Assembly: GCA_944380855.1 (NCBI GenBank)
Contig: CALWIW010000007.1
Span: forward strand, 1-63,507
Direction of reading: 5' to 3'
Length of the DNA: 63,507 nucleotides
From: an uncultured Clostridia bacterium
GTDB taxonomy: Bacteria; Bacillota; Clostridia; Oscillospirales; Acutalibacteraceae
The translations under genes and the position numbers were made by a program. A model generated the notes under the pieces. The model saw nothing but the letters and a program-made list of their open reading frames with translations. It did not search any database and was not told where the DNA came from. Positions 1 through 63,507 of this stretch are shown one piece after another. Position 1 is the stretch's first letter. Each line of letters starts with the position of its first letter.

Positions 1-2
1 CT

Positions 3-3000
3 CCTCTTGTAGACAAGCAGGTAAAAATTGCATATGAAGTAACTGATGGCAAGGACACAAAGAGAACTGCTGATTTAACAGTTACAGTTCCCGGAAAAGT
101 AACTGCTTCTTCCGAAGAGAACAATGCGAAGCCTGTTGTAATTCCTGAAATCGCCGAGTGGATAGGCTCGACAGGCGATATGACAATTACTGAAAGCAGT
201 AAGGTTGTATATGCTGCAGAAGATTTGAAAGCAACAGCGGACTTATTTGCCGCAGATTACCTTGAAATTACAGGTATGAGCTTAGGAGTTCAGCTTGGAA
301 CAAAAGATGATGTTGCAGCAGGAGACTTCTATTTGGAGCTTGATGCAGAAGACACAATGACTCTTCGTGACGAAGGATATTATGTAAATATCGCCGACGG
401 TGCGGCTTATGTAACAGCAAACACAACAACAGGTGCTCGCTGGGCGACAGTTACATTCCTCCAGATTCTCAAACAGAACGGTACAACAATTCCGCAGGGT
501 GAGATGAGAGACTATCCTAAGTATGAAATCAGAGGATTTATGCTTGACGTGGGCAGACTTCCAATCGAAATGGAGACAATTTACGATGTTGCAAAGACAA
601 TGTCTTGGTACAAGCTCAATGACTTTGAACTTCATCTTAACGATAACCTTATTTTCCTTGAGGATTATGTAAATAAAGGACTTGACCCTCTTGACGCATA
701 TTCCGCATTCCGTATGGAAAGTGATATTACAAATGATGAAGGAGAAGGTATAACAGCATCTGACCTTTATTACACAAAGGACGAGTTTAGAAAGCTTATT
801 ACGGATTCAAGAGCAATAGGAGTAAATATTGTTCCTGAGTTCGACTTCCCGGCTCACTCACTCGCTGTTACATCCGTATTTGAGGAACTTGCAGTTGATT
901 ATATAAATCCGGGTAATAAGCGTTCTTATGCAGACCATTTTGACCTTTCAAATCCTGAGTCTACAGAGCTTATTAAGAGAATATGGGACGAATATTTGGA
1001 AGAAGAGAATCCTGTATTTGACGAACTGACAACAGTTAACGTTGGTGCTGACGAATATACATACAATAAGGAAGACTATAGAAGGTTTGCAGATACTATC
1101 CTTAAGTATATACAGCAGGAAAAGAACAGAACCGTAAGAATTTGGGGCAGCCTTTCAACTATATCAGGTACAACACCTGTATATTCTCAGGACGTTCAGA
1201 TGTATATCTGGAACACAGGCTGGGCTAATCCTAAGGCTATGCTTGATCAGGGTTACGACCTTATCAACATAAATGACGGAAGCGTTTATATCGTTCCCGG
1301 TGCAAACTATTATTACGATTACCTAAATCCTACAAGTATTTATAACAATTGGAAGCCAAACGTAATTGGCGGAACTACTATTGCGGAAACAGAGGATCAG
1401 ATGCTGGGCGGTGCTTATGCTCTTTGGAATGACCTTATTGACACAAGAGATAACGGTATTTATGAGTATGACAACTTTGACAGATTCTATAAACCTGTAG
1501 CTGCTTTCAGTGAGAAGCTTTGGGGTGAAGGAACAGAAAAGACTGCGGCTGAGCTTGCAGAAGCATTTGAAAAAACCTCAACAGCTCCTGGAACAAATCC
1601 TTACAATGAGGTAGAGACAACAGCTAATGACAAGGTGTTTGCTGAATACACATTTGATGACGGTACAGGAGCTGACGTAACAGGAAACGGATATAACCTT
1701 ACAGATAATTCTGAGAATGTATCTTATACAGACATTTCTGAAGGTAACAAGGCGTTGACACTTAACGACGGTACAAGCTATGTTGAAACGCCTATTGAAT
1801 ATCTCCCTGTTGATACAGACCTTACAGTTAGAGTAAAGAGAACAAGCTATTCTGCTGATGAACAAATACTCTTTGAAAGCGAATATCAGCCAACAAACGG
1901 TGCAGGCAAATATGCAATTCAGGCTGTTCAGGCTGATACAGGAAAGGTTGGATTTGTAAGGGGTGCACGTACTTACACATTTGATTATAAACTTCCTGTA
2001 GGAGAGTGGGTAACTCTTACATTCAGAGGAGAACAGAATTTTGCAAGTCTCTATGTAAACGGTGAATTGGTTGACTCACTTGGTTCAACAGCAGGTCTTG
2101 CTATGAGAGCTACACTTTCATCGCCGTTCAACAGAATAGGAAGCAAGACAAACTCATTTATCGGTCTTGTTGATTATGTAAAGGCTGAAAATCTTAATGT
2201 GGCAGACGAGACTATTATTTCAAATGACAGCTTTACGGTTACTTGTGACAACCAGAATCCTGCTGCAGGATCAGAGGGTCCGATTTCCTATGCTTTCGAT
2301 AATAACCTCAATACATTCTGGCATTCAAACTACACACCTTTTAAGGAACTTCCTGCAAATATTGAAATTCATGCTAATGAAGGTACAACCTTAGATGTTG
2401 GTGCTATTACCTATGTTCCAAGACAGTCGGGTGACAATGGTAATATTACATCTGCGGCATTCTATTACAAGAATACAGAAGCAGGAATAAATGAATGGAC
2501 TGAAATCACTTCTGTAAACTGGGCGGCCGATTCTTCAACAAAGAAAGTTAACTTTGATTCATTAATTTCTGCTACTGATATTAAGATAACAGTTAAAGCA
2601 GGTAAGAATAATTTTGGCTCTGCTGCTGAGTTCTATCTCCACAATCAGATGGATCCAAGCAATACAGAGGCTCTTGTAAATGCAAAGGTGAATGCTGACG
2701 AAATGATTGCTAAGTATGTAAACCTCATGGATTACGAGAGGTTTGCCGAGGCCTATAATAAGGCAGCAGAGTTGCTTGAAAACGGTGGAACACAGGTTGA
2801 GTATGATGAAGCTGCAAAAGCTTTGGCTGCTCTCAACACAGTTGTAATCCGTGGCGGAGATATAAACGGAAACGGAAAAGTTACAGTTTCCGACGCAACA
2901 ATAATTCAGCTTATACTTACTGAAAAAATTTCAGAGAATGGTGCGGAATACGAAAAATATGCAAATGTAAATCTTGATAGTTCTGTAACTATTCTTGACG

Positions 3001-3059
3001 CAACAGAGATACAAAAGTATATTTGCGGTATTATCGAGCTTTTCAGTACACCGGTGTAA
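3..3059 (+). CDS. Dockerin-bearing GH20 beta-N-acetylhexosaminidase, 5' end outside window
   Basis: Secreted glycoside hydrolase family 20 enzyme expected to remove terminal GlcNAc/GalNAc from glycans. The frame is open from base 3 with no start or stop before the first in-window ATG (base 180), and residues before that ATG match the paralogue downstream (an EIAEW/SIQEW segment), so the true start and signal peptide lie upstream. With codon 1 at base 3: GH20 N-domain ~55-165, catalytic barrel ~175-520 with the Asp350-Glu351 catalytic pair (sequence VGADEY), laminin-G-like lectin domain ~545-730, discoidin (F5/8C) domain ~740-880, a short helical spacer, and a type I dockerin ~952-1013. The residue normally His in the HxGxDE motif is Asn here. 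The second dockerin repeat is degenerate (NVNLDSSVT). The dockerin implies attachment to a cohesin scaffold. Substrate (chitobiose, mucin or milk glycans) cannot be decided from sequence. Confidence 0.88.
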   Translation, partial: PLVDKQVKIAYEVTDGKDTKRTADLTVTVPGKVTASSEENNAKPVVIPEIAEWIGSTGDMTITESSKVVYAAEDLKATADLFAADYLEITGMSLGVQLGTKDDVAAGDFYLELDAEDTMTLRDEGYYVNIADGAAYVTANTTTGARWATVTFLQILKQNGTTIPQGEMRDYPKYEIRGFMLDVGRLPIEMETIYDVAKTMSWYKLNDFELHLNDNLIFLEDYVNKGLDPLDAYSAFRMESDITNDEGEGITASDLYYTKDEFRKLITDSRAIGVNIVPEFDFPAHSLAVTSVFEELAVDYINPGNKRSYADHFDLSNPESTELIKRIWDEYLEEENPVFDELTTVNVGADEYTYNKEDYRRFADTILKYIQQEKNRTVRIWGSLSTISGTTPVYSQDVQMYIWNTGWANPKAMLDQGYDLININDGSVYIVPGANYYYDYLNPTSIYNNWKPNVIGGTTIAETEDQMLGGAYALWNDLIDTRDNGIYEYDNFDRFYKPVAAFSEKLWGEGTEKTAAELAEAFEKTSTAPGTNPYNEVETTANDKVFAEYTFDDGTGADVTGNGYNLTDNSENVSYTDISEGNKALTLNDGTSYVETPIEYLPVDTDLTVRVKRTSYSADEQILFESEYQPTNGAGKYAIQAVQADTGKVGFVRGARTYTFDYKLPVGEWVTLTFRGEQNFASLYVNGELVDSLGSTAGLAMRATLSSPFNRIGSKTNSFIGLVDYVKAENLNVADETIISNDSFTVTCDNQNPAAGSEGPISYAFDNNLNTFWHSNYTPFKELPANIEIHANEGTTLDVGAITYVPRQSGDNGNITSAAFYYKNTEAGINEWTEITSVNWAADSSTKKVNFDSLISATDIKITVKAGKNNFGSAAEFYLHNQMDPSNTEALVNAKVNADEMIAKYVNLMDYERFAEAYNKAAELLENGGTQVEYDEAAKALAALNTVVIRGGDINGNGKVTVSDATIIQLILTEKISENGAEYEKYANVNLDSSVTILDATEIQKYICGIIELFSTPV

Positions 3060-3137
3060 TTTCATTGATTTAATAATCTAATTTGATTAATTTAATACAT
3101 GCACGGTAACTGAAATATAGTGTACCAAGTAATTGAT

Positions 3138-3172
3138 GTCGCCGGGCATTTTGTCCGGCGGCATTTGCTTTT
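3138..3172 (+). terminator. Hairpin terminator between the two GH20 genes
   Basis: A 9-bp GC-rich stem (3138-3146 with 3154-3162, two G-U pairs) and a 7-nt loop is followed by a T-rich tail to 3172. It ends just before the Shine-Dalgarno of the next gene (AAAAGGAG, 3173-3180), so downstream expression needs read-through or a promoter in 3060-3137; no clear promoter was seen there. Confidence 0.6.
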
Positions 3173-3186
3173 AAAAGGAGAATAAA

Positions 3187-6100
3187 ATGAAAAAATTAAT
3201 TTCACTGTTTTTGTGTGCGGCAATGGTGGTATCTGTTGCGTTATCAGGGGGAACAGTATCAGCACAAGAAGATATAAAATACACAGGTACTGTTGACAGT
3301 CTGAATGCAGTCACAGTAAATAATGAAGATATTACATATTCACAGGAATTCTTTACAGGAAATGTGGCTTTGGGAAAAACAGCTACCGCTTCCGGTTCTG
3401 AAAGCGATACATGGACGCCGGATAAAGCAGTTGACGGAAGTCAGGATACCCGCTGGGCGTCAGAAAGAGTATACAATACTCCTCCTGTAACAGATTTTCA
3501 GTGGATAGCATTGGATTTAGGAAATGAAGTTACGGATATTACGGAGATAAAGCTTTATTTTGATCAGCAAGCATGGTCAACTGATTTTAATATCGAAACT
3601 CGTGCTTCTGAAAGTGACGAATGGACAAAAGTAAAAAATGTTGTAACCGAGTCTGCCAATGAGCCGAACAAAGTCATAACAGTTACAGATGTTTCAAAAC
3701 TTGACAGATACGTTCGTTTTTATTTTAATTCTTTAAATTCAAATGCGGCTTGGGGAACTATTTCTGTAAAGGAAATAGAAATCCTCGGAACGCAGACAAC
3801 AGGCGGAGATTTGGAAGAATTTTTGGGGAATGTGGCGTTGGGAAAAACAGCTGCCGCTTCCGATTCTGAAAATACTACATGGACTCCGGATAAAACAGTA
3901 GACGGTGATACAGCTTCTGCCGATTCACGCTGGTCATCAGGAAGAACCATGTGGAATGACCCTGTTATACCACAGTGGCTTCAGCTTGATCTGAAAACAA
4001 ACGTAACTGATATTACAGAAATCAAGGTTTATTTTAACGCTAAGGTTTGGGCTACAAAATATCAGATTCAAACCAGATCTTCTGTAAATGACGAGTGGAG
4101 AACCGTTAAGGATATATCAGTTGAATCAAGCGACGAAACAAATAAAATTGATACCTTTACTGATGTAAAGGAACTTGACAGATATGTTCGCTTTTATTTT
4201 ACTGAAATCAATTCCAAAGCAATATGGGACGCTATTTCAGTTAAAGAAATCGAAATATACGGAACACAGCTTATTGACCCTAATATGCCGTCTTCTGCAT
4301 CTGAAATTATGAACAAAATAACTTCTCTGCCGGCATTGACTGCGGATTCAGCTTCTATTGAGCTTCCGCAGGTACATGATAATTATAAAATATTTATTAA
4401 GGGCAGCGAAGTAAAAAATGTTATTAATCTTGACAATGAAGTTACACCTTATAATATCGGAAGCAGAGATGTAAATGTAATTTTAAGAGTGGAGAACAAG
4501 GAAAACCCCGAGGACTATGCTGAAAAGAGTTTTGCGGTAACTGTTCCTGACAAAACTTCCAAGTATCCTGATTTGTATCCTGAAATCCAGGGTGAACAGA
4601 ACGCAGAGCCAAATGTTATACCGAGTATTCAGGAATGGTACGGATATACAGGAAACTTTGAGTTTGAAAACGGCTTAAAGGTAGTTTTGAACGACGCAGC
4701 GTCCCTTAATGCTTCAAAGGCGGCTGATAAGTTTAAGGACTTTGTAAGCAAAAAATATGGTTTTGATTTGAATATTGTAAATGGCGTTGACGGTGACGCA
4801 ACGTCAAAAGATATTTATATTGAAACAATGTCAGATGATAAATATGACGTTGGCGAAGAAGGTTATCTTATAATAATCAACGACAACGGAATTAAAATCT
4901 ATGCTTCCGGATACACAGGTGTTCATTATGCACTTATAACCTTAGAGCAGATTATGGTTATGAATGACGGTCTGATAATTCCAAAAGGAGTTATCAGAGA
5001 TTATTCAAATTATGAAATAAGAGGTGCAATGATTGATATTGCACGTGCTCCGTACACCTATGAAATGCTTATAGGACTCATGGACGTGCTTTCATGGTAC
5101 AAGATAAATGAAGTTCATTTCCATATTAACGACAATAAGCATGAACCGAACGGTGACGTTACAAGTTATGAGCATTGGAGAAATATTGAGGGATATTTCA
5201 GACTTGAAAGTGACACTTTCCCCAGCCTCACATCAACGGCAAAAACAAACGAATATTATAATAATGTAATGGGCGGAACACCTTCGTATACAAAAGAACA
5301 ATGGAAAGAGCTTCAGCAGTATGCGGTTGCACTTGGTATAGACCCAATTACAGAGATTGATATGCCGGGACATTCTTTGGCACTTACAAAGTATGTTTAT
5401 GAAAATTCGGAAGAAGCAGCGGCAGCAGGAATTACAGGTCCGGTAAACAGCACAAGAAACTGGGAGCTTCTTTCTTTGGAGGACGGAAGATTTAAAAACT
5501 CCTTGAAGATGGTTAAGCTTTTGTTTGATGAATATCTTGACGAAGAAGATCCTGTTTTCCTTTCCGATACAGTACACATAGGAATTGACGAATATTGGAA
5601 TATACAGCAATCTGAAAGAGCGAATATGATAACTCTTATAGACGAAGTAAAGGCACTTTTGGAATCGAAAGGTAAAACAGTCCGCGTGTGGTCAGGTCTT
5701 GGTTCTTATACAGGTTCAAATATATCTGATTATAACGATATGGTAATGGACTGCTGGGCGACTTCATGGGACAGCCCTTTCCAAAGACTGAAAGACGGAT
5801 TTAAGATAATAAATGTTGACCAGCCTTTGCTTTATAATAACCCTATGAGAGACGGCAAGGACGTTATTAATGTTGAGTGGATTTTTGAAAACTGGGATCC
5901 GACCGTATTTGCTGCCGGCAAGGTTACAAAGGGCGACCCGGGACTTTTAGGAGCAAAAACTGCAACATGGGCAGACGTTAATTATATGGGAGTTACTGAG
6001 AAAGACTGCTATGAAAGAATAGTAAGATCCGCTGCTGTTCTCAGTGAAAAAACCTGGGGCGGAGTAAGAAGTTCTGATACATATGAAAATTACGAATTGA

Positions 6101-7626
6101 CTTTCTCAAAGCTTTTTAATCAGCTTCCTGATAATTACGCAACAAAGAACATAGAAAATTCTTTGGGAGAGCTTGTGGCTTATTATGATTTCAGTAACGG
6201 TGAAGCAGTTGATATGTCAGGTTCAGGCAATGACGGCATTGTTGCAAATCCCGGTGAGATTGCTGACGGTATGATGACATTTAACGGCAATACAACTGTA
6301 AAGACCGGAGTTGAGTCACTTTCTTATCCATACACTGTATCATTTGATATTCAGTTAGATGAGGGAAATACTGACGACACAGATATATTTATAGGTACCG
6401 GAACAGACGGAAGACTTTACGTTAAAGCTGACGGCACAATAGGACTTAACAGAAACTATTTTGAGCAGACCTTTGGTTATAAGCTTCCCCTTAACGAGAA
6501 ACACAATATAACTGTTGTTGGAACACATCAGGCAACAAAATTATATGTTGACGGCGTGCTTATCAAGCATTTGGGAAGAGTTGACGGAAGCGAAACAAAC
6601 TACGATAATCCTGCTTCCACCTTTGTATTCCCATTCAATGAAATAGGTACAAACTTCCACGGAAAAATCGGAAATGTTGCGGCTTATACAAAAGCTTTGT
6701 CTGCACAGGAGATTGCAGCACTTGCAAAGGGAGAAATGCTTACCAAGGTTAATGTTGCTCAGAATAAGGGTGTTGCCGGAGACGGACAGACAATTGGAAT
6801 GGGCAATGACGGAGCAGACTGGAAGAAGATAAGAGTAGGCTGGAAAGCTACTGACGGTGAAGGTTTTGCTCTTGACGGTGGCAACGGTGTTGCGGTTTCC
6901 GAGCGTGATTCTTTCTTTGAGGGTAATTACAATGAAGCTTTCTTGACAGTTGACCTTTGGGAAGAATATTCAATTGATGAAATAGTTTTGCAGTGGGATA
7001 GAACTCCGGGTTCATATACAATTAAGGTTTCAAATGACGGAGAAAGCTGGATGGATGTAAAGACAGTTACACATACGTCCGCATCAAAGGCAGAAGATGT
7101 TATAAAGATTTCAGAGCTTGGCAGCAGCGATATATCAAATAATAAGTACCGCTATGTAAAAATGCAGAGCAATTCTCTTTACAACGGAACAACCTTTAAG
7201 CTTAGAGAATTCATGGTTTACAATTACACTGATAAGGCTGAGCTTGAAAGTCTGTATGCAGAGCTTGATAAGCTTATGACAGATAATAATCTTGATATAG
7301 GCGATGTTAACTCTAACGAGATTGCAAAATGTTGGCTGACAGTTGGCGGTGTTCTCAAAAATCAGCTTGCTACAGAGAATGAAATTTCTAAGGCAACAGC
7401 ATACGCAAAAGATGTTATTGCAGGAATTGAATCCCCTGCATTTGAAAAGGGCGATGTTAACCACGACAATCGTATCACTATTTTAGACGCCACTCTTATT
7501 CAAAAGTTTATTGTAAAGATTGATGTAAGTTCAGAGTTTTTTGAAAGTGAAGCTGATATGAATGGTGACAATAAGATAACCATATTTGACGCAACGCTAA
7601 TTCAAGTTGCTTTGGCAAAAAGTTAA
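3187..7626 (+). CDS. Dockerin-bearing GH20 hexosaminidase with three discoidin domains
   Basis: Secreted 1479-residue GH20 enzyme. It has a signal peptide (KK, hydrophobic stretch, VSAQ cut near residue 27), two tandem discoidin/CBM32-like domains at ~59-204 and ~215-361 that are clear duplicates (both open NVALGKTA), a linker, the GH20 N-domain from ~477, and a catalytic barrel ~610-960. The canonical HIGIDE motif carries Asp801-Glu802. A LamG-type lectin domain follows at ~994-1178, then a third discoidin-like domain ~1188-1348, a helical spacer and a type I dockerin 1422-1478 with two good calcium loops. The ATG has an SD (AAAAGGAG) 6 nt upstream. It is a tandem paralogue of the gene before it but has a more canonical active site and extra binding modules. 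Family function (exo-HexNAc release) is well established; lacto-N-biosidase activity is an alternative within GH20. Confidence 0.92.
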   Translation: MKKLISLFLCAAMVVSVALSGGTVSAQEDIKYTGTVDSLNAVTVNNEDITYSQEFFTGNVALGKTATASGSESDTWTPDKAVDGSQDTRWASERVYNTPPVTDFQWIALDLGNEVTDITEIKLYFDQQAWSTDFNIETRASESDEWTKVKNVVTESANEPNKVITVTDVSKLDRYVRFYFNSLNSNAAWGTISVKEIEILGTQTTGGDLEEFLGNVALGKTAAASDSENTTWTPDKTVDGDTASADSRWSSGRTMWNDPVIPQWLQLDLKTNVTDITEIKVYFNAKVWATKYQIQTRSSVNDEWRTVKDISVESSDETNKIDTFTDVKELDRYVRFYFTEINSKAIWDAISVKEIEIYGTQLIDPNMPSSASEIMNKITSLPALTADSASIELPQVHDNYKIFIKGSEVKNVINLDNEVTPYNIGSRDVNVILRVENKENPEDYAEKSFAVTVPDKTSKYPDLYPEIQGEQNAEPNVIPSIQEWYGYTGNFEFENGLKVVLNDAASLNASKAADKFKDFVSKKYGFDLNIVNGVDGDATSKDIYIETMSDDKYDVGEEGYLIIINDNGIKIYASGYTGVHYALITLEQIMVMNDGLIIPKGVIRDYSNYEIRGAMIDIARAPYTYEMLIGLMDVLSWYKINEVHFHINDNKHEPNGDVTSYEHWRNIEGYFRLESDTFPSLTSTAKTNEYYNNVMGGTPSYTKEQWKELQQYAVALGIDPITEIDMPGHSLALTKYVYENSEEAAAAGITGPVNSTRNWELLSLEDGRFKNSLKMVKLLFDEYLDEEDPVFLSDTVHIGIDEYWNIQQSERANMITLIDEVKALLESKGKTVRVWSGLGSYTGSNISDYNDMVMDCWATSWDSPFQRLKDGFKIINVDQPLLYNNPMRDGKDVINVEWIFENWDPTVFAAGKVTKGDPGLLGAKTATWADVNYMGVTEKDCYERIVRSAAVLSEKTWGGVRSSDTYENYELTFSKLFNQLPDNYATKNIENSLGELVAYYDFSNGEAVDMSGSGNDGIVANPGEIADGMMTFNGNTTVKTGVESLSYPYTVSFDIQLDEGNTDDTDIFIGTGTDGRLYVKADGTIGLNRNYFEQTFGYKLPLNEKHNITVVGTHQATKLYVDGVLIKHLGRVDGSETNYDNPASTFVFPFNEIGTNFHGKIGNVAAYTKALSAQEIAALAKGEMLTKVNVAQNKGVAGDGQTIGMGNDGADWKKIRVGWKATDGEGFALDGGNGVAVSERDSFFEGNYNEAFLTVDLWEEYSIDEIVLQWDRTPGSYTIKVSNDGESWMDVKTVTHTSASKAEDVIKISELGSSDISNNKYRYVKMQSNSLYNGTTFKLREFMVYNYTDKAELESLYAELDKLMTDNNLDIGDVNSNEIAKCWLTVGGVLKNQLATENEISKATAYAKDVIAGIESPAFEKGDVNHDNRITILDATLIQKFIVKIDVSSEFFESEADMNGDNKITIFDATLIQVALAKS

Positions 7627-7655
7627 CTAAACAACAGTAAAAACGGATAGTTTTT

Positions 7656-7689
7656 CAACGGGTATCTTTAAGATGCCCGTTGTTTTTTA
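7656..7689 (+). terminator. Intrinsic terminator of the GH20 gene
   Basis: An 11-bp stem (7656-7666 with 7672-7682, one G-U pair), loop of 5, then a T6 tract. The dispersed repeat starts 2-3 bases after it. Confidence 0.9.
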
Positions 7690-7691
7690 GG

Positions 7692-7923
7692 TGTATAGCA
7701 AATGTTGGGGCAAAAATTTTGGGATTCCAAAGGGACTACTGTCCCTTTGGCAGGCGGTTTGGAGGACGGCGTCCTCCAAGGTCTTAAAATACAGTAAAAA
7801 TGCAGGAGTGAGTAAAAAACAGTCCGGTGAACTGTTTTTTTGTCGTGAACCCACGTCTGTGTTCACGATAACTCTTTACTTTATCTCAATTTTACTTTTT
7901 ACACAACTATTGGCAAAGAACCG
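7692..7923 (+). repeat. Dispersed multi-palindrome repeat, copy A (full length)
   Basis: One of three copies (others at 11197-11319, inverted, and 32207-32436). Copies A and C align from a TGTAT left edge to a final CAAAGA-CC. Copy A holds four consecutive inverted repeats: P1 7727-7750 (10-bp arms CCAAAGGGAC), P2 7759-7779 (9-bp arms TTGGAGGAC), P3 7814-7840 (A-tract, short stem, T-tract, looking like a two-way terminator) and P4 7845-7866 (GTGAAC/GTTCAC). An open frame across it shares peptide-level similarity with one in copy C, but it has no SD and its codons simply follow the repeat. No transposase or clear terminal inverted repeat was seen. It could be a MITE-like element, a REP/BIME-like element or a structured RNA. 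Confidence 0.85.
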
Positions 7924-8152
7924 TTTTTAGTTTGTGTTTGTGATAATTTTAAATAAATTTATATCATTCTTTTTAGGAAACACAACAGACCCGCTCCGTG
8001 ATATAATCTATATAATTTCCGTCTTGGCAGTGGTTTTAATAACACAACATATTGTGACAAATTATTCGAATTGTACATTTTGTTGTGATTGCGGTTTGGG
8101 AAAATTTTAAAAACTACACAGTTTTGATTATTAAAAACCGTCAAATTTACCA

Positions 8153-8181
8153 TTGACTAAAACGGATATATGGGCTATACT
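8153..8181 (+). promoter_or_regulatory. Sigma-A type promoter for nrdDG
   Basis: TTGACT (8153-8158), a 17-bp spacer and TATACT (8176-8181). The transcript should begin near 8188, about 92 nt before nrdD. Confidence 0.7.
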
Positions 8182-8194
8182 TATCAAGCTGGCA

Positions 8195-8218
8195 TTTTAA
8201 CACTATATAGTGTTAAAA
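8195..8218 (+). promoter_or_regulatory. Perfect 24-bp palindrome, NrdR-box-like operator
   Basis: The site is a perfect palindrome whose core is ACACTATATAGTGT. It starts about 7 bp after the predicted nrdD transcription start, where bound repressor would block elongation or initiation. The half-sites resemble the NrdR box, but the classical box is about 16 bp and usually comes in pairs; this core is 2 bp shorter and no correctly spaced partner was found. In RNA it would also form a stem. Confidence 0.5.
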
Positions 8219-8279
8219 TATAGTAATATCACAAATTGTTGTAAGTCGTAATAGTACTTAATAGAAAGGAAGCGGAAAA

Positions 8280-10628
8280 ATGATAAAAAATATCATAAAA
8301 AGGGATGGCAGATCCGTTCCCTTCGATATAGAAAAGATATCGCAGGCTATTTACAAAGCAGCCCAGGCAATCGGCGGAAACGATTACGAGGCGGCAAAGG
8401 AGCTTGCTTTGCAGGTTTGCGATTATTTGGAAAACACAGAGCATCAGACAGAGCCAACTGTTGAACACGTTCAGGATACAGTAGAAAAGGTTCTTATTGA
8501 AAACGGTCACGCAAGAACGGCTAAAGAATACATTCTCTATCGTTCCGAAAGAACAAGAATAAGAGAAATGAACACCAAGCTTATGAAAATCTATGAGGAT
8601 TTGACATTTAAGCCTGCCGAGGATAACGATATTAAACGTGAAAACGCCAATATTGACGGCGATACGGCAATGGGTACAATGCTTAAATATGGCTCAGAAG
8701 GTGCAAAGCAGTTCTATGAGATGTATATTTTGAACCCGAAGCACGCAAAAGCTCACAGAAACGGCGATATACATATCCATGACCTTGATTTTCTTACACT
8801 TACTACCACTTGCTGTCAAATTGACTTATTAAAGCTTTTCAACGGTGGTTTCTGCACAGGACACGGTTATCTCCGTGAACCCAATGATATAGTTTCATAT
8901 TCTGCACTGGCTTGTATTGCTATTCAGTCAAACCAAAACGACCAGCACGGCGGTCAGAGTATTCCTAACTTTGATTATGGTATGGCAAAGGGCGTTGCAA
9001 AGACATACAGAAGAATTTACAGACAAAATCTTGCACGTGGAATAGAACTTCTTTGTGAAGATGATGACGCTGTAAATACCGGCAAGGAGATTTGCGACAA
9101 GGCAGAGGAAATCAGCGGACAGTGGCCAAAGCTTGAGGACGGCAAGGCGTATATGGACGAAGAGATTAAAATTCTCACAGAAAAATACGGCGAAAAACTT
9201 GCAGGAAAGCTTCAAAGATTTGCTTTCAGACACGCAGAAAAAGAGACAGACAGAGCCTGCTATCAGGCTATGGAAGCCCTTGTGCACAACCTCAACACCA
9301 TGCACAGCCGTGCAGGTGCACAGATTCCGTTCAGCTCATTGAATTACGGTACAGATACTTCTCCTGAGGGCAGAATGGTTATGAAAAATGTTTTGCTTGC
9401 TACCGAGGCCGGTCTTGGCAACGGGGAAACACCAATTTTCCCGATACATATTTTCAAGGTTAAAGAGGGAGTAAACTTTAATCCGGGAGATCCAAACTAC
9501 GATTTGTTTAAGCTGGCTTGCAGAGTTTCCGCAAAGCGTTTGTTCCCGAACTTCTCTTTCCTTGACGCACCATTCAACCTCCAGTATTACAAAGAGGGAC
9601 ATCCGGAAACCGAATGTGCATATATGGGCTGCCGAACAAGGGTTATTGCAAACCATTATGACCCAACAAGAGAGATTGTAAACGGCAGAGGAAATTTAAG
9701 CTTTACATCAATAAATCTTCCCAGACTTGCAATTCTTTCAAATAAGAACATAGACTTTTTCTTCGAGCAGCTTGACAGAATGATTGATTTGGTTATTGAA
9801 CAGCTTCTCGCAAGATTTGAAATCCAGTGTCAAAAGCTTGTAAAGAACTATCCTTTCCTTATGGGACAGGGAGTTTGGATAGACAGCGAAAAGCTCAATC
9901 CTAACGATTCAGTACGTGAGGTTTTAAAGCACGGAACACTTACCTGCGGATTTATAGGACTTGCCGAGTGTCTTAAAGCTCTTACAGGCAAGCATCACGG
10001 CGAAAGCATGGAGTCACAGCGTTTAGGTCTTGAGATTGTAGGATATATGAGAAAAAGAATGAATCAGGCTTGCGAAGAGTACAACCTCAATTTCTCTCTT
10101 ATCGCAACACCGGCTGAGGGACTTTCAGGCAGATTTGTAAGAATGGACAGAGAGCGTTTCGGTTCTATCCCCGGAGTTACTGACAGAGATTACTATACAA
10201 ACTCTTTCCATGTTCCTGTATATTACAATATTTCAGCCTTTGAGAAAATTAAAATAGAAGCACCGTATCATAACCTTACAAACGGCGGTCACATCTCATA
10301 TATAGAGCTTGACGGCGACCCGACGGAAAACCTTGAAGCATTCGAGCAGGTTATCAGATATATGAAAGAATGCGGTATAGGTTACGGTTCTGTTAACCAT
10401 CCGGTTGACCGTGACCCTGTTTGCGGACACACAGGTATTATCGGTGAAACTTGTCCTCATTGCGGCAGAAAAGAAGGCGACAGCGGTATAGGATTTGAGA
10501 GAATAAGAAGAATTACAGGTTACCTTGTAGGAACTGTAGACCGCTTTAACAATGCTAAAAAGGCAGAGGTTAATGACAGAGTAAAACATAGCTTGGGAAC
10601 CTGCGAATGTGCCGAGGAGATTGGCTGA
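8280..10628 (+). CDS. nrdD: Anaerobic (class III) ribonucleoside-triphosphate reductase
   Basis: Glycyl-radical enzyme that reduces ribonucleoside triphosphates to deoxynucleotides under anoxia; cytoplasmic and activated by NrdG. The 782-residue protein starts with an ATP-cone allosteric domain (~1-95), followed by the ten-strand glycyl radical barrel. Near the C-terminus is a Cys4-type zinc site (VCGH and CPHCG), and then the radical loop TGYLVGTVDRFNN with Gly751 as the likely radical residue. The ATG follows AAAGGAAG. The gene forms an operon with nrdG, whose SD lies inside the nrdD 3' end. Transcription probably starts at the promoter at 8153-8181 under control of the palindrome at 8195-8218. 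Full length; no anomalies seen. Confidence 0.96.
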   Translation: MIKNIIKRDGRSVPFDIEKISQAIYKAAQAIGGNDYEAAKELALQVCDYLENTEHQTEPTVEHVQDTVEKVLIENGHARTAKEYILYRSERTRIREMNTKLMKIYEDLTFKPAEDNDIKRENANIDGDTAMGTMLKYGSEGAKQFYEMYILNPKHAKAHRNGDIHIHDLDFLTLTTTCCQIDLLKLFNGGFCTGHGYLREPNDIVSYSALACIAIQSNQNDQHGGQSIPNFDYGMAKGVAKTYRRIYRQNLARGIELLCEDDDAVNTGKEICDKAEEISGQWPKLEDGKAYMDEEIKILTEKYGEKLAGKLQRFAFRHAEKETDRACYQAMEALVHNLNTMHSRAGAQIPFSSLNYGTDTSPEGRMVMKNVLLATEAGLGNGETPIFPIHIFKVKEGVNFNPGDPNYDLFKLACRVSAKRLFPNFSFLDAPFNLQYYKEGHPETECAYMGCRTRVIANHYDPTREIVNGRGNLSFTSINLPRLAILSNKNIDFFFEQLDRMIDLVIEQLLARFEIQCQKLVKNYPFLMGQGVWIDSEKLNPNDSVREVLKHGTLTCGFIGLAECLKALTGKHHGESMESQRLGLEIVGYMRKRMNQACEEYNLNFSLIATPAEGLSGRFVRMDRERFGSIPGVTDRDYYTNSFHVPVYYNISAFEKIKIEAPYHNLTNGGHISYIELDGDPTENLEAFEQVIRYMKECGIGYGSVNHPVDRDPVCGHTGIIGETCPHCGRKEGDSGIGFERIRRITGYLVGTVDRFNNAKKAEVNDRVKHSLGTCECAEEIG

Positions 10629-10630
10629 TT

Positions 10631-11158
10631 ATGAGTGACAAACAGCACACTTTAAGGCTTGCAGGAGTTATAAGAGAGTCAATAGTGGACGGTCCGGGAA
10701 TAAGAATGACAATTTTTGTTCAGGGCTGTCCCCATCACTGCAAGGGCTGTCACAATGCAAAGACATGGGATTTCGATGGCGGTTATGACGCACAGCCTGA
10801 AAGGCTTATTGAAGAGGCAAAAAAAGACCCTCTTCTAAAAGGCCTTACCTTTTCAGGCGGCGAGCCTTTCTGTCAGGCGGAAGCACTTTCTTATCTCGGT
10901 AAGCTTGCTCACGAAGCGGGTCTTGACGTTTTTACATATACAGGATATACCTTTGAAGAACTTTTAGAGGGGTCAAAGGAAAATACACAGTGGCTTAAGC
11001 TTTTAAATGAAAGCGACTATCTTGTGGACGGACCTTTCATTCTGGAACAAAAAAATATTTTGCTTCGTTTCAGAGGAAGCAAAAATCAGAGAATTCTGGA
11101 AGTTAAAAAATCCCTTGAAGAGGGAAGAGCGGTTATTTCTGAGGAATATAATAAATGA
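10631..11158 (+). CDS. nrdG: Anaerobic ribonucleotide reductase activating protein (radical SAM)
   Basis: Radical SAM activase that installs the glycyl radical on NrdD. The 175-residue protein has the CPHHCKGC motif (C-x3-C-x2-C) binding a 4Fe-4S cluster near residue 35, followed by a TFSGGEPF segment typical of SAM-binding activases. I place the start at ATG 10631, 2 nt after the nrdD stop, with SD GAGGAG at 10614-10619. An in-frame ATG at 10607 would add eight residues from within nrdD and has no SD. Co-transcribed with nrdD; followed by a terminator and the inverted repeat copy. Confidence 0.95.
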   Translation: MSDKQHTLRLAGVIRESIVDGPGIRMTIFVQGCPHHCKGCHNAKTWDFDGGYDAQPERLIEEAKKDPLLKGLTFSGGEPFCQAEALSYLGKLAHEAGLDVFTYTGYTFEELLEGSKENTQWLKLLNESDYLVDGPFILEQKNILLRFRGSKNQRILEVKKSLEEGRAVISEEYNK

Positions 11159-11166
11159 TATTTTTT

Positions 11167-11196
11167 AAAGGTCGAGTTTTATGCCCGGCCTTTTTT
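11167..11196 (+). terminator. Intrinsic terminator of nrdDG
   Basis: AAAGGTCG pairs with CGGCCTTT, with T6 to 11196. Repeat copy B (reverse orientation) starts at the next base, and the hairpin occupies the position that repeat palindrome P3 holds in copies A and C. Confidence 0.8.
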
Positions 11197-11319
11197 GTTC
11201 ACTCCTGTGTTTTTTTGCAGCATTTTAAGACCTTGTAGGACGCTGTCCTCCAAACCACCTGCCAAAGGGACGTGGTCCCTTTGGAATCCCCCGATTTTCC
11301 TAAAACATTTGATATACAG
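11197..11319 (-). repeat. Dispersed multi-palindrome repeat, copy B (shortened, inverted)
   Basis: Read on the minus strand it matches copies A and C from the TGTAT edge through P1, P2 and the CAGGAGTGA-AAAAAA segment, then stops at the nrdG terminator. P3 and P4 are absent. P1 keeps its 10-bp stem with a 3-nt loop. P2 has one arm mismatch (GTCCTACAA). The shared core of about 120 bp therefore defines the minimal element. Confidence 0.85.
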
Positions 11320-11381
11320 CCGGATTGATATTAATACTGCTTGACTGATGACAGCGGAAAAAAGCAATATGTAAAAAAGCC

Positions 11382-11410
11382 TTGACTTAACTATACTTTA
11401 AATGTAGAAT
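11382..11410 (+). promoter_or_regulatory. Promoter for the ATP-grasp gene
   Basis: TTGACT (11382-11387), 17-bp spacer, TAGAAT (11405-11410). The start site near 11417 would leave only a short leader before AGGGA and the TTG start. Confidence 0.65.
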
Positions 11411-11444
11411 AATACAGATATAAAAAATAAAGGGATTGAGAAAA

Positions 11445-12461
11445 TTGGCAGCGTCATATGTTTTAAGAATACTGAAAGGTGCAAGCTTTTCAAGAATGTC
11501 TAAGGTTATTGACAAGGTTAAGGAAAAAAGCGGTAAAAACAAGGTTTCTATCTTTTTTGATATGGTCAACTGTTCTATAAGATACGGTGCGGGATATTAT
11601 GATTATCTTCTTTCAGAGTATTATAATATGAATAGTGCAGAAAGAAAAACATATATGACCCGTGTTAAAAATAAAAATCTTATTATGAGCCTCAACGACC
11701 AAAACTTTTCCTATATTTTTGACCAGAAAAATGTCTTTGATGAAAAGTTCAAGGATTTTCTCGGCAGAGAGGTTTTGGATATTGCAAAAATTGATTTTGA
11801 AAGATTTAAAGAGTTTGTGAATGGAAAGGAAAGCTTTTTTGCAAAGCCGTATATAGGAGAAAGCGGAAAAGGTATTGAAAAACTCCATGTGGCTGACTTT
11901 AAAGCTGTTGAAGAGCTTTACAAGTATGTGACAAACAAAGAGAAAAACTTTGGAGTTATTGAAGAGGTAATAGTTCAGCACCCTGACGCCGCAAAAATTT
12001 ACCCGCCGTCACTGAACTGCCTGAGGATTGTTACCCTTGTAAAGGACAATGTTCCGCACATTGTTTATGCTGTATTCAAAACAGGAAACAACGGAAATGT
12101 GGTTGATAACCTTGAAAGCGGAGGACTTGCCGCAAAATTTGATATGGAAAAAGGCGAAATCTGCGGTCAGGGTCATATGTCATCAATGGAGAAATACGAC
12201 GTTCACCCTTATACCGGTATACCGTTTAAAGGTTATAAGCTTCCTTATCTTAAAGAAATAAAGGAAATGGTATTTAAGGCTGCTTTGGTTGTGCCGGAGA
12301 TTAAATATGTAGGCTGGGATGTCTGCATAACGGAAAACGGTCCTGCAATCATCGAGGGCAACGATTACCCCGGTTATGATTTTCCTCAGTATTATGATGA
12401 CGGAACACCGAGAGTCGGCCTTTTGAAAAGAATTCAGGAGATTTTACCTGATTTCAAATGA
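11445..12461 (+). CDS. ATP-grasp protein, sugar-transfer-associated type
   Basis: Predicted cytoplasmic ATP-grasp ligase, about 338 residues, of the kind often linked to polysaccharide or surface-glycan loci (ATPgrasp_ST-like). An FFAKPYIGESGKGI segment near residue 130 resembles the nucleotide-binding glycine loop. Near the C-terminus, WDVCITENGPAIIEGND matches the ATP-grasp metal-binding strand (E..N..P..IEgN). No ATG is available. TTG 11445 is 9 nt after AGGGA, while TTG 11436 touches the SD, so 11445 is preferred. The gene is monocistronic, with its own promoter and a terminator shared with the convergent peptidase gene. No glycosyltransferases lie nearby, so substrate and acceptor are unknown. 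Confidence 0.75.
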   Translation: MAASYVLRILKGASFSRMSKVIDKVKEKSGKNKVSIFFDMVNCSIRYGAGYYDYLLSEYYNMNSAERKTYMTRVKNKNLIMSLNDQNFSYIFDQKNVFDEKFKDFLGREVLDIAKIDFERFKEFVNGKESFFAKPYIGESGKGIEKLHVADFKAVEELYKYVTNKEKNFGVIEEVIVQHPDAAKIYPPSLNCLRIVTLVKDNVPHIVYAVFKTGNNGNVVDNLESGGLAAKFDMEKGEICGQGHMSSMEKYDVHPYTGIPFKGYKLPYLKEIKEMVFKAALVVPEIKYVGWDVCITENGPAIIEGNDYPGYDFPQYYDDGTPRVGLLKRIQEILPDFK

Positions 12462-12482
12462 TTTTTATCTCTTATAAATTAT

Positions 12483-12511
12483 GAGCGGATACTGCAAATC
12501 AGTACCCGCTC
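12483..12511. terminator. Two-way terminator between convergent genes
   Basis: A 12-bp stem with one mismatch (GAGCGGATACTG / CAGTACCCGCTC) lies between the ATP-grasp stop and the stop of the opposite-strand peptidase gene, with AT-rich flanks on both sides. Confidence 0.75.
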
Positions 12512-12538
12512 AATTTTATATGATTATTCCAATATTAC

Positions 12539-13390
12539 TCATTTGTTTCCTCGGGATTCAAATATGCTTTCAAACCTTTCTCTGTCATATTCCAAAAGAC
12601 CGGATATAGGGTCGGATATTGTTACAGTATCCTCTGAATATCCGATAAGCACAGCACCGTGGTCGTTGACGCTCCAGTCCACATATTCCCCCGATTCTGT
12701 ATACCAGCCGTTTACCTCTCCTCTGTATACCATGGAAACAGTAACCCATACAACTACAGGTGTATCTTCACTGACAAGCTGATAAAGCTCTTCAGGGGTT
12801 GAGCCTGTTATGTCTTTGGCACGCATGGAACTGCCCTGGTCTTCAAGGTAATCATCTGCGGCGGTCACTATAGCTCCCGTTCCGCATATGTAGCCGCCGG
12901 GAGTAAAGGGATCTCCCACAAAGTAATTGTTTAAGTCGGGTCCGTAAAGATTCCCGTCGCTGCCGTAATAAAAATATGATGAAGCGATTGGAAGATATTC
13001 GGAAGCCATGGTGATTTTATCTGCGGAAAATCCGTAATAATTTAACACCATTGTCAAAGCGGTTATCTCACAGCCTGTGGGAAGCTCCGGCAATTGGCCG
13101 ACAATGTTGAAGTCACTTATAACATGGGAATTATTGCTTTCTGTTGTTTCTTCTGTAATTGCATTATTAAAGGAGTCATTGTTGTCTGTATTTTCTTGAT
13201 TGTATAAATCAGTCGGAACACTTTCGGTTTCACCGCTGTTAAAAGATGTACTGCTGTCAGTATTGTCTGTGTTTTTATCTCCGAAAAACACGAAATAATT
13301 GAAAATTAACATACTGTCGATAATTACAAACAGAAACGAAAGGGTTTTGATATTTTGTAAACGCCTGAGACGGCGGCGGTTTTCTCTCAT
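12539..13390 (-). CDS. Membrane-anchored C39-like cysteine peptidase
   Basis: Predicted papain-fold peptidase of the Peptidase_C39_2 type, 283 residues, exposed outside the cell. It has a basic N-terminus (RENRRRLRRLQ), one transmembrane segment at ~17-36 and an Asn/Ser/Thr-rich linker to ~90. The catalytic domain has Cys107 in LPTGCEITAL, His244 in NDHGAVLIGY and Asp260 in ISDPISG, a complete triad. The ATG has GAGGTG upstream. The gene is alone on the minus strand, convergent with the ATP-grasp gene and divergent from secG. Family members process cell-wall peptides or secreted proteins; the target here is unknown. Confidence 0.82.
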   Translation of the reverse strand: MRENRRRLRRLQNIKTLSFLFVIIDSMLIFNYFVFFGDKNTDNTDSSTSFNSGETESVPTDLYNQENTDNNDSFNNAITEETTESNNSHVISDFNIVGQLPELPTGCEITALTMVLNYYGFSADKITMASEYLPIASSYFYYGSDGNLYGPDLNNYFVGDPFTPGGYICGTGAIVTAADDYLEDQGSSMRAKDITGSTPEELYQLVSEDTPVVVWVTVSMVYRGEVNGWYTESGEYVDWSVNDHGAVLIGYSEDTVTISDPISGLLEYDRERFESIFESRGNK

Positions 13391-13692
13391 TCAGTTACAC
13401 CTCGCTAACATTATTTATATACACGTATTTAAACAATAGATTTTGTTAATAAAGATACATATTATTTTAATAAAAATCACCTTACAAAGTTTAAAGATAG
13501 CTTGATTATAATATACAATATCTATAATATAAAATGCAAGAGAAATTTATCGCTTAATGGGAAAAACAATAAAAATAGTACTTGAATTTGTTTTTGATAT
13601 ATGGTAAAATACAACGTATGAATGTTAAAGTATGCTTTGTTTGTTCATAGAACGACAGCAAAGTATAATTTGAATTGAAAGGACGAAAATAA
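13391..13692. other. Divergent intergenic region, C39 peptidase / secG
   Basis: About 300 bases of AT-rich sequence with no gene. It contains the secG promoter (13582-13610) and, in the secG leader, a 9-bp inverted repeat (13631-13639 with 13659-13667, one G-U pair) about 14 nt from the predicted start site. No clear promoter for the minus-strand peptidase was identified. Confidence 0.55.
13582..13610 (+). promoter_or_regulatory. secG promoter
   Basis: TTGAAT (13582-13587), 17-bp spacer, TAAAAT (13605-13610); start site near 13617. Confidence 0.65.
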
Positions 13693-13941
13693 ATGTCAGG
13701 TTTGGAAATTGCTTTCGGAGCCATCCTTATAGTTTTTGCGATTATTATGATTATCGTAATAATTCTTCAGGAAGGCAACCAGCAGGGTATCGGCGTTGTT
13801 ACAGGCGGTGCTGATTCTTTCTTCTCAAAGAATAAGGCTCGTTCAATAGACGCTTTCCTTTCACGCTGGACAAAGATTATTGCAATCGGCTTTGTTGTTT
13901 TTGTTGTTGCACTTAACGTATTTATGTTCTTTGCAAAATAA
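13693..13941 (+). CDS. secG: Preprotein translocase subunit SecG
   Basis: Small accessory subunit of the SecYEG channel in the cytoplasmic membrane. It has 82 residues with two transmembrane helices (~5-25 and ~58-79) joined by a Gly-rich loop containing the family-typical QEGNQQGIGVVTGGADSFF segment and a Lys/Arg-rich cytosolic turn. It starts at ATG after GAAAGGACG. It is transcribed from its own promoter and closed by a strong terminator, so it is effectively a single-gene unit here. Confidence 0.95.
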   Translation: MSGLEIAFGAILIVFAIIMIIVIILQEGNQQGIGVVTGGADSFFSKNKARSIDAFLSRWTKIIAIGFVVFVVALNVFMFFAK

Positions 13942-13964
13942 TTACAAGGTATTATTGCCGTAAG

Positions 13965-14016
13965 AAAAGCATAAAATTAACCGTCGGATATCCGGCGGTT
14001 AATTTTATGCTTTTTT
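13965..14016. terminator. Long-stem terminator after secG
   Basis: Nearly perfect inverted repeat of about 24 bp per arm (AAAAGCATAAAATTAACCG with its complement) around an ATA loop, with T-tracts readable on both strands. Unusually long for a simple terminator. Confidence 0.9.
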
Positions 14017-14031
14017 AATGGAGGAGAGTAT

Positions 14032-14295
14032 ATGAATACGGCTGTTGTAGTTATGATTTTGCTTTGCACAGTGGTTGCTTTTGGTATTGCCAATGCTCTG
14101 AGCGGAAAAAGAAAGCCTTTGAAAACAGGTTTTTTATATGTGTTTTTGGGAATAATTTCTTTAATAGCCGTTAATGCTTCTTCAGCTTATACCGGTATAA
14201 ATGTTCCTATAAGCTGTTATTCGATTTTGGTGTCCGGAATAGGAGGAATTCCGGGAACTGTGCTGCTTTCTGTTTTGCAGTTTGTTATCGTATAA
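14032..14295 (+). CDS. BofA-like small membrane protein
   Basis: The 87-residue membrane protein has two to three hydrophobic segments. Its C-terminal half (NVPISCYSILVSGIGGIPG, then a hydrophobic tail) matches the conserved region of pro-sigma-K processing inhibitor BofA, which in Bacillus holds the SpoIVFB protease inactive in the outer forespore membrane. SD is GGAGGAGAG, and ATG 14032 follows the secG terminator directly. The assignment rests on the short C-terminal motif and size. Other sporulation genes in the window agree with it, but sigma-K control in this organism is not shown. Confidence 0.65.
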   Translation: MNTAVVVMILLCTVVAFGIANALSGKRKPLKTGFLYVFLGIISLIAVNASSAYTGINVPISCYSILVSGIGGIPGTVLLSVLQFVIV

Positions 14296-14316
14296 GCTGT
14301 AAAAGTATCGAAAAGA

Positions 14317-14925
14317 TTACAACAGGCCCCCGATGTTGTTAAGAGCTTCCTCAATTAAATCCTTGTTCCTTGTCATAAGTGCTACCATCACCTTATAGAC
14401 GGTTTCAGGACTTTTGTGGAAATTTTTTCTTACTACCCTAGCTTGGTTTATATCGGGGACATAAAGCTGAAAGCTCATTAAATTCATATCTCCTCCTGAT
14501 ATTGAGCAGTTTACGTAACAACCGTTTTCAGCAGGAGTAATTGTAACCTTATTTTCTTTTTCAATCCTTTGTTTTTCCAAAAGTTCAAGAGTACAGGCAT
14601 ATGCTTTTTCTTTAACTGAATAGGCAAGGGTGTTTTCCAATTGGTCAGCCACCATTTTACCGTCACTGGTCAGCTCAAAGAGATTTTTGTCGCTGTCGCA
14701 TTTTTTCAGGTTTTTAAGATTTACCAAGTCGTCAAAACAAGAGCAAGCCTCGAAATAGTTTGCCAGTGCTTTTTCCAAAATAGCATTTACAACAATTTCT
14801 TTGCTTAATGGTTTGTTGACTGCACGAAAAATGTAGCAAATCAGCATTTTAATCTCTGTTTTTGTTCTCATGCCACCGGGAATAATACCCTCGTCAAAGG
14901 TGTCAAAAATATTATTCTGCGTCAA
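14317..14925 (-). CDS. DUF4364 family protein
   Basis: About 202 residues, soluble and predicted cytoplasmic. The N-terminal ~90 residues (TKTEIKMLICYIFRAV and following) look like a winged-helix module, followed by a mixed alpha/beta region ending RNKDLIEEALNNIGGLL. This matches the clostridial DUF4364 family, which is thought to be regulatory but is uncharacterised. The best start is TTG at 14925 (codon on 14923-14925), spaced correctly from GAGGTG. The GTG at 14934 overlaps that SD and is unlikely. Convergent with the bofA-like gene and divergent from the NfeD gene. Confidence 0.75.
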   Translation of the reverse strand: MTQNNIFDTFDEGIIPGGMRTKTEIKMLICYIFRAVNKPLSKEIVVNAILEKALANYFEACSCFDDLVNLKNLKKCDSDKNLFELTSDGKMVADQLENTLAYSVKEKAYACTLELLEKQRIEKENKVTITPAENGCYVNCSISGGDMNLMSFQLYVPDINQARVVRKNFHKSPETVYKVMVALMTRNKDLIEEALNNIGGLL

Positions 14926-15003
14926 ATATATCACCTCATAACCTGTATACTATTGTAATTATATCATATATTTTTTGTTTTTGGTAGGCTATTTTTAAAT
15001 TAC

Positions 15004-15032
15004 TTGACTATTTTGATAGTTTATGATATCTT
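15004..15032 (+). promoter_or_regulatory. Candidate promoter for the NfeD-SPFH operon
   Basis: TTGACT (15004-15009), 17-bp spacer, TATCTT (15027-15032). The -35 is good and the -10 weak (4 of 6 matches). Confidence 0.45.
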
Positions 15033-15057
15033 ATGGGTTAAGAAGGGAGGCACTTTT

Positions 15058-15489
15058 ATGGAATATATGCCGTATATTTGGATTGGGATTGCCGTATTGA
15101 TGGGTATAATCGAAGCTTCTACAGTACAAATGGTTTCAATTTGGTTTGTATTGGGTAGTTTGGCTGCGTCGGTTAGCTGTATTTTTACAGATAATATATA
15201 CATACAGATATCGGTTTTCTTGATTGTTTCCTTTGCAAGTCTTATTGCCACAAGGCCGTTTGTAAAGAAGTTAACAAAGTTTGGTAAAATAAAAACCAAC
15301 CTTGATTCTACCGTGGGAAAAACTGCCGTTGTCACAAGTGATATCGACAATAGAAAAAGCCAGGGAGCGGTATCGGTAGGAGGAAAAATCTGGACAGCAC
15401 GTTCTGCAGACGGAAAGCTTATACCTAAGGACAGCAATGTTAAGGTTGTTTCCATTGAAGGAGTTAAGCTTATTGTGGAAATAATATAA
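15058..15489 (+). CDS. NfeD-like membrane protein
   Basis: Short-form NfeD protein, 143 residues, that usually works with SPFH/stomatin proteins in membrane microdomain organisation or protease control. It has two to three transmembrane helices in residues 4-75, then a cytoplasmic OB-fold domain (VGKTAVVTSDI to the C-terminus). The ATG at 15058 has SD AGAAGGGAGG at the usual distance. An upstream TTG at 15004 is part of the promoter and has no SD. Followed 30 nt later by the SPFH gene, the classic partner arrangement. Confidence 0.88.
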   Translation: MEYMPYIWIGIAVLMGIIEASTVQMVSIWFVLGSLAASVSCIFTDNIYIQISVFLIVSFASLIATRPFVKKLTKFGKIKTNLDSTVGKTAVVTSDIDNRKSQGAVSVGGKIWTARSADGKLIPKDSNVKVVSIEGVKLIVEII

Positions 15490-15519
15490 ATTATTTAAAT
15501 GATATGGAGGAGTAAAACT

Positions 15520-16458
15520 ATGGAATTTTTTGAAGAGGTATTACCTAACATGATGGGATTTTTAATCCCCGCAATTATTGTTCTCATATTGATTATAGTA
15601 GTTGTAAGAAATATTAGGATTGTTCCTCAGGCTCATGCATATGTAATTGAGCGTCTGGGTGCATATTACACTACATGGGGAACAGGCTTGCATATTAAGA
15701 TACCGATTGTTGACAGGGTACACCAGAATGTTACTTTGAAAGAACAGGTTGTTGACTTTCCGCCTCAGCCGGTTATTACAAGAGATAACGTAACAATGCA
15801 GATTGACACTGTTGTGTATTTTGAAATTACAGACCCGAAGCTTTACTGCTACGGTGTTGAAAGACCTATCAGTGCTATTGAGAATCTCACAGCAACAACA
15901 TTGAGAAATATTATCGGTGACTTGGAGCTTGACAGTACATTAACATCAAGAGATACAATCAATGATAAAATCAGAATAATCCTTGATGAGGCAACAGACG
16001 CATGGGGTATCAAGGTTATCCGTGTTGAACTTAAAAACATTCTTCCGCCAAGAGAAATTCAGGACGCTATGGAAAAGCAGATGAAAGCAGAGCGTGAAAG
16101 ACGTGCAAGAATTCTCGACGCAGAGGGAGAGAAGAGAAGCCAGATTCTTGTTGCCGAGGGTATGAAGGAGTCTGCAATTCTTAAGGCTGACGCTATCAGA
16201 GAATCTAAAATCAGAGAAGCTGCCGGTGAAGCTGAGGCTATACTTACAGTACAAAAGGCTTACGCAGACGCCTTGAAAATGCTCAACGAGGCAAACCCAA
16301 CTGAAAAGGTTATTACCCTTAAAAGCCTTGAAGCTTTCCAGAAAGCCGCAGACGGCAAGGCTACAAAAATTATTATTCCTTCAGAAATTCAGGGTATTGC
16401 AGGACTTGCCACTTCTCTCAAGGAAGTATGGAACAACGACGTGCCGGCTTCAAAATAA
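15520..16458 (+). CDS. SPFH/Band 7 (stomatin-like, QmcA-type) membrane protein
   Basis: A 312-residue membrane scaffold protein. One transmembrane helix (~9-30), a Band 7 domain from IVPQAHAYVIERLGAYY to about residue 190, then a long Lys/Arg/Glu-rich coiled coil (MKAERERRARILDAEGEKRS and repeats of AEA motifs) that drives oligomer rings. It ends with a C-terminal segment SLKEVWN. The start is ATG 15520 after GGAGG; an in-frame ATG at 15499 has no SD. Operonic with NfeD. Expected to organise membrane patches and possibly present substrates to FtsH-type proteases; the specific role is unknown. Confidence 0.9.
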   Translation: MEFFEEVLPNMMGFLIPAIIVLILIIVVVRNIRIVPQAHAYVIERLGAYYTTWGTGLHIKIPIVDRVHQNVTLKEQVVDFPPQPVITRDNVTMQIDTVVYFEITDPKLYCYGVERPISAIENLTATTLRNIIGDLELDSTLTSRDTINDKIRIILDEATDAWGIKVIRVELKNILPPREIQDAMEKQMKAERERRARILDAEGEKRSQILVAEGMKESAILKADAIRESKIREAAGEAEAILTVQKAYADALKMLNEANPTEKVITLKSLEAFQKAADGKATKIIIPSEIQGIAGLATSLKEVWNNDVPASK

Positions 16459-16523
16459 GAAATCGTTTTTTCGGTAAATATACCAAAAATGCAGTAAAAA
16501 ATCATTTTTTGGCGGTATGTCTA

Positions 16524-16552
16524 TTGAATTTTAATTTGATTTAACTTATAAT
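16524..16552 (+). promoter_or_regulatory. purE operon promoter
   Basis: TTGAAT (16524-16529), 17-bp spacer, perfect TATAAT (16547-16552). Start site near 16559, giving a leader of about 90 nt. Confidence 0.72.
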
Positions 16553-16569
16553 AAAATATAAGTAATGTT

Positions 16570-16617
16570 GTATGCTAAGGCTACGGTTTACCGTAGCCTT
16601 TTGCTTTAATGGCATAC
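16570..16617 (+). promoter_or_regulatory. Structured leader hairpin upstream of purE
   Basis: An 11-bp perfect stem (16577-16587 with 16590-16600) is enclosed by a second 6-bp stem GTATGC/GCATAC (16570-16575 with 16612-16617). It lies between the purE promoter and the gene. The inner stem plus TTGCTTT looks like an intrinsic terminator, but it begins only ~18 nt after the predicted start site. It could terminate read-through from the SPFH gene, act as an attenuator, or cap the 5' end. It does not resemble the guanine riboswitch. Confidence 0.55.
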
Positions 16618-16649
16618 GTTTTCAGATTTAGAACGAAGGAGAGAATGAT

Positions 16650-17147
16650 ATGAGAAAAGTTGCAGTAATCATGGGAAGTGACAGCGATTTCGGTGTTGTT
16701 TCAAAGGCTGTAAAGAAATTAAAGGAATTCGGCGTACCCTATGAGGTTCATGTTATGAGTGCTCACCGTACACCTGTTCAGGCAGCCGAGTTTGCTTCAA
16801 AGGCAAAAGATAACGGCTTCGGAGTTATCATTGCGGCGGCAGGAATGGCGGCTCATCTTGGAGGTGTGCTTGCGGCACATACAACTCTTCCTGTTATCGG
16901 TATTCCGGTGAAATCAGCAAACTTTGACGGATTGGACGCTTTGCTTGCTACTGTACAAATGCCTACAGGTATTCCTGTTGCCACAGTTGCGGTTGACGGT
17001 GCGGGAAACGCAGGTATTTTGGCTGTTCAAATCCTTGCATTAAGTGACGAGGAATTAGCTTCAAAGCTTGAAAATATGAAAAAGACAATGGAGCAGGAAG
17101 TTTTGGCAAAGGACGAAGCTTTGCAGGAAAAGGTTGCTCAGTTATAA
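16650..17147 (+). CDS. purE: N5-carboxyaminoimidazole ribonucleotide mutase, class I PurE
   Basis: Converts N5-CAIR to CAIR in de novo purine synthesis; cytoplasmic, octameric in the family. The 165-residue protein has the PurE signature MGSDSD at the N-terminus, the SAHRTP loop near residue 43, and [23 protein letters not shown], all part of the nucleotide site. SD is GAAGGAGAG before ATG 16650. First gene of the purE-M-N-O-AICARFT-D operon. No purK is in the window, so the organism either encodes purK elsewhere or uses AIR directly; the sequence looks like the mutase class. Confidence 0.95.
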
Positions 17148-17202
17148 TTTGTAAACAGTATATACTCAACTATATAAAAAATAAAAAACGGGAGTGTTTC
17201 GG

Positions 17203-18237
17203 ATGAAAAGTTTTTCTGAAAGCTATAAGGCGGCAGGCGTTGACGTAACCGCCGGTTATAAAGCTGTAGAACTTATGAAAAAGCACGTTGCAAGAACAAC
17301 AACTGAGGGTGTTGTTTCAGGCATAGGCGGATTCGGCGGACTTTTTAAGCCTGATATTGCAGGCATGGAAGAGCCAATTCTTGTAAGCGGTACAGACGGT
17401 GTAGGTACAAAGCTTAAGCTGGCTTTTTTGCTCAATAAGCATGATACAATAGGTATTGACGCGGTGGCAATGTGCGTAAATGATGTTGTATGCTGCGGTG
17501 CAAAGCCTTTGTTTTTCCTTGACTATGTGGCAGTGGGCAAGAATGTTCCTGAGAGAGTTGCCGAGATAGTTTCAGGTATTGCAGACGGCTGTGTTCAGTC
17601 AGGCTGTGCGTTGGTAGGCGGTGAAACAGCGGAAATGCCCGGCTTTTATCCTGTTGACGAATACGACGTTGCAGGTTTCTGTGTTGGTATGGTTGACAAG
17701 AAAAAGATTATCGACGGAAGCAGACTTGAAAAAGGCGATGTGCTTATCGGTATTGCTTCTTCCGGCGTTCACTCCAACGGTTTTTCCCTTGTAAGAAAGG
17801 TTTTCGACATTAACGAGGAAACAATTAACAATACATACGAGGAGCTTTCAAAGCCTTTGGGCGAAACTCTCCTGACAGCTACAAAGATATATGTTAAGGC
17901 TGTTTTAAATCTTATTGAAAACATTGACGTTAAGGCAATTTCCCACATAACAGGCGGCGGTTTCTACGAGAATATTCCAAGAATGATGAAAGAGGGACTT
18001 ACCGCAAGAATTAAAAAGGACGCAGTTCCGGTGCTTCCTATCTTTAAGGTAATTCAAAGAGTCGGAAATATTCCTGAAAGAGATATGTTCAATACATTCA
18101 ACATGGGTATCGGAATGATTGCCGCTGTTCCTGCCTGTCAGGCTGATAAGGCTGTTGAAATTCTCAATAATATCGGTGAGACAGCTGTTATTCTCGGTGA
18201 GGTTGTAGAGGGCAGTGACGGAGTGGTGCTTGAATAA
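17203..18237 (+). CDS. purM: Phosphoribosylformylglycinamidine cyclo-ligase (AIR synthetase)
   Basis: ATP-dependent ring closure of FGAM to AIR, step five of purine synthesis. The 344-residue protein contains the PurM glycine loop [19 protein letters not shown], the catalytic/metal segment [18 protein letters not shown] and GGETAEMPG, then the C-terminal AIRS domain with [10 protein letters not shown]. The start is ATG 17203, 8 nt after ACGGGAG. A GTG at 17194 would lie inside the SD. The stop TAA overlaps the purN ATG by one base, indicating translational coupling. Confidence 0.95.
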
Positions 18238-18863
18238 TGAAAAATATTGTGGTTTTGGTGTCCGGAGGCGGTACTAATCTTCAGGCACTTATTGACGCTT
18301 CCGAGAGAGGCGAGATTGAAAACGGCAGAATTTCCTGCGTTGTTTCCTCAAACCCCAATGCATACGCAATAGAAAGGGCTAAGAAACACGGAATTGACTA
18401 TGCCGTAATCAGACGCAAGGATTATGAAAGCCTTGAATCCTATGACGAAGCACTTACCGCTTTGCTTTTGGAAAAGAAGGCGGATTTGGTTGTGCTTGCG
18501 GGATTTATGACAATTCTCGGCGGCAAGGTTATAAAACAGTTTGAAAACAGAATGATAAATATACACCCGTCCCTTATTCCAAGCTTTTGCGGTGCAGGCT
18601 TTTACGGTTTAAAGGTTCACGAAGCAGCCCTGGCAAGGGGAGTTAAGGTGACGGGAGCTACCGTGCATTTTGTAAACGAGATTTGCGACGGAGGTCCTAT
18701 AATTCTGCAAAAGGCAGTTGAGATTGCAGACAATGATATTGCTGAAACCTTGCAGAAAAAGGTAATGGAACAAGCTGAATGGAAGATACTTCCAAAGGCT
18801 GTGTCACTGTTTTGCAGTGATAAAATCTCTGTGCAGGGCGGCAGAACAATAATTAAGGATTGA
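18237..18863 (+). CDS. purN: Phosphoribosylglycinamide formyltransferase
   Basis: Transfers the formyl group from 10-formyl-THF to GAR. The 208-residue protein opens with the nucleotide-binding VSGGGTNLQALI and has the family signature IHPSLIPSF (catalytic His and nearby Asn region), then GVKVTGATVHFVNE and the catalytic-Asp segment DGGPIILQ. The start codon shares its A with the purM stop. Ends 12 nt before purO. Full length for a stand-alone PurN. Confidence 0.94.
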   Translation: MKNIVVLVSGGGTNLQALIDASERGEIENGRISCVVSSNPNAYAIERAKKHGIDYAVIRRKDYESLESYDEALTALLLEKKADLVVLAGFMTILGGKVIKQFENRMINIHPSLIPSFCGAGFYGLKVHEAALARGVKVTGATVHFVNEICDGGPIILQKAVEIADNDIAETLQKKVMEQAEWKILPKAVSLFCSDKISVQGGRTIIKD

Positions 18864-18875
18864 GGAGGAAATAAA

Positions 18876-19592
18876 ATGGTACCAGTATCAGCTGAAAAAT
18901 ATTTAAGTGCAAACCCATATCCAGGCAGAGGAATTATGCTCGGTAAAAGTGCAGACGGCAAAAAGGCGGTTATAGCTTATTTTATTATGGGCAGAAGTGA
19001 GAACAGCAGAAACAGAGTTTTTGTTGAGGATAAAGACGGTATTCGCACACAGGCTTTTGATGAGAGCAAGCTTGTTGACCCATCGCTTATTATCTATGCT
19101 CCCGTAAGAGTTTTGGGAAACAAGACTATAGTTACAAACGGCGACCAGACAGATACAATCTATGAGCTTATGAATCAGCAGCAAACTTTTGAGCAGTCCT
19201 TGAGAACCCGTGAGTTTGAGCCTGATGCTCCAAACTACACACCGAGAATATCAGGTATTGTAAAGGCTGACAATGGCAAAATGAACTATGCTATGTCAAT
19301 CCTTAAAAGTGCCAACGGAAATCCTGATTGCTGCGAAAGATATACATTTTCATATTCTGCTCCTTTGGCAGGTGAGGGAAGACTTATCCACACATATATG
19401 AGCGACGGAAATCCTCTCCCAAGCTTTGAGGGTGAGCCTGTTCTCGTTGAAATCGGAAACGATGATATCGACAGCTTTGCAAATAAAATTTGGAATGCTT
19501 TGAATGAAGAGAATAAGGTTTCTTTGTTTGTGAGATATATAGATATTGAAACAGGCTGCTTTGAGTCAAAAATTATAAATAAGAACGTATAA
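18876..19592 (+). CDS. purO: IMP cyclohydrolase, PurO type
   Basis: Closes FAICAR to IMP, the last step of purine synthesis. The 238-residue protein belongs to the PurO-type IMP cyclohydrolase family first described in archaea and also found in Clostridia. The YPGRGI motif near residue 16 and the ISGIVKADNG segment are typical. It replaces the N-terminal half of normal bacterial PurH, which is not encoded here. SD TGAGGAGG lies upstream of ATG. It sits directly before a stand-alone AICAR formyltransferase, so the two proteins together do the job of bifunctional PurH. Confidence 0.88.
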   Translation: MVPVSAEKYLSANPYPGRGIMLGKSADGKKAVIAYFIMGRSENSRNRVFVEDKDGIRTQAFDESKLVDPSLIIYAPVRVLGNKTIVTNGDQTDTIYELMNQQQTFEQSLRTREFEPDAPNYTPRISGIVKADNGKMNYAMSILKSANGNPDCCERYTFSYSAPLAGEGRLIHTYMSDGNPLPSFEGEPVLVEIGNDDIDSFANKIWNALNEENKVSLFVRYIDIETGCFESKIINKNV

Positions 19593-19621
19593 CTGTTTGG
19601 CAAGATACGGAGGATTGTGAA

Positions 19622-20800
19622 ATGAATGATTTGCTTTTAAAATACGGCTGTAACCCCAATCAGAAGCCGTCAAAAATCTTTATGAAAGACGGTTCCGACC
19701 TTCCTATTGAGGTTTTAAACGGAAACCCGGGATATATTAACTTTTTGGACGCTTTTAACAGCTGGCAGCTTGTTTGTGAGCTTAAAGCGGCAACAGGACT
19801 TCCCTCAGCAGCTTCTTTCAAGCACGTAAGTCCTGCCGGTGCGGCTGTTGCTACAGAACTTTCCGACACACTTAAAAAGATTTACTTTGTTGATGATCTG
19901 GAGCTTTCTCCGATAGCCTGTGCATATGCAAAGGCAAGAGGTGCGGACAGAATGTCTTCATATGGTGACTGGGTTGCTCTTTCCGACACCTGTGACGCTT
20001 CCGTAGCAACTCTCCTTAAAAGAGAGGTTTCCGACGGTATTATTGCCCCTGACTACACCGAGGAGGCTTTGGAAATCCTCAAGTCAAAGAGAGGCGGCAG
20101 ATACAATGTTGTAAAAATTGACCCTAACTACAAGCCTGCTGCCGTAGAGCATAAGGATGTATACGGTATTACTTTCCAGCAGGGAAGAAACGAGCTCCTT
20201 ATAAACGAAGCAATGCTTATGCAGAATATTGTTACCGAGAACAAAGAGTTTACAGAAGAAGCAAAGAGAGATTTGCTTATTGCTCTTATCACACTTAAAT
20301 ATACACAGTCCAACTCCGTTTGCTATGCAAAGGACGGACAGGCTATTGGCGTAGGTGCAGGTCAGCAGTCAAGAATCCACTGCACAAGACTTGCAGGAAA
20401 CAAGGCTGATATATGGTATCTCAGACAGCATCCGAAGGTATTGAATTTGCCTTTCGTTGACGATATAAGACGTCCTGACCGTGACAACACAATCGACGTT
20501 TATATTTCTGACGACTACGAGGACGTATTGGCAGAAGGAACATGGCAGCAGTTCTTCAAAACAAAGCCTGAGCCTCTCACAAGAGAAGAGAAAAAAGAGT
20601 GGCTTAAAACACTCAAGGGCGTTTCCCTGGGTTCCGACGCATTCTTCCCATTTGGCGACAACATCGAGAGAGCAAAGCGTTCAGGTGTTGAGTTTATCGC
20701 ACAGCCCGGCGGCTCTATAAGAGATGACAACGTAATTGATACCTGCAACAAGTACAACATGGTTATGTGCTTTACAGGAATTCGTCTGTTCCATCACTGA
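19622..20800 (+). CDS. Stand-alone AICAR formyltransferase (PurH C-terminal domain homologue)
   Basis: Formylates AICAR to FAICAR using 10-formyl-THF. The 392 residues correspond only to the AICARFT domain of PurH. It starts at KYGCNPNQKP and includes ASFKHVSPAGAAVATEL (family Lys-His region), RGADRMSSYGDWVALSD and SNSVCYAKDGQAIGVGAGQQSR. The MGS-like IMP cyclohydrolase half is absent and is supplied by purO immediately upstream (30 nt gap). SD is ACGGAGG. The formyltransferase chemistry is well established for this domain; a split purH gene is the alternative name. Confidence 0.93.
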   Translation: MNDLLLKYGCNPNQKPSKIFMKDGSDLPIEVLNGNPGYINFLDAFNSWQLVCELKAATGLPSAASFKHVSPAGAAVATELSDTLKKIYFVDDLELSPIACAYAKARGADRMSSYGDWVALSDTCDASVATLLKREVSDGIIAPDYTEEALEILKSKRGGRYNVVKIDPNYKPAAVEHKDVYGITFQQGRNELLINEAMLMQNIVTENKEFTEEAKRDLLIALITLKYTQSNSVCYAKDGQAIGVGAGQQSRIHCTRLAGNKADIWYLRQHPKVLNLPFVDDIRRPDRDNTIDVYISDDYEDVLAEGTWQQFFKTKPEPLTREEKKEWLKTLKGVSLGSDAFFPFGDNIERAKRSGVEFIAQPGGSIRDDNVIDTCNKYNMVMCFTGIRLFHH

Positions 20801-20814
20801 TACGAGGTGGCTGT

Positions 20815-22089
20815 ATGAAAATATTGATGATAGGTTCCGGCGGAAGAGAACACGCCCTTATCAAAAAGCTTCTTGAAAGTCCGAAGGTGGATAAAATATA
20901 CTGTGCTCCCGGTAACGGCGGTATCGCCTGCGATGCCGAGAATGTTAATATCTCCGCAATGGACATTGAGGGCGTTGTGAATTTTTCAAAGGAAAACAAA
21001 ATAGATATGGTTTTTGTAGCTCCTGACGACCCTCTTGCCGCAGGTATGGTGGACGCTTTGGAGGCTGAGGGAATACGAGCTTTCGGTCCTAAAAAAGCTG
21101 CGGCAGAAATCGAGGCTTCGAAGGTTTTCTCTAAAAATCTTATGAAGAAATACGGTATTCCCACAGCGGATTATCAGGTGTTTGACAACTCAAAGGACGC
21201 ACTTGATTATGTTGTAAATAACAATATGGCTCCTGTTGTTGTAAAAGCCGACGGTCTTGCATTGGGCAAAGGCGTACTTATCTGCCAGACAGTTGAGGAC
21301 GCAAAGGCGGCTATCCACTCAATTATGGACGATAAGAAGTTCGGCGAGTCAGGCAGCCGTGTGGTTATCGAGGAATTCCTCACAGGCCCCGAGGTATCCG
21401 TTCTTTCCTTTACAGACGGAAAGTGTGTAAAACCTATGGTAAGCTCTAAGGACCACAAGAGAGCCTTGGACGGAGATAAAGGACTCAACACAGGCGGAAT
21501 GGGTACAATCAGTCCGAACCCATACTATACAGATGAAATGGCTGAGATTTGCAGAAAGACAATATTTGAACCTACAATCGAAGCTATGAACAAAGAGGGA
21601 AGAACCTTTAAGGGCTGTTTGTATTTTGGTCTTATGCTCACACCTAAGGGACCGAAGGTTATTGAGTACAACGCACGTTTCGGAGACCCTGAAACTCAGG
21701 TTGTTCTTCCACGCCTTGAAACCGATTTGGTGGACATATGTGAAGCTGTTATCGACGGAACGCTGAGCGACTTGGACATAAAGTGGAAAAAGGGTGCGGC
21801 TGCCTGTGTTGTTATGGCAAGCGGCGGATATCCCGAAAGCTACAAAAAGGGCATAGAGATGAGCGGTCTTGATGAGAACGGCGGGGTAAAGGGAGCAATA
21901 GTTTACCATGCAGGCACAAAGCTTGAAAACGGCAAATTTTATACAAACGGCGGACGTGTTTTGGGCGTTACCGCAGTTGACGATACTTTGGATGGTGCAT
22001 TGAAAAAGGCTTATGAAGCGGTAGAAAAGATAAGCTTTGACGGTGCACACTACAGAAAAGATATAGGTACTTGTCCCGTTATTCTTTGA
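20815..22089 (+). CDS. purD: Phosphoribosylamine-glycine ligase
   Basis: ATP-grasp enzyme joining phosphoribosylamine and glycine to form GAR, step two of the pathway. The 424-residue protein opens with KILMIGSGGREHAL and has the ATP-grasp core including VVVKADGLALGKGV and EYNARFGDPETQ. The start is ATG 20815 after CGAGGTGG; the upstream ATG at 20767 lies inside the preceding gene. It is the last gene of the operon, followed by an 18-bp terminator. purF, purL, purC and purB are not in this window. Confidence 0.95.
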   Translation: MKILMIGSGGREHALIKKLLESPKVDKIYCAPGNGGIACDAENVNISAMDIEGVVNFSKENKIDMVFVAPDDPLAAGMVDALEAEGIRAFGPKKAAAEIEASKVFSKNLMKKYGIPTADYQVFDNSKDALDYVVNNNMAPVVVKADGLALGKGVLICQTVEDAKAAIHSIMDDKKFGESGSRVVIEEFLTGPEVSVLSFTDGKCVKPMVSSKDHKRALDGDKGLNTGGMGTISPNPYYTDEMAEICRKTIFEPTIEAMNKEGRTFKGCLYFGLMLTPKGPKVIEYNARFGDPETQVVLPRLETDLVDICEAVIDGTLSDLDIKWKKGAAACVVMASGGYPESYKKGIEMSGLDENGGVKGAIVYHAGTKLENGKFYTNGGRVLGVTAVDDTLDGALKKAYEAVEKISFDGAHYRKDIGTCPVIL

Positions 22090-22103
22090 TTAATACTAAT
22101 TAA

Positions 22104-22146
22104 AAACGGCTTGACTTCTGATTAATCAGAGTCAAGCCGTTTAAGC
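22104..22146 (+). terminator. Terminator of the pur operon
   Basis: Long stem (AAACGGCTTGACTTCTGATT with its complement, about 19 bp), followed by TTTAAGCTTTT. It lies between convergent units, so it may serve both strands. Confidence 0.88.
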
Positions 22147-22181
22147 TTTTGTTAGATTTTATATTACATATTCAAAAAGTA

Positions 22182-22607
22182 TTATTTATTTTTTACGCCA
22201 AAATGAATTTTTTTCTCAAAGGATTCTCCGCAGCGGGGACAGCGGACTTTATGTTTTCCGTTTATTCTTTTAACTCTCAATTGTGCTTTGCAATACGGAC
22301 ACTTGATATATACATGAGTTTTAAATTCTTTGATTTTGTTTTTATGCAGTATAAAAAAATCCCTTGTCTTTTCCCATACAGCGAGAAATTTTCTGTTTTC
22401 AGCTCCTCGTTTGTATATGTTTTTAGATAAAAATCTAAATGCAAACAAAGCCAAAAAAAGCAGTTCAAAAAGATAAATAATTATATTTCTGGGAAAAACA
22501 TTTATAATAGATAATGCCAAGCTTATGGAAATAAGAGCAAAGTTTAACTGATCCATTTTGTATCTGCCCTGCATAAACATTGCGAATTTGTATAGGAAAG
22601 ACCTCAT
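22182..22607 (-). CDS. Membrane protein with C-terminal zinc ribbon
   Basis: Uncharacterised 141-residue protein. Two transmembrane helices lie at ~22-40 and ~45-62, followed by a basic cytoplasmic segment (SKNIYKRGAENRKF) and a C-terminal zinc ribbon with CPYC and CPRC (C-x2-C pairs ~16 residues apart). The FMQGRYKMDQLN opening is recognisable in proteins annotated as hypothetical in many Clostridia. It is a single-gene unit with its own promoter (22687-22715). No function can be assigned. The zinc ribbon facing the cytosol suggests nucleic-acid or protein binding at the membrane. Confidence 0.8.
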   Translation of the reverse strand: MRSFLYKFAMFMQGRYKMDQLNFALISISLALSIINVFPRNIIIYLFELLFLALFAFRFLSKNIYKRGAENRKFLAVWEKTRDFFILHKNKIKEFKTHVYIKCPYCKAQLRVKRINGKHKVRCPRCGESFEKKIHFGVKNK

Positions 22608-22686
22608 TTATTCACACTCCGATAATAAAAGATATAAGAACATAAGCCTTTTCATGTTAAATCAGCCGTATATTAACTATGTTATT

Positions 22687-22715
22687 ATTATATCACATAT
22701 TGTTTTTGCAAACAA
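22687..22715 (-). promoter_or_regulatory. Promoter for the zinc-ribbon membrane gene
   Basis: On the minus strand: TTGTTT (22710-22715), 17-bp spacer, perfect TATAAT (22687-22692). Confidence 0.6.
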
Positions 22716-22852
22716 TGAAAGCAGTGTGATATTTTGACTTTTCACAAAATATTCAGCTTATTTGTCTTTGATTAGGAAAATGATTGTGTTTCAGCAACGA
22801 AAACCGATTATATGTGTTTATAATTATTGACATTCTTTAAAATACAAAAAAC

Positions 22853-22886
22853 AATACCACAGACAAGTATATTTGTCCGTGGTATT
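22853..22886 (-). terminator. Terminator of the sortase operon
   Basis: A 14-bp stem (AATACCACAGACAA with TTGTCCGTGGTATT, one mismatch or wobble) sits just past the 3' end of the 290-residue membrane gene. A T-rich tract is read on the minus strand. Confidence 0.85.
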
Positions 22887-22893
22887 TTGTGGT

Positions 22894-23766
22894 TTAAACC
22901 AAACTGTCTTTGTGACGTTCATTATATCCTTTTTGTAAGGCTCTTTTCTTAAAGAGATTTACAATGAAAAGAGCAGATATAAATAATACTACAAAGAAAA
23001 TTCCTATACCAAGAAAAGTTTTTAAAGTGTCATCTATAAAGCTGTTTATAAAGGAATGAATATATTCCGGAGATATATTTAAATTTAAATAAGGCTTTGT
23101 AAGATAAAAATATCCCGGGATTATCGTTATCATTAGAAATGTTCCGCAAAGGGAATAGGAAATATACCGGAAAAATTTATGCTTGTATTTATTTACAAGA
23201 AACAGCATTGTAATTGATACCAGACATAACAGCGCGGCTCCGCCCATAGCCAAACCCATAAATGATATTGGCTGTTTTAACGCTCCGATAACCATATTAA
23301 GACCTGCGATATTGATGCAGTTTAAGTAGGTATCGGCACATAATTCTGAAAGATGCTCAATATTGTTCTTTGTATCTTCGGTTATTTCAATACCATTTTC
23401 AGATGCGTAACTGTCAACCGTGTTAACAAATTCGCTTTTAAGAGAATTTTTATCTATTGAATACTGTTTTCCCTCGTATGCAGATTCAAAGATGTTGTAT
23501 ATGTCTGACTGTACACGTTCTGTAGTTACTACGCTGTCAAATATATCTGACGGAACACCTCCGACAAAAGCAAGGTCTGAAATGCTTTTCCTTGTATATT
23601 CTGCTGCCTTTACGTGATAGCCGGATATGCTAAGCTGATTTATTAAAAAATCTTTGTTGACAACGGTAAATTGCATGGTGACTGCAATTGAGATAACAAA
23701 CAATGAAAGACTGAGAATCAAAGAAAAGAAAAAACAAATAATTCTTCTTATAACTGTATTATTCAA
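22894..23766 (-). CDS. Uncharacterised four-helix membrane protein in sortase operon
   Basis: A 290-residue membrane protein with no family I can name. It has an N-terminal helix (~8-30), a ~130-residue predicted extracytoplasmic domain (roughly 35-165, polar and helical, with acidic segments), then three transmembrane helices (~168-190, ~203-222, ~250-275) and a basic C-tail (KKRALQKGYNERHKDS). It is the third gene of a minus-strand operon, 14 nt after the sortase gene, ending at a strong terminator. Its topology fits a chaperone, assembly or docking partner for the sortase or its substrate, but that is inferred from context only. Confidence 0.72.
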   Translation of the reverse strand: MNNTVIRRIICFFFSLILSLSLFVISIAVTMQFTVVNKDFLINQLSISGYHVKAAEYTRKSISDLAFVGGVPSDIFDSVVTTERVQSDIYNIFESAYEGKQYSIDKNSLKSEFVNTVDSYASENGIEITEDTKNNIEHLSELCADTYLNCINIAGLNMVIGALKQPISFMGLAMGGAALLCLVSITMLFLVNKYKHKFFRYISYSLCGTFLMITIIPGYFYLTKPYLNLNISPEYIHSFINSFIDDTLKTFLGIGIFFVVLFISALFIVNLFKKRALQKGYNERHKDSLV

Positions 23767-23780
23767 ATTACAGCCTCCTT

Positions 23781-24461
23781 TTAAACAATTTCAGGTCCGG
23801 AGATTTTTTCTGCATAAACAAAAAATCGCTGGGAAGTAAGTCCAAGAGTATCAAAGGGATAACAGGTGTACATTATTAATGTTTCTTCCTTTGCACTGAG
23901 GTCATATGCCGACTTGTCATTATAAGAAGCAATTTTTGTTTCTGTAACCTGATATTTATATACCCCGTAGTTGGTTGTAATAATTACTTCGTCCCCTGCT
24001 TCTATATATTGAAGACTGTTAAAGTAGGAGTTGTTGTGGCCGCTTACCAATATAGGTCTTCCGAACCCGGGCATAAAGCTTCCGTTGTACTGACCGATAC
24101 CGCTGCTTAAAGCGGCACTGGAATCTCCGTAATACAAAGGAGCTTCAACACTTATTGCAGGAATAGAAATATTTGCATAATGAGTGCCGAATGAGGGTAT
24201 TTGAACCTCGCTTATATTTACAGTATCTTTGGATTCCTCATGCTGTATATTATCTTCAAAAATTGAGGTTAAGTCTTCACCGGTTTTAAAATCTGCGTCA
24301 GAAATAAACATTTCTGATAATGATAAAGCAGGTTTGATTATGGGAATAAAAACAGTATAAATCAAAAGATATCCCAATACACAAAAACCTACCGGCATAC
24401 AAATGTACGCCAGTAGGTTTTTAAGAGTATGCTTTTGATTAGATGAAAAATGGATTTTCAT
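23781..24461 (-). CDS. Sortase, class D-like
   Basis: Membrane-bound cysteine transpeptidase, 226 residues, that joins a surface protein to the cell wall. It has an N-terminal membrane anchor (~16-40), a linker, and a sortase beta-barrel from about residue 80. The catalytic triad is His142 (VSGHNN), Cys200 (MYTCYPF) and Arg212 (TSQRFF). The TCYPF signature is typical of class D (and related class C) enzymes; there is no C-terminal membrane helix, which favours D. Its ATG overlaps the stop of the upstream putative substrate gene (TAATG), so the pair is translationally coupled. Confidence 0.9.
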   Translation of the reverse strand: MKIHFSSNQKHTLKNLLAYICMPVGFCVLGYLLIYTVFIPIIKPALSLSEMFISDADFKTGEDLTSIFEDNIQHEESKDTVNISEVQIPSFGTHYANISIPAISVEAPLYYGDSSAALSSGIGQYNGSFMPGFGRPILVSGHNNSYFNSLQYIEAGDEVIITTNYGVYKYQVTETKIASYNDKSAYDLSAKEETLIMYTCYPFDTLGLTSQRFFVYAEKISGPEIV

Positions 24462-25012
24462 TATCTCTGCATAAGTCCTTTCTTTTTAGCTGTTACTACT
24501 GCTGCACAAGCAAGCATAAGAACAACTGCAAATGTAATAATAGCAGGTGTATAATCAGCACCTGTAGTTTTAATTACAGCAGCATCGGAGAAAACAAGCT
24601 CTCCGTCAGCAGTATAAACATGGAAAAGCTTATTAGCTGCATCGTAATTAACAGTAAGACCAACTACCGCAGCACCGTTTCTTACAACTTCAAGAAGATG
24701 TTGCTTTTGCTGAGTGCTGAGAGCGTCAAGTGAGGAAGCACCGGTGCTTGAGAAATAGGAAACTGCTTCGTTAAGATAAGCAATAACCTGATCTGCCTGC
24801 TCAGCGGTGATATCAACACCATCTCTCATAAAATAAATTTCGATTTGATTGAGTGTGTAGTCGTTAAATGTAAAGCCGTTTGCATTGGCACTTTTGTAAG
24901 CGTCAATAAGCTTCTGTTCGTTATCATTTATACCTGAAGCAGCAGAAGCAGAAAATGCAACAGCAGAAATCATTAAAACACTCATAATAACAGCAGCAAT
25001 TCTTTTAAACAT
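24461..25012 (-). CDS. Putative sortase substrate, wall-anchored surface protein
   Basis: A 183-residue secreted protein with a signal peptide (residues 1-25, cleaved after SASA). The central region of ~115 residues is mostly helical, with a short beta segment (LTVNYDAANKLFHVYTADGELVFSD) just before the end. The C-terminus has the layout of a sorting signal: IKTTG (147-151), a hydrophobic helix (~156-175) and a KKK tail. The motif departs from LPXTG (Pro replaced by Lys). It is the first gene of the operon, directly coupled to the sortase gene. SD is AGAAAGGAG. Function of the mature domain is unknown; it is small enough to be a coat or spore-surface protein rather than an adhesin. Confidence 0.75.
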   Translation of the reverse strand: MFKRIAAVIMSVLMISAVAFSASAASGINDNEQKLIDAYKSANANGFTFNDYTLNQIEIYFMRDGVDITAEQADQVIAYLNEAVSYFSSTGASSLDALSTQQKQHLLEVVRNGAAVVGLTVNYDAANKLFHVYTADGELVFSDAAVIKTTGADYTPAIITFAVVLMLACAAVVTAKKKGLMQR

Positions 25013-25095
25013 TTGAATACTCCTTTCTTTAAAAAGACAGTGCGTTTAGCACTTTGCTTTAACAATTTAATAGAAGCTATAAAACTTCGTCTATA

Positions 25096-25124
25096 ATAAT
25101 ACCACATTTTAATATAACTATCAA
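25096..25124 (-). promoter_or_regulatory. Promoter of the sortase operon
   Basis: On the minus strand: TTGATA (25119-25124), 17-bp spacer, TATTAT (25096-25101), about 85 nt before the substrate gene. Confidence 0.65.
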
Positions 25125-25190
25125 TAGGTAAAAATGATAAAAAATTGGTAATTCTATATTTTTTATAATATATACTACTGGAAATGATTG

Positions 25191-25219
25191 TTGCTTTTTA
25201 ATTTTGTATATGGTAAAAT
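25191..25219 (+). promoter_or_regulatory. Promoter for the MATE transporter gene
   Basis: TTGCTT (25191-25196), 17-bp spacer, TAAAAT (25214-25219). Divergent from the sortase-operon promoter, with fewer than 100 bp between them. Confidence 0.6.
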
Positions 25220-25266
25220 CCAAAAGAAGTTTTTAAAAAAATAAAACGTAGTTTAATGGTGGTATT

Positions 25267-26580
25267 ATGAAGAAAAGTGTTTTGGGGGAGTTTATAAAAT
25301 ATGTATCTATGAATATTGCCGGAATGATAGGCTTATCCTGCTACATTCTGGCTGATACTTTTTTTATTTCACAAGGTATCGGCTCAGACGGTCTTACAGC
25401 ACTTAATATTGCTTTGCCGGCATTCAATATTATGAACGGTGCAGGACTGATGATAGGTATGGGCGGTGCGGCAAGATTTTCTATTTTAAAAGCTTCCGGA
25501 GATGAAAAAAAGGCAAACAGCGTCTTTTCCTCTTGTGTGTATTTTGCCGCTGTTATTTCCGTAATTTTGATTATCTGCGGATTGTTTCTTTCTTGGGATA
25601 TATCAAGGCTTTTGGGTGCAAAGGGAGAAATACTGCCTATGACCCAAGTGTATTTGCGGGTTATGCTGCTTTTTTCTCCGCTTTTTATGTTTAACAATCT
25701 TATTATTTGTTTTGTTCGCAATGACGGTGCTCCGAATCTTGCAATGGCTGGAATGATTGTGGGAAGCCTCGGAAATATAATTATGGATTACGTGTTTATT
25801 TTTCCTTTAAAAATGGGAATGTTCGGTGCTATTGCGGCTACTGCTATGGCTCCGGGAATAAGTTTGCTGCTTATGGCAGTCAGAGGTTTGAAAGGTAAAA
25901 ATTCTTTTTCTTTTATAAAAACGAGCATTTCTTTCAAAGCTTGGTTTGATGTATCTTCTCTCGGGATTTCGTCATTCATTACAGAAGTTTCTTCCGGAAT
26001 TGTAATATTGATTTTTAACTTTATAATTTTGGATATTATGGGAAATATCGGTGTGGCGGCATACGGAATTGTAGCCAATATCGCATTGGTCGTTACCGCA
26101 ATTTTTACCGGAATTTCTCAGGGAATGCAGCCTTTGGTAAGCAGAAGCAAAGGAGAGGGAAACATTGCTGCAAGTGAGAAAATTTACAGGTACGGAATTA
26201 TTACGGGTGTTTTTGCGGCATTGCTGATTTACTGTATTGTGTTTTTATTTACAGACAATATAACAGGTGCATTTAACCCTGAAGGCATAAAAGAACTGCA
26301 AGTGTCGGCAGGAGAAGGACTAAGGCTTTATTTTCCTGGATTCATATTCGCTGCGGTAAATATTATAACCTCGGTTTTCTTTGGGGCATGGGATAAACCT
26401 GCACAGTCTTTTATTATTTCCGCGTTGAGAGGTTTTGCTGTTATTATACCTTCGGCATTTATAATGGCGTCGCTTTTCGGCATGGTTGGTGTTTGGCTTG
26501 CTTTTCCTCTGTGCGAGCTGTTGGTTTCCGTTATATCGGTATTAATAAAGGTAAAACAAAAGAGATTGACGGTGCAGTAA
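25267..26580 (+). CDS. MATE family efflux transporter
   Basis: Cation-coupled multidrug or metabolite exporter with twelve predicted membrane helices, 437 residues. The N-half contains the family region ALNIALPAFNIMNGAGLMIGMGGAARFSI and the C-half a matching GISQGMQPLVS segment, reflecting the two-fold MATE repeat. It resembles the MepA/DinF branch by gene length and motif. ATG 25267 follows a weak SD (GGTGG). Single-gene unit with its own promoter and a terminator shared with the convergent degV gene. Substrate cannot be predicted. Confidence 0.9.
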   Translation: MKKSVLGEFIKYVSMNIAGMIGLSCYILADTFFISQGIGSDGLTALNIALPAFNIMNGAGLMIGMGGAARFSILKASGDEKKANSVFSSCVYFAAVISVILIICGLFLSWDISRLLGAKGEILPMTQVYLRVMLLFSPLFMFNNLIICFVRNDGAPNLAMAGMIVGSLGNIIMDYVFIFPLKMGMFGAIAATAMAPGISLLLMAVRGLKGKNSFSFIKTSISFKAWFDVSSLGISSFITEVSSGIVILIFNFIILDIMGNIGVAAYGIVANIALVVTAIFTGISQGMQPLVSRSKGEGNIAASEKIYRYGIITGVFAALLIYCIVFLFTDNITGAFNPEGIKELQVSAGEGLRLYFPGFIFAAVNIITSVFFGAWDKPAQSFIISALRGFAVIIPSAFIMASLFGMVGVWLAFPLCELLVSVISVLIKVKQKRLTVQ

Positions 26581-26601
26581 CATTTCAAATAAATACATAT
26601 A

Positions 26602-26652
26602 TAAAAGGTATGTGCGTTGGGATATAAAATATCCGTTTGCACATACCTTTAT
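26602..26652. terminator. Two-way terminator between MATE and degV genes
   Basis: A 12-bp outer stem (AAAGGTATGTGC with GCACATACCTTT) with a nested GGATAT/ATATCC hairpin inside; A and T tracts on the two sides suit both strands. Confidence 0.85.
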
Positions 26653-26659
26653 TTTTTAC

Positions 26660-27529
26660 TTATTTATAATTTCTTTTACCTAAGAATGTTAACGCCAGCA
26701 TTCCGGCACCTACGTGAGCACCTATAACTGGTCCGATGTTCACAATTATGGCTTTGCCTACAAGAGGCTCTACCATTCGCTGAAGCTTCTGAGCCGCTTC
26801 AAGGTTATCGGCGTGTCCGATAAACACAGTCTGAGTTTCAAGATCTTCTCCGTCGCGAACCAATCTGTCAACAAGATTGTCAAACACTTTAAGGTAACCG
26901 CGGATTTTTGCGACGGTTATTAAGTGGCCCTCATCGTCTACACTGAGAAGAGGCTTGATTTGTAGTGCCTTGCCGAAAGTAGCGGTAAGGGAAGAAATTC
27001 TTCCGCCTCTTTTAAGGTGTTCCAAATCATCAACCACAAACCAGTGTCCAATCCTATTCTTTGTTTCTTCTGCGTATTTATATACCTCTTCGATTGTACC
27101 GCCCTGCTTGGCTTTCTGAGCTACATGGTAAACAAGATTGCCTTCACCAAGACTTGCACAGGCACTGTCCAAAACGAGAATTTTTCTTTCAGGATATTTC
27201 TCCAGTAAGTCGGATACGGCAATCATACAGGTGTTGTATGTACCGCTGAGTCCTGATGTAAAGCAGATATAAAGAATATCCTTGCCTTCTTTCAGGAACG
27301 GTTCAAAAGACTTATTAAATGTGTTAATGTTGATTTGGGAAGTGGTGGGCATTGCTCCGTTTCTGACTTCTTTATAGAAATCCTCTATGGACATTTCACG
27401 GCAGTCGGGATAATGCTTGTAAACCTTATCGCCTATGGTGAATTCCATTGGCAAAACTTCAACGCCAAGTGTTTTTACCAAATCTGCATTTAAGTCGCAT
27501 ACAGCGTCTGTTACCAATACAAAACTCAT
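26660..27529 (-). CDS. DegV family fatty-acid-binding protein (FakB-like)
   Basis: Soluble DegV-fold lipid-binding protein, 289 residues. In Firmicutes such proteins (FakB) carry a fatty acid for phosphorylation by FakA. It has the N-terminal VLVTDAVCDL strand, the MPTTSQININTF loop contacting the carboxylate, TSGLSGTYNT, and a C-terminal GPVIGAHVGAGMLALTF segment typical of the family. I start at ATG 27529 with GGAGGGATTCT upstream; an earlier in-frame start at 27562 has no SD. A FakA-like gene is present at 40736-42400, so a functional pairing is plausible, though one genome usually has several DegV genes. Confidence 0.9.
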   Translation of the reverse strand: MSFVLVTDAVCDLNADLVKTLGVEVLPMEFTIGDKVYKHYPDCREMSIEDFYKEVRNGAMPTTSQININTFNKSFEPFLKEGKDILYICFTSGLSGTYNTCMIAVSDLLEKYPERKILVLDSACASLGEGNLVYHVAQKAKQGGTIEEVYKYAEETKNRIGHWFVVDDLEHLKRGGRISSLTATFGKALQIKPLLSVDDEGHLITVAKIRGYLKVFDNLVDRLVRDGEDLETQTVFIGHADNLEAAQKLQRMVEPLVGKAIIVNIGPVIGAHVGAGMLALTFLGKRNYK

Positions 27530-27655
27530 TAAGAATCCCTCCGAATCCTTTAAATTTTCCAATACATTTTCCGAATAACAGTTATTTTGTTCTTTCTTAA
27601 TCCTTAACCGAGAGTGCCTGTATTTTAGTCATAAATACAGAATACTTTCATATAA

Positions 27656-27684
27656 ATTTTAACAAATAACGCTATATATGTCAA
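27656..27684 (-). promoter_or_regulatory. degV promoter
   Basis: On the minus strand: perfect TTGACA (27679-27684), 17-bp spacer, TAAAAT (27656-27661). A small leader hairpin (CTGTATTT/AAATACAG) lies at 27621-27643. Confidence 0.72.
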
Positions 27685-27748
27685 GGCAGAGTGCGGTTTA
27701 ACAGAAAAAGTGTTTTTGTATATTTTAAAATATTTGAGGTGATACTTT

Positions 27749-28045
27749 ATGACTTGCAGAGTTGCTCAGTTAAGACACAAGGAGGTTATAAACAGTGTTA
27801 CAGGATGCAGGATTGGAACTGTTGACGATGTTGAGGTTGATACGGCGTCTGCAAAGGTTTTGGCTATAGTGATTTACGGAAGAGGACGTTTTTGGGGCTT
27901 TTGGGGAAAATGCGAGGATTATATAATCTCATGGGACAACATAATTCTGATAGGTGAGGACACTATTTTGGTAAAAGAGTGTATCAGAAGATCCTCCTCA
28001 AAAGGCTCAAAAAGCGGTTTTTTCGGCAGTTTTTTTAAAAAATAA
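27749..28045 (+). CDS. YlmC/YmxH family PRC-barrel sporulation protein
   Basis: The 98-residue protein is a single PRC-barrel domain (RHKEVINSVTGCRIGTVDDVEVD through IISWDNIILIGEDTILV) followed by a Ser/Lys/Phe-rich tail. This is the layout of the YlmC/YmxH family, which occurs in spore-formers; its molecular role is not established. ATG 27749 follows TTGAGGTGA. Single gene between the divergent degV gene and the SleB-like hydrolase. The function label comes from family membership only. Confidence 0.8.
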   Translation: MTCRVAQLRHKEVINSVTGCRIGTVDDVEVDTASAKVLAIVIYGRGRFWGFWGKCEDYIISWDNIILIGEDTILVKECIRRSSSKGSKSGFFGSFFKK

Positions 28046-28351
28046 AGAAAAAATTAAAATTTGTAACCAATGTATCCTATTTTCTAAATCTCATTTTAAG
28101 ATATTAGGAATTTTTAACATAATTCGTAACCAAAAAGTTACTTTAAATTACAAAATTGTAACTTTTAAAAGCTTAAAAAGTTGCCGTTTACAGGCGGGGG
28201 GCTTGCATTTTTTTTTCAAATGTGCTTTAATACCTAAGGAAATTTGAAGAAGACATATAAATACCGCTTGTTTAAGGTACATATACAAAAATTACATTAT
28301 TGTAACAATTGTAAAACCATTTTTGGGAATGTGCTTATAAGGAGGAAAAAT
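28046..28351 (+). other. Long leader/intergenic region before the SleB-like hydrolase
   Basis: About 300 bases without a gene. Contains four scattered GTAAC(A/C) elements (near 28065, 28125, 28158 and 28292), an inverted repeat AAAAGTTAC/GTAACTTTT (28133-28141 with 28158-28166), a G7-containing patch (GGCGGGGGGC, ~28193-28202), a promoter at 28203-28231, and a ~115-nt leader before the SD. I looked for c-di-AMP riboswitch landmarks and did not find them. Confidence 0.5.
28203..28231 (+). promoter_or_regulatory. Promoter for the SleB-like hydrolase
   Basis: TTGCAT (28203-28208), 17-bp spacer beginning with T8, TTTAAT (28226-28231). Confidence 0.55.
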
Positions 28352-29149
28352 ATGAATAAATCAAAGTTTACATTGAAGGTTTTGACAGCAGGAGTTTTAG
28401 CTGCGGCTGTTCTGTGCGTGCCGGTTGCAGGAGCGAATTTTAATGCTTTTGCTATGGGCGGTAAAACAGGAACTTTAAATATGACAGCTATTGAAAGCCA
28501 GCCCCTTTTATCTCAGGCACTTTCTGCTGACAGCTATACAGATTCAGAACAGCAGGCAATGGAAAGAGCTTTGGCAGTTGATAAGGCAAAGACAGAAGCT
28601 CAGCAGTCTGTTCAGGAAGTAAAAGAAAAGCAAGAGGCAGAAGCTATCGCAGCCTCAAGTTATACTCAGACCAGCAGCTATTCTTCATCCGGATTCGGAA
28701 GTTCCGCCTCTCAGACAGTTATAGGCGATGCAACAAGCACAGGATATCTGCTTTCGATCGATAATCCGGATCCAAACTATGTAAGCAGAAGCGTTTCACT
28801 TTCTGCTGAGGACAGATATATACTTGAAAGACTTGTAATGGGAGAGTCCGGAAACCAAGGTTTCATCGGTGCGGCTCTTGTTGCTCAGACTATCAGAGAT
28901 ACACTTGTTTATGACGGTTACAGTTCTGTAGAGTCAGTAAGAGTGAACTGCGGATACTACGGCAGCTTGGATATAGCACCAAATCAGGACGTGCTTGACG
29001 CTGTGTCCTATATTTTTGACCAGGGCGGTGCAGCGGTTCAGCATCAGTTGAGATATTTTTACGCTTACAAAATTTGTTCAAGTCCATGGCACGAAAGCCA
29101 AAACCATGTTGTAACTTATCTTGATGTTAAGTTCTTTGACCGTTGGTAA
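28352..29149 (+). CDS. Secreted SleB-like cell wall hydrolase
   Basis: A 265-residue exported protein with a signal peptide (~1-35), a linker rich in Glu/Gln/Ala/Ser (~60-125, coiled-coil then low-complexity) and a C-terminal hydrolase domain (~150-265) of the SleB/Hydrolase_2 type. Features are ERLVMGESGNQGFIGAALVA with the likely catalytic Glu in MGES, and later HESQNHVVTYLDVKFF. Such enzymes cleave peptidoglycan as lytic transglycosylases. ATG 28352 follows AAGGAGG; an in-frame start at 28244 has no SD and would destroy the signal peptide. Monocistronic, with its own promoter and terminator. Whether it acts in spores or growing cells is unknown. Confidence 0.82.
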   Translation: MNKSKFTLKVLTAGVLAAAVLCVPVAGANFNAFAMGGKTGTLNMTAIESQPLLSQALSADSYTDSEQQAMERALAVDKAKTEAQQSVQEVKEKQEAEAIAASSYTQTSSYSSSGFGSSASQTVIGDATSTGYLLSIDNPDPNYVSRSVSLSAEDRYILERLVMGESGNQGFIGAALVAQTIRDTLVYDGYSSVESVRVNCGYYGSLDIAPNQDVLDAVSYIFDQGGAAVQHQLRYFYAYKICSSPWHESQNHVVTYLDVKFFDRW

Positions 29150-29160
29150 TCGAATACAGA

Positions 29161-29196
29161 TGAGTCGTTTGAAAAAATTCAAACGGCTCATTTTTT
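29161..29196 (+). terminator. Terminator after the SleB-like gene
   Basis: A 13-bp stem (TGAGTCGTTTGAA with TTCAAACGGCTCA), A4 loop, T6 tail. Confidence 0.92.
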
Positions 29197-29198
29197 GT

Positions 29199-29227
29199 TT
29201 GAAACCTTGTGAATTTTATGGTAAAAT
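29199..29227 (+). promoter_or_regulatory. Promoter for the lipoprotein gene
   Basis: TTGAAA (29199-29204), 17-bp spacer, TAAAAT (29222-29227), starting right at the end of the previous terminator's T-tract. Confidence 0.6.
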
Positions 29228-29296
29228 CAATATGTATCTGTTTAAATTATAAAACATCAGATAAAATTCAAACTATATTGGACAGGAGATTTATTT

Positions 29297-29794
29297 ATGA
29301 AGTTTGGAAAATTAATGACAAAAATAATTTGTTCCGCCATTTGCCTGTTTCTTGTCGTTGTTTCAGGAGGCTGTTCATCTGATAACAACAACGAAAGTCA
29401 AACGACAGAGCCGGTTACTCTGAACGGAGAAACAGAGGACGTAGACCCGTCAACAGTTGCGGCACTTAGAATTTACGATTCAACAGCGGAAAATCTTCTC
29501 TATACAGCTACATGGGCTGACACTGATGTTACAGACGCTTTTCAGAAGCTTGTTGACAATTACACAGGCGTTCCGGGTGAGAGAACAGACGCCGGGGATT
29601 TTGTTGTGGAATATGTAGGTTATGACGCTTACTCTACAAGATGGTATGATTTATGGCTTGAGGAGGACGGCTCAATTCAGTTTGCACAAAATAAAATTAA
29701 ATCAATGAGCTTTGACGGTTCAGGCGTCAGACAGTCGGGAGCTATGACAGTCGATGAATTTTGTGAGCTGACAGGATTATCGCCGGTTGAATAA
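29297..29794 (+). CDS. Uncharacterised lipoprotein
   Basis: A 165-residue exported protein with a basic N-terminus, hydrophobic core and lipobox VSGGC (Cys at residue 26), so it should be lipidated and held on the outer face of the membrane. A short Asn/Thr/Glu-rich linker precedes a compact ~110-residue mixed domain (VAALRIYDSTAENLLYTATW to the end) with many Asp/Tyr/Trp residues. No family recognised. SD GACAGGAG, with its own promoter. The next gene (VOC protein) follows 23 nt later and is probably co-transcribed. Function unknown. Confidence 0.78.
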   Translation: MKFGKLMTKIICSAICLFLVVVSGGCSSDNNNESQTTEPVTLNGETEDVDPSTVAALRIYDSTAENLLYTATWADTDVTDAFQKLVDNYTGVPGERTDAGDFVVEYVGYDAYSTRWYDLWLEEDGSIQFAQNKIKSMSFDGSGVRQSGAMTVDEFCELTGLSPVE

Positions 29795-29817
29795 CCAAAA
29801 CGAAAAGAGGTAACAGT

Positions 29818-30186
29818 ATGAAATTCAAAATGATTCATGAAAACTACAATGTGGCAGACCTTGAAAAATCAAAAGCTTTTTATAAAGAGGCATTGGGTTT
29901 GGAAGAAAAAAGCAGAATTACCGCAGACGACGGTTCTTTTATAATCATTTATCTTGGAAATGATGAAAGCAGCTTTTTGCTTGAGCTTACATGGCTTAGG
30001 GATATGGACAGGCCATACAATCTCGGTGACTGCGAGTTCCACTTGGCTTTTGAAACAGATGATATGGAAAAATCTCACAGCCTCCACGAAAAGATGGGCT
30101 GTATCTGTTTTGAGAACCCTGCAATGGGAATTTATTTTATCAAAGACCCTGACGGCTACTGGCTTGAGATAGTTCCGGCTAAATAA
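29818..30186 (+). CDS. VOC superfamily protein, glyoxalase I-like
   Basis: A 122-residue cytoplasmic protein of the vicinal-oxygen-chelate fold with two beta-alpha-beta-beta-beta modules. The N-terminal NYNVADLEKSKAFYKEALGL and C-terminal FIKDPDGYWLEIVPAK are standard glyoxalase I/lactoylglutathione lyase signatures. Likely metal ligands include His-8 region, Glu near LLELTW, His in FHLAFE and Glu in WLEIVP. Probably detoxifies methylglyoxal-type adducts, but VOC proteins vary widely in substrate. SD is AAAGAGG. Co-directional with the lipoprotein gene and closed by a terminator. Confidence 0.85.
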   Translation: MKFKMIHENYNVADLEKSKAFYKEALGLEEKSRITADDGSFIIIYLGNDESSFLLELTWLRDMDRPYNLGDCEFHLAFETDDMEKSHSLHEKMGCICFENPAMGIYFIKDPDGYWLEIVPAK

Positions 30187-30199
30187 AATATCTTTTATA

Positions 30200-30232
30200 A
30201 ATCGGCTGTACCGACGGTATAGCCGATTTTTT
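30200..30232 (+). terminator. Terminator after the VOC gene
   Basis: AATCGGCT pairs with AGCCGATT, an inner GTACC-type loop, and T6. Confidence 0.85.
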
Positions 30233-30253
30233 CTGAAAAAATCAAAAAAATCC

Positions 30254-30282
30254 TTGATTTTTTAATCGGGCTGTGATAAAAT
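30254..30282 (+). promoter_or_regulatory. rpsB-tsf promoter
   Basis: TTGATT (30254-30259), 17-bp spacer, TAAAAT (30277-30282); start site near 30289. Confidence 0.7.
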
Positions 30283-30288
30283 ACTAAG

Positions 30289-30389
30289 GCAAAACGCACG
30301 CTGCAATATGCCGCTGAGGTGATTTGAAAGAATTTCGGGGCGGTAAATTCCGGTTTGCAGCGGAGGTTTAACCTAAGGAGGAAATAATA
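30289..30389 (+). ncRNA. Structured rpsB leader, candidate S2 autoregulatory RNA
   Basis: About 100-nt leader. An 8-bp closing stem CGCTGCAA/TTGCAGCG (30299-30306 with 30355-30362) encloses a second helix CCGC/GCGG (30311-30314 with 30340-30343) and a purine-rich loop. A short AGGTT/AACCT hairpin follows just before the SD (AAGGAGG). Ribosomal protein operons are often autoregulated by such leaders; I cannot match this one to a named family. Confidence 0.55.
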
Positions 30390-31133
30390 ATGGCAGTAGT
30401 ATCAATGAAACAGCTTTTGGAAGCAGGCGTACATTTCGGACATCAGACAAGAAGATGGAACCCTAAGATGGCAGAATACATCTTCACAGAGCGTAACGGA
30501 ATTTACATCATCGACCTTCAGAAGACAGTAAAGAAGCTTGACGAGGCTTACAACTTTGTTCGTGACCTTTCAACAGAGGGCAAGACAGTTCTCTTCGTAG
30601 GTACAAAGAAGCAGGCTCAGGAGTCTGTTAAGGAAGAAGCAGAGCGTGCAGGTGCTTACTATGTAAACGCGAGATGGCTCGGCGGAATGCTCACAAACTT
30701 CACAACAATCAAGAGAAGAATCGCAAGACTTAAGCAGCTCCGTGCTATGGAAGCTGACGGCACATTCGATCTCCTTCCAAAGAAGGAAGTTATCAAGCTT
30801 AATCTTGAGATTGAGAAGCTTGAGAAGTTCATGGGCGGTATTAAGGATATGCCTGGCGTTCCTGGATGTCTTTTCATCGTCGACCCAAGAAAAGAGAAGA
30901 TTGCTGTTTCAGAAGCAAAGAAGCTTGGTATCCCTGTTGTTGCTATCGTAGACACAAACTGCGATCCTGACGACGTTGATTATGTAATCCCGGGCAACGA
31001 CGACGCTATCCGTGCTGTTAAGCTTATCGCAGGTGCTATGGCAAGTGCTATCATCGAAGGCAGAGAGGGTGCAATGGGTGCCGCTGCTGCTGAGGCTGAA
31101 GCAGAGGAAGCTGAAGAAGCAACAGAGGAATAA
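30390..31133 (+). CDS. rpsB: 30S ribosomal protein S2
   Basis: Small-subunit protein S2, 247 residues. The hallmark N-terminus [22 protein letters not shown], then [17 protein letters not shown] and [30 protein letters not shown] are all conserved. An Ala/Glu-rich C-terminal tail follows. SD AAGGAGG, ATG 30390. Operon with tsf 70 nt downstream, the near-universal bacterial arrangement. Regulation is probably through the structured leader. Confidence 0.98.
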
Positions 31134-31203
31134 TTATCTGTCCCTTTAAATTTGATTAAACGTAAAAGAGATATAAATACTTTATCTGAAAGGATTGATT
31201 ATA

Positions 31204-32112
31204 ATGGCATTTACAGCTCAGGACGTAAAGGCATTGAGAGAAAAGACAGGCTGCGGTATGATGGACTGCAAAAAGGCTTTAACACAGGCTAACGGCGATA
31301 TGGACGCAGCTATCGACTTTTTGAGAGAGCAGGGTCTTGCAAAGCAGGCTAAGAAAGCAAGCAGAGTTGCTGCTGAGGGTATGGCTTTTGCTACAACAAA
31401 CGAGACAAACGACCTCGGCGTTGTTGTTGAAGTAAATGCTGAGACAGACTTCGTTGCTAAGAACGAGGAGTTCCAGGCATTCGTTAAGACTTGTGCAGCT
31501 ACAGTTATGGAGAAAAATCCTGCTGATGTTGAGGCTCTTCTTGCTGAAACAGCAGTTGGTTCTGATAAAACAATCGGCGAGCTTCTCCAGGAGAAGGTTC
31601 TCGTTATCGGCGAAAACATCAAGGTAAGAAGATTTGAAAGAGTTGAAGGACCTTGCGTTGCTTATGTTCATGCCGGCGGTAAAATCGGTGTTATCGTAAC
31701 ATTCGAGACAGATTTGGCTTCTAAGCCTGAATTTGTTGCATACGGAAGAGATTTGGCTATGCAGATTGCCGCTCTCAGCACAGCATATCTCCGCAGAGAA
31801 GATGTTCCTGCCGAGGTTTTGGAGCATGAGAAGAAGATCATGACAGAGCAGGTTATCAACGAGGGTAAGCCTGCAAATATTGCTGAGAAAATCGTTATGG
31901 GTAAAATCGGCAAGTATTATAAGGAGAACTGCCTCCTTGAGCAGGAGTTTGTTAAGGACAACAAGCAGAATATCCAGCAGTATACAGACGCTACAGCTAA
32001 GGCTCTCGGCGGTTCCATTAAGGTAACAGGCTTTATCCGTTATGAGAAGGGCGAAGGCATTGAGAAGCGTCAGGACGATTTCGCAGCAGAAGTTGCAAGC
32101 ATGGTAAAATAA
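31204..32112 (+). CDS. tsf: Elongation factor Ts
   Basis: Nucleotide exchange factor for EF-Tu, 302 residues. It has the N-terminal UBA-like domain (AQDVKALREKTGCGMMDCKKAL), the TDFVAKNEEF motif that contacts EF-Tu, and two core subdomains ending with a C-terminal module. The start is ATG 31204 after GAAAGGA; an upstream TTG at 31195 lies next to the SD and is not used. Last gene of the rpsB-tsf operon, ended by a terminator, after which repeat copy C begins. Confidence 0.97.
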   Translation: MAFTAQDVKALREKTGCGMMDCKKALTQANGDMDAAIDFLREQGLAKQAKKASRVAAEGMAFATTNETNDLGVVVEVNAETDFVAKNEEFQAFVKTCAATVMEKNPADVEALLAETAVGSDKTIGELLQEKVLVIGENIKVRRFERVEGPCVAYVHAGGKIGVIVTFETDLASKPEFVAYGRDLAMQIAALSTAYLRREDVPAEVLEHEKKIMTEQVINEGKPANIAEKIVMGKIGKYYKENCLLEQEFVKDNKQNIQQYTDATAKALGGSIKVTGFIRYEKGEGIEKRQDDFAAEVASMVK

Positions 32113-32148
32113 TTTTAGATTTGAAATTATTTGAATAAATCTAATTAT

Positions 32149-32187
32149 AAAGGCAAAGCTCATGTATCAATGTGCTTTGCCTTTTTG
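32149..32187 (+). terminator. Terminator of rpsB-tsf
   Basis: An 11-bp stem AAAGGCAAAGC with GCTTTGCCTTT, followed by T-rich sequence. Confidence 0.92.
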
Positions 32188-32206
32188 TTTTCTTAAAATA
32201 AAGGGT

Positions 32207-32436
32207 TGTATGGTAAATGTTTGGGAAAATTTGGGGATTCCAAAGGGACATTGGTCCCTTTGGCAGGTGGTTTGGAGGACAGCGTCCTCCAAGGTCTTAA
32301 AATTCAGCAAAAAAACGCAGGAGTGAGCAAAAAACAGTCCGGTGAACTGTTTTTTGCTGTGAACCCACGTCAGTGTTCCCCTCTAACTTTTTATTTTTTG
32401 TAAATTCACTTTATGACCAACTTTTGACAAAGAGCC
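32207..32436 (+). repeat. Dispersed multi-palindrome repeat, copy C (full length)
   Basis: Same orientation and layout as copy A. P1 and P2 arms are identical to copy A while the P1 loop differs (ATTG versus TACT). P3 is identical in its stem. P4 has decayed (GTGAAC...GTTCCC). It starts about 20 bp past the tsf terminator and runs to near the LysR-gene terminator. The open frame across it has no SD and is repeat-derived. Confidence 0.85.
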
Positions 32437-32447
32437 AAATAAAGTGC

Positions 32448-32489
32448 AAAAACCGCTGACATCAATAGAATTGACTGTCAGCGGTTTAT
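32448..32489 (-). terminator. Terminator of the LysR gene
   Basis: A 12-bp stem AAACCGCTGACA/TGTCAGCGGTTT, with a T-tract when read on the minus strand. Confidence 0.88.
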
Positions 32490-32500
32490 CAACATAAATA

Positions 32501-33445
32501 CTAATTAAAGGTTTTAGAAGAAAGCTCTGTTATTGTTTGATTTAAATAATCAAAGAATACCTTTTCGGTTTTGCTGAGCTTATAATCTGTTCTGTGAATA
32601 AGGATATCCTTACACATACACATATCGTCAATATTGACGCATTTACGTTGTACCAGCTTATGCTCTTTTAAAATGTTATCAGGAAGGGGAGATACCCACA
32701 TATACGTTGTTGGAACTCCTTTAAGCAGATTAAATTGACTTCCTCTTTCATAGATATAAATTCTGCTTTGAGTTTTTCCTGCGGACTCACTGCGGCTGAT
32801 AAAAGAGTGATTTTCTGAGGGAACGGACACATCACCGTGGGTTATCTCGGTAAACAGCTCCAAATCCTCCATATGAATTTCCTTTGATTTTGCAAGAGGG
32901 TTGTCCTCTGACATTAAAACAAGGTACTCAAATTCCCACAACTGCTTGCGTTGGAGATTTTTGTCTGCCATTATACTTTGGAAGTATTTTTCATGGCGGT
33001 TGCTGTATCTTATTATTCCCAAATTGTACTCGCCCGAAGCCACATTGTTAATTATTTCGGTTGAGCCTGTTTCTTTAAAATCTACATTCAGTTCTTTTTG
33101 TTTAACAAGTTCGTTTATGAAACGTGAAAACGTATAGGCGATGTAGCTTGCTCTGGGAACACAGATATTAAAATTTACCATATTTGTGTTGTTTTGGGAA
33201 TAAAGCTCTTCCATCTGGTCAATAAGAGATATTATATTTCTGGCATAATTAAGGAATTCCGTTCCCTTTTTTGTAGGAAAAACGCCATGCTGTGTACGTT
33301 TGAAAATTGCAAAGCCTACAGATGCCTCTAACTTTTTAATTGCCTTTGTGAGATTGGGTTGTCCCATGTAGAGATTGTTTGCGGCTTGAGTTATAGAAGC
33401 GGTTTTTTCAACTTCAAGGGCATATTTAAAGTAGGTTACATTCAC
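32501..33445 (-). CDS. LysR family transcriptional regulator
   Basis: A 314-residue DNA-binding regulator. The N-terminal winged helix-turn-helix spans ~1-60 (KTASITQAANNLYMGQPNLTKAIKKLE, typical LysR recognition region), followed by a linker helix and a periplasmic-binding-like effector domain (~90-300). ATG after AGGAGG (TAGGAGGTATTTT). It is transcribed from a consensus promoter at 33491-33519, whose spacer contains a 17-bp palindrome; this suggests autoregulation. Divergent from tcdA. The effector and regulated genes are not evident from the neighbourhood. Confidence 0.92.
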   Translation of the reverse strand: MNVTYFKYALEVEKTASITQAANNLYMGQPNLTKAIKKLEASVGFAIFKRTQHGVFPTKKGTEFLNYARNIISLIDQMEELYSQNNTNMVNFNICVPRASYIAYTFSRFINELVKQKELNVDFKETGSTEIINNVASGEYNLGIIRYSNRHEKYFQSIMADKNLQRKQLWEFEYLVLMSEDNPLAKSKEIHMEDLELFTEITHGDVSVPSENHSFISRSESAGKTQSRIYIYERGSQFNLLKGVPTTYMWVSPLPDNILKEHKLVQRKCVNIDDMCMCKDILIHRTDYKLSKTEKVFFDYLNQTITELSSKTFN

Positions 33446-33490
33446 TAAAATACCTCCTATTATTATTTATCGTTAAATATCACATAAGAT

Positions 33491-33519
33491 ATAATACAAA
33501 TTATTTGTATTTTTGTCAA
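33491..33519 (-). promoter_or_regulatory. LysR gene promoter with embedded operator palindrome
   Basis: On the minus strand: perfect TTGACA (33514-33519), 17-bp spacer, TATTAT (33491-33496). A perfect inverted repeat ATACAAAT-T-ATTTGTAT (33494-33510) covers the spacer and half of the -10, a good position for repression by the LysR protein itself. Confidence 0.7.
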
Positions 33520-33607
33520 TGTTTTTCTTAATATACTGTGCCGGTATTGATTTTTTCACCACTGTATTTTAAAATAAACAGAAGAAAATACCCGAAAGGC
33601 TGATAAT

Positions 33608-34357
33608 ATGGAAATTGATAAAAATGAAATTTTTTCAAGATGTGAAATGTCTGTAGGAAAAGAGGCAATGGATAAACTTTTTTCCTCACGTGTGGCGGTT
33701 TTCGGAGTCGGAGGTGTCGGAGGCTATATTGTTGAAGCCTTGGTAAGGAGCGGTGTAGGAGTAATTGATATTTTTGACAAGGACGTTGTGTCTGTTTCAA
33801 ATATAAACCGTCAGATTATAGCGGATACAGAAACCGTGGGACGGCCAAAGGTTCAGGTCATGGCAGAGCGGGCAAAAAAAATAAACCCCTATGTTATTAT
33901 TAATCCGCACCGCATTTTTTATCTTCCCGAGAACAGCAGTACGGTTGACCTCTCCGTATACGATTATGTGGCTGACGCTGTGGACACTGTCAGTGCAAAG
34001 ATTGAGCTTATTACCAGGTGCAAAAAAGCAGGTGTTCCTGTTATTTCTGCAATGGGTGCCGGCAATAAGCTTGACCCGACTGCTTTTAAAGTTGATAATA
34101 TCAGCCGTACCTCTGTTTGTCCTCTTGCAAGGGTTATGAGGAGAGAACTTAAAAAACGAGGGATAAATGATGTTAAGGTGGTTTACTCAACAGAGGAAGC
34201 CATTACCCCAAAGAAACCGGTTACAGACAGTGAAAGTAAAAAAGTAATTCCGGGAAGCTTTTCCTTTGTTCCGTCGGTTATGGGACTTATCATGGGCGGA
34301 GAGATAGTAAAGGATATTATTTCTTTATCAAAATCGGCAAGTAATAAGGAAGAATGA
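33608..34357 (+). CDS. tcdA: tRNA threonylcarbamoyladenosine dehydratase (TcdA/CsdL-like)
   Basis: E1-like (ThiF-fold) ATP-dependent enzyme that converts t6A37 to the cyclic form in tRNAs reading ANN codons. The 249 residues include the nucleotide-binding GVGGVGGYIVEALVRSGVG, the D..V..SNINRQ motif, DAVDTVSAK and the C-terminal GSFSFVPSVMGLIMGGEIV. The start is ATG 33608, with a weak upstream SD (GAAAGG). Its 3' end overlaps the convergent PAP2 gene by 41 bp. A generic HesA/MoeB/ThiF annotation is the less specific alternative. Confidence 0.88.
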   Translation: MEIDKNEIFSRCEMSVGKEAMDKLFSSRVAVFGVGGVGGYIVEALVRSGVGVIDIFDKDVVSVSNINRQIIADTETVGRPKVQVMAERAKKINPYVIINPHRIFYLPENSSTVDLSVYDYVADAVDTVSAKIELITRCKKAGVPVISAMGAGNKLDPTAFKVDNISRTSVCPLARVMRRELKKRGINDVKVVYSTEEAITPKKPVTDSESKKVIPGSFSFVPSVMGLIMGGEIVKDIISLSKSASNKEE

Positions 34358-34832
34358 AAAACAGCGATGAAAGGGCAGAGGAATACAAAAAAGAAGCCAC
34401 AATGTCACGCACAAAATGAACCCCTGCAAATACCCGGCTTAAGGCTACAAGCAATGCCAAAACTGAAAACAGTATTCCTAAACAGATATTGATATATAAA
34501 AATGCACCTGCTATTATAAATGCACTTGCACAGTGACGGCTTGGAAAGCTTTCTCCTTTTTTGTCTTTCGGTATCAGCGGAGGCAGGTCCGTTTTCTCAT
34601 ACGGTCTCGGAAAATTAAAAAGCTTTCTGAAAAACGTAACGGAAAGAAACACAAATGCCGGTATCAGCGAAGAAAGTATAAACCGAATATCCCATGTTAT
34701 GGCAAGGTATCCCAGCAGAACCAAATAGGATATTGCCATGAACATGGGTATTTTTTTGTATACGAATTTTAAAATTTTAAACGGCTTTTCCTTTGAAAAA
34801 AAGCTGTGAATCTGACTGTAGAATTTTTTCAA
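34317..34832 (-). CDS. PAP2 family lipid phosphatase
   Basis: A 171-residue integral membrane phosphatase with five to six helices. The three PAP2 motifs are present: KLFNFPRP (variant of KX6RP), PSRHCASAF (PSGH variant with Arg) and SRVFAGVHFVRDI (SRX5HX3D). Substrates in this family include phosphatidic acid, PGP and undecaprenyl pyrophosphate. The start is TTG (34830-34832) after GGGGAG. That SD lies in the arm of an intergenic stem-loop. Downstream of asnB on the minus strand and probably co-transcribed; its 3' end overlaps tcdA convergently. Confidence 0.85.
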   Translation of the reverse strand: MKKFYSQIHSFFSKEKPFKILKFVYKKIPMFMAISYLVLLGYLAITWDIRFILSSLIPAFVFLSVTFFRKLFNFPRPYEKTDLPPLIPKDKKGESFPSRHCASAFIIAGAFLYINICLGILFSVLALLVALSRVFAGVHFVRDIVASFLYSSALSSLFFILPYYLPILIKK

Positions 34833-34843
34833 GTTTACCAGCT

Positions 34844-34895
34844 CCCCTTTGTTTATGCTTTGATTTTATCATCTTATTCAAAGCTAAACAAGGGG
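34844..34895 (-). promoter_or_regulatory. asnB-PAP2 intergenic hairpin covering the PAP2 SD
   Basis: Imperfect inverted repeat of about 18 bp per arm (34844-34863 with 34878-34895). On the minus-strand transcript its 3' arm contains the AAAGGGGAG that serves as the PAP2 SD, so folding would hide the ribosome site. Confidence 0.5.
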
Positions 34896-34903
34896 GTTTT
34901 GAT

Positions 34904-36739
34904 TTATATCAGTATTTCAGGCTTGTATTTTTGATACCACATTTCAAGCTCTGCAATATATGCAAGTATCTGAGGAGCTTTCATAAGCTGACCGTACCAC
35001 GGAGAGGGAATTTTGTCGGGGTTTTCAATTATGGACATAACGCCCTCTCTGTCCAAAAGCTCTGCAATGGGGGAGTGTCCGTCAAGAACATTAACCGCCA
35101 TTTCGGAAACATATTTCATGTATTCGGGATTGTGGGTTTTTGGATACGGACTTTTCTTTCTCCATACAATTTCTTTTGGAAGAATATTTTCAAAGGCTTT
35201 ACGGACGATGCCTTTTTCTCTTCCGTTCAGTGCTTTTATCTCCCACGGCATATTAAATGCATATTCTACAATTCGGTAGTCGCAGAAAGGTACTCTTACC
35301 TCAAGACCGTTGAACATTGAACAGCGGTCCTTTCTGTCCAAAAGGCACTGCATAAACCAGTAGAAATTTAACGCAAACATTTCCCTCATACGACTTTCGA
35401 GGGGAGTATCGGTGCTTAATTTGTCAACGGCATTTATTGTATCAAGATATTTTTCTTTTGCATATTCTTCACCCTTAGGCAAAAGACCTTTTTTCAGAAT
35501 ACTTCGTCTGACCGATGTGTCCTTTGACCAGGGGAAACAGTCGTCAAAAAGAATTTCTTTGTTGTGATACCAAGGGTATCCTCCGAAAAGCTCGTCGGCA
35601 CATTCACCTGAAAGTGCAACGTCAAAATCTTCTCTTACTTTTTTGCAGAACAAAATAAGAGAGGAATCAACGTCTGCCATTCCCGGCAAATCCCTTGCGT
35701 CAACAGCGTCTTTAAGTGCCTGAGCCAAATCTTTGTTTGAAAGAATAATTTCCCTGTGCAAGGTATCTGCTTCGCGGCTCATCATTCCGATGTACTCAAA
35801 ATCTGCTGTAGGCTGGAACAGGCTTTTTTGAAAATACTTTCTGTTGTCCTCGTATTCCACGCTGTAGGTGGATATTTTACCTTTACCGTGCTCTTTGTAA
35901 TAGTCCGAGGCGGTTTTAACTATAATACTGCTGTCAAGACCTCCCGAAAGAAAAAAGCACATAGGCTTGTCGGTTACAAGCTGACGTTTAATAGCGTCCT
36001 GCAAAAGATACCTTACATTTTCCTCGGTTTCTTCAACGCTGTGGGTATGGGACCTTGCCCTCAGCTTGAAATACTGCTTGCGTGTCAGTTTTCCGTTCTT
36101 CCAAAAAGCAGTTTCGCCGGGTTTTAATTCCTCAATGTTTTTAAACACACCGTTTCCGCAGGTTCTTGCAGGCCCTAAAAAGAATATTTCGTTAAGTCCG
36201 TTTTCGTCAATCTGCGGTTTAACGGCTTTGGCTGCAAAAATTGCTTTAATTTCAGAAGCGAATATAAAGCCTTTTTCGTAGGAAGCAAAAAACAGAGGCT
36301 TTACTCCTATTCTGTCACGGCACAGAAACAGTGTTTTTTCCTTTTCCTCGTAAATACCGAAAGCAAAAATACCGTTAAGTTTTGTTACAGCCTTTTCGCC
36401 CCAATATACATAGGCTTTAAGCACTACTTCCGTGTCGCTGTGACCCAAAAATTGAAATCCCGAATAGATAAGCTCCTGCCTTATTTCCTCTGTGTTGTAA
36501 AGTTCCCCGTTATAGACTATTGTGTATTTTTTTCCGTGATAGGAAAAGGTCATGGGCTGACGTCCATTTTCTATGTCTATAATTGCAAGTCTTCTGTGTA
36601 TAAGAGCAAAGCCTCTGCCTATATATTCTCCCTTTTGGTCAGGTCCTCTTGATTTTAAAGACAAGGATATTTCAGATATTTCCTTTGATTTTGAATAGAA
36701 ATCTGTTTCGTAGTCAAGCCAGCCGGCAATTCCGCACAT
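34904..36739 (-). CDS. asnB: Asparagine synthase (glutamine-hydrolysing)
   Basis: A 611-residue enzyme making asparagine from aspartate and glutamine with ATP. The N-terminal class II glutaminase domain has Cys2 (MCGIAG), the SRGPD loop, and YNGELYN. The C-terminal synthetase domain has the P-loop-like FFLSGGLDSS and SGECADELFGGYPWY motif. Four nucleotides separate it from the upstream ylbJ gene, so the two form a minus-strand operon. SD is TTTTACCTCC on the plus strand (GGAGGTAAAA). Length is normal for AsnB. An alternative role in amidating wall peptides (AsnB-type amidotransferases) cannot be excluded. Confidence 0.94.
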   Translation of the reverse strand: MCGIAGWLDYETDFYSKSKEISEISLSLKSRGPDQKGEYIGRGFALIHRRLAIIDIENGRQPMTFSYHGKKYTIVYNGELYNTEEIRQELIYSGFQFLGHSDTEVVLKAYVYWGEKAVTKLNGIFAFGIYEEKEKTLFLCRDRIGVKPLFFASYEKGFIFASEIKAIFAAKAVKPQIDENGLNEIFFLGPARTCGNGVFKNIEELKPGETAFWKNGKLTRKQYFKLRARSHTHSVEETEENVRYLLQDAIKRQLVTDKPMCFFLSGGLDSSIIVKTASDYYKEHGKGKISTYSVEYEDNRKYFQKSLFQPTADFEYIGMMSREADTLHREIILSNKDLAQALKDAVDARDLPGMADVDSSLILFCKKVREDFDVALSGECADELFGGYPWYHNKEILFDDCFPWSKDTSVRRSILKKGLLPKGEEYAKEKYLDTINAVDKLSTDTPLESRMREMFALNFYWFMQCLLDRKDRCSMFNGLEVRVPFCDYRIVEYAFNMPWEIKALNGREKGIVRKAFENILPKEIVWRKKSPYPKTHNPEYMKYVSEMAVNVLDGHSPIAELLDREGVMSIIENPDKIPSPWYGQLMKAPQILAYIAELEMWYQKYKPEILI

Positions 36740-36743
36740 AATT

Positions 36744-37976
36744 TTACCTCCTGTGGGTGAATTTGAATTTTTCTTTTACTAAGGTTAAAAGTTTTGGTTC
36801 TGTAAGCTTCTGCCCCAAGGAAAACAGAAAGCAGAAGCATACCAAAATGAGAATGACAAACTTTAGGGGACTTTCAACAGCTATGGGTTTTGGACTTTCC
36901 GTAACAGAGGAGAAAACCGCCGTTGACTGCTGTTCCAAAGGAAACAGCAAGGTTAGGATATAGACCGTAAGTCCGTTTAAAAGTCCCTGAATTACTCTGA
37001 AAACAAAGAACACAGCTTTTGAAAATCGTATATTTTCCGCCGCAAAGAACACCTGAACGTGAACGCATATTCCGCCGAAGCCTGTTATAAACCCTATAAA
37101 CCATAGGGGAGCTGCATTGGAAAAATACTGTACGCCGTTGCTTACCTCCCACACTGAATAAAAATTGTCCCTTAAAAAACTGTTATATGAGATAAGAGAT
37201 GAAATTATACCCAAAGCAGAGGAAAATAAAATTACCACAAGGCACATATTAAAGGCTGATTTTCCTGCTGAAAGGGCAGAATGAAATATCATGGAAAAAA
37301 TACTTTTATCACTGATATTCTCAGCAGGCGGTGAGATTACGCCCATTGAATTATTAAAAACAGACCTTTCTTTTTTTATTCTGTGATAAATGTTTCTTAA
37401 AAAAATTCTGGAAAGAAAAACCATGAGAGTAACAGATATTATTTGAGATACAAAAAGCAGTATGCCGACGGTTCTTGAAGAAAATAAAGTGACTCCCGTA
37501 TAAGATACAAGAAAACCCATGCCGCTTCCGAAGGCTATGTAAATCATAAGAGAAGCTTCTGTTTCGGTGATTTTACCGCTTTTATAAAGACTGCTGACTG
37601 TGACTGCACCAACCGGGTATCCTCCGAAAAGTGAAAGGAGCAGTGATGACCCGCAGGTGCCGTTAATACCAAAAATTTTTTGGAAAAAACTTATACTGCC
37701 GGAACGCTTTTCCTTTTTACGCAGACAAAATGCAAGAAGAGAGCTTGCAAACATAAAAGGAAACAGTGAGGGGATAAGGGTGTTTATGCAAAGGCTGAGT
37801 CCTGATTTAACACCTTCTGCTGATGGAGAGGGAAAACACAACAACATAATAAAAAAAATAACAGCAAGCATAAGTCCGAAAATGCCGGTCTTTTGGTTTT
37901 TGTTTTTAACTTTTGCTGAAAATAAATGTTTTTCGCTTTGCAAGGTTTTATTATTTTTTCCGTTTACATATATCAT
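36744..37976 (-). CDS. ylbJ: Sporulation integral membrane protein YlbJ
   Basis: A 410-residue polytopic membrane protein of the nucleoside-recognition (Gate) superfamily, YlbJ branch. Its key region is LLLSLFGGYPVGAVTVSSLYKSGKI. At least eight membrane helices are predicted. In B. subtilis ylbJ is a mother-cell gene needed for normal spore envelope formation. The ATG has only a weak SD-like sequence (GGTG); an alternative downstream start is possible. Divergent from yqfC (92 bp) and directly upstream of asnB. Confidence 0.85.
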   Translation of the reverse strand: MIYVNGKNNKTLQSEKHLFSAKVKNKNQKTGIFGLMLAVIFFIMLLCFPSPSAEGVKSGLSLCINTLIPSLFPFMFASSLLAFCLRKKEKRSGSISFFQKIFGINGTCGSSLLLSLFGGYPVGAVTVSSLYKSGKITETEASLMIYIAFGSGMGFLVSYTGVTLFSSRTVGILLFVSQIISVTLMVFLSRIFLRNIYHRIKKERSVFNNSMGVISPPAENISDKSIFSMIFHSALSAGKSAFNMCLVVILFSSALGIISSLISYNSFLRDNFYSVWEVSNGVQYFSNAAPLWFIGFITGFGGICVHVQVFFAAENIRFSKAVFFVFRVIQGLLNGLTVYILTLLFPLEQQSTAVFSSVTESPKPIAVESPLKFVILILVCFCFLFSLGQKLTEPKLLTLVKEKFKFTHRR

Positions 37977-38068
37977 TTAGTATCACCGGTTTATTTATAT
38001 GCCTGTTTCGGCACAGAGTTGATTGTGATTTACAGATACAGAATATTATGTTAGCAGAGGATGATTTT

Positions 38069-38332
38069 ATGAATAAGAAAAATAAAGGTACAAAAGGAGG
38101 AAATTTTTTCCGTGATTTGGATTGCAGACAGCCTGTTATTGAATTTACAGGCAATAAAAAGGCGGTTATTTACGGCTGTAAAGGTGTAGCGGAGTACGGT
38201 GAAGATGTGATAAGGGTAAATGCTTCGGGACTATTGGTAAGCTTTTTCGGAAAAAAGATGGAGCTTAAAAGCCTGAACACAACGACCCTTGAAATAGAAG
38301 GCTTTATTGACGATGTGCAGTTTACCTGTTAA
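38069..38332 (+). CDS. yqfC: Sporulation protein YqfC
   Basis: An 87-residue soluble protein of the YqfC family, with the conserved core PVIEFTGNKKAVIYGCKGVAEYGEDVIRVNASG and LEIEGFIDDVQF. In B. subtilis the gene is expressed in the mother cell during sporulation. I place the start at ATG 38069 with AGAGGA 8 nt upstream; in-frame codons further upstream read through the intergenic region and have no SD. It is 11 nt before yqfD, the expected partner. Confidence 0.88.
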   Translation: MNKKNKGTKGGNFFRDLDCRQPVIEFTGNKKAVIYGCKGVAEYGEDVIRVNASGLLVSFFGKKMELKSLNTTTLEIEGFIDDVQFTC

Positions 38333-38343
38333 GGAGAAAGAAT

Positions 38344-39516
38344 ATGCTGAGTGTATTGAGATTTTTTAAGGGATATGTGGATTTTTCGGTTTCCGGTAAA
38401 TATCCGGAGAGGTTTTTAAATTCTGCCTTCAGGGCAGGAGTAAATGTATGGTCTCAAAAATCGGAAAACGGAACAATCAAGGCGAAAATGTATGTCGGCG
38501 ATTATAAAAGAAGCAGAATCAAGGCAAGAAAAACAGGAGTGCGTTTGAGAGTTATAAAAAGACACGGTTTGCCTTTTTTCGTAAATAAAAATAAAAACCG
38601 TGTGGGCCTTTTGGCGGGAAGTGTTTTCTTTTTCCTGATAATATTTTTTATGTCTTCCTTTGTTTGGACAGTTAATATTGAGGGTGTGACCGCCGTAAGT
38701 CAAAATGATATAAGAGAAGCTTTAAGAGACTGCGGAGTTTATGAGGGTGCTTTAACATCTGAAATTGACGTCCAGTGGGCAAAACGTCAGCTTTCACACA
38801 AATATCCTATGATTACCTGGTCTGCAATAAATATACACGGAAGTAATGTGGACGTGATTATAAAAGAGGGACAGGAAAAAAATAAGCCTGATATTACCAC
38901 GCCTGCGGATATTGTTGCAAAAAAAGACGGATTTATTATTGCAATGGAAACCCGCGACGGGGCTAATATGGTAAAGCTTGGTGACTCGGTGCTTAAAGGG
39001 CAGCTTTTGGTAAGCTCTGCAATGGAGCTTCAGGAAATGGACACAAGATTTGTCAGGGCACAGTCAAAAATTATGGCTCAGACAAGTGAAATTGCAGAAT
39101 TTACCGCAGATAAAAATATAGAGCTTATTACCTCTGCAAAAGAGCCTGTTAAGCGTCTCGGAATTTCTGTTTTTAATTTTAATCTGCCCATATCCATGTC
39201 GCAGGTAAACTCAAAAAGTTGTAACAAAATTATTGAAGAAAATTCTCTTGTTTTAAACGGTGTTTTAACGCCCGTAAGCTTTGTGACCGAAAAAAATTAT
39301 GTTTATGAAAAAAAGGATTTTACAAGGACAGAAGAAATGATGGAAAAAGCATTGCAGGTAAAGGAAGCACTTTATGAGACCTTTCATATGCAGGGAGCTG
39401 TTATAACAGGCAGAACCGTTTACGAGGAAGAAGAGCAGGGAAGAATAACAAGAAAAAACGCATATTCCTGTATTGAGGATATAGCCGAAACGGTTCCTGT
39501 TATTTTTGAACAGTGA
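38344..39516 (+). CDS. yqfD: Sporulation protein YqfD
   Basis: A 390-residue membrane protein of the YqfD family. A cytoplasmic N-terminal region (~1-90, basic), one transmembrane helix (~95-115, AGSVFFFLIIFFMSSFVW), then a large extracytoplasmic domain (~116-390) with FtsQ/POTRA-like features (VTAVSQNDIREALRDCGV). The arrangement resembles SpoIIIAG/DivIB-type proteins. In B. subtilis it is a mother-cell sporulation gene. SD is TAAGGAG. It forms a pair with yqfC; no phoH gene follows here, unlike Bacillus. Confidence 0.88.
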   Translation: MLSVLRFFKGYVDFSVSGKYPERFLNSAFRAGVNVWSQKSENGTIKAKMYVGDYKRSRIKARKTGVRLRVIKRHGLPFFVNKNKNRVGLLAGSVFFFLIIFFMSSFVWTVNIEGVTAVSQNDIREALRDCGVYEGALTSEIDVQWAKRQLSHKYPMITWSAINIHGSNVDVIIKEGQEKNKPDITTPADIVAKKDGFIIAMETRDGANMVKLGDSVLKGQLLVSSAMELQEMDTRFVRAQSKIMAQTSEIAEFTADKNIELITSAKEPVKRLGISVFNFNLPISMSQVNSKSCNKIIEENSLVLNGVLTPVSFVTEKNYVYEKKDFTRTEEMMEKALQVKEALYETFHMQGAVITGRTVYEEEEQGRITRKNAYSCIEDIAETVPVIFEQ

Positions 39517-39733
39517 TTGGCAGATACGATTGGGAAATATCAATTTAAAGGTGAATTTATACGGAAATAAGCTTACCGAAATCAAAAACAGAATTAAACA
39601 GCGGAAATATATAAAAAAGTCGAAACCAAAGGGGAAATGGTGCAATATAAGCTGATTATGGTTTTAAAAAATCTTAAAATATGATATAATAACAAAAAAA
39701 TCGAAAATTTGGAATTAAAAAGGGGTTTAATTT

Positions 39734-40510
39734 ATGAGAATATTGTGCATCGGCGATGTTGTTGGAAGTGTGGGCTGTAATTTTTTGAGAAAGCATCTTC
39801 ACTCTGTTAAAAAGCTTCACGGCGTTGACCTTGTTATCTGCAACGGAGAAAATTCAGCCGACGGTAACGGTATCACTCCTGTTTCCGCAAAGCATCTTTT
39901 TACAAGCGGTGTTGATGTTATAACCTTGGGAAACCACAGCTTCAGAAGAAAAGAAGCCTACGACATGATAGAAAACGAGCCGTATATAATTAGACCTGCG
40001 AATTTTCCTCCTGTTTCTGCTCCCGGCAAAGGTATTACTCATGTGGATATGGGAAGAACTATAGTGACGGTGATAAATATAATGGGCAACAGTCATATGG
40101 ACAATGTTTTAAAATGTCCCTTTGAAACTATGGATAGACTTCTTGAGCAGGAGTGCGGAAAAATTATTATTGTTGATTTCCATGGTGAAACCACCAGTGA
40201 GAAAAGAGCAATGGGATTTTACCTTGACGGCAGGGTTTCCGCTGTGTTCGGTACTCATACCCACGTGCAGACTGCCGACGCCCAGGTTTTGCCGAAAGGA
40301 ACAGGATATATTACAGATGTAGGAATGACGGGAACGGTTCAGTCTGTATTAGGCGTAAAGCCTGAAATAGTAATTGAAAAGTTCAGAAGCGGTATGCCGG
40401 CAAGGTTTGATTTAGCTTCGGGGGATTGCAGAATGGACTGTGTGCTTTTTGAAATTGACGACAAAACCGGAAAGGCTGTTTCAGCCAAAAACTTATCCGT
40501 AAGCGACTGA
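39734..40510 (+). CDS. ymdB: YmdB family metallophosphoesterase
   Basis: A 258-residue cytoplasmic phosphodiesterase (TIGR00282 type). Motifs: GDVVGSVG at the start, NGENSADGNGIT, LGNHSFRRKEAYD, IVDFHGETTSEK and FGTHTHVQTAD, together supplying the two-metal site. In Bacillus the homologue hydrolyses 2'3'-cyclic nucleotides and affects biofilm and motility gene expression. The start is ATG 39734 after AAAGGGG. A perfect TATAAT lies at 39684-39689 but the -35 is weak. Confidence 0.92.
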   Translation: MRILCIGDVVGSVGCNFLRKHLHSVKKLHGVDLVICNGENSADGNGITPVSAKHLFTSGVDVITLGNHSFRRKEAYDMIENEPYIIRPANFPPVSAPGKGITHVDMGRTIVTVINIMGNSHMDNVLKCPFETMDRLLEQECGKIIIVDFHGETTSEKRAMGFYLDGRVSAVFGTHTHVQTADAQVLPKGTGYITDVGMTGTVQSVLGVKPEIVIEKFRSGMPARFDLASGDCRMDCVLFEIDDKTGKAVSAKNLSVSD

Positions 40511-40571
40511 GTGTGGTTATATTTAACAAAAATAAATTTTCATACATTTGCTTATTAAGTTTTTAATGCTC

Positions 40572-40599
40572 TTGCATTAGTTAGGGAATATGTTATAAT
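40572..40599 (+). promoter_or_regulatory. Promoter for the fakA-like gene
   Basis: TTGCAT (40572-40577), 16-bp spacer, perfect TATAAT (40594-40599). The ~130-nt leader contains a small CCGC/GCGG hairpin near 40682. Confidence 0.6.
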
Positions 40600-40735
40600 A
40601 TAAAAGATGTATACTGTGTAAAATATAGGAAAACTATTTTGGGACAGTAAAAATCAGAATTAGGTTTACAAGAGAAGATTTCCGCACTTTGCGGATTAGA
40701 TATGGCAAAATATTAAGTAGAAGGAAGTGTTTTGT

Positions 40736-42400
40736 ATGATAAACAGTCGTATGCTTAAAAATGCGGTTATTTCCGGTGCAAACAATATTTGTTTACAGAA
40801 AGCACAAATAAACGATTTGAACATTTTCCCTGTTCCTGACGGAGATACAGGTACGAATATGTCAATGACAATAACCGCTGCAAAGACAGCACTTGAAGAT
40901 AAAGAGTTTTCCTCTGTGGGAGAGGTAAGTGCCAAGACTGCGTCCTCAATGCTCAGGGGAGCAAGAGGCAATTCCGGTGTTATCCTTTCTTTGCTGTTCA
41001 GAGGATTTTCAAAAGGTCTTGAGGGCAAAGAAGAAGCAGACGGATTCGATTTGGTAAAGGCTTTGGGTCTTGGCGTTGACGCTGCTTATAAAGCTGTTAT
41101 GAAGCCTACCGAGGGTACAATACTTACTGTTGCAAGGGTTGCCTATGAAAAGGGACTTACTGCGGCAATGGAAAACCGTGATGTTGTTTATGTTTGGAAA
41201 GAGGTTTGTGCCGCAGCATACGAGGCACTTGACACTACCCCGGACCTTCTGCCTGTTTTGAAAAAGGCAGGGGTTGTAGACGCAGGCGGAAAGGGTCTAT
41301 GTGTTATTTTTGACGGAATGCTTTCTGTTTTTGCAGACGGAAAGGTTATCGAATATGACGCTGACAGCGACAACGGCGGCGAAGAAATTGACGAGTTCAG
41401 AAGTGCTGCCGCAGAATTTGACGATGATATTACTTTCACATACTGCACTGAATTTATTGTGGGAAGAGATAAGCAGATTGAAACAGAGCCTAACGAGCTT
41501 AGACTTTTCCTTGAAACTATAGGCGACTGTGTTGTGGTTGTTGACGATGAGGAGATCATAAAAGTACACGTTCACACGGAACAGCCCGGTGACGCACTTA
41601 AAAAGGGTCTTGAGTTCGGTTCACTTCTCACTGTAAAGGTTGAAAATATGAAAGAGCAGCATAAGGCTGCAAAGGAAGAAAACGAAAAGAAAAAGGCTAA
41701 AACAGAGGAGAAAAAGACTCTTGAGCCGGCAGAGCCTACTGAGGATTACGGCTTTGTTGCTGTTGCCGCAGGTGACGGAGTTGTTGATTTGTTTAAGGAT
41801 TTGGGCTGTCAGTATGTTGTAAGCGGCGGCCAGAGCATGAACCCGAGTACCGACGATATTTACGAGGCGGTAATGGCTACTCCTGCAAAAACAGTTTTTG
41901 TTCTTCCCAATAATAAAAATATAATTATGGCGGCAGAGCAGACGGCTTCCATAGTTTCCGACAGAAATGTAATTGTTTTGCCCACGAAGACAATTCCTCA
42001 GGGACTTACGGCAATGCTTTCCTTTGACCCTGAAATGAGTGCTGAGAGCAATAAAGAGGTAATCATGGACGCGGCTTCGGGAGTAAGCTCAGGTTCTGTT
42101 ACTTTTGCTGCAAGAGATTCAGAGTTCTGCGGAAAGAAAATTAAGGAAGGCGATATAATCGCTCTTGAAAACGGTAAGCTTACAATTACCGAGAAAACTC
42201 CCGTAAAAGCTCTTTATAAACTGACAAAGGCTATGGTAACAAAGAATACCTCTTTTGTTACAATTATTTGGGGCGAGGGAATTACCGAGGATGAAGCAGC
42301 CGAGGCAGAAGAGCTTGTGAGAAATAAATTCCCGCACATAGACATAACATTGGTAAAGGGCGGTCAGCCGGTTTACTACTTTATTCTTGGTGTTGAGTGA
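40736..42400 (+). CDS. fakA: DAK2-domain fatty acid kinase, FakA/YloV-like
   Basis: A 554-residue cytoplasmic kinase. The N-terminal DAK2/DhaL-like domain (~1-200) has the nucleotide/metal motif DGDTGTNMSMT and GARGNSGVILS. A middle domain holds VHVHTEQPG. A charged Lys/Glu linker (~310-335) precedes the C-terminal DegV-like region (QYVVSGGQSMNPST). In Firmicutes FakA phosphorylates fatty acids carried by FakB (DegV) proteins, feeding phospholipid synthesis. ATG 40736 is 8 nt after AAGGAAG. It is followed by recG, as in the Bacillus yloV region, but the usual yloU/asp23 gene is not directly upstream. Confidence 0.88.
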   Translation: MINSRMLKNAVISGANNICLQKAQINDLNIFPVPDGDTGTNMSMTITAAKTALEDKEFSSVGEVSAKTASSMLRGARGNSGVILSLLFRGFSKGLEGKEEADGFDLVKALGLGVDAAYKAVMKPTEGTILTVARVAYEKGLTAAMENRDVVYVWKEVCAAAYEALDTTPDLLPVLKKAGVVDAGGKGLCVIFDGMLSVFADGKVIEYDADSDNGGEEIDEFRSAAAEFDDDITFTYCTEFIVGRDKQIETEPNELRLFLETIGDCVVVVDDEEIIKVHVHTEQPGDALKKGLEFGSLLTVKVENMKEQHKAAKEENEKKKAKTEEKKTLEPAEPTEDYGFVAVAAGDGVVDLFKDLGCQYVVSGGQSMNPSTDDIYEAVMATPAKTVFVLPNNKNIIMAAEQTASIVSDRNVIVLPTKTIPQGLTAMLSFDPEMSAESNKEVIMDAASGVSSGSVTFAARDSEFCGKKIKEGDIIALENGKLTITEKTPVKALYKLTKAMVTKNTSFVTIIWGEGITEDEAAEAEELVRNKFPHIDITLVKGGQPVYYFILGVE

Positions 42401-42449
42401 TTTTATTTGCTTTTATTAATGGCATCAACGAAAACAGTATGATTTATAC

Positions 42450-42482
42450 GGGGTGATGAGTTCATCACCCCTTCGATTTTTA
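42450..42482 (+). terminator. Terminator between fakA-like gene and recG
   Basis: A 10-bp perfect stem GGGGTGATGA/TCATCACCCC, then TTCGATTTTTA. The recG SD begins within a few bases. Confidence 0.85.
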
Positions 42483-42502
42483 TTACGGGAGGAGGTGTCT
42501 GT

Positions 42503-44542
42503 TTGAGTTTATTTGATGTTCCTATAGAAAAGCTAAAAGGTATTGGTTCAAAAAAAGGAGAACTTTTCAGAAAATTAAAAATAAATTCTGTTGGCGAGCT
42601 TCTGTATTTTTTTCCGAGGGACTACAGCTTTCGCGGAGAAGAAGTGGAAATAAGCAGGGCGTGGGGGCTTGAAAAAAGCCTGATAAAGGCTTCTGTTTGT
42701 TCGCCGGTGGTGACTACGAGAATCGGCGGGGGAAGAACAATAAGCAAAGTCAATGTTTTTGATTCTACAGGAACTGTAAAGCTTGTTTTTTTCAATAACA
42801 AATATATTTCCTCTATGCTTAATTACGGTGAAGAATACTATTTTTCCGGAAAGGTTGAAAAGGTTTCCGGTTTTCTTCAAATGACCTCTCCAATGTTTTT
42901 TAAAACTCAGGATACAAGAGAATTTCATCCTGTATATCATCTTACTGCCGGTCTTTCAAATTTAACTGTGGAAAAGGCAGTTATGCAGGCTCTTGAAATG
43001 CTTCCGGAAAAAATAAGAGATCCTCTTCCTTTGGAAATAAGAGGAAAATATGATTTGGTTGATTTGGGCTTTGCTATCAGGAATATTCACTTTCCCGAAA
43101 ATCAGGAGTTTTTGACAAAAGCAAGGGACAGAATTTCTTTTGAAGAGCTTTTAGTGCTGATGCTGGGACTTTCCGTTATCAGATTTCAAAAACAAAAAGA
43201 AACCGCAATAGTTACCGAAAAAAGCTATTTTGAGGATTTTGAAAAGCTGCTGCCTTTTTCAATGACGGAGGATCAAAAAAAGGCCTGCAATGACTGCATA
43301 TCGGATATGCTTAAAAATACGAAGCCTATGAACAGACTGGTTCAGGGCGATGTGGGTTCAGGAAAGACAGCGGTTGCCGCAGCTGTTGCACATACCGCCG
43401 TCAATAACGGTATGCAGGTAGCATTTATGGCTCCTACGGAAATACTGGCAAGACAGCATTTCAATACCCTGAAAAAAATTTTTGAAAATACCGATGTTAG
43501 TGTGGAACTGCTGACAGGAACTATGACTCAGAAACAGAAAAGCTCTGTTCGTGACAAAATAGCCTCGGGAGAAATTGATATTGCTGTAGGTACTCACGCT
43601 TTGCTGACCGATAAGACTGTTTTCAACAATTTGGGTCTTGCGGTTACAGACGAACAGCACCGCTTCGGAGTATCACAAAGAGCGGCACTTAATTCTAAAG
43701 GCCTTGACCCTCATGTGCTTGTAATGAGTGCAACGCCTATACCCAGAACCTTATCCCTTATAATCTACGGGGACTTGGATATTTCCGAGATTCATTCAAT
43801 GCCGCCGGGCAGACAAAAGGTGGAAACTTTGGTAATAGACAGCGGAAAAAGAAAGAGAGCCTATGGCTTTCTGAAAAAACAAATTGCCCAGGGCAGACAA
43901 TGCTATATTGTTTGTCCCTTTGTTGAGGACAGTGAAACAGAAAACGTGGCGTCAGTGGAAACTTTTGCTCAAAACCTAATGCTTGAAGAATTTTCTGATA
44001 TTTCCGTCGGCGTACTCCACGGAAAAATGAAGTCTCAGGATAAGGAGAGGGTGATGGGAGAATTTTCAGAGGGCAAAATTTCCGTTCTTGTTTCCACTAC
44101 AGTAATTGAGGTCGGTGTCGATGTGCCCAATGCCAATGTGATTATGATTGAAAACGGTGAGAGGTTTGGACTTTCTCAGCTGCACCAGCTTAGAGGCCGT
44201 GTGGGAAGAGGAAGTGAAAAATCCTACTGCATCATTGTTTGCGACAGTTCTTCTGAGAATGCTGAAAGAAGAATGGAAACAATGAAAAATATGCACGACG
44301 GATTCGGAATTGCGGAGGAAGACCTTAAACTAAGAGGACCGGGAGATTTTTTCGGACGGCGTCAGCACGGATTACCTGAAATTACCATTGCCGGACTGAA
44401 GAACATGGATATTTTGAGAAAAGCACAAGAATGTTTGGATTTTGTTCAAAATAATAACTTGATGAGTGAAAGTGAGTACAAAGGCTTAAAAAAGCAGGTC
44501 GAGTTATTTTTAAAGAAAGCAGAAAATATAGATTTTAACTGA
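42503..44542 (+). CDS. recG: ATP-dependent DNA helicase RecG
   Basis: A 679-residue branch-migration helicase that rescues stalled forks. The N-terminal wedge OB domain is at ~50-150. The helicase core has Walker A GDVGSGKT near residue 290, the DEAD-box variant DEQHRFG, SATPIPRTL, and C-terminal motifs VSTTVIEVGVDVPNAN and LRGRVGRG. The TTG start at 42503 is supported by the very strong GGGAGGAGGTG upstream; no ATG fits. It sits after the fakA-like gene and its terminator. Confidence 0.96.
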   Translation: MSLFDVPIEKLKGIGSKKGELFRKLKINSVGELLYFFPRDYSFRGEEVEISRAWGLEKSLIKASVCSPVVTTRIGGGRTISKVNVFDSTGTVKLVFFNNKYISSMLNYGEEYYFSGKVEKVSGFLQMTSPMFFKTQDTREFHPVYHLTAGLSNLTVEKAVMQALEMLPEKIRDPLPLEIRGKYDLVDLGFAIRNIHFPENQEFLTKARDRISFEELLVLMLGLSVIRFQKQKETAIVTEKSYFEDFEKLLPFSMTEDQKKACNDCISDMLKNTKPMNRLVQGDVGSGKTAVAAAVAHTAVNNGMQVAFMAPTEILARQHFNTLKKIFENTDVSVELLTGTMTQKQKSSVRDKIASGEIDIAVGTHALLTDKTVFNNLGLAVTDEQHRFGVSQRAALNSKGLDPHVLVMSATPIPRTLSLIIYGDLDISEIHSMPPGRQKVETLVIDSGKRKRAYGFLKKQIAQGRQCYIVCPFVEDSETENVASVETFAQNLMLEEFSDISVGVLHGKMKSQDKERVMGEFSEGKISVLVSTTVIEVGVDVPNANVIMIENGERFGLSQLHQLRGRVGRGSEKSYCIIVCDSSSENAERRMETMKNMHDGFGIAEEDLKLRGPGDFFGRRQHGLPEITIAGLKNMDILRKAQECLDFVQNNNLMSESEYKGLKKQVELFLKKAENIDFN

Positions 44543-44624
44543 TATTGCTTAAAGTCTTACGATGATTTTTTTTATAAATTGTATAGTTTTTATTTGAGTA
44601 AAATTTATGTGTAAAATATTGTTG

Positions 44625-44653
44625 TTGAAATTAATTGATGATTATTGTATGAT
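44625..44653 (+). promoter_or_regulatory. Promoter for the D,D-carboxypeptidase gene
   Basis: TTGAAA (44625-44630), 17-bp spacer, TATGAT (44648-44653). Confidence 0.6.
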
Positions 44654-44725
44654 AAATGATGTCAGTAATTTTGACTGTTATTTGATAAAAGAATGTTTTG
44701 TGTATGGTTTTGACAGGAGGAAGAA

Positions 44726-46042
44726 ATGAAGAGAAAATTGTTGGGTATATTTTCCTGTATTCTTATGATTGCGGTGCTTGCGTCAATGGCGGTAATGCCG
44801 GCGTCTGCATATACTTATGAGTACGACGGTGAGATTGTGTCATCTTCTGTTGTTATGAAAAGCTTGGATACCGGAGAAATTTTGTATTCTAAGGACGCAG
44901 ATACGGTTAGATATCCGGCTTCCATAACAAAAATAATGACGTATATTATTGTTGCGGAAAACGTAACTGATATTGAAAATGAAAGAGCGGAAATTAAGCA
45001 GGAAATTATATCTATGCTTGACGGAACCGGAAGCTCTATGTCTGGACTTCAGGAAAAAATTGGACAGAGCATTACAATAAAAGATTTGCTTTATTGTCTT
45101 ATGCTGCCCTCCGGAAATGATGCGGCATTGGTTTTGGCGGATTATGTTGCGGGAAGTGTCGATGGTTTTGTTGATATGATGAATGAAAAAGCCGTAGAGC
45201 TTGGCTGTGAAAACACGCACTTTATGAACCCTCACGGACTTCATGATCCGAACCACTATACAACTGCAAACGATATGATGAAAATTTCCGAGTATGCACT
45301 GGGTACATATATGTATAAAGAAATATTCGGTACAGCTACATATTATTGCGAAGGCGACGATTACCCCGTGTATACTTCCAATAAGATGATAGATGAAAAC
45401 CGCGGAGAGGATTTGTACTATCCATATGCTACCGGAGGTAAAACAGGATTTACTGACGAGGCTGGAAGATGTCTTGTTGCTACAGCTGAAAAGGACGGAT
45501 ACAGCTACATTGTTGTAGAGCTTTATGCTGACCCCTTTGTTTCTTATATGGCAACAATGACCGATGCACGGGATTTGTTTAACTGGGCATTTGATACATT
45601 TGAACTGAGAGAAGTTGCGATGACCGACGTTCCTGTATGCAACGAACCTGTAAAGTATTCCTCAGGTGACGGAAATGTTTTGTTATCTGCGGAGTCAAAC
45701 TTTATAACATTGATGCCGGTTGATACAAAGGACACGGATATTGAAATAATTCCTCAGATCGAAGAACTGCAGGCACCTATAAACGCAGGAGATGTTGTTG
45801 GAACAGCACTGGTAAAATATAAAGGTGAAGATTACGCAACATTTAATCTTGTGGCAACAGAAACAGTTGAAAGAAGCGACCTCATGTTCTTTTTAGGCAC
45901 ATTCGGAAGCGTTGTATTATCACCCTGGTTTGTGATTTTGGCTGTTGTTTTTGTTTGTCTGCTTCTTGTTTACATAATAGTGGTAAAAACATTGTCAAAC
46001 AGAAATAACGCAAGAGTAAAACAATACAGAGATTTTAAATAA
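44726..46042 (+). CDS. D-alanyl-D-alanine carboxypeptidase (S11 family)
   Basis: A 438-residue penicillin-binding protein of the PBP5/DacA-DacF type that trims the terminal D-Ala from peptidoglycan stem peptides. It has a signal peptide (~1-28), catalytic SITK (Ser near residue 67), SGN in LPSGNDAAL, and KTG in GGKTGFTDE. After the beta-rich C-terminal domain there is a transmembrane helix (~395-425) with a short basic tail, so it is held in the membrane. SD is AGGAGG. Single-gene unit. Vegetative versus sporulation role cannot be separated on sequence alone. Confidence 0.93.
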   Translation: MKRKLLGIFSCILMIAVLASMAVMPASAYTYEYDGEIVSSSVVMKSLDTGEILYSKDADTVRYPASITKIMTYIIVAENVTDIENERAEIKQEIISMLDGTGSSMSGLQEKIGQSITIKDLLYCLMLPSGNDAALVLADYVAGSVDGFVDMMNEKAVELGCENTHFMNPHGLHDPNHYTTANDMMKISEYALGTYMYKEIFGTATYYCEGDDYPVYTSNKMIDENRGEDLYYPYATGGKTGFTDEAGRCLVATAEKDGYSYIVVELYADPFVSYMATMTDARDLFNWAFDTFELREVAMTDVPVCNEPVKYSSGDGNVLLSAESNFITLMPVDTKDTDIEIIPQIEELQAPINAGDVVGTALVKYKGEDYATFNLVATETVERSDLMFFLGTFGSVVLSPWFVILAVVFVCLLLVYIIVVKTLSNRNNARVKQYRDFK

Positions 46043-46052
46043 ATTTAAAGTA

Positions 46053-46092
46053 AAACCCTGCTGAGTTATTAAAAACACGGCAGGGTTTCCTT
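46053..46092 (+). terminator. Terminator after the carboxypeptidase gene
   Basis: AAACCCTGC pairs with GCAGGGTTT across an 18-nt loop; the T-tract is short. Confidence 0.75.
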
Positions 46093-46129
46093 GTTGGATA
46101 AGATATGTAATAAAAACAGGAAAAAAGTG

Positions 46130-46158
46130 TTGACTTGATTAGATTAATATGATATACT
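46130..46158 (+). promoter_or_regulatory. Promoter of the rpmG-secE-nusG-rplK-rplA operon
   Basis: TTGACT (46130-46135), 17-bp spacer, TATACT (46153-46158). The ~80-nt leader can form a 6-bp AAAGGG/CCCTTT stem (46174-46179 with 46195-46200). Confidence 0.72.
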
Positions 46159-46245
46159 TGATATACCTCAGAAAAAGGGGTTTATTTTTTTGTGCCCTTT
46201 AGAGGGAGGCTAAATTATTCCGAAAAATACCGGGAGGTGCCGTCA

Positions 46246-46395
46246 ATGAGAGTAAAAATCACACTAGCCTGCACAGAGTGCAAACAGCGTAATTACAACA
46301 CAATGAAGAACAAGAAGAATGACCCTGACAGGCTCGAAATGAACAAGTACTGCAGATTCTGCAAAAAGCATACTCTGCACAAGGAAACAAAGTAA
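46246..46395 (+). CDS. rpmG: 50S ribosomal protein L33
   Basis: A 49-residue large-subunit protein. The zinc-binding form is present, with CTEC near residue 9 and CRFC near residue 36. ATG 46246 has a strong SD (GGGAGGTG); an in-frame upstream start at 46192 lies in the leader. Followed by secE and nusG in the classic Firmicutes order. Confidence 0.96.
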
Positions 46396-46413
46396 TTGGT
46401 GGAGGATTAGGCT

Positions 46414-46683
46414 ATGGCTGACAAGAAAATCGACACTAAAGTCGAAGGCAAAAAAGAGAAGAAGGACTCAAAAAACAAAGTAAGCTTCTTTTCCAGAACA
46501 GCTAAGTTCTTCCGCGAATGCAAAGGCGAGTTGGGCAAAATTACATGGCCTACACCAAAGGCAACTACAAAGAATTTCTTAGTTGTCCTTGCGGTTATCG
46601 CAGTAATGGGCGTGTTTATTTTTGCACTCGACCAGGGACTCTATGCTTTGTTGAACTTGGTAATGGAAACAGCAGCCACATGA
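46414..46683 (+). CDS. secE: Preprotein translocase subunit SecE
   Basis: Essential clamp subunit of the SecYEG channel, 89 residues. It has a Lys-rich cytoplasmic N-terminus, an amphipathic segment with the family motif FRECKGELGKITWPT, and one transmembrane helix (~53-80). SD is GTGGAGG. Located between rpmG and nusG as in most Firmicutes. Together with secG (13693-13941), two of the three channel subunits are in this window. Confidence 0.96.
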   Translation: MADKKIDTKVEGKKEKKDSKNKVSFFSRTAKFFRECKGELGKITWPTPKATTKNFLVVLAVIAVMGVFIFALDQGLYALLNLVMETAAT

Positions 46684-46732
46684 TAATTTGAGGGTTCAGC
46701 TTTTACTTTTTTAAGAGAGGATGAAAGTTTAA

Positions 46733-47257
46733 ATGCCCGATGAAGCAAAGTGGTATGTTATTCATACCTATTCAGGTTACGAAAACAAAGTAGCGTCCAA
46801 TTTAAGAACCACGGTTGAGAACAGAAATCTTCAGGATTTAATTCTTGAAGTTAAGGTTCCTACAGAAACAGTAACAGAGGTTAAAGACGACAAAACCAAA
46901 GAGGTTGAAAGAAAGCTTTACCCCGGCTATGTTTTTGTAAAGATGGTTTATACCGATGAAACATGGTATGTTGTCAGAAACATAAGAGGATGTACCGGAT
47001 TTGTCGGTCCATCGTCCAAGCCTGTGCCTCTTTCAGACGCAGAGGTTGTACGTATGGGTGTTGAAACCCGCAGCGTCGAGGTTTCGTATTCGGAAGGCGA
47101 TGCAGTACGCATTACAGAAGGTCCGCTTGAGGACTTTGTAGGCGTAGTTGAGGAGCTTATTACCGAAAAGAACTATGTCCGAGTAACTGTTTCGATGTTC
47201 GGACGAGAAACACCGGTTGAACTTGAATTGCATCAGGTTGAACCAATTGAAGAATAA
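46733..47257 (+). CDS. nusG: Transcription termination/antitermination protein NusG
   Basis: A 174-residue transcription factor that binds the RNA polymerase clamp and links it to the ribosome or Rho. The NGN domain is ~1-115 (WYVIHTYSGYENKVASNL, KLYPGYVFVKM, RNIRGCTGFVG), with a C-terminal KOW domain (~122-174, GDAVRITEGPLEDFVGVVEEL). Starts at ATG 46733 after AGAGAGGATG. Same operon as secE and rplK. Confidence 0.97.
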   Translation: MPDEAKWYVIHTYSGYENKVASNLRTTVENRNLQDLILEVKVPTETVTEVKDDKTKEVERKLYPGYVFVKMVYTDETWYVVRNIRGCTGFVGPSSKPVPLSDAEVVRMGVETRSVEVSYSEGDAVRITEGPLEDFVGVVEELITEKNYVRVTVSMFGRETPVELELHQVEPIEE

Positions 47258-47284
47258 GGAATAATTAGCAAAAGCTATTATTTG

Positions 47285-47353
47285 AGGGATTAAAATTTTT
47301 TCAGTAATCCCTTGTGGGAGGGAACCCAATAGTTGTTTCCCGCAACTGACCAC
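47285..47353 (+). ncRNA. rplK leader with L1-binding 23S rRNA mimic
   Basis: A GGGATTA/TAATCCC hairpin (47285-47312) is followed by GTGGGAG (47314-47320) and TGACCAC (47347-47353). The paired GTGGGAGG...GACCAC arrangement imitates helix 76-77 of 23S rRNA, where L1 binds, and is the known feedback site in rplKA transcripts. Confidence 0.72.
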
Positions 47354-47375
47354 GAATTTTGGAGGTGCAAACACA

Positions 47376-47801
47376 ATGGCTCAAAAGGTAACAGGTTTTA
47401 TTAAACTGCAGATACCTGCCGGAAAAGCTACTCCGGCACCACCAGTTGGACCGGCTCTCGGTCAGCATGGTGTTAACATTGTTGCGTTCACAAAGGAATT
47501 CAACGAACGCACAAAGAACGATGTAGGACTTATCATTCCGGTAGTTATTACAGTATACGCAGACCGTTCATTTACATTCGTAACAAAGACTCCACCAGCA
47601 GCTGTTCTTATTAAGAAGGCTTGTGGAATCGAAAGCGGCTCAGGCGTACCAAACAAGACAAAGGTTGCCAAAATTACCCGTGAGCAGGTTAAGGCTATCG
47701 CTGAGCAGAAGATGCCAGACCTCAATGCTTCATCAGTAGAGACAGCAATGAGCATGATCGCTGGTACTGCAAGAAGTATGGGTATTGAAGTTGTTGATTA
47801 A
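47376..47801 (+). CDS. rplK: 50S ribosomal protein L11
   Basis: A 141-residue protein of the GTPase-associated centre, contacting EF-G and, where present, RelA. It has the N-terminal [25 protein letters not shown] signature and the C-terminal rRNA-binding domain with [12 protein letters not shown] is TTGGAGGTG. Preceded by an L1-type leader and followed by rplA with its own second L1 site. Confidence 0.98.
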
Positions 47802-47813
47802 AATGTAATCCGG

Positions 47814-47845
47814 GTGGGAGGAAGTTTTGTTTTCCGTATGACCAC
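47814..47845 (+). ncRNA. Second L1-binding mimic, between rplK and rplA
   Basis: GTGGGAG (47814-47820) and TGACCAC (47839-47845) repeat the arrangement found before rplK, here with a shorter central loop, 20 nt before the rplA start. L1 bound here could block rplA translation alone. Confidence 0.72.
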
Positions 47846-47864
47846 CTAAAATGGAGGAAAAGCG

Positions 47865-48560
47865 ATGAAACATGGTAAGAAGTATGTTGACAGCGTAAAG
47901 CTTGTTGACAACACCAAATATTACGATTCTAACGAAGCACTCGATCTTTGCGTTAAAACTGCAAAAGCTAAGTTTGATGAAACAGTAGAGCTTCATGTAA
48001 AGCTGGGCGTTGACAGCCGTCACGCTGACCAGCAGGTTAGAGGTGCTATTGTTCTTCCTAACGGTACAGGTAAAAACGTAAGAGTTCTCGCAATCTGCAA
48101 AGGCGAAAACGAGAATCTTGCTAAAGAAGCAGGTGCAGACTTTGTTGGTGCTGAGGATATGACACAGAAAATTCAGTCTGAGGGCTGGATGGACTTTGAT
48201 GTTCTCATTACAACACCTGACTGCATGGGTCTTGTTGGTCGTCTCGGTAAGATTCTCGGACCGAGAGGTCTTATGCCAAACCCAAAGGCCGGTACTGTTA
48301 CTCCTGATATTGCCAAGGCAATAAAGGAAGCTAAGGCAGGTAAGATTGAGTATCGTCTTGATAAAACCAATATTATTCACTGCCCAATCGGCAAGGTAAG
48401 CTTCGGTGTTGAGAAGCTCGGCGAGAACCTTGATGCTCTTATGGGAGCTATCGTTAAGGCAAAGCCAGCTGCTGCTAAGGGTCAGTATATCAAGTCCTGC
48501 ACTGTAACATCTACAATGGGACCTGGTGTGAAGATTAACCCAAACAAGTTTGGTGCTTAA
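47865..48560 (+). CDS. rplA: 50S ribosomal protein L1
   Basis: A 231-residue L1-stalk protein that helps release deacylated tRNA and serves as translational repressor of its own operon. Features include [28 protein letters not shown], the signature [20 protein letters not shown], and [19 protein letters not shown] is ATGGAGG. Last gene of the operon, followed by a terminator. Confidence 0.98.
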
Positions 48561-48578
48561 TTAAAAGATATTATTTAT

Positions 48579-48608
48579 AAGCTCGGCTTAATGCCGAGCT
48601 TTTGTTTT
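48579..48608 (+). terminator. Terminator after rplA
   Basis: A 9-bp stem AAGCTCGGC/GCCGAGCTT with a T-rich tail. Confidence 0.92.
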
Positions 48609-48669
48609 GTACTTTAAATTACAATTAGATGAATTATAAAATTCTTATACTTAAATAAAATTATAATAC

Positions 48670-48699
48670 TTGACCGTTAACTGCCTCTATGTGTAAAAT
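48670..48699 (+). promoter_or_regulatory. Promoter upstream of the interrupted membrane gene
   Basis: TTGACC (48670-48675), 18-bp spacer, TAAAAT (48694-48699), leaving a leader of about 170 nt with no other recognisable feature. Confidence 0.5.
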
Positions 48700-48873
48700 A
48701 ATATTGATATTTTAGATGTAAAAAGTTAAATGTTTTTACTTTAACGTATTGTTTCTCGGGTCTATAGGTTAAACTTTTATGGTTACTTTATTTTAAAATA
48801 AATCTGAGAGCATCAAGTAAGATATCAAAGTATCGTTATTGTGATACAAAAAATTATGTGAAGGGTAGAAAAT

Positions 48874-49287
48874 ATGCAAAAAACAAAATTAGGAATTTCT
48901 GTATGACTGTTAGCGGCTGCTGTTTATTTTATGGGATTGTTCAGCGGTTATGTTGTTGCAATTTTATTGACCGGTTATATACTTCTTTTTGAAGAAAATG
49001 AATGGTTAAGAAAAAATGCTGTTAAAGCTGTTGTTTTAATGACAGTATTTTCTTTGTTATCGGTTCTCATAGGCTTTATTCCGACAATATTCGGTATGGT
49101 CGATGATGCATTTGCAACTTTAGGCGGTAATGTAGTATTTAGTATTCTGTATGATATTATTTCAATAATTGAGAAAATACTCGGAATTATTGAAAAGGTT
49201 ATATTCCTGATTATCGGATTTAAAGCTTTAAAACAGCAGACAACAGACATACTTTTTGTTGATAACATAATTGAAAAGTATATGTAA
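48874..49287 (+). pseudogene. Small membrane protein gene interrupted by in-frame TGA
   Basis: Reading from ATG 48874 (SD-like GAAGGG upstream), ten codons (MQKTKLGISV) are followed by TGA at 48904-48906; the same frame then continues for 127 codons (LLAAAVYFMGLFSGYVVAIL and so on) to a TAA at 49287. A Gly codon (GGA) would fit the hydrophobic, glycine-rich run and needs a single base change. The next in-frame ATG (48931) has no SD. The continuous reading encodes about 137 residues with three to four membrane helices and a conserved-looking FEENEWLRKNAVKAV segment. It is most likely a nonsense mutation or sequencing error, and less likely suppression. Function unknown. Confidence 0.68.
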
Positions 49288-49339
49288 TTGCATAAGTCAA
49301 TTGTTTTTACTTTTTCTGATAAAAAATTTTAATTTGTAC

Positions 49340-49368
49340 TTGACATATACATAATTATTTGGTATACT
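49340..49368 (+). promoter_or_regulatory. Strong promoter of rplJL
   Basis: Perfect TTGACA (49340-49345), 17-bp spacer, TATACT (49363-49368). Start site expected at 49374-49376. Confidence 0.8.
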
Positions 49369-49397
49369 AAAACAGCTCGATAAGTCGGGCTGTTTTT
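49369..49397 (+). terminator. Terminator hairpin overlapping the rplJ start site
   Basis: An 11-bp stem (49369-49379 with 49386-49396, one G-U pair) with a T5 tract. The left arm begins right after the -10 box, so RNA started at the rplJ promoter lacks about half of it, whereas read-through from the upstream gene carries the whole stem. Confidence 0.65.
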
Positions 49398-49552
49398 CTG
49401 TAAGAAAAACAATCGCTGTTCTAAAGACAGCAGGCGTTTTACGTAAAGGCCTTGTGCCTGCCTGCCGAGGAAGAAGCATAATACAATTCTGAAAAATACT
49501 TTAAATGATTGTATAATTCCGCCTCTTCCGAATGGGAGAGGCTGCTTTTTTT
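49376..49552 (+). ncRNA. L10 leader RNA with attenuator
   Basis: The conserved L10-leader core AAAGACAGCAGG lies at ~49423-49434 and its partner GCCTGCCGAGG at ~49460-49470, the element bound by the L10-(L12)4 complex. Downstream is a 9-bp terminator hairpin (49521-49529 with 49534-49542) followed by T7 (49546-49552). This is the layout of Firmicutes rplJL attenuation. Then SD ACGGAGGTG and the TTG start. Confidence 0.8.
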
Positions 49553-49588
49553 GAACTGCGTTATGAAAAATTAACGGAGGTGAATATC

Positions 49589-50107
49589 TTGCCAAGTGAG
49601 AAGATTTTAGAGCAAAAGAAAGCTGTTGTTGCTGAACTTTCTGACAGACTTAAAAATTCAGTAGCAGGTGTTGTTGTAAACTACAAGGGTATTACAGTTG
49701 CTGACGACACAAAGCTCAGAAAAGAGCTTAGAGAAGCAGGTGTTAAGTACACAGTTGTTAAGAACACACTCCTTAAGAGAGCTTGCGAAGATGTTGGTCT
49801 TGATGGACTTACTCCTGTTCTTGAGGATACAACAGCTATCGCTACAAGTGCAGAGGATTATGTAGCAGCTGCAAGAATTCTTTGCGGTTATGCAGAGAAG
49901 AACAAGAAGTTTACTGTAAAGAGCGGTTATCTTGACGGCGAAGTTATTGATATTGACAAAATCGTTGGTCTTTCAAAGCTTCCATCAAGAGAGGTTCTCC
50001 TTGCAAACGTATTGGGTGCATTCCAGGCTCCTATTGCAAGTTTCGCAAGAGCTGTACAGGCTATCGTAGACAAGCAGGAAGCTCCTGCAGAGGCAGCAGC
50101 AGAATAA
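49589..50107 (+). CDS. rplJ: 50S ribosomal protein L10
   Basis: A 172-residue stalk base protein that anchors L7/L12 dimers. It begins PSEKILEQKKAVVAELSDRL, with VVNYKGITVADDTKLRKELREAGVKYTVVKNTL typical of L10, and ends in the helix that binds L12. The start codon is TTG 49589, 6 nt after SD ACGGAGGTG. An in-frame ATG at 49532 lies inside the attenuator hairpin and is rejected. Operon with rplL. Confidence 0.96.
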   Translation: MPSEKILEQKKAVVAELSDRLKNSVAGVVVNYKGITVADDTKLRKELREAGVKYTVVKNTLLKRACEDVGLDGLTPVLEDTTAIATSAEDYVAAARILCGYAEKNKKFTVKSGYLDGEVIDIDKIVGLSKLPSREVLLANVLGAFQAPIASFARAVQAIVDKQEAPAEAAAE

Positions 50108-50220
50108 TTTATTTATTTCTGCCTGTGCGAATTGTGCCGAACGGTACACTTTAAAGGTCAAGAGAAAATAACGACCGAAGTTAAAATCTAAAATTCAACA
50201 AAATATTGGAGGTTATTAAA

Positions 50221-50595
50221 ATGGCATCTGAGAAGATTACTGCTATTATTGAAGAATTGAAGACTCTCACAGTTTTAGAGCTTTCTGAGCTTGTACACGC
50301 TGTTGAGGATGAGTTTGGTGTATCCGCAGCTGCTGCTGTTGCAGTTGCAGGTCCTGTTGCAGCTGCTGCAGCAGAGGAAGAGAAGACAGAGTTTGACGTT
50401 GTTCTTAAGTCAGCTGGCGGCAACAAGATTGCTGTTATCAAGGCTGTTAGAGAGGCAACAGGTCTCGGTCTTAAGGAAGCTAAGGAAGTTGTTGACAACG
50501 CTCCAAAGACTCTTAAAGAAGCTATTTCTAAGGACGACGCTGAGGCTCTCAAGTCTAAGCTTGAGGCTGCAGGTGCAGAAGTTGAGGTTAAATAA
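50221..50595 (+). CDS. rplL: 50S ribosomal protein L7/L12
   Basis: A 124-residue stalk protein that recruits translational GTPases. N-terminal dimerisation domain ([29 protein letters not shown]), Ala-rich hinge (~38-55), and C-terminal domain [34 protein letters not shown]. The start is ATG 50221 after TTGGAGG. Ends in a terminator; the usual rpoB does not follow, an SGNH hydrolase gene does. Confidence 0.97.
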
Positions 50596-50636
50596 TTTAG
50601 ACTTTTGTCTTATTATTAACAATCAGAAACATAAGG

Positions 50637-50665
50637 GCTGCCTTTCTTGCAAAGGCAGCTTTTTT
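50637..50665 (+). terminator. Terminator after rplL
   Basis: GCTGCCTTT pairs with AAAGGCAGC, followed by T6. Confidence 0.93.
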
Positions 50666-50687
50666 CAGCTTTGAGATAGGTGTTAAA

Positions 50688-51392
50688 ATGAGCCATAAAT
50701 CTGATATTATAAGAAAAATAATAGACGGTGCTAAAATTAAAATTATAGGTGACAGTCTTTCTGCCGGTACGGGAAGTTCACAGTGCGTTCAAACAGATGA
50801 AGTGATTTTTAAGGACGGAGAAAATATATTTTACAGAAAAATAGCTCCAAACAGCTGGGGAGGTTTGTTTTCAAAATACATAAGCGAAAAATATCCTCAG
50901 TCAACTGTTGTTAATTTGGGCTGCGACGGAGCCAATACTACCCAGCTTATAAGTAATTATGATAAGTTAGTGGACGAGGACGACGATATTATAATTCTTC
51001 TTGCAGGTGCAAATGACAGGAAAAGGGAAAATGGATTACATGAGCTTTATAAAAATCTGATACATTTTGCAGATTTAGCTGAGCAAAAAGGAAAAGAGCT
51101 TGTTCTTGTATCTTTAAATCCATCTACTGAAAATAATGAGTTTTTTTATAGCAGAATACATCACAGTGAAGATGTAGTTACCGTTTTGTCTCTTGTGGCT
51201 GATGTTAAAAATCTTCTTTTTGTGGATAACTACAGGTATATCCAGCGGTATTTGCTGACGACGGGAAAAAAGATAGATGATATAATATGCGGTATTGGAT
51301 GTAAGAATGACGGACTTCATCCCGGTGACTTTGTTCAAAAACTTATGTATATAAATCTTATGGAAGTTTTAGGCTTAGGTATAAGGCTGTAA
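50688..51392 (+). CDS. SGNH/GDSL-family hydrolase
   Basis: A 234-residue soluble esterase-like protein without a signal peptide, so predicted cytoplasmic. Catalytic blocks: GDSLSAGTG (Ser nucleophile near residue 23, block I), GANDRK (block III Asn) and DGLHPGD (block V, Asp and His). Block II Gly is probably in NLGCDGANT. Natural substrate unknown: acyl esters or acetylated sugars are usual. No strong SD is seen (GATAGGTG). It follows the rplL terminator closely and may use read-through. Confidence 0.83.
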   Translation: MSHKSDIIRKIIDGAKIKIIGDSLSAGTGSSQCVQTDEVIFKDGENIFYRKIAPNSWGGLFSKYISEKYPQSTVVNLGCDGANTTQLISNYDKLVDEDDDIIILLAGANDRKRENGLHELYKNLIHFADLAEQKGKELVLVSLNPSTENNEFFYSRIHHSEDVVTVLSLVADVKNLLFVDNYRYIQRYLLTTGKKIDDIICGIGCKNDGLHPGDFVQKLMYINLMEVLGLGIRL

Positions 51393-51491
51393 TTGTCATT
51401 AACAATTCACTTTTACATAATCTTTGCGTCATATAACATTGTTATTATTTTACTATCTTAATAATTAATATGTTTTATATGGAGGCAAAGT

Positions 51492-51989
51492 ATGAGTAGT
51501 GCGGTTGTATTTGACAGCAGAACAGGAAATACAGAACTTTTGGCAAAATGGTTAGCAGAAGAAGTCTGTGACTGTATCTACTGCGGAAATATAGAAAATT
51601 CTGTTGATGCACAGATTTACTATGTGGGTTTTTGGACTGATAAAGGAGATTGCACCGACAAGGTAAAGAATTTTCTTGAAAAGCTTCACGGAAAGAAAAT
51701 TTATCTTTTCGGGACTGCCGGCTTCGGAGCAGATGAAGAATACTTTAAACGGATTTTAAATAGAGTTAAAGGATATATACCGGAAGACAACACAGTAGAA
51801 GGAACTTTTATGTGTCAGGGTAAAATGCCGAAATCGGTTCGTTACAGATATGAAAAAATGCTTACTGAACCGGAAAAAGCGGCACAGGCTGAGATGTTTA
51901 TTAAAAACTTTGATATGGCAGCCTCTCATCCTGATAATAAAGACAGAGAGAATCTCATAAATCAGTTTAAAATACACTGTAATAGTTAA
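51492..51989 (+). CDS. Flavodoxin family protein (BilS-like)
   Basis: A 165-residue FMN-binding electron carrier. The phosphate loop SRTGNTELLAKWLA begins at residue 9, followed by YVGFWTDKGDCTDKVKNFLEKL and LFGTAGFGADEEYFKRIL. The length and the C-terminal CQGKMPKSVRYRYEKML match gut Clostridia flavodoxins, some of which are called BilS because they accompany bilirubin reductase. No bilR gene is nearby, so that role is not supported here. SD TGGAGGC. Single gene. Confidence 0.8.
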   Translation: MSSAVVFDSRTGNTELLAKWLAEEVCDCIYCGNIENSVDAQIYYVGFWTDKGDCTDKVKNFLEKLHGKKIYLFGTAGFGADEEYFKRILNRVKGYIPEDNTVEGTFMCQGKMPKSVRYRYEKMLTEPEKAAQAEMFIKNFDMAASHPDNKDRENLINQFKIHCNS

Positions 51990-52096
51990 TTGAAAAGAAA
52001 AAACATTGATGTGCTTAGTTAGAGTATTTTTGTGTTTTTGATGTAACATATTACTGTAGGTTTATCAGGTGTTTACCTAAAAATTTTAAAAAGGTA

Positions 52097-52125
52097 TTGA
52101 TTTTTCAATTTTGCTATGATATACT
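52097..52125 (+). promoter_or_regulatory. Promoter of the rimP-nusA-infB operon
   Basis: TTGATT (52097-52102), 17-bp spacer, TATACT (52120-52125); start site near 52132. Confidence 0.7.
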
Positions 52126-52143
52126 TTATGAAGATGTAAAGGA

Positions 52144-52172
52144 AAAGGAGTGGGCAGCAAACCCGCTCCTTT
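52144..52172 (+). promoter_or_regulatory. Leader hairpin of the rimP operon
   Basis: An 11-bp stem AAAGGAGTGGG/CCCGCTCCTTT with a CAGCAAA loop, about 12 nt after the predicted start site and followed by only a weak T-rich stretch. The left arm contains an SD-like AAAGGAG. It may protect the 5' end, attenuate, or end read-through from upstream. Confidence 0.55.
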
Positions 52173-52214
52173 GTATTTATTGACTTCTTATAATGTGTTA
52201 AGGGAGGTAAACAG

Positions 52215-52697
52215 ATGGCAGGAAAAAACAAAAAGAGCACTGTTGAGGTTGTTTATGAGCTTGCTCAGCCGATTGCTCAGTCCCTTGGGTTAAGCATTTG
52301 GGATATTCGTTTTCTTAAAGAGGGTGCAGGCTGGTATCTTAGAATATTTATTGATAAGCCAGAGGGCGTAAACATTGAGGACTGTGAAAAAATGTCCAGA
52401 GCTATTGACGAGCCTCTTGACAGACTTGACCCTATAGACCAAAACTATTGCCTTGAAGTATGTTCTCCCGGACTTGAAAGAGAACTTATAAAGGAAGAAC
52501 ATTTTCTGAGCTTCATTGGTGCAGACGTTCAGGTAAAAATGATTAGACCTATTGAGGGTATCGGCAAGGAGTTTGCGGGAGTTCTCACAGATTATAATAA
52601 GGGAGAGGTAGAAATAACCGACCACAGCGGAGAAAATAAGGTTGTTATCAACAAAAAGGACGCCGCATGGATTAAGCTTGACGACCTCGACTTTTAA
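52215..52697 (+). CDS. rimP: Ribosome maturation factor RimP
   Basis: A 160-residue 30S assembly factor. N-terminal alpha/beta domain with the signature LRIFIDKPEGVNIEDCEKMSRAI and LEVCSPGLER, then a C-terminal SH3-like barrel. ATG after AGGGAGG. First gene of the long translation/transcription operon, 75 nt before nusA. Confidence 0.96.
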   Translation: MAGKNKKSTVEVVYELAQPIAQSLGLSIWDIRFLKEGAGWYLRIFIDKPEGVNIEDCEKMSRAIDEPLDRLDPIDQNYCLEVCSPGLERELIKEEHFLSFIGADVQVKMIRPIEGIGKEFAGVLTDYNKGEVEITDHSGENKVVINKKDAAWIKLDDLDF

Positions 52698-52772
52698 TTT
52701 AGCTTTTGTTGTATTAAACATTTTAATATTAATTGAAATAATCATATTAAACAGAGAGGATAGATTGGAAAA

Positions 52773-54068
52773 ATGGCAGCCAGATCAACAAAATCCAAAA
52801 AAGATAATAACAATAATTCCAATGAAGAACTTTTTACAGCTCTTTCTCTCCTTGAAAAAGAGAGAGGAATACCTGTAGATTACATGATAAGTCAAATAAG
52901 CAAGGCAATTCTTATTGCCTGCAAAAACACATACGGAAGCAATGAAAACGTTGATATAGTGATGAATCCTGAGCAGAAGCTTTTTTCCGTTAAGCTTAGA
53001 AAAAAGGTAGTAGAAGAGGTTGAAAACCCTGCCGAGGAGATCACACTTCCTGAAGCATTGCAGTATGATAAAAAGGCTTTTGTCGGCGGTGAAATTGCAA
53101 TAAAGCTTGACCCGAAAGAGTTCGGCAGAATTGCTGTTCAAACTTCAAGAAGCGTTATAAGACAGGGTATTCGCGACGGAGAAAAGGGTCAGATGCTCTT
53201 GGAGTTCCAAAGCAAAAAACAGGAGCTTGTTACTGCTGTTGTTGAGAAAATTGACAACAAGACTGGAGCCGCAACAATAAGAATAGGAAAGGCTGAAGCA
53301 GTTCTTCCTAAAAATGAGCAGGTTGGTGAGGATAACCTTAAAGAGGGCGACCACGTTAAGGTTTATGTTCTTGATGTAAAGGAAACAGAAAAAGGTCCAA
53401 AAGCTTATATTTCAAGAACACACCCGGATTTTGTTAAACGTCTTTTTGAGCAGGAAGTTCCTGAAATATTTGACGGTATTGTTGAGATTAAGTCCGTTTC
53501 AAGAGAAGCAGGTTCAAGAACAAAGCTTGCAGTATGGAGCAAAGACAAGGAAATTGACGCTGTTGGTGCCTGCATCGGAGCAAAGGGTGCAAGAGTTGCC
53601 GCTATTGTAGAGGAATTGGGCGGAGAAAAAATTGATATTGTTGAATACAGCGAAGATATAGGAAAATTTGTTGCGGCGGCTTTGTCTCCTGCAACAGCTA
53701 TTTCTGTTGTTGTTACAGACCCTGAGGCACAGACCTGCAAGGTTACGGTTCCTGACGGTCAGCTTTCGTTGGCTATAGGAAACAAGGGACAAAATGCAAG
53801 GCTTGCAGCAAAGCTTACAGGCTGGAAAATTGATATCAGACCTGAAAGCGGTTTCTTTGGTGAGGACGAAGAACCTGTTGCTGATGAGAAAAGTTCTGAG
53901 ATTAATGACGATACAATTGTTGAAAATAACATTGAATCCGAAACAAAAAATCAGGAAGAAGCTTCTAAAGCAAGCAGTAAAATTAACAATGATATTGATA
54001 TAGACGCACTTATTGACAATATTATTGCAGATGATATGTTTGACGAGGACAGCGAGGACGAAGAGTAA
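52773..54068 (+). CDS. nusA: Transcription termination/antitermination protein NusA
   Basis: A 431-residue RNA polymerase factor affecting pausing, termination and antitermination. The N-terminal RNAP-binding domain (~15-130, LLEKERGIPVDYMISQISKAI), S1 domain (~130-205), and two KH domains (~215-365, with SLAIGNKGQNARLAAKLTGWKIDI) are clear. A Ser/Glu/Asp-rich acidic tail (~370-431) follows; it lacks the acidic repeats of enterobacterial NusA and is probably disordered. SD is AGAGAGGATAG. Confidence 0.97.
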   Translation: MAARSTKSKKDNNNNSNEELFTALSLLEKERGIPVDYMISQISKAILIACKNTYGSNENVDIVMNPEQKLFSVKLRKKVVEEVENPAEEITLPEALQYDKKAFVGGEIAIKLDPKEFGRIAVQTSRSVIRQGIRDGEKGQMLLEFQSKKQELVTAVVEKIDNKTGAATIRIGKAEAVLPKNEQVGEDNLKEGDHVKVYVLDVKETEKGPKAYISRTHPDFVKRLFEQEVPEIFDGIVEIKSVSREAGSRTKLAVWSKDKEIDAVGACIGAKGARVAAIVEELGGEKIDIVEYSEDIGKFVAAALSPATAISVVVTDPEAQTCKVTVPDGQLSLAIGNKGQNARLAAKLTGWKIDIRPESGFFGEDEEPVADEKSSEINDDTIVENNIESETKNQEEASKASSKINNDIDIDALIDNIIADDMFDEDSEDEE

Positions 54069-54113
54069 TTTGCAGTAGGAATATATGTTACGTACTGAAA
54101 AGGAGGGTATGAA

Positions 54114-54416
54114 ATGCGAGTTAAAAAAGTGCCTATGAGAAAGTGTAACGGCTGCGGTGAAATGAAGCCGAAAAAGGAGCTTGTGAGAGTTGTAAAAGCT
54201 CCTGATGTTAAAGATGAAGAGGGAAATGTAATTTCTCAGGGAGAGATAAGCCTTGACCTTGTTGGAAAGAAGCCGGGCAGAGGAGCTTATGTTTGTAAGA
54301 ATATTGAATGTCTTAAGGCGGCACGAAAGGCACGCCGAATTGAACGAGCTTTAAGCTGTCAGATACCTTCCGGTGTGTACGATGAAATGGAAGAGGAGAT
54401 GAGCCGAAATGAATGA
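54114..54416 (+). CDS. rnpM: RNase P modulator RnpM (YlxR)
   Basis: A 100-residue RNA-binding protein. The N-terminal RKCNGCGEMKPKKELVRVVK and later GRGAYVC...CLKAARK define the YlxR family, recently named RnpM for its effect on RNase P RNA. It has CxxC-type cysteines that may be structural. SD is AAGGAGGG. Its end overlaps the following L7Ae-like gene by 8 bp, indicating coupling. Confidence 0.92.
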   Translation: MRVKKVPMRKCNGCGEMKPKKELVRVVKAPDVKDEEGNVISQGEISLDLVGKKPGRGAYVCKNIECLKAARKARRIERALSCQIPSGVYDEMEEEMSRNE

Positions 54417-54744
54417 TAAGCTGCTTTCTATGCTTGGATTGTGCAGAAGAGCCGGCAAGCTTATAGTAGGAAGCGATATTGCCGAAGACGCTGTCTTAAA
54501 GGGGAAAGCGGTGCTTGTTATTGCTGCCGTTGACGCTTCCAAGCATACAGTAAAAAAGCTGTTTTCAGCTGCCCATATGTGCAATGTAAAAACACTGGTA
54601 TTAAACAGAACAAAGGATCAGCTTGGTGTTGCAGTGGGAAAATATTGTGCAGTGGCGGCTATAGAGGATGCGGGGTTTGCAAAAAAGATTGCAGAGCTTG
54701 CAAAGATAGAGTCAGAACAGGAGGATGCAAATGATAAAGTATAA
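54409..54744 (+). CDS. ylxQ: L7Ae-family ribosome-associated protein YlxQ
   Basis: A 111-residue kink-turn-binding protein of the L7Ae/L30e/S12e fold. [36 protein letters not shown] is the family signature. It binds RNA K-turns in Bacillus with no essential role. SD is GAGGAGATGAG inside rnpM. It overlaps infB by 14 bp at its 3' end. Confidence 0.93.
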
Positions 54745-57190
54745 GATACATCAGGTAGCAAAGGATTTGAATGTTCCAAGTAAGGATGTTATAGATGCGG
54801 TTTCAGAGTACTGTAAGGTAACAAAAAAATCCATGACCGCATTGGAGGAAAATGAGCTCAACGCTGTTTTCGAGCATTTTACTCAGAAAAATCAGGTAGC
54901 AAATTTTGATGAATATTTTGCATCAAATCAGAGCGAAGCAACAGATAATGACGAGCAAAAGGAAGCTTTGCCAAAAGAAGAAAATACTCAGAAAAAGGAC
55001 AATGACAGACAGGGTAAAAACCGCAGACGTCAGGAGTCCGAGGGTAAGAATAACAGCGATAATAACAGAAATAATAAGAAGCAGAACAACAGAAATGAGG
55101 GCAAAAAGCCTGCAGAGCAAAACAGAAAAAATACTCAGCAGACAAATAATCAGCCTTCACAAAAGTCAGAAACTGTTTCCGAGGTTTCCCAGCAAAACGA
55201 GGGAGCAATAAAGAGCAAAAGAGGCAGCGGAAGAGTTATTGACACAAGGGCTGCTGTTGTTGATGTTGAAAGATACAATGAAAAATATGACAGACTTGCT
55301 TCTGAAAAAATCAAAACTGATAATACTGTTTCAAAACAAAAAATAACACAGCGTTCTCAGCAAAAAGGCAAAAAGAACAGCAGAAAAGAAACCGAAGCTG
55401 AAAGACTTAAAAGAATTGCAAACGAGAGAAAGTCAAAGCCTATTACTGTACTTATTCCCGATGAGATTGTTGTTTCCGAGCTTGCTTCAAGACTTAAAGC
55501 AACAGTTGCTGAGGTTGTAAAAAAAGCTTTCCTTATGGGAACAATGGTAACGGCTAATGATACAATAGACTTTGATACAGCAAGTCTTATTGCAATGGAA
55601 TTCCATGCTAAGGTAGAAAAGGAAGTTATTGTTACAATAGAAGAGAGAATTATCGACGACAGCGAGGACGACGACGATAACCTTGTTGAAAGAGCTCCGG
55701 TTGTTGTTGTTATGGGTCACGTTGACCATGGTAAGACATCCCTTTTGGACGCTGTAAGACACGCAAATGTTACGGCTTCAGAAGCCGGCGGTATTACTCA
55801 GCATATCGGTGCTTACAGGGTAAACGTTCAGGGCAGAGATATTACTTTCCTTGACACACCGGGACACGAAGCGTTTACTACCATGAGAGCAAGAGGTGCT
55901 CAGGTAACAGATATAGCTATCCTTGTTGTTGCGGCTGACGACGGAATTATGCCACAGACTGTTGAAGCTATAAACCATGCTAAGGCGGCAGGTGTTTCCG
56001 TAATCGTAGCCATAAACAAAATGGATAAGCCAAGTGCAAATCCGGACCAGGTAAAGCAGCAGCTTACCGAATATGAGCTTATACCTGAAGAGTGGGGCGG
56101 AGATACTCCGTGTATTCCTATTTCTGCCAAGACAAAAAAGGGAATTGACGAGCTTTTGGAAATGGTACTGCTTGTTGCAGATATGAAAGAGCTTAAAGCA
56201 AATCCTGACCGTGCAGCAAAGGGTACAGTTATTGAAGCACGTCTTGACAAGGGAAGAGGAACAATTGCTACTGTTCTTGTACAAAACGGTACTCTTCATG
56301 TGGGTGATACAATAGTTGCAGGCACATCAGTAGGACGTGTAAGAGCAATGACCAACGATAAGGGTGAAAAGGTAACTGAGGCAGGTCCGTCTGTTCCTGT
56401 AGAGATTACAGGTCTTGACGATGTTCCGTCCGGCGGTGATGTCTTTAATGCGGTTTCCGACGAGCGTCTTGCAAGAGAACTTGTTGAGCAGAGAAAGACT
56501 GCACGTAAGGAAGAAATATTCAATTCTCAGACAAAGGTTACTCTTGATAACCTCTTTGACCAGATGAAGCTCGGCGAGGTTAAGGAACTCAAGATTATTG
56601 TTAAAGCCGACGTACAGGGTTCTGTTGAGGCTGTTAAGCAGTCACTTATGAAGCTGTCTAACGATGAGGTAAGAGTTAACGTAATTCACGGAGGCGTTGG
56701 TGCTATAAACGAATCCGACGTTATGCTTGCCAACGCTTCAAATGCTATTATTGTAGGCTTTAATGTTCGTCCGGACGCTGTCGCAAATGAAAACGCAGAG
56801 CGTGACGGCGTTGATATGAGACTTTACAGAGTTATTTATGACTGTATTGAAGAAATAGAAGCCGCCATGAAGGGTATGCTTGCACCGAAGACAAGAGAGG
56901 TTATTTTGGGTACTGCTGAATGCCGTAACGTAATCAAGGTTAAGAATGTTGGCTTTATCGCAGGTAGTTATGTTAAGAGCGGTAAGGTTCAGAGAAATGC
57001 CGAGGTTAGAGTTGTACGTGACGGTATCATTGTTGCCGACGATAAAATCGCTTCACTTCAGAGATTTAAGGACGCCGTTAAGGAAGTAGCGGAGGGCTAC
57101 GAGTGCGGTATAGGACTTGAAAGATTTAACGACCTCAAAGAGGGAGATATTTTTGAGGTTTATACAATCGAAGAATACAGAGAAGACTGA
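54731..57190 (+). CDS. infB: Translation initiation factor IF-2
   Basis: An 819-residue GTPase that positions initiator tRNA. IF2N domain (~1-50), a long Asn/Lys/Gln/Arg-rich low-complexity linker (~70-220), a second IF2N-like module, then the G domain (GHVDHGKT near residue 335, [14 protein letters not shown]), domain II, domain III and a C-terminal domain with [14 protein letters not shown] choose ATG 54731, 6 nt after AGGAGG; the ATG at 54725 touches the SD. Length is normal for Firmicutes. The region just downstream forms a hairpin (57204-57231) before rbfA. Confidence 0.96.
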
Positions 57191-57203
57191 TAATAAAAAC
57201 GAA

Positions 57204-57231
57204 AAGACGCCCGCTTATTAACGGGCGTCTT
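57204..57231 (+). other. infB-rbfA intergenic hairpin
   Basis: A 10-bp perfect stem AAGACGCCCG/CGGGCGTCTT with an 8-nt loop but no T-tract. More likely an mRNA processing or stability element than a full terminator. Confidence 0.65.
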
Positions 57232-57252
57232 AGTAATACAGAGAGGTATAAA

Positions 57253-57633
57253 ATGGCTAATCATAAAATAGGAAGAACCACAGAGGATATTAAAAGGGAA
57301 CTGACCGCTATAATGCGTCAGGTTAAAGACCCGAGAGTTGCCGACGCCTTTATTTCAATTATCCGTGTTGAGGTAACAAACGACCTTTCATACTGCAATG
57401 TTTATATCAGTGCCATGGAAGGACTTGAAAGGGCAAAGCTTGCGTTAAAGGGACTTAAATCCGCTTCAGGATATATCAGACGTGAGTTGGGAAACAGATT
57501 GAAGCTCAGACACGTTCCCGAGCTTATATTTCATGCCACGGACTCTATAGAGTACAGTGCAAATATTTCAAGAATACTCAACAGTCTTGACATTAAAGAG
57601 GACGATGAAGATGAAAACCTTAGTGACGATTGA
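57253..57633 (+). CDS. rbfA: Ribosome-binding factor A
   Basis: A 126-residue 30S maturation factor with a KH-like fold. The N-terminal RTTEDIKRELTAIMRQVKDPRV and the YIRRELGNRLKLRHVPELIF...D motifs are typical. ATG after AGAGAGG. Its 3' end overlaps nrnA by 23 bp. C-terminal residues are acidic (EDDEDENLSDD). Confidence 0.95.
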   Translation: MANHKIGRTTEDIKRELTAIMRQVKDPRVADAFISIIRVEVTNDLSYCNVYISAMEGLERAKLALKGLKSASGYIRRELGNRLKLRHVPELIFHATDSIEYSANISRILNSLDIKEDDEDENLSDD

Positions 57634-58579
57634 TAAAGTTGCTCAGCTGCTGAAATCATGGGATAATATTCATATTTTAACTCACCAAAGTCCTGACGGG
57701 GATACTTTGGGAAGCGGTTATGCGTTGGCTCTTGCTTTAAAGTATATGGGAAAAAACGCAAAGGTTATAACTTGTAAAGAGATTGAGGGTAATTTTAAAT
57801 TTTTGCAGGAGGGTGCAGAGCCTGCAAAGGACTTCTCCTGTGAAAAGGTAGTAAGCGTTGATGTGGCTACACCTTCTCTTTTGGGTGATAACATGGAAAC
57901 TTACGAAAACAGAATTGATTTGTGTATTGACCATCACGTTACAAACGATATTGAAGCCGAATACAAATATGTTGACAGCAGCAGTGCGGCTACCGGAGAA
58001 ATAATTTTAAAGCTTATTGACGCTTTGGGAGTTAATATAGATAAATCTATTGCGGATTGTCTTTATACTGCAATTTCTACGGATACAGGCTGTTTTAAAT
58101 ATTCTAATACAACAGGGGATACTCTCCGGGCGGCGGCAAGACTTTTGGATATTGGGTGCAGCAGTCAGCAGATAAATTACACTTTTTTTGAACTGATGAC
58201 AAGAAAAAGAGTGGAGCTTGAGAAGTATATATACGACACAATGGAATTTTACTGTGACGGACAGTGTGCGGTAATCTATATAACCTGTGATATTGTTGAC
58301 CGTTTACAGCTTACTGACGATGATATGGGCGGTATTGAAGGAATTCCGAGAAGAATTGAAGGAGTTCGTCTTGGAATTACAATTAAAGAAAAATCAGAAA
58401 GCCTGTGCAAAGTTTCGGTGAGAACAAACGGAGATGTAAGTGCCAGTGATTTTTGCGGTAATTTCGGCGGCGGCGGTCATAAGGCGGCGGCAGGCTGTGC
58501 GATTAATGAAAACATTACAAAAGTCAGAGAGATGATTATATCACAGGCTAAAGAGGTGCTCAATGAAGGAAAATCATGA
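57611..58579 (+). CDS. nrnA: DHH-family phosphoesterase NrnA
   Basis: A 322-residue bifunctional oligoribonuclease and pAp phosphatase. The DHH domain has THQSPDGDTLGSG near residue 20, VSVDVATP and the CIDHHVTN motif; the C-terminal DHHA1 domain ends with FGGGGHKAAAG. The start is ATG 57611, 8 nt after AGAGGA inside rbfA; the ATG at 57605 is too close. It overlaps truB by 17 bp. Part of the classic rbfA-nrnA-truB order. Confidence 0.94.
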   Translation: MKTLVTIDKVAQLLKSWDNIHILTHQSPDGDTLGSGYALALALKYMGKNAKVITCKEIEGNFKFLQEGAEPAKDFSCEKVVSVDVATPSLLGDNMETYENRIDLCIDHHVTNDIEAEYKYVDSSSAATGEIILKLIDALGVNIDKSIADCLYTAISTDTGCFKYSNTTGDTLRAAARLLDIGCSSQQINYTFFELMTRKRVELEKYIYDTMEFYCDGQCAVIYITCDIVDRLQLTDDDMGGIEGIPRRIEGVRLGITIKEKSESLCKVSVRTNGDVSASDFCGNFGGGGHKAAAGCAINENITKVREMIISQAKEVLNEGKS

Positions 58580-59483
58580 GTTAAACGGCGTTATAGTGGT
58601 AAATAAGCCCATGGATTACACATCTTTTGATGTTATAGCGGTTATGCGTGGCTTGTTGGGACAGCGGAAAATAGGCCATTGCGGCACTCTTGACCCCAAT
58701 GCAACAGGGGTACTTCCTCTTCTTTTGGGTAACGCCACAAAAGCACAGGATATTGTTCCTAATCACGATAAGGAATACATTGCAGGGTTTCAGTTTGGAA
58801 TGACCTCGGATACACTTGATATTTGGGGAAAAATCCTTACACATGAAAAATCGGAAGTGACCAAAACTCAGATTGAGGAAGCTTTAAAAAAATTCGTTGG
58901 AGAAATCGAACAGATTCCCCCGATGTATTCCGCAGTGCAGATTGACGGAAAAAGACTATACGACTTGGCAAGAGAAGGCAAGGAGATAGAAAGGCAAAGC
59001 AGAAAGGTGACTGTATATTACGCAAACCTGCTTGATTTTGACTTTGAAAAGCAAAGGGGAACAATACAAGTAAAGTGTTCCAAAGGGACATATATACGCA
59101 CCTTAACAGACGATTTGGGAAAAGAGCTTGGCTGCGGATGTGTTATGACCTCTCTTGAAAGAATTTCCGCCTGCGGGTACAGCATTGAAAATTCGATTGA
59201 TTTTCTGAAAGCAAGGGAAGATAAAGACAGAGAAAAGCTTTTGCAAAATATAATGCCTGTTGAAAGTCTTTTCTTGGTTTACGGCTATATTGCTGTTTCA
59301 GAAGCACAGGCAAAGCGTTTTTTAAACGGCGGCGAGCTTGATATAAACAGAACCTTTTTAGGAAAAAAAGGCTGTAATGACGGCGAAATTTATCGTATTA
59401 AGACGAAAGACGGAGAGTTTTTAGGACTTGGAAAAGTGAATAAAGAAAAGAATGTTATTAAATTCTATAAAAAGTTTAACTGA
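58563..59483 (+). CDS. truB: tRNA pseudouridine(55) synthase
   Basis: A 306-residue enzyme that makes pseudouridine 55 in the T-loop of nearly all tRNAs. It contains GVIVVNKPMDYTSFDV, the catalytic region KIGHCGTLDPNATGVLPLLLG (Asp nucleophile in the GTLDP motif), KGTYIRTLTDDLG and a C-terminal PUA domain. SD is AAAGAGGTG within nrnA. Ends the rimP-truB operon; ribF does not follow. Confidence 0.96.
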   Translation: MKENHELNGVIVVNKPMDYTSFDVIAVMRGLLGQRKIGHCGTLDPNATGVLPLLLGNATKAQDIVPNHDKEYIAGFQFGMTSDTLDIWGKILTHEKSEVTKTQIEEALKKFVGEIEQIPPMYSAVQIDGKRLYDLAREGKEIERQSRKVTVYYANLLDFDFEKQRGTIQVKCSKGTYIRTLTDDLGKELGCGCVMTSLERISACGYSIENSIDFLKAREDKDREKLLQNIMPVESLFLVYGYIAVSEAQAKRFLNGGELDINRTFLGKKGCNDGEIYRIKTKDGEFLGLGKVNKEKNVIKFYKKFN

Positions 59484-59512
59484 CGGAACTTGCTTGTTCA
59501 GGAGGATTTGGT

Positions 59513-60016
59513 ATGAGTCTTAGAATAATTCAGGGATATATTACAAAACTCAATGTTGACGCAATTGTCAATGCCGCTAATTCTTCACTTTTAGGAGGAG
59601 GCGGAGTAGACGGCTGTATTCACAGAACTGCGGGAAAAGGGCTTTTGGAGGAGTGTTCAAAGCTTGGCGGATGTCCCACAGGAGAGGCTAAAACAACAGG
59701 TGCATATAATCTTCCCTGCAAATATGTTATACATACGGTAGGAACCGTGTGGAACGGGGGAGATTGGGGAGAGCAAAGGCTTTTGGAATCATGCTACAAC
59801 TGTTCTTTGATTGAAGCCTTGTATCATTCCTGCAAAACGGTTGCCTTTCCTCTGATTTCATCGGGCGTTTACGGGTATCCTAAAAATGAAGCATTGAGAG
59901 TTGCTGTTGAGTCAATAACAACTTTCCAAAGCTTTGACAAGCTGCAGGTTTTCATAGTCGCATACGATAATGAAACCTATAAGCTTGCGGCAGATATGTT
60001 CCCTCAATATATTTAG
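59513..60016 (+). CDS. Macrodomain ADP-ribosyl hydrolase
   Basis: A 167-residue stand-alone macrodomain (MacroD/YmdB-E. coli type). Loop 1 VDAIVNAANSSLLGGGGVDGCIH, the nearby KTTGAYNLPCKYVIHTVG and the loop 2 SSGVYGYPKNEA are all present, so O-acetyl-ADP-ribose deacetylase and mono-ADP-ribosyl hydrolase activity are expected. SD is AGGAGGATTTGG. No ADP-ribosyltransferase (toxin or DarT) is adjacent. It follows truB by 29 nt and is likely co-transcribed. Confidence 0.93.
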   Translation: MSLRIIQGYITKLNVDAIVNAANSSLLGGGGVDGCIHRTAGKGLLEECSKLGGCPTGEAKTTGAYNLPCKYVIHTVGTVWNGGDWGEQRLLESCYNCSLIEALYHSCKTVAFPLISSGVYGYPKNEALRVAVESITTFQSFDKLQVFIVAYDNETYKLAADMFPQYI

Positions 60017-60418
60017 ATAATTTTGTTTATTTGTTGATGAAAGTATTCCAATTAAGAGTTAACCCTTTTATTGAAATGTATCTCAAAAAGAATAAATAAA
60101 CCTTGATTATTGGCTTTTATGCCGCATTGCAAAATAATAATATTTTAAACAAATAAAAAACAGCCGCTCAGATTTAATTTTATCTGAACGGCTGTTTTTC
60201 TTTGAAAAACATTAAAAACAATATCTCAAATACCATCAACACAATACGATTGTATCATCAATTTATTATTTTGTCAATTAAAAAATTAAAAAATATAATA
60301 AATTGTCAAAATATTTTTCTGATACTTTTATAATTATTACAAAACTGAAAATCTGTATAAAAGTAGTAAATTTTTATATTTAAGAATTGTTTTAGTTATT
60401 TTTAGTAAATAAACATAA
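60017..60418. other. AT-rich convergent intergenic region
   Basis: About 400 bases without a gene, between two convergent units. Apart from the two-way terminator at 60156-60199, it is plain A/T-rich sequence (for example 60260-60310). No promoter or repeat was recognised. Confidence 0.6.
60156..60199. terminator. Two-way terminator, macrodomain / CotH gene
   Basis: An 11-bp stem AAAAACAGCCG/CGGCTGTTTTT with an inner TCAGAT/ATCTGA helix; A5 on the left and T5 on the right allow use from both sides. Confidence 0.92.
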
Positions 60419-63400
60419 TTAAAAGTTTATACTTCCGTCGTCATTGTTTGAAAGAATTTTTACAGCTAATTTTTGAATATTTGTAGCATCATTTACAGTT
60501 ACATTTCCGTCTGAATCAGTATCAGCTGTAATCTGATCAACAGTTCCGTACGGTAATTTAGCCAAATATATCTGTACTAAAGTCGCGTCTGTAACAGTTA
60601 TTTTTCCGTTATGGTCAACGTCGCCTAAATAATATTTTAAATTATCTATAGCTGTGTTAAGTTCTTCACATACGGTGTTTATATCTTTTTGCTGTGATGT
60701 TGAAACAGAAAGTGTTGCCAAAGCTGAGTCTAATTTTTCTCTCATTTCATTAAAGCTTTTTACGGTATAAATATTTTCTTTAATTTCCTGGGCGGCTTTT
60801 ACTGCCGAATTTAAAGCTGTTGTATCTGTTGTAAACAGATTTATTTCGGCGGCACTGATATAGAGATCTGCTTTATCTCCTAATGTTGATGTTGCATAAA
60901 GTCTTATTCTCTTAGCCTCAACAGGAACATCAAATATGCAAAGTTTTTCATCTTTGTTTCCCTGCCATATGCCGCTTCCGCCGGGAACATCAATAAAGTT
61001 TTCACCTGTATCGTCGGTGCTGTACTTAATTTTATATGATGTTATTACTCCGTTAACATTTTCTCCGTTTCTGGGAAGATAAGAAACAGCGGCAACATTT
61101 GCTGTATTTTCATCGTTTATTGTAATGGTTATGTAGTTGTCTTTTCCGTTTTCAGAAATGACAGGCATTTCTCCCTCGGAGCTGTTCCAGTAAGTATGCC
61201 ACATTGTATCCGCATTTCCGTCTAATGCATTTGATGGATTATCTCCGTTGTGATAGTTTGGAGCATCTGCTGTCAGATTGCTTTGTGGGATTTTTGCAAG
61301 GTCAAGGCTTATGTTTTCTCTTCCGATAGGAATAAGCTTGTTTAAAGCGTCGCTTAAGCTTTCTGTTGCTGAGATTATCTCCTCATCTGTAGATAACTTG
61401 GAAGTATAAATCTCAGAAGCAAATTTGAGTTCCTGACTAAAGTATGCAGAGGAAACAGCTGTATACTCGGAAGTGTCAATAAGTTTTGCCTCGTCCAGCT
61501 TTTCCTTTAAAGATTCTTTAAGCGGATTATCAGGCTGACCGTTATCGTAACCGAACTGCTCGTCAAGGTACTTAATTCTTTCAAGTGTGTAGTTGATTAT
61601 CTGGTTCGGGTCGCTTGTGTTTGAAGATGGGATACGATTGTAGATTTCCAAATCTCTGTCAAAAACTTCCTTAGGAATGTCACCGATAAAATCGTTAAGG
61701 GTCTTTATAAAATTCTTTTCACTGAGCACAGTATTTCTAAGTTCTGCATATCTTGCGGCAATATCATCATAGAAGTTGTTGTAAACTCTTTCCCATAACA
61801 GGGAATTAGTACCGTGGTCGGGACCTTTGTATTCGTGTGTAAGCATCCAGTCTATGGTGTTGTAATGGCTGCCGTTCCAATAAATACCGAAGGTGGAGTC
61901 CATATCATAGACAGACGGGAACCACTGCTGTCCGTCATAAGTAGCCATAAGCATATTCTTTTCCCAGTTATCGGTACCGCATATAAACAGCATATACACA
62001 TAGTAGTCTATGCAGGAATCATAGTCGAGATAGTCTGTGAACATATTTTTAAATTCTTCATCAGAACGGTTGCTTACAAAATCAATAACGTTATTAAAAG
62101 AGGTTTTTACCCAATCTACATTTTCTTCCTCAGGGTCGGGATACTCGATTGTCCAGTCGCTTTCATCATAGCTGCCCGGCTGTGTGAAGTTGCAGGAGCC
62201 ATCATGTGATTCGCCTGCAAGAAGAGCTTCCTGAGTTCCGTCTCCCATAGCAAACTGCCAGTCGTCCTTTGGAATGTTGAAGGTGTAAAGACCCTCATAT
62301 TTTCCGTTAATGTAAACTTTTACAGGGAAACCGTCGATAGCTCCGCCGTTTGGTGCGTCCAAAAGCTGTTGGTAAGTTGATTCACGGGAATCAACTATTT
62401 GTCCCCAAAGTTTTGCTCCTAAAACATTTCTTGTGTGGGAATGGTCCATATAGTTGGCTTTAAGTACGTATTTGTTTTCTTTACCCCAGCCGTCTTGCAT
62501 CTCGACTTTGTACTTTCCGTCAAACAAGTTGTCCTCGTAAAGTTTTATAGTAAAGTTTTTCTTAGGGTATGTCATTGAACTGTTTCCCTGAAGCTTTAAA
62601 TTTGCATAAACGTCAAACTCAAGTCCTGTTTTAGGGTCCGAATACGTTGCAGTTGCGTTTGCCGTGTAGTCCTTTGTGCTTCTGCCTATTACGTCACGAA
62701 TATTGAGAGTTGTGTCGTCAGCGTCACCGTAGTTATTGTAGTCGGTAAAGTTTAGTACAGGAATATCAAGTTCTTCCTCGGGAAGCTTGCCGCTGTCTGC
62801 CGGAGCCGGGTTTCCCTGTCCGAGGGATTGATAATCAACTCCGTTTTCAATGCAGTATTCCTCAATTGCGGTATTGTCATAACCTTTAACAGTTAAAAAA
62901 TACTTATCATAATACCAAGTTGCAGTGTTTCTTACAAATCCGAAAGCGTAAGCTCCTATTTTGTCTACAGTTTTTCCGGTTTCTACTGTGTCAAGGTTAG
63001 AGCAGCTTAAAAAAGCTCTTTCTCCTATTTCAGTGACAGTATCGGGAAGTACGATTTCCCTAAGACTGATACAGCCTTCAAAGGCACTTGTTCCTATTCT
63101 TAATGTGCTGTTTTTCTCTATGCTTACCTTGCTGAGTTTTGAGCATTTGAAGAAGGCATAGTCGTCTATCACTTCTATTGTTTCCGGCAAGGTGATTTCA
63201 GTGATATTTGTGTTCATAAAGAAAGCAAATTCGCCGATTTGAGAAACAGCATATCCGTCAATAGTGTCAGGCACAGTAACCTGAGAATCTGTTCCGGTAT
63301 ACCCGGTAATTACGGCTTTATCTCCTGACAGGGAATAGGTAAAGCTTGCGTCATTTGTTTCTGCCTGTACGGATATTCCCTGCGGCAATGCTGTGGAAAA

Positions 63401-63463
63401 TACAGAAATAAGCATTACTGCAGAAAGAATAGCCGACAGAATTTTGTGAGTTTTCCTGTTCAT
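60419..63463 (-). CDS. Dockerin-bearing LRR and CotH kinase-like secreted protein
   Basis: A 1014-residue exported protein. Signal peptide (~1-34, ending SVQAE), BspA-like leucine-rich repeats (~60-200, with ITLPETIEVIDDYAFFKCSKLSKV periods), CotH kinase-like domain (~235-650), a discoidin-type region (~720-880), a helical spacer, and a C-terminal type I dockerin (~947-1008, two good calcium loops: DVDHNGKITVTD and DTDSDGNVTVND). Asp522 in YDMDSTFG matches the CotH metal-binding Asp. CotH proteins phosphorylate secreted targets in spore coats and occur in some cellulosome-like systems. SD AAAGGGAG lies 8 nt before ATG. Which partner it phosphorylates is unknown. Confidence 0.9.
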   Translation of the reverse strand: MNRKTHKILSAILSAVMLISVFSTALPQGISVQAETNDASFTYSLSGDKAVITGYTGTDSQVTVPDTIDGYAVSQIGEFAFFMNTNITEITLPETIEVIDDYAFFKCSKLSKVSIEKNSTLRIGTSAFEGCISLREIVLPDTVTEIGERAFLSCSNLDTVETGKTVDKIGAYAFGFVRNTATWYYDKYFLTVKGYDNTAIEEYCIENGVDYQSLGQGNPAPADSGKLPEEELDIPVLNFTDYNNYGDADDTTLNIRDVIGRSTKDYTANATATYSDPKTGLEFDVYANLKLQGNSSMTYPKKNFTIKLYEDNLFDGKYKVEMQDGWGKENKYVLKANYMDHSHTRNVLGAKLWGQIVDSRESTYQQLLDAPNGGAIDGFPVKVYINGKYEGLYTFNIPKDDWQFAMGDGTQEALLAGESHDGSCNFTQPGSYDESDWTIEYPDPEEENVDWVKTSFNNVIDFVSNRSDEEFKNMFTDYLDYDSCIDYYVYMLFICGTDNWEKNMLMATYDGQQWFPSVYDMDSTFGIYWNGSHYNTIDWMLTHEYKGPDHGTNSLLWERVYNNFYDDIAARYAELRNTVLSEKNFIKTLNDFIGDIPKEVFDRDLEIYNRIPSSNTSDPNQIINYTLERIKYLDEQFGYDNGQPDNPLKESLKEKLDEAKLIDTSEYTAVSSAYFSQELKFASEIYTSKLSTDEEIISATESLSDALNKLIPIGRENISLDLAKIPQSNLTADAPNYHNGDNPSNALDGNADTMWHTYWNSSEGEMPVISENGKDNYITITINDENTANVAAVSYLPRNGENVNGVITSYKIKYSTDDTGENFIDVPGGSGIWQGNKDEKLCIFDVPVEAKRIRLYATSTLGDKADLYISAAEINLFTTDTTALNSAVKAAQEIKENIYTVKSFNEMREKLDSALATLSVSTSQQKDINTVCEELNTAIDNLKYYLGDVDHNGKITVTDATLVQIYLAKLPYGTVDQITADTDSDGNVTVNDATNIQKLAVKILSNNDDGSINF

Positions 63464-63507
63464 AAATTATTCTCCCTTTACATTTAGAATAAATGATTTA
63501 ACAGTAT

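Follow-up and report, generated by a model that had tools for sequence, protein, structure and literature searches.

The window, i.e., the whole stretch of 63,507 nucleotides analysed here, contains three copies of a dispersed repeat family whose members are non-coding and approximately 235 bp long. Copy 1 (7690-7922, plus strand, 233 bp) is whole. Aligned to the family consensus, it has the ends GG...CC and comprises, all on the plus strand, a 5' terminal inverted repeat (7690-7711), hairpin P1 with the loop TACT (7727-7750), hairpin P2 with the loop GGC (7759-7779), the A-tract/T-tract hairpin P3 (7814-7840, fold z -1.75), hairpin P4 with the arms CGTGAAC/GTTCACG (7844-7867), and a 3' terminal inverted repeat of ISL3 type (7901-7922). 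Its left target duplication, gtttttta (7682-7689, plus strand), overlaps the T-tract of a terminator-like site and is identical at six of eight positions to gtttttag on the right side (7923-7930). Copy 3 (32204-32436, plus strand) is likewise whole and 233 bp long by alignment to the family consensus. It is flanked by the duplication aaataaag (32196-32203, plus strand), with the same eight bases at 32437-32444, and carries on the plus strand P1 with the loop ATTG (32240-32263), P2 with the loop AGC (32272-32292), P3 with 13 pairs (32326-32358) and P4 as an imperfect hairpin, GTGAAC/GTTCCC (32359-32380). Copy 2 (11191-11321, minus strand) is a 5' fragment matching positions 1-130 of the 235-nt query; it consists of P1 with the loop CAC (11262-11284) and P2 with one broken pair (11233-11253), both on the minus strand.

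Direct reading recovers the P1 arms CCAAAGGGAC/GTCCCTTTGG and the P2 arms TTGGAGGAC/GTCCTCCAA in all three copies. The first-pass annotation had described four palindromes in a fixed order in each of them. For P1 and P2 this is correct, as are the three P1 loops it gave, whereas P3, P4 and the 3' end are confined to copies 1 and 3. Its treatment of P1 to P4 as a single unit has to be given up, since copy 2 is without P3 and P4 and since P1-P2 also exists as a module of its own well beyond the repeat. In copies 1 and 3, the fold of the P1-P2 part surpasses that of all 200 shuffled sequences; in copy 2 it is weaker (z -1.47; 15 of 200 shuffles are equally good). Open reading frames of at least 80 amino acids are absent from the interior of the whole copies 1 and 3. 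Some further features of the window were recorded along the way. An outward-facing TTGACA lies in the 3' terminal repeat of 21 of 33 copies, including copy 3 (32424-32429), with TTGGCA in its place in copy 1; such a motif could provide flanking DNA with a -35 box. An ordinary ribosomal protein L10 leader is located at 49403-49557 (plus strand; RF00557, 60.3 bits).

Throughout the 1.9-Mb genome to which the window belongs (G000, 86% complete), the covariance model R1 finds at least 78 matches to the P1-P2 core among the best 93 of 951 candidates scored, as expected from the earlier proposal that three copies in the window imply many in the genome. A BLAST search with the 235-nt query yields at least 47 matches, short pieces included (best 40 of 113 candidates scored). 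The P1 pattern occurs 44 times without mismatch, 27 and 17 times on the two strands, and never when read backwards, so the matches are not due to chance. Two sets of copies were used. From the 78 core matches, 75 were examined, and the 33 with both ends recognisable, which span 177-239 bp, entered the test for target duplications. A search with the right half of the repeat was chosen so that copies are not selected by P1-P2; it gave 40 places (from the best 40 of 58 scored candidates, besides three rows that are short pieces). A contig end truncates two of these (C15, C29), P1 is lost from one (C4:30501), and 37 have an R1 match. The overlap of both sets comprises 29 copies.

The shell of the repeat has the anatomy of a MITE. 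Its terminal inverted repeats are imperfect and 22 bp long, and the 8-bp flanks of the 33 copies agree to 76.9%, compared with 40.6% expected from shuffled sides and a maximum of 50% in 500 shuffles. Perfect 8-bp duplications flank 10 of the 33 copies (0.4 expected). Duplication lengths of 4-7 and 9-12 do not exceed the shuffles, the value for length 7 (48.9%) being equal to its highest shuffle. The 3' end of the family has the consensus ACCCCAACTATTGACAAAGAGCC, with the complement GGYTCTTTGTCAATAGTTGGGG. In G078, a genome of the same order, GGYTCTTTGTCAATAGTTGGGG follows directly on a 400-aa ISL3 transposase frame (Pfam PF01610, PF14690, PF13542) and is identical over the 21 positions searched. 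The MITE 3' end is also identical, over 21 searched positions, to the end of an ISL3 remnant in G030, which is of the same family, and three ISL3 remnants in G021 carry it with one mismatch. The other end was not found on the G078 contig, nor was a MITE-type end seen at the long ISL3 locus of the relative G017. The 5' end of the MITE shares only 16 of 22 positions with the ISL3 end. ISCg1, an ISL3 element of Corynebacterium, has an 8-bp target that is A/T-rich at its centre (PMC8715038).

With ISL3 insertion sequences (PF01610) and the MITEs derived from them, the window family thus shares terminal repeats starting with GG, the GGYTCTTTGTCAATAGTTGGGG end and an AT-rich 8-bp duplication. Unlike the insertion sequences, it has no coding capacity, a diverged 5' end and the hairpins P1-P4, and it resides in an assembly without a detected transposase. 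ISL3 transposase genes were found neither in G000 nor in G001, a genome of the same genus; four of the 60 genomes searched, our own included, have a PF01610 match. Of the transposase with matching ends that the first-pass annotation had advised looking for, one with a matching 3' end lies in the same-order genome, and none was found in the host itself. The annotation had also taken ends identical to those of a known IS or MITE as evidence against its claim of a new family, and the ISL3-type ends come close to such identity. What stands is a new MITE family, whose ISL3-type inverted repeats and 8-bp duplications do not support the view of a wholly new kind of element. In comparison with G001, the interval matching copy 2 is without the MITE but holds other sequence, so that it is no clean empty site; for copies 1 and 3, the flanking sequences do not lie together in that genome. 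By its anatomy the family is an ISL3-type MITE, a non-coding element of 235 bp with duplications of 8 bp of AT-rich target, and it would be mobilised in trans by an ISL3-family transposase.

The MITE copies are located mostly 3' of genes and often at intrinsic terminators. An intrinsic terminator adjoins 22 of 40 copies, compared with 15.7% of 12,042 random intergenic points and 19.4% of 3,121 AT-rich ones. The 34 copies with both neighbouring genes known (ORF-based) lie between convergent genes in 14 cases and between tandem genes in 20 (12 and 8 by orientation), and never between divergent ones; 5 of the 36 gaps of at least 60 bp in the window are divergent. With tandem cases at only 12 to 8, the MITE has no orientation bias to its neighbour genes. 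The right-hand gene does point at the MITE in 30 of 38 cases, but this goes with the absence of divergent pairs and was not taken as a separate signal. Like an intrinsic terminator, the MITE has a stem, P3, between an A- and a T-tract, and many copies adjoin terminators. In contrast to terminators, P1 and P2 are without a T-tract. P3 was considered as a classical terminator and rejected, since the terminator scan made no call.

At some sites in G000 and G001 the P1-P2 module occurs without recognisable terminal repeats. A gene start follows P1 at a distance of 71-93 nt in 8 of the 19 copies listed from both genomes. Orthologous module sites precede proA (proteins 94% identical) and a Na+/H+-exchanger-type antiporter (95%). 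At the proA site, P2 differs between the two species by three paired changes, as judged by eye. The antiporter site of G000 is a chimera in which the 5' half of the MITE is joined to a non-MITE P2 side, and hence both kinds of copies seem to recombine. A third common site, before a pseudouridine synthase in G001, was judged by eye from upstream similarity, the G000 contig ending there. Several other features accompany the non-MITE copies. Tandem P1-arm/P2 units adjoin such copies at G000:C11:23484-23544 (minus strand, L265) and G000:C2:103549 (L006), and one array of this kind stands at a contig end of G000. Some copies are preceded by a further intergenic repeat resembling CGGCAGGCG...ATTGGAAT...CCTGTATGTGAGCA (L003, G001:C34:135935, C4:49313; by eye). 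A fluoride riboswitch lies near the antiporter copy in G001 (L034 1608-1681, minus strand; RF01734, 48.9 bits).

In the 29 MITE copies, divergence from the consensus amounts to 0.9% in the P1 stems and 0.2% in the P2 stems, compared with 3.1% in P3 and 11.6% outside the core and P3. The terminal repeats are approximately 12% divergent, and the P1 loop reaches 17.6%. With the P1 loop excluded, the core is 2.3% divergent and lies below the rest in 29 of 29 copies. The P1 and P2 stems thus diverge 13 to 60 times less in sequence than the remainder of the MITE. Copies are approximately 18% apart outside the core, which means that there has been enough time for decay. The low divergence of the stems indicates that their fold is maintained, or at any rate their sequence, whether through selection or because copies homogenise one another. 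In our genome, the complete copies show no two-sided paired change in the P1 and P2 stems. What is kept within the MITE is thus the stem sequence, and it is other genomes and the non-MITE copies that speak for pairing.

Homogenisation in the form of gene conversion among copies would account for the slow core without any function. The antiporter chimera speaks for it, and so does the observation that P1 loop and linker variants are independent of backbone similarity (p 0.37 and 0.41), a comparison of little power, since distances between copies with the same label and with different labels are nearly equal (0.18). Conversion should not, however, spare the P1 loop, at 17.6% divergence, while holding the two arms that adjoin it, and we regard this explanation as unlikely.

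Bacterial hairpin repeats are usually regarded as species- or genus-level families. The pattern GGATTCCAAAGGG-N(2-20)-CCCTTTGGCNGG finds at least 115 stretches in named genomes, and the matches listed include Oscillospiraceae, Ruminococcus, Selenomonadaceae, Desulfovibrio and relatives, Methylobacterium, Lentisphaerae, Myxococcales, Chloroflexi and Nitrospirota. The carrier phyla are Bacillota, Pseudomonadota, Thermodesulfobacteriota, Nitrospirota and others; part of this signal in other phyla depends on a search pattern and a model biased towards the present P1. Seven of 80 records are not MAGs, namely five of Methylobacterium, Fundidesulfovibrio agrisoli and one Pseudoalteromonas. The last, at 34.5 bits, is likely a chance match. 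With isolate records among the carriers, mis-binning alone does not account for the spread. In a viral collection the P1 pattern had no match. Among the 60 genomes, our own included, R1 identifies six carriers at E below 0.001, with 78 matches in G000, 10 in G001, 90 in G025, 2 in G020 and one each in G036 and G073 (best 93 candidates scored in each). Twelve genomes reached via the named loci have 7 to 146 matches each, weak ones included (best 150 candidates scored in each); copy-by-copy reading covered Fundidesulfovibrio among these twelve.

The 80 named loci contain 82 module matches, of which, owing to end effects, 79, 74 and 72 were used for the counts given here. Within 45 nt after P1, a hairpin with a 3-nt loop and at least six Watson-Crick pairs is found in 60 of 74 cases, compared with 10 of 74 upstream of P1 and 30 of 740 random windows; when loops of three to five are allowed, 72 of 79 have a hairpin after P1. 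The P2 loop is AGC, AGA, GGA or GGC in 51 of 60. By a crude ORF call, 29 of the 82 matches lie in a frame of at least 100 amino acids and 53 outside, so that the label 'intergenic' is insecure for the named loci. Where both neighbours are known, these are convergent in 14 cases, tandem in 11 and 7, and divergent in 8. A candidate closing helix, GGGATT:AATC(C), was not accepted as a general three-way junction: of 72 cases, 30 have AATC downstream (13.4 shuffled), yet 20 have it upstream as well, and for AATCC the count is 8 (4.3 shuffled). In L118, L124, L136, L147, L150, L154 and L161, an extra hairpin, GTGAGTTTG-loop-CAAACTCA, is located in the P2 region as if inserted into P2.

Covariation was assessed in two alignments. 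For A1, 60 of the 82 matches were kept, after removal of 20 without a canonical 3-nt-loop P2 and two duplicate or long-loop rows. Its 66 rows comprise 58 from named loci, three from the window and five non-MITE copies, L127 and L154 being left out because of an odd P2. Pairing is found in 98.3% of the A1 cells, compared with 87.1% when shuffled and at most 61% when slid, and 140 cells show two-sided changes (43 shuffled). Of five covariation measures, two stay within the range of the shuffles, namely the number of pairs changed on both sides (8 versus 7.1) and that of further pair types (20 versus 21.8). The P2 rows were chosen partly for pairing, whereas two inner pairs of P1 were not. One of them is A-U in 41 rows, C-G in 14, U-A in 7, G-C in 3 and other in 1; the second is C-G in 36, U-A in 13, A-U in 7, G-C in 2, U-G in 2 and other in 6.

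In F. agrisoli, 29 of the best 30 loci were read. Most have the form GGGATT/GGGAGT/AGGATT-P1-CGGG-P2, a GCCGCCGGAGGC-like tag ends most of them, and GCGAAGC precedes many; 46 of the 90 matches listed for Fundidesulfovibrio reach at least 40 bits. The tag CCGGAGGC alone was found 43 times with enough flank in 80 kb around the F. agrisoli hits. Chance tags included, 25 of these have two hairpins of at least six pairs, 15 have one and three have none. Alignment A2 consists of 27 of the 43 (25 distinct), picked for the two-hairpin layout, and is not independent of the model, as its copies lie around R1 hits. In its P1 helix, 98.8% of the cells are paired, with 35 two-sided changes (11.6 shuffled) and six pairs that show such a change (3.9 shuffled); further pair types, 10 versus 9.4, are not above the shuffles. 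The linkers of the module are GGGATT and CRGG in A1, and mostly GGGATT/GGGAGT/AGGATT and CGGG in A2. The genome-wide search, the covariance model and the test for compensatory changes that the first-pass annotation had asked for thus yield a dispersed family with covarying stems. Its statement that the stems are kept is borne out, both by their far lower divergence than loop and flanks and by their covariation across species.

The module resembles the REP/BIME/REPIN repeats in its short palindromes, high copy number, patchy distribution and some inverted doublets, and one may ask whether P1-P2 is simply one of the known REP/REPIN repeats, with a RAYT tyrosine transposase to move it. Inverted doublets occur in Methylobacterium and Fundidesulfovibrio, with examples at L141 (759-814 plus, 820-871 minus), L100 (5476-5530 plus, 5532-5583 minus) and G099 C2 (126708-126773 plus, 126776-126838 minus). 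The carrier G001 moreover has one intact-looking gene for the tyrosine transposase Y1_Tnp (PF01797). GTAG and CGTC tags are the mark of the two REP super-families (PMC3733652), and neither tag was found unpaired at the module end in the flanks of A1 or A2. Y1_Tnp is absent from G000, present only as frames with stops in G025, and encoded by one gene in G022, which has no module match. The six genomes tested show no RAYT association: at the five Y1 loci, R1 gave only an 18-nt partial match (L252, 10.7 bits, E 0.12). The module further differs from REP/BIME/REPIN in its linked hairpin pair with GGGATT and CRGG linkers and in having one grammar across phyla. Membership in the known REP families is thus quite unlikely, while the REPIN-like doublets suggest that the module may work like a REP without belonging to these families. 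By eye, G025 copies at L216, L220, L223, L226, L229, L232, L235 and L237 are each paired with a neighbouring inverted array that has A/T hairpins (AAAAGTTTTTTGTCCAC...), a REPIN-like layout in which the spacer varies. Inversion of the P1 loop was considered and found not convincing: among 19 distinct loops, 6 have their reverse complement present, whereas shuffles give 2.3 on average and up to 9. A literature search by sequence strings and topics found no description of such a repeat among the matches listed. A study of stem-loop families in bacterial genomes (PMC2267715) may include relatives of the P1-P2 repeat.

A cis-acting RNA family of the host, such as a 5' leader, a terminator or a stability element, could have been duplicated without a transposon. 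The covariation of the stems and the gene starts 71-93 nt after P1, which include the proA and antiporter ortholog pairs, would fit this view. It is at odds with the 8-bp target duplications and ISL3 ends of the window family and with the missing orientation bias to genes (tandem 12 to 8 for the MITE, 11 to 7 for the named loci). In Rfam 15, searched with the window and with ten loci, the latter at a relaxed threshold, P1-P2 is also without a match at gathering score; an IsrM match near P1-P2 in L034 is far below threshold (16.9 bits versus 376). We therefore consider a host RNA family very improbable. Quasipalindrome template switching, a mutational process without selection which would likewise produce paired changes in both arms, deserves as little credence, as it predicts perfect pairing at ordinary divergence whereas the stems are 13 to 60 times less divergent, and as P2 loops mostly hold one polarity (51 of 60).

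We consider it likely that an ISL3-type MITE carrying an independent, old, REP-like hairpin pair, GGGATT-P1-CRGG-P2, explains the observations as a whole. The MITE probably captured the pair from a module copy of the host. What is recognised in the module is probably a single strand of one polarity in its folded form, as suggested by the covariation of the stems between species and by P2 loops that are mostly AGC, AGA, GGA or GGC and not their complements. By analogy with REP/REPIN, its most likely role would be that of a single-stranded hairpin target for a putative enzyme, a reading we hold with some reserve. More tentatively still, the module may belong to a phylum-spanning family of modular hairpin arrays, spread by a putative enzyme that reads hairpins in single-stranded DNA and travelling here as cargo in an ISL3 MITE. 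Such arrays would consist of one near-perfect hairpin or two, free to vary in sequence as long as pairing and loop are kept, between fixed end tags, which in Fundidesulfovibrio are GCGAAGC (left) and GCCGCCGGAGGC (right). Among the roles considered for the module, an RNA role in processing, stability or termination ranks second and appears doubtful. Within a single genome, the MITE provides some tens of natural replicates for measuring how strongly the stems are constrained relative to a backbone under less constraint. If a repeat keeps one grammar in several phyla, has covarying stems and lacks a known mobilising enzyme, it would offer studies of mobility or RNA function a new and testable target.
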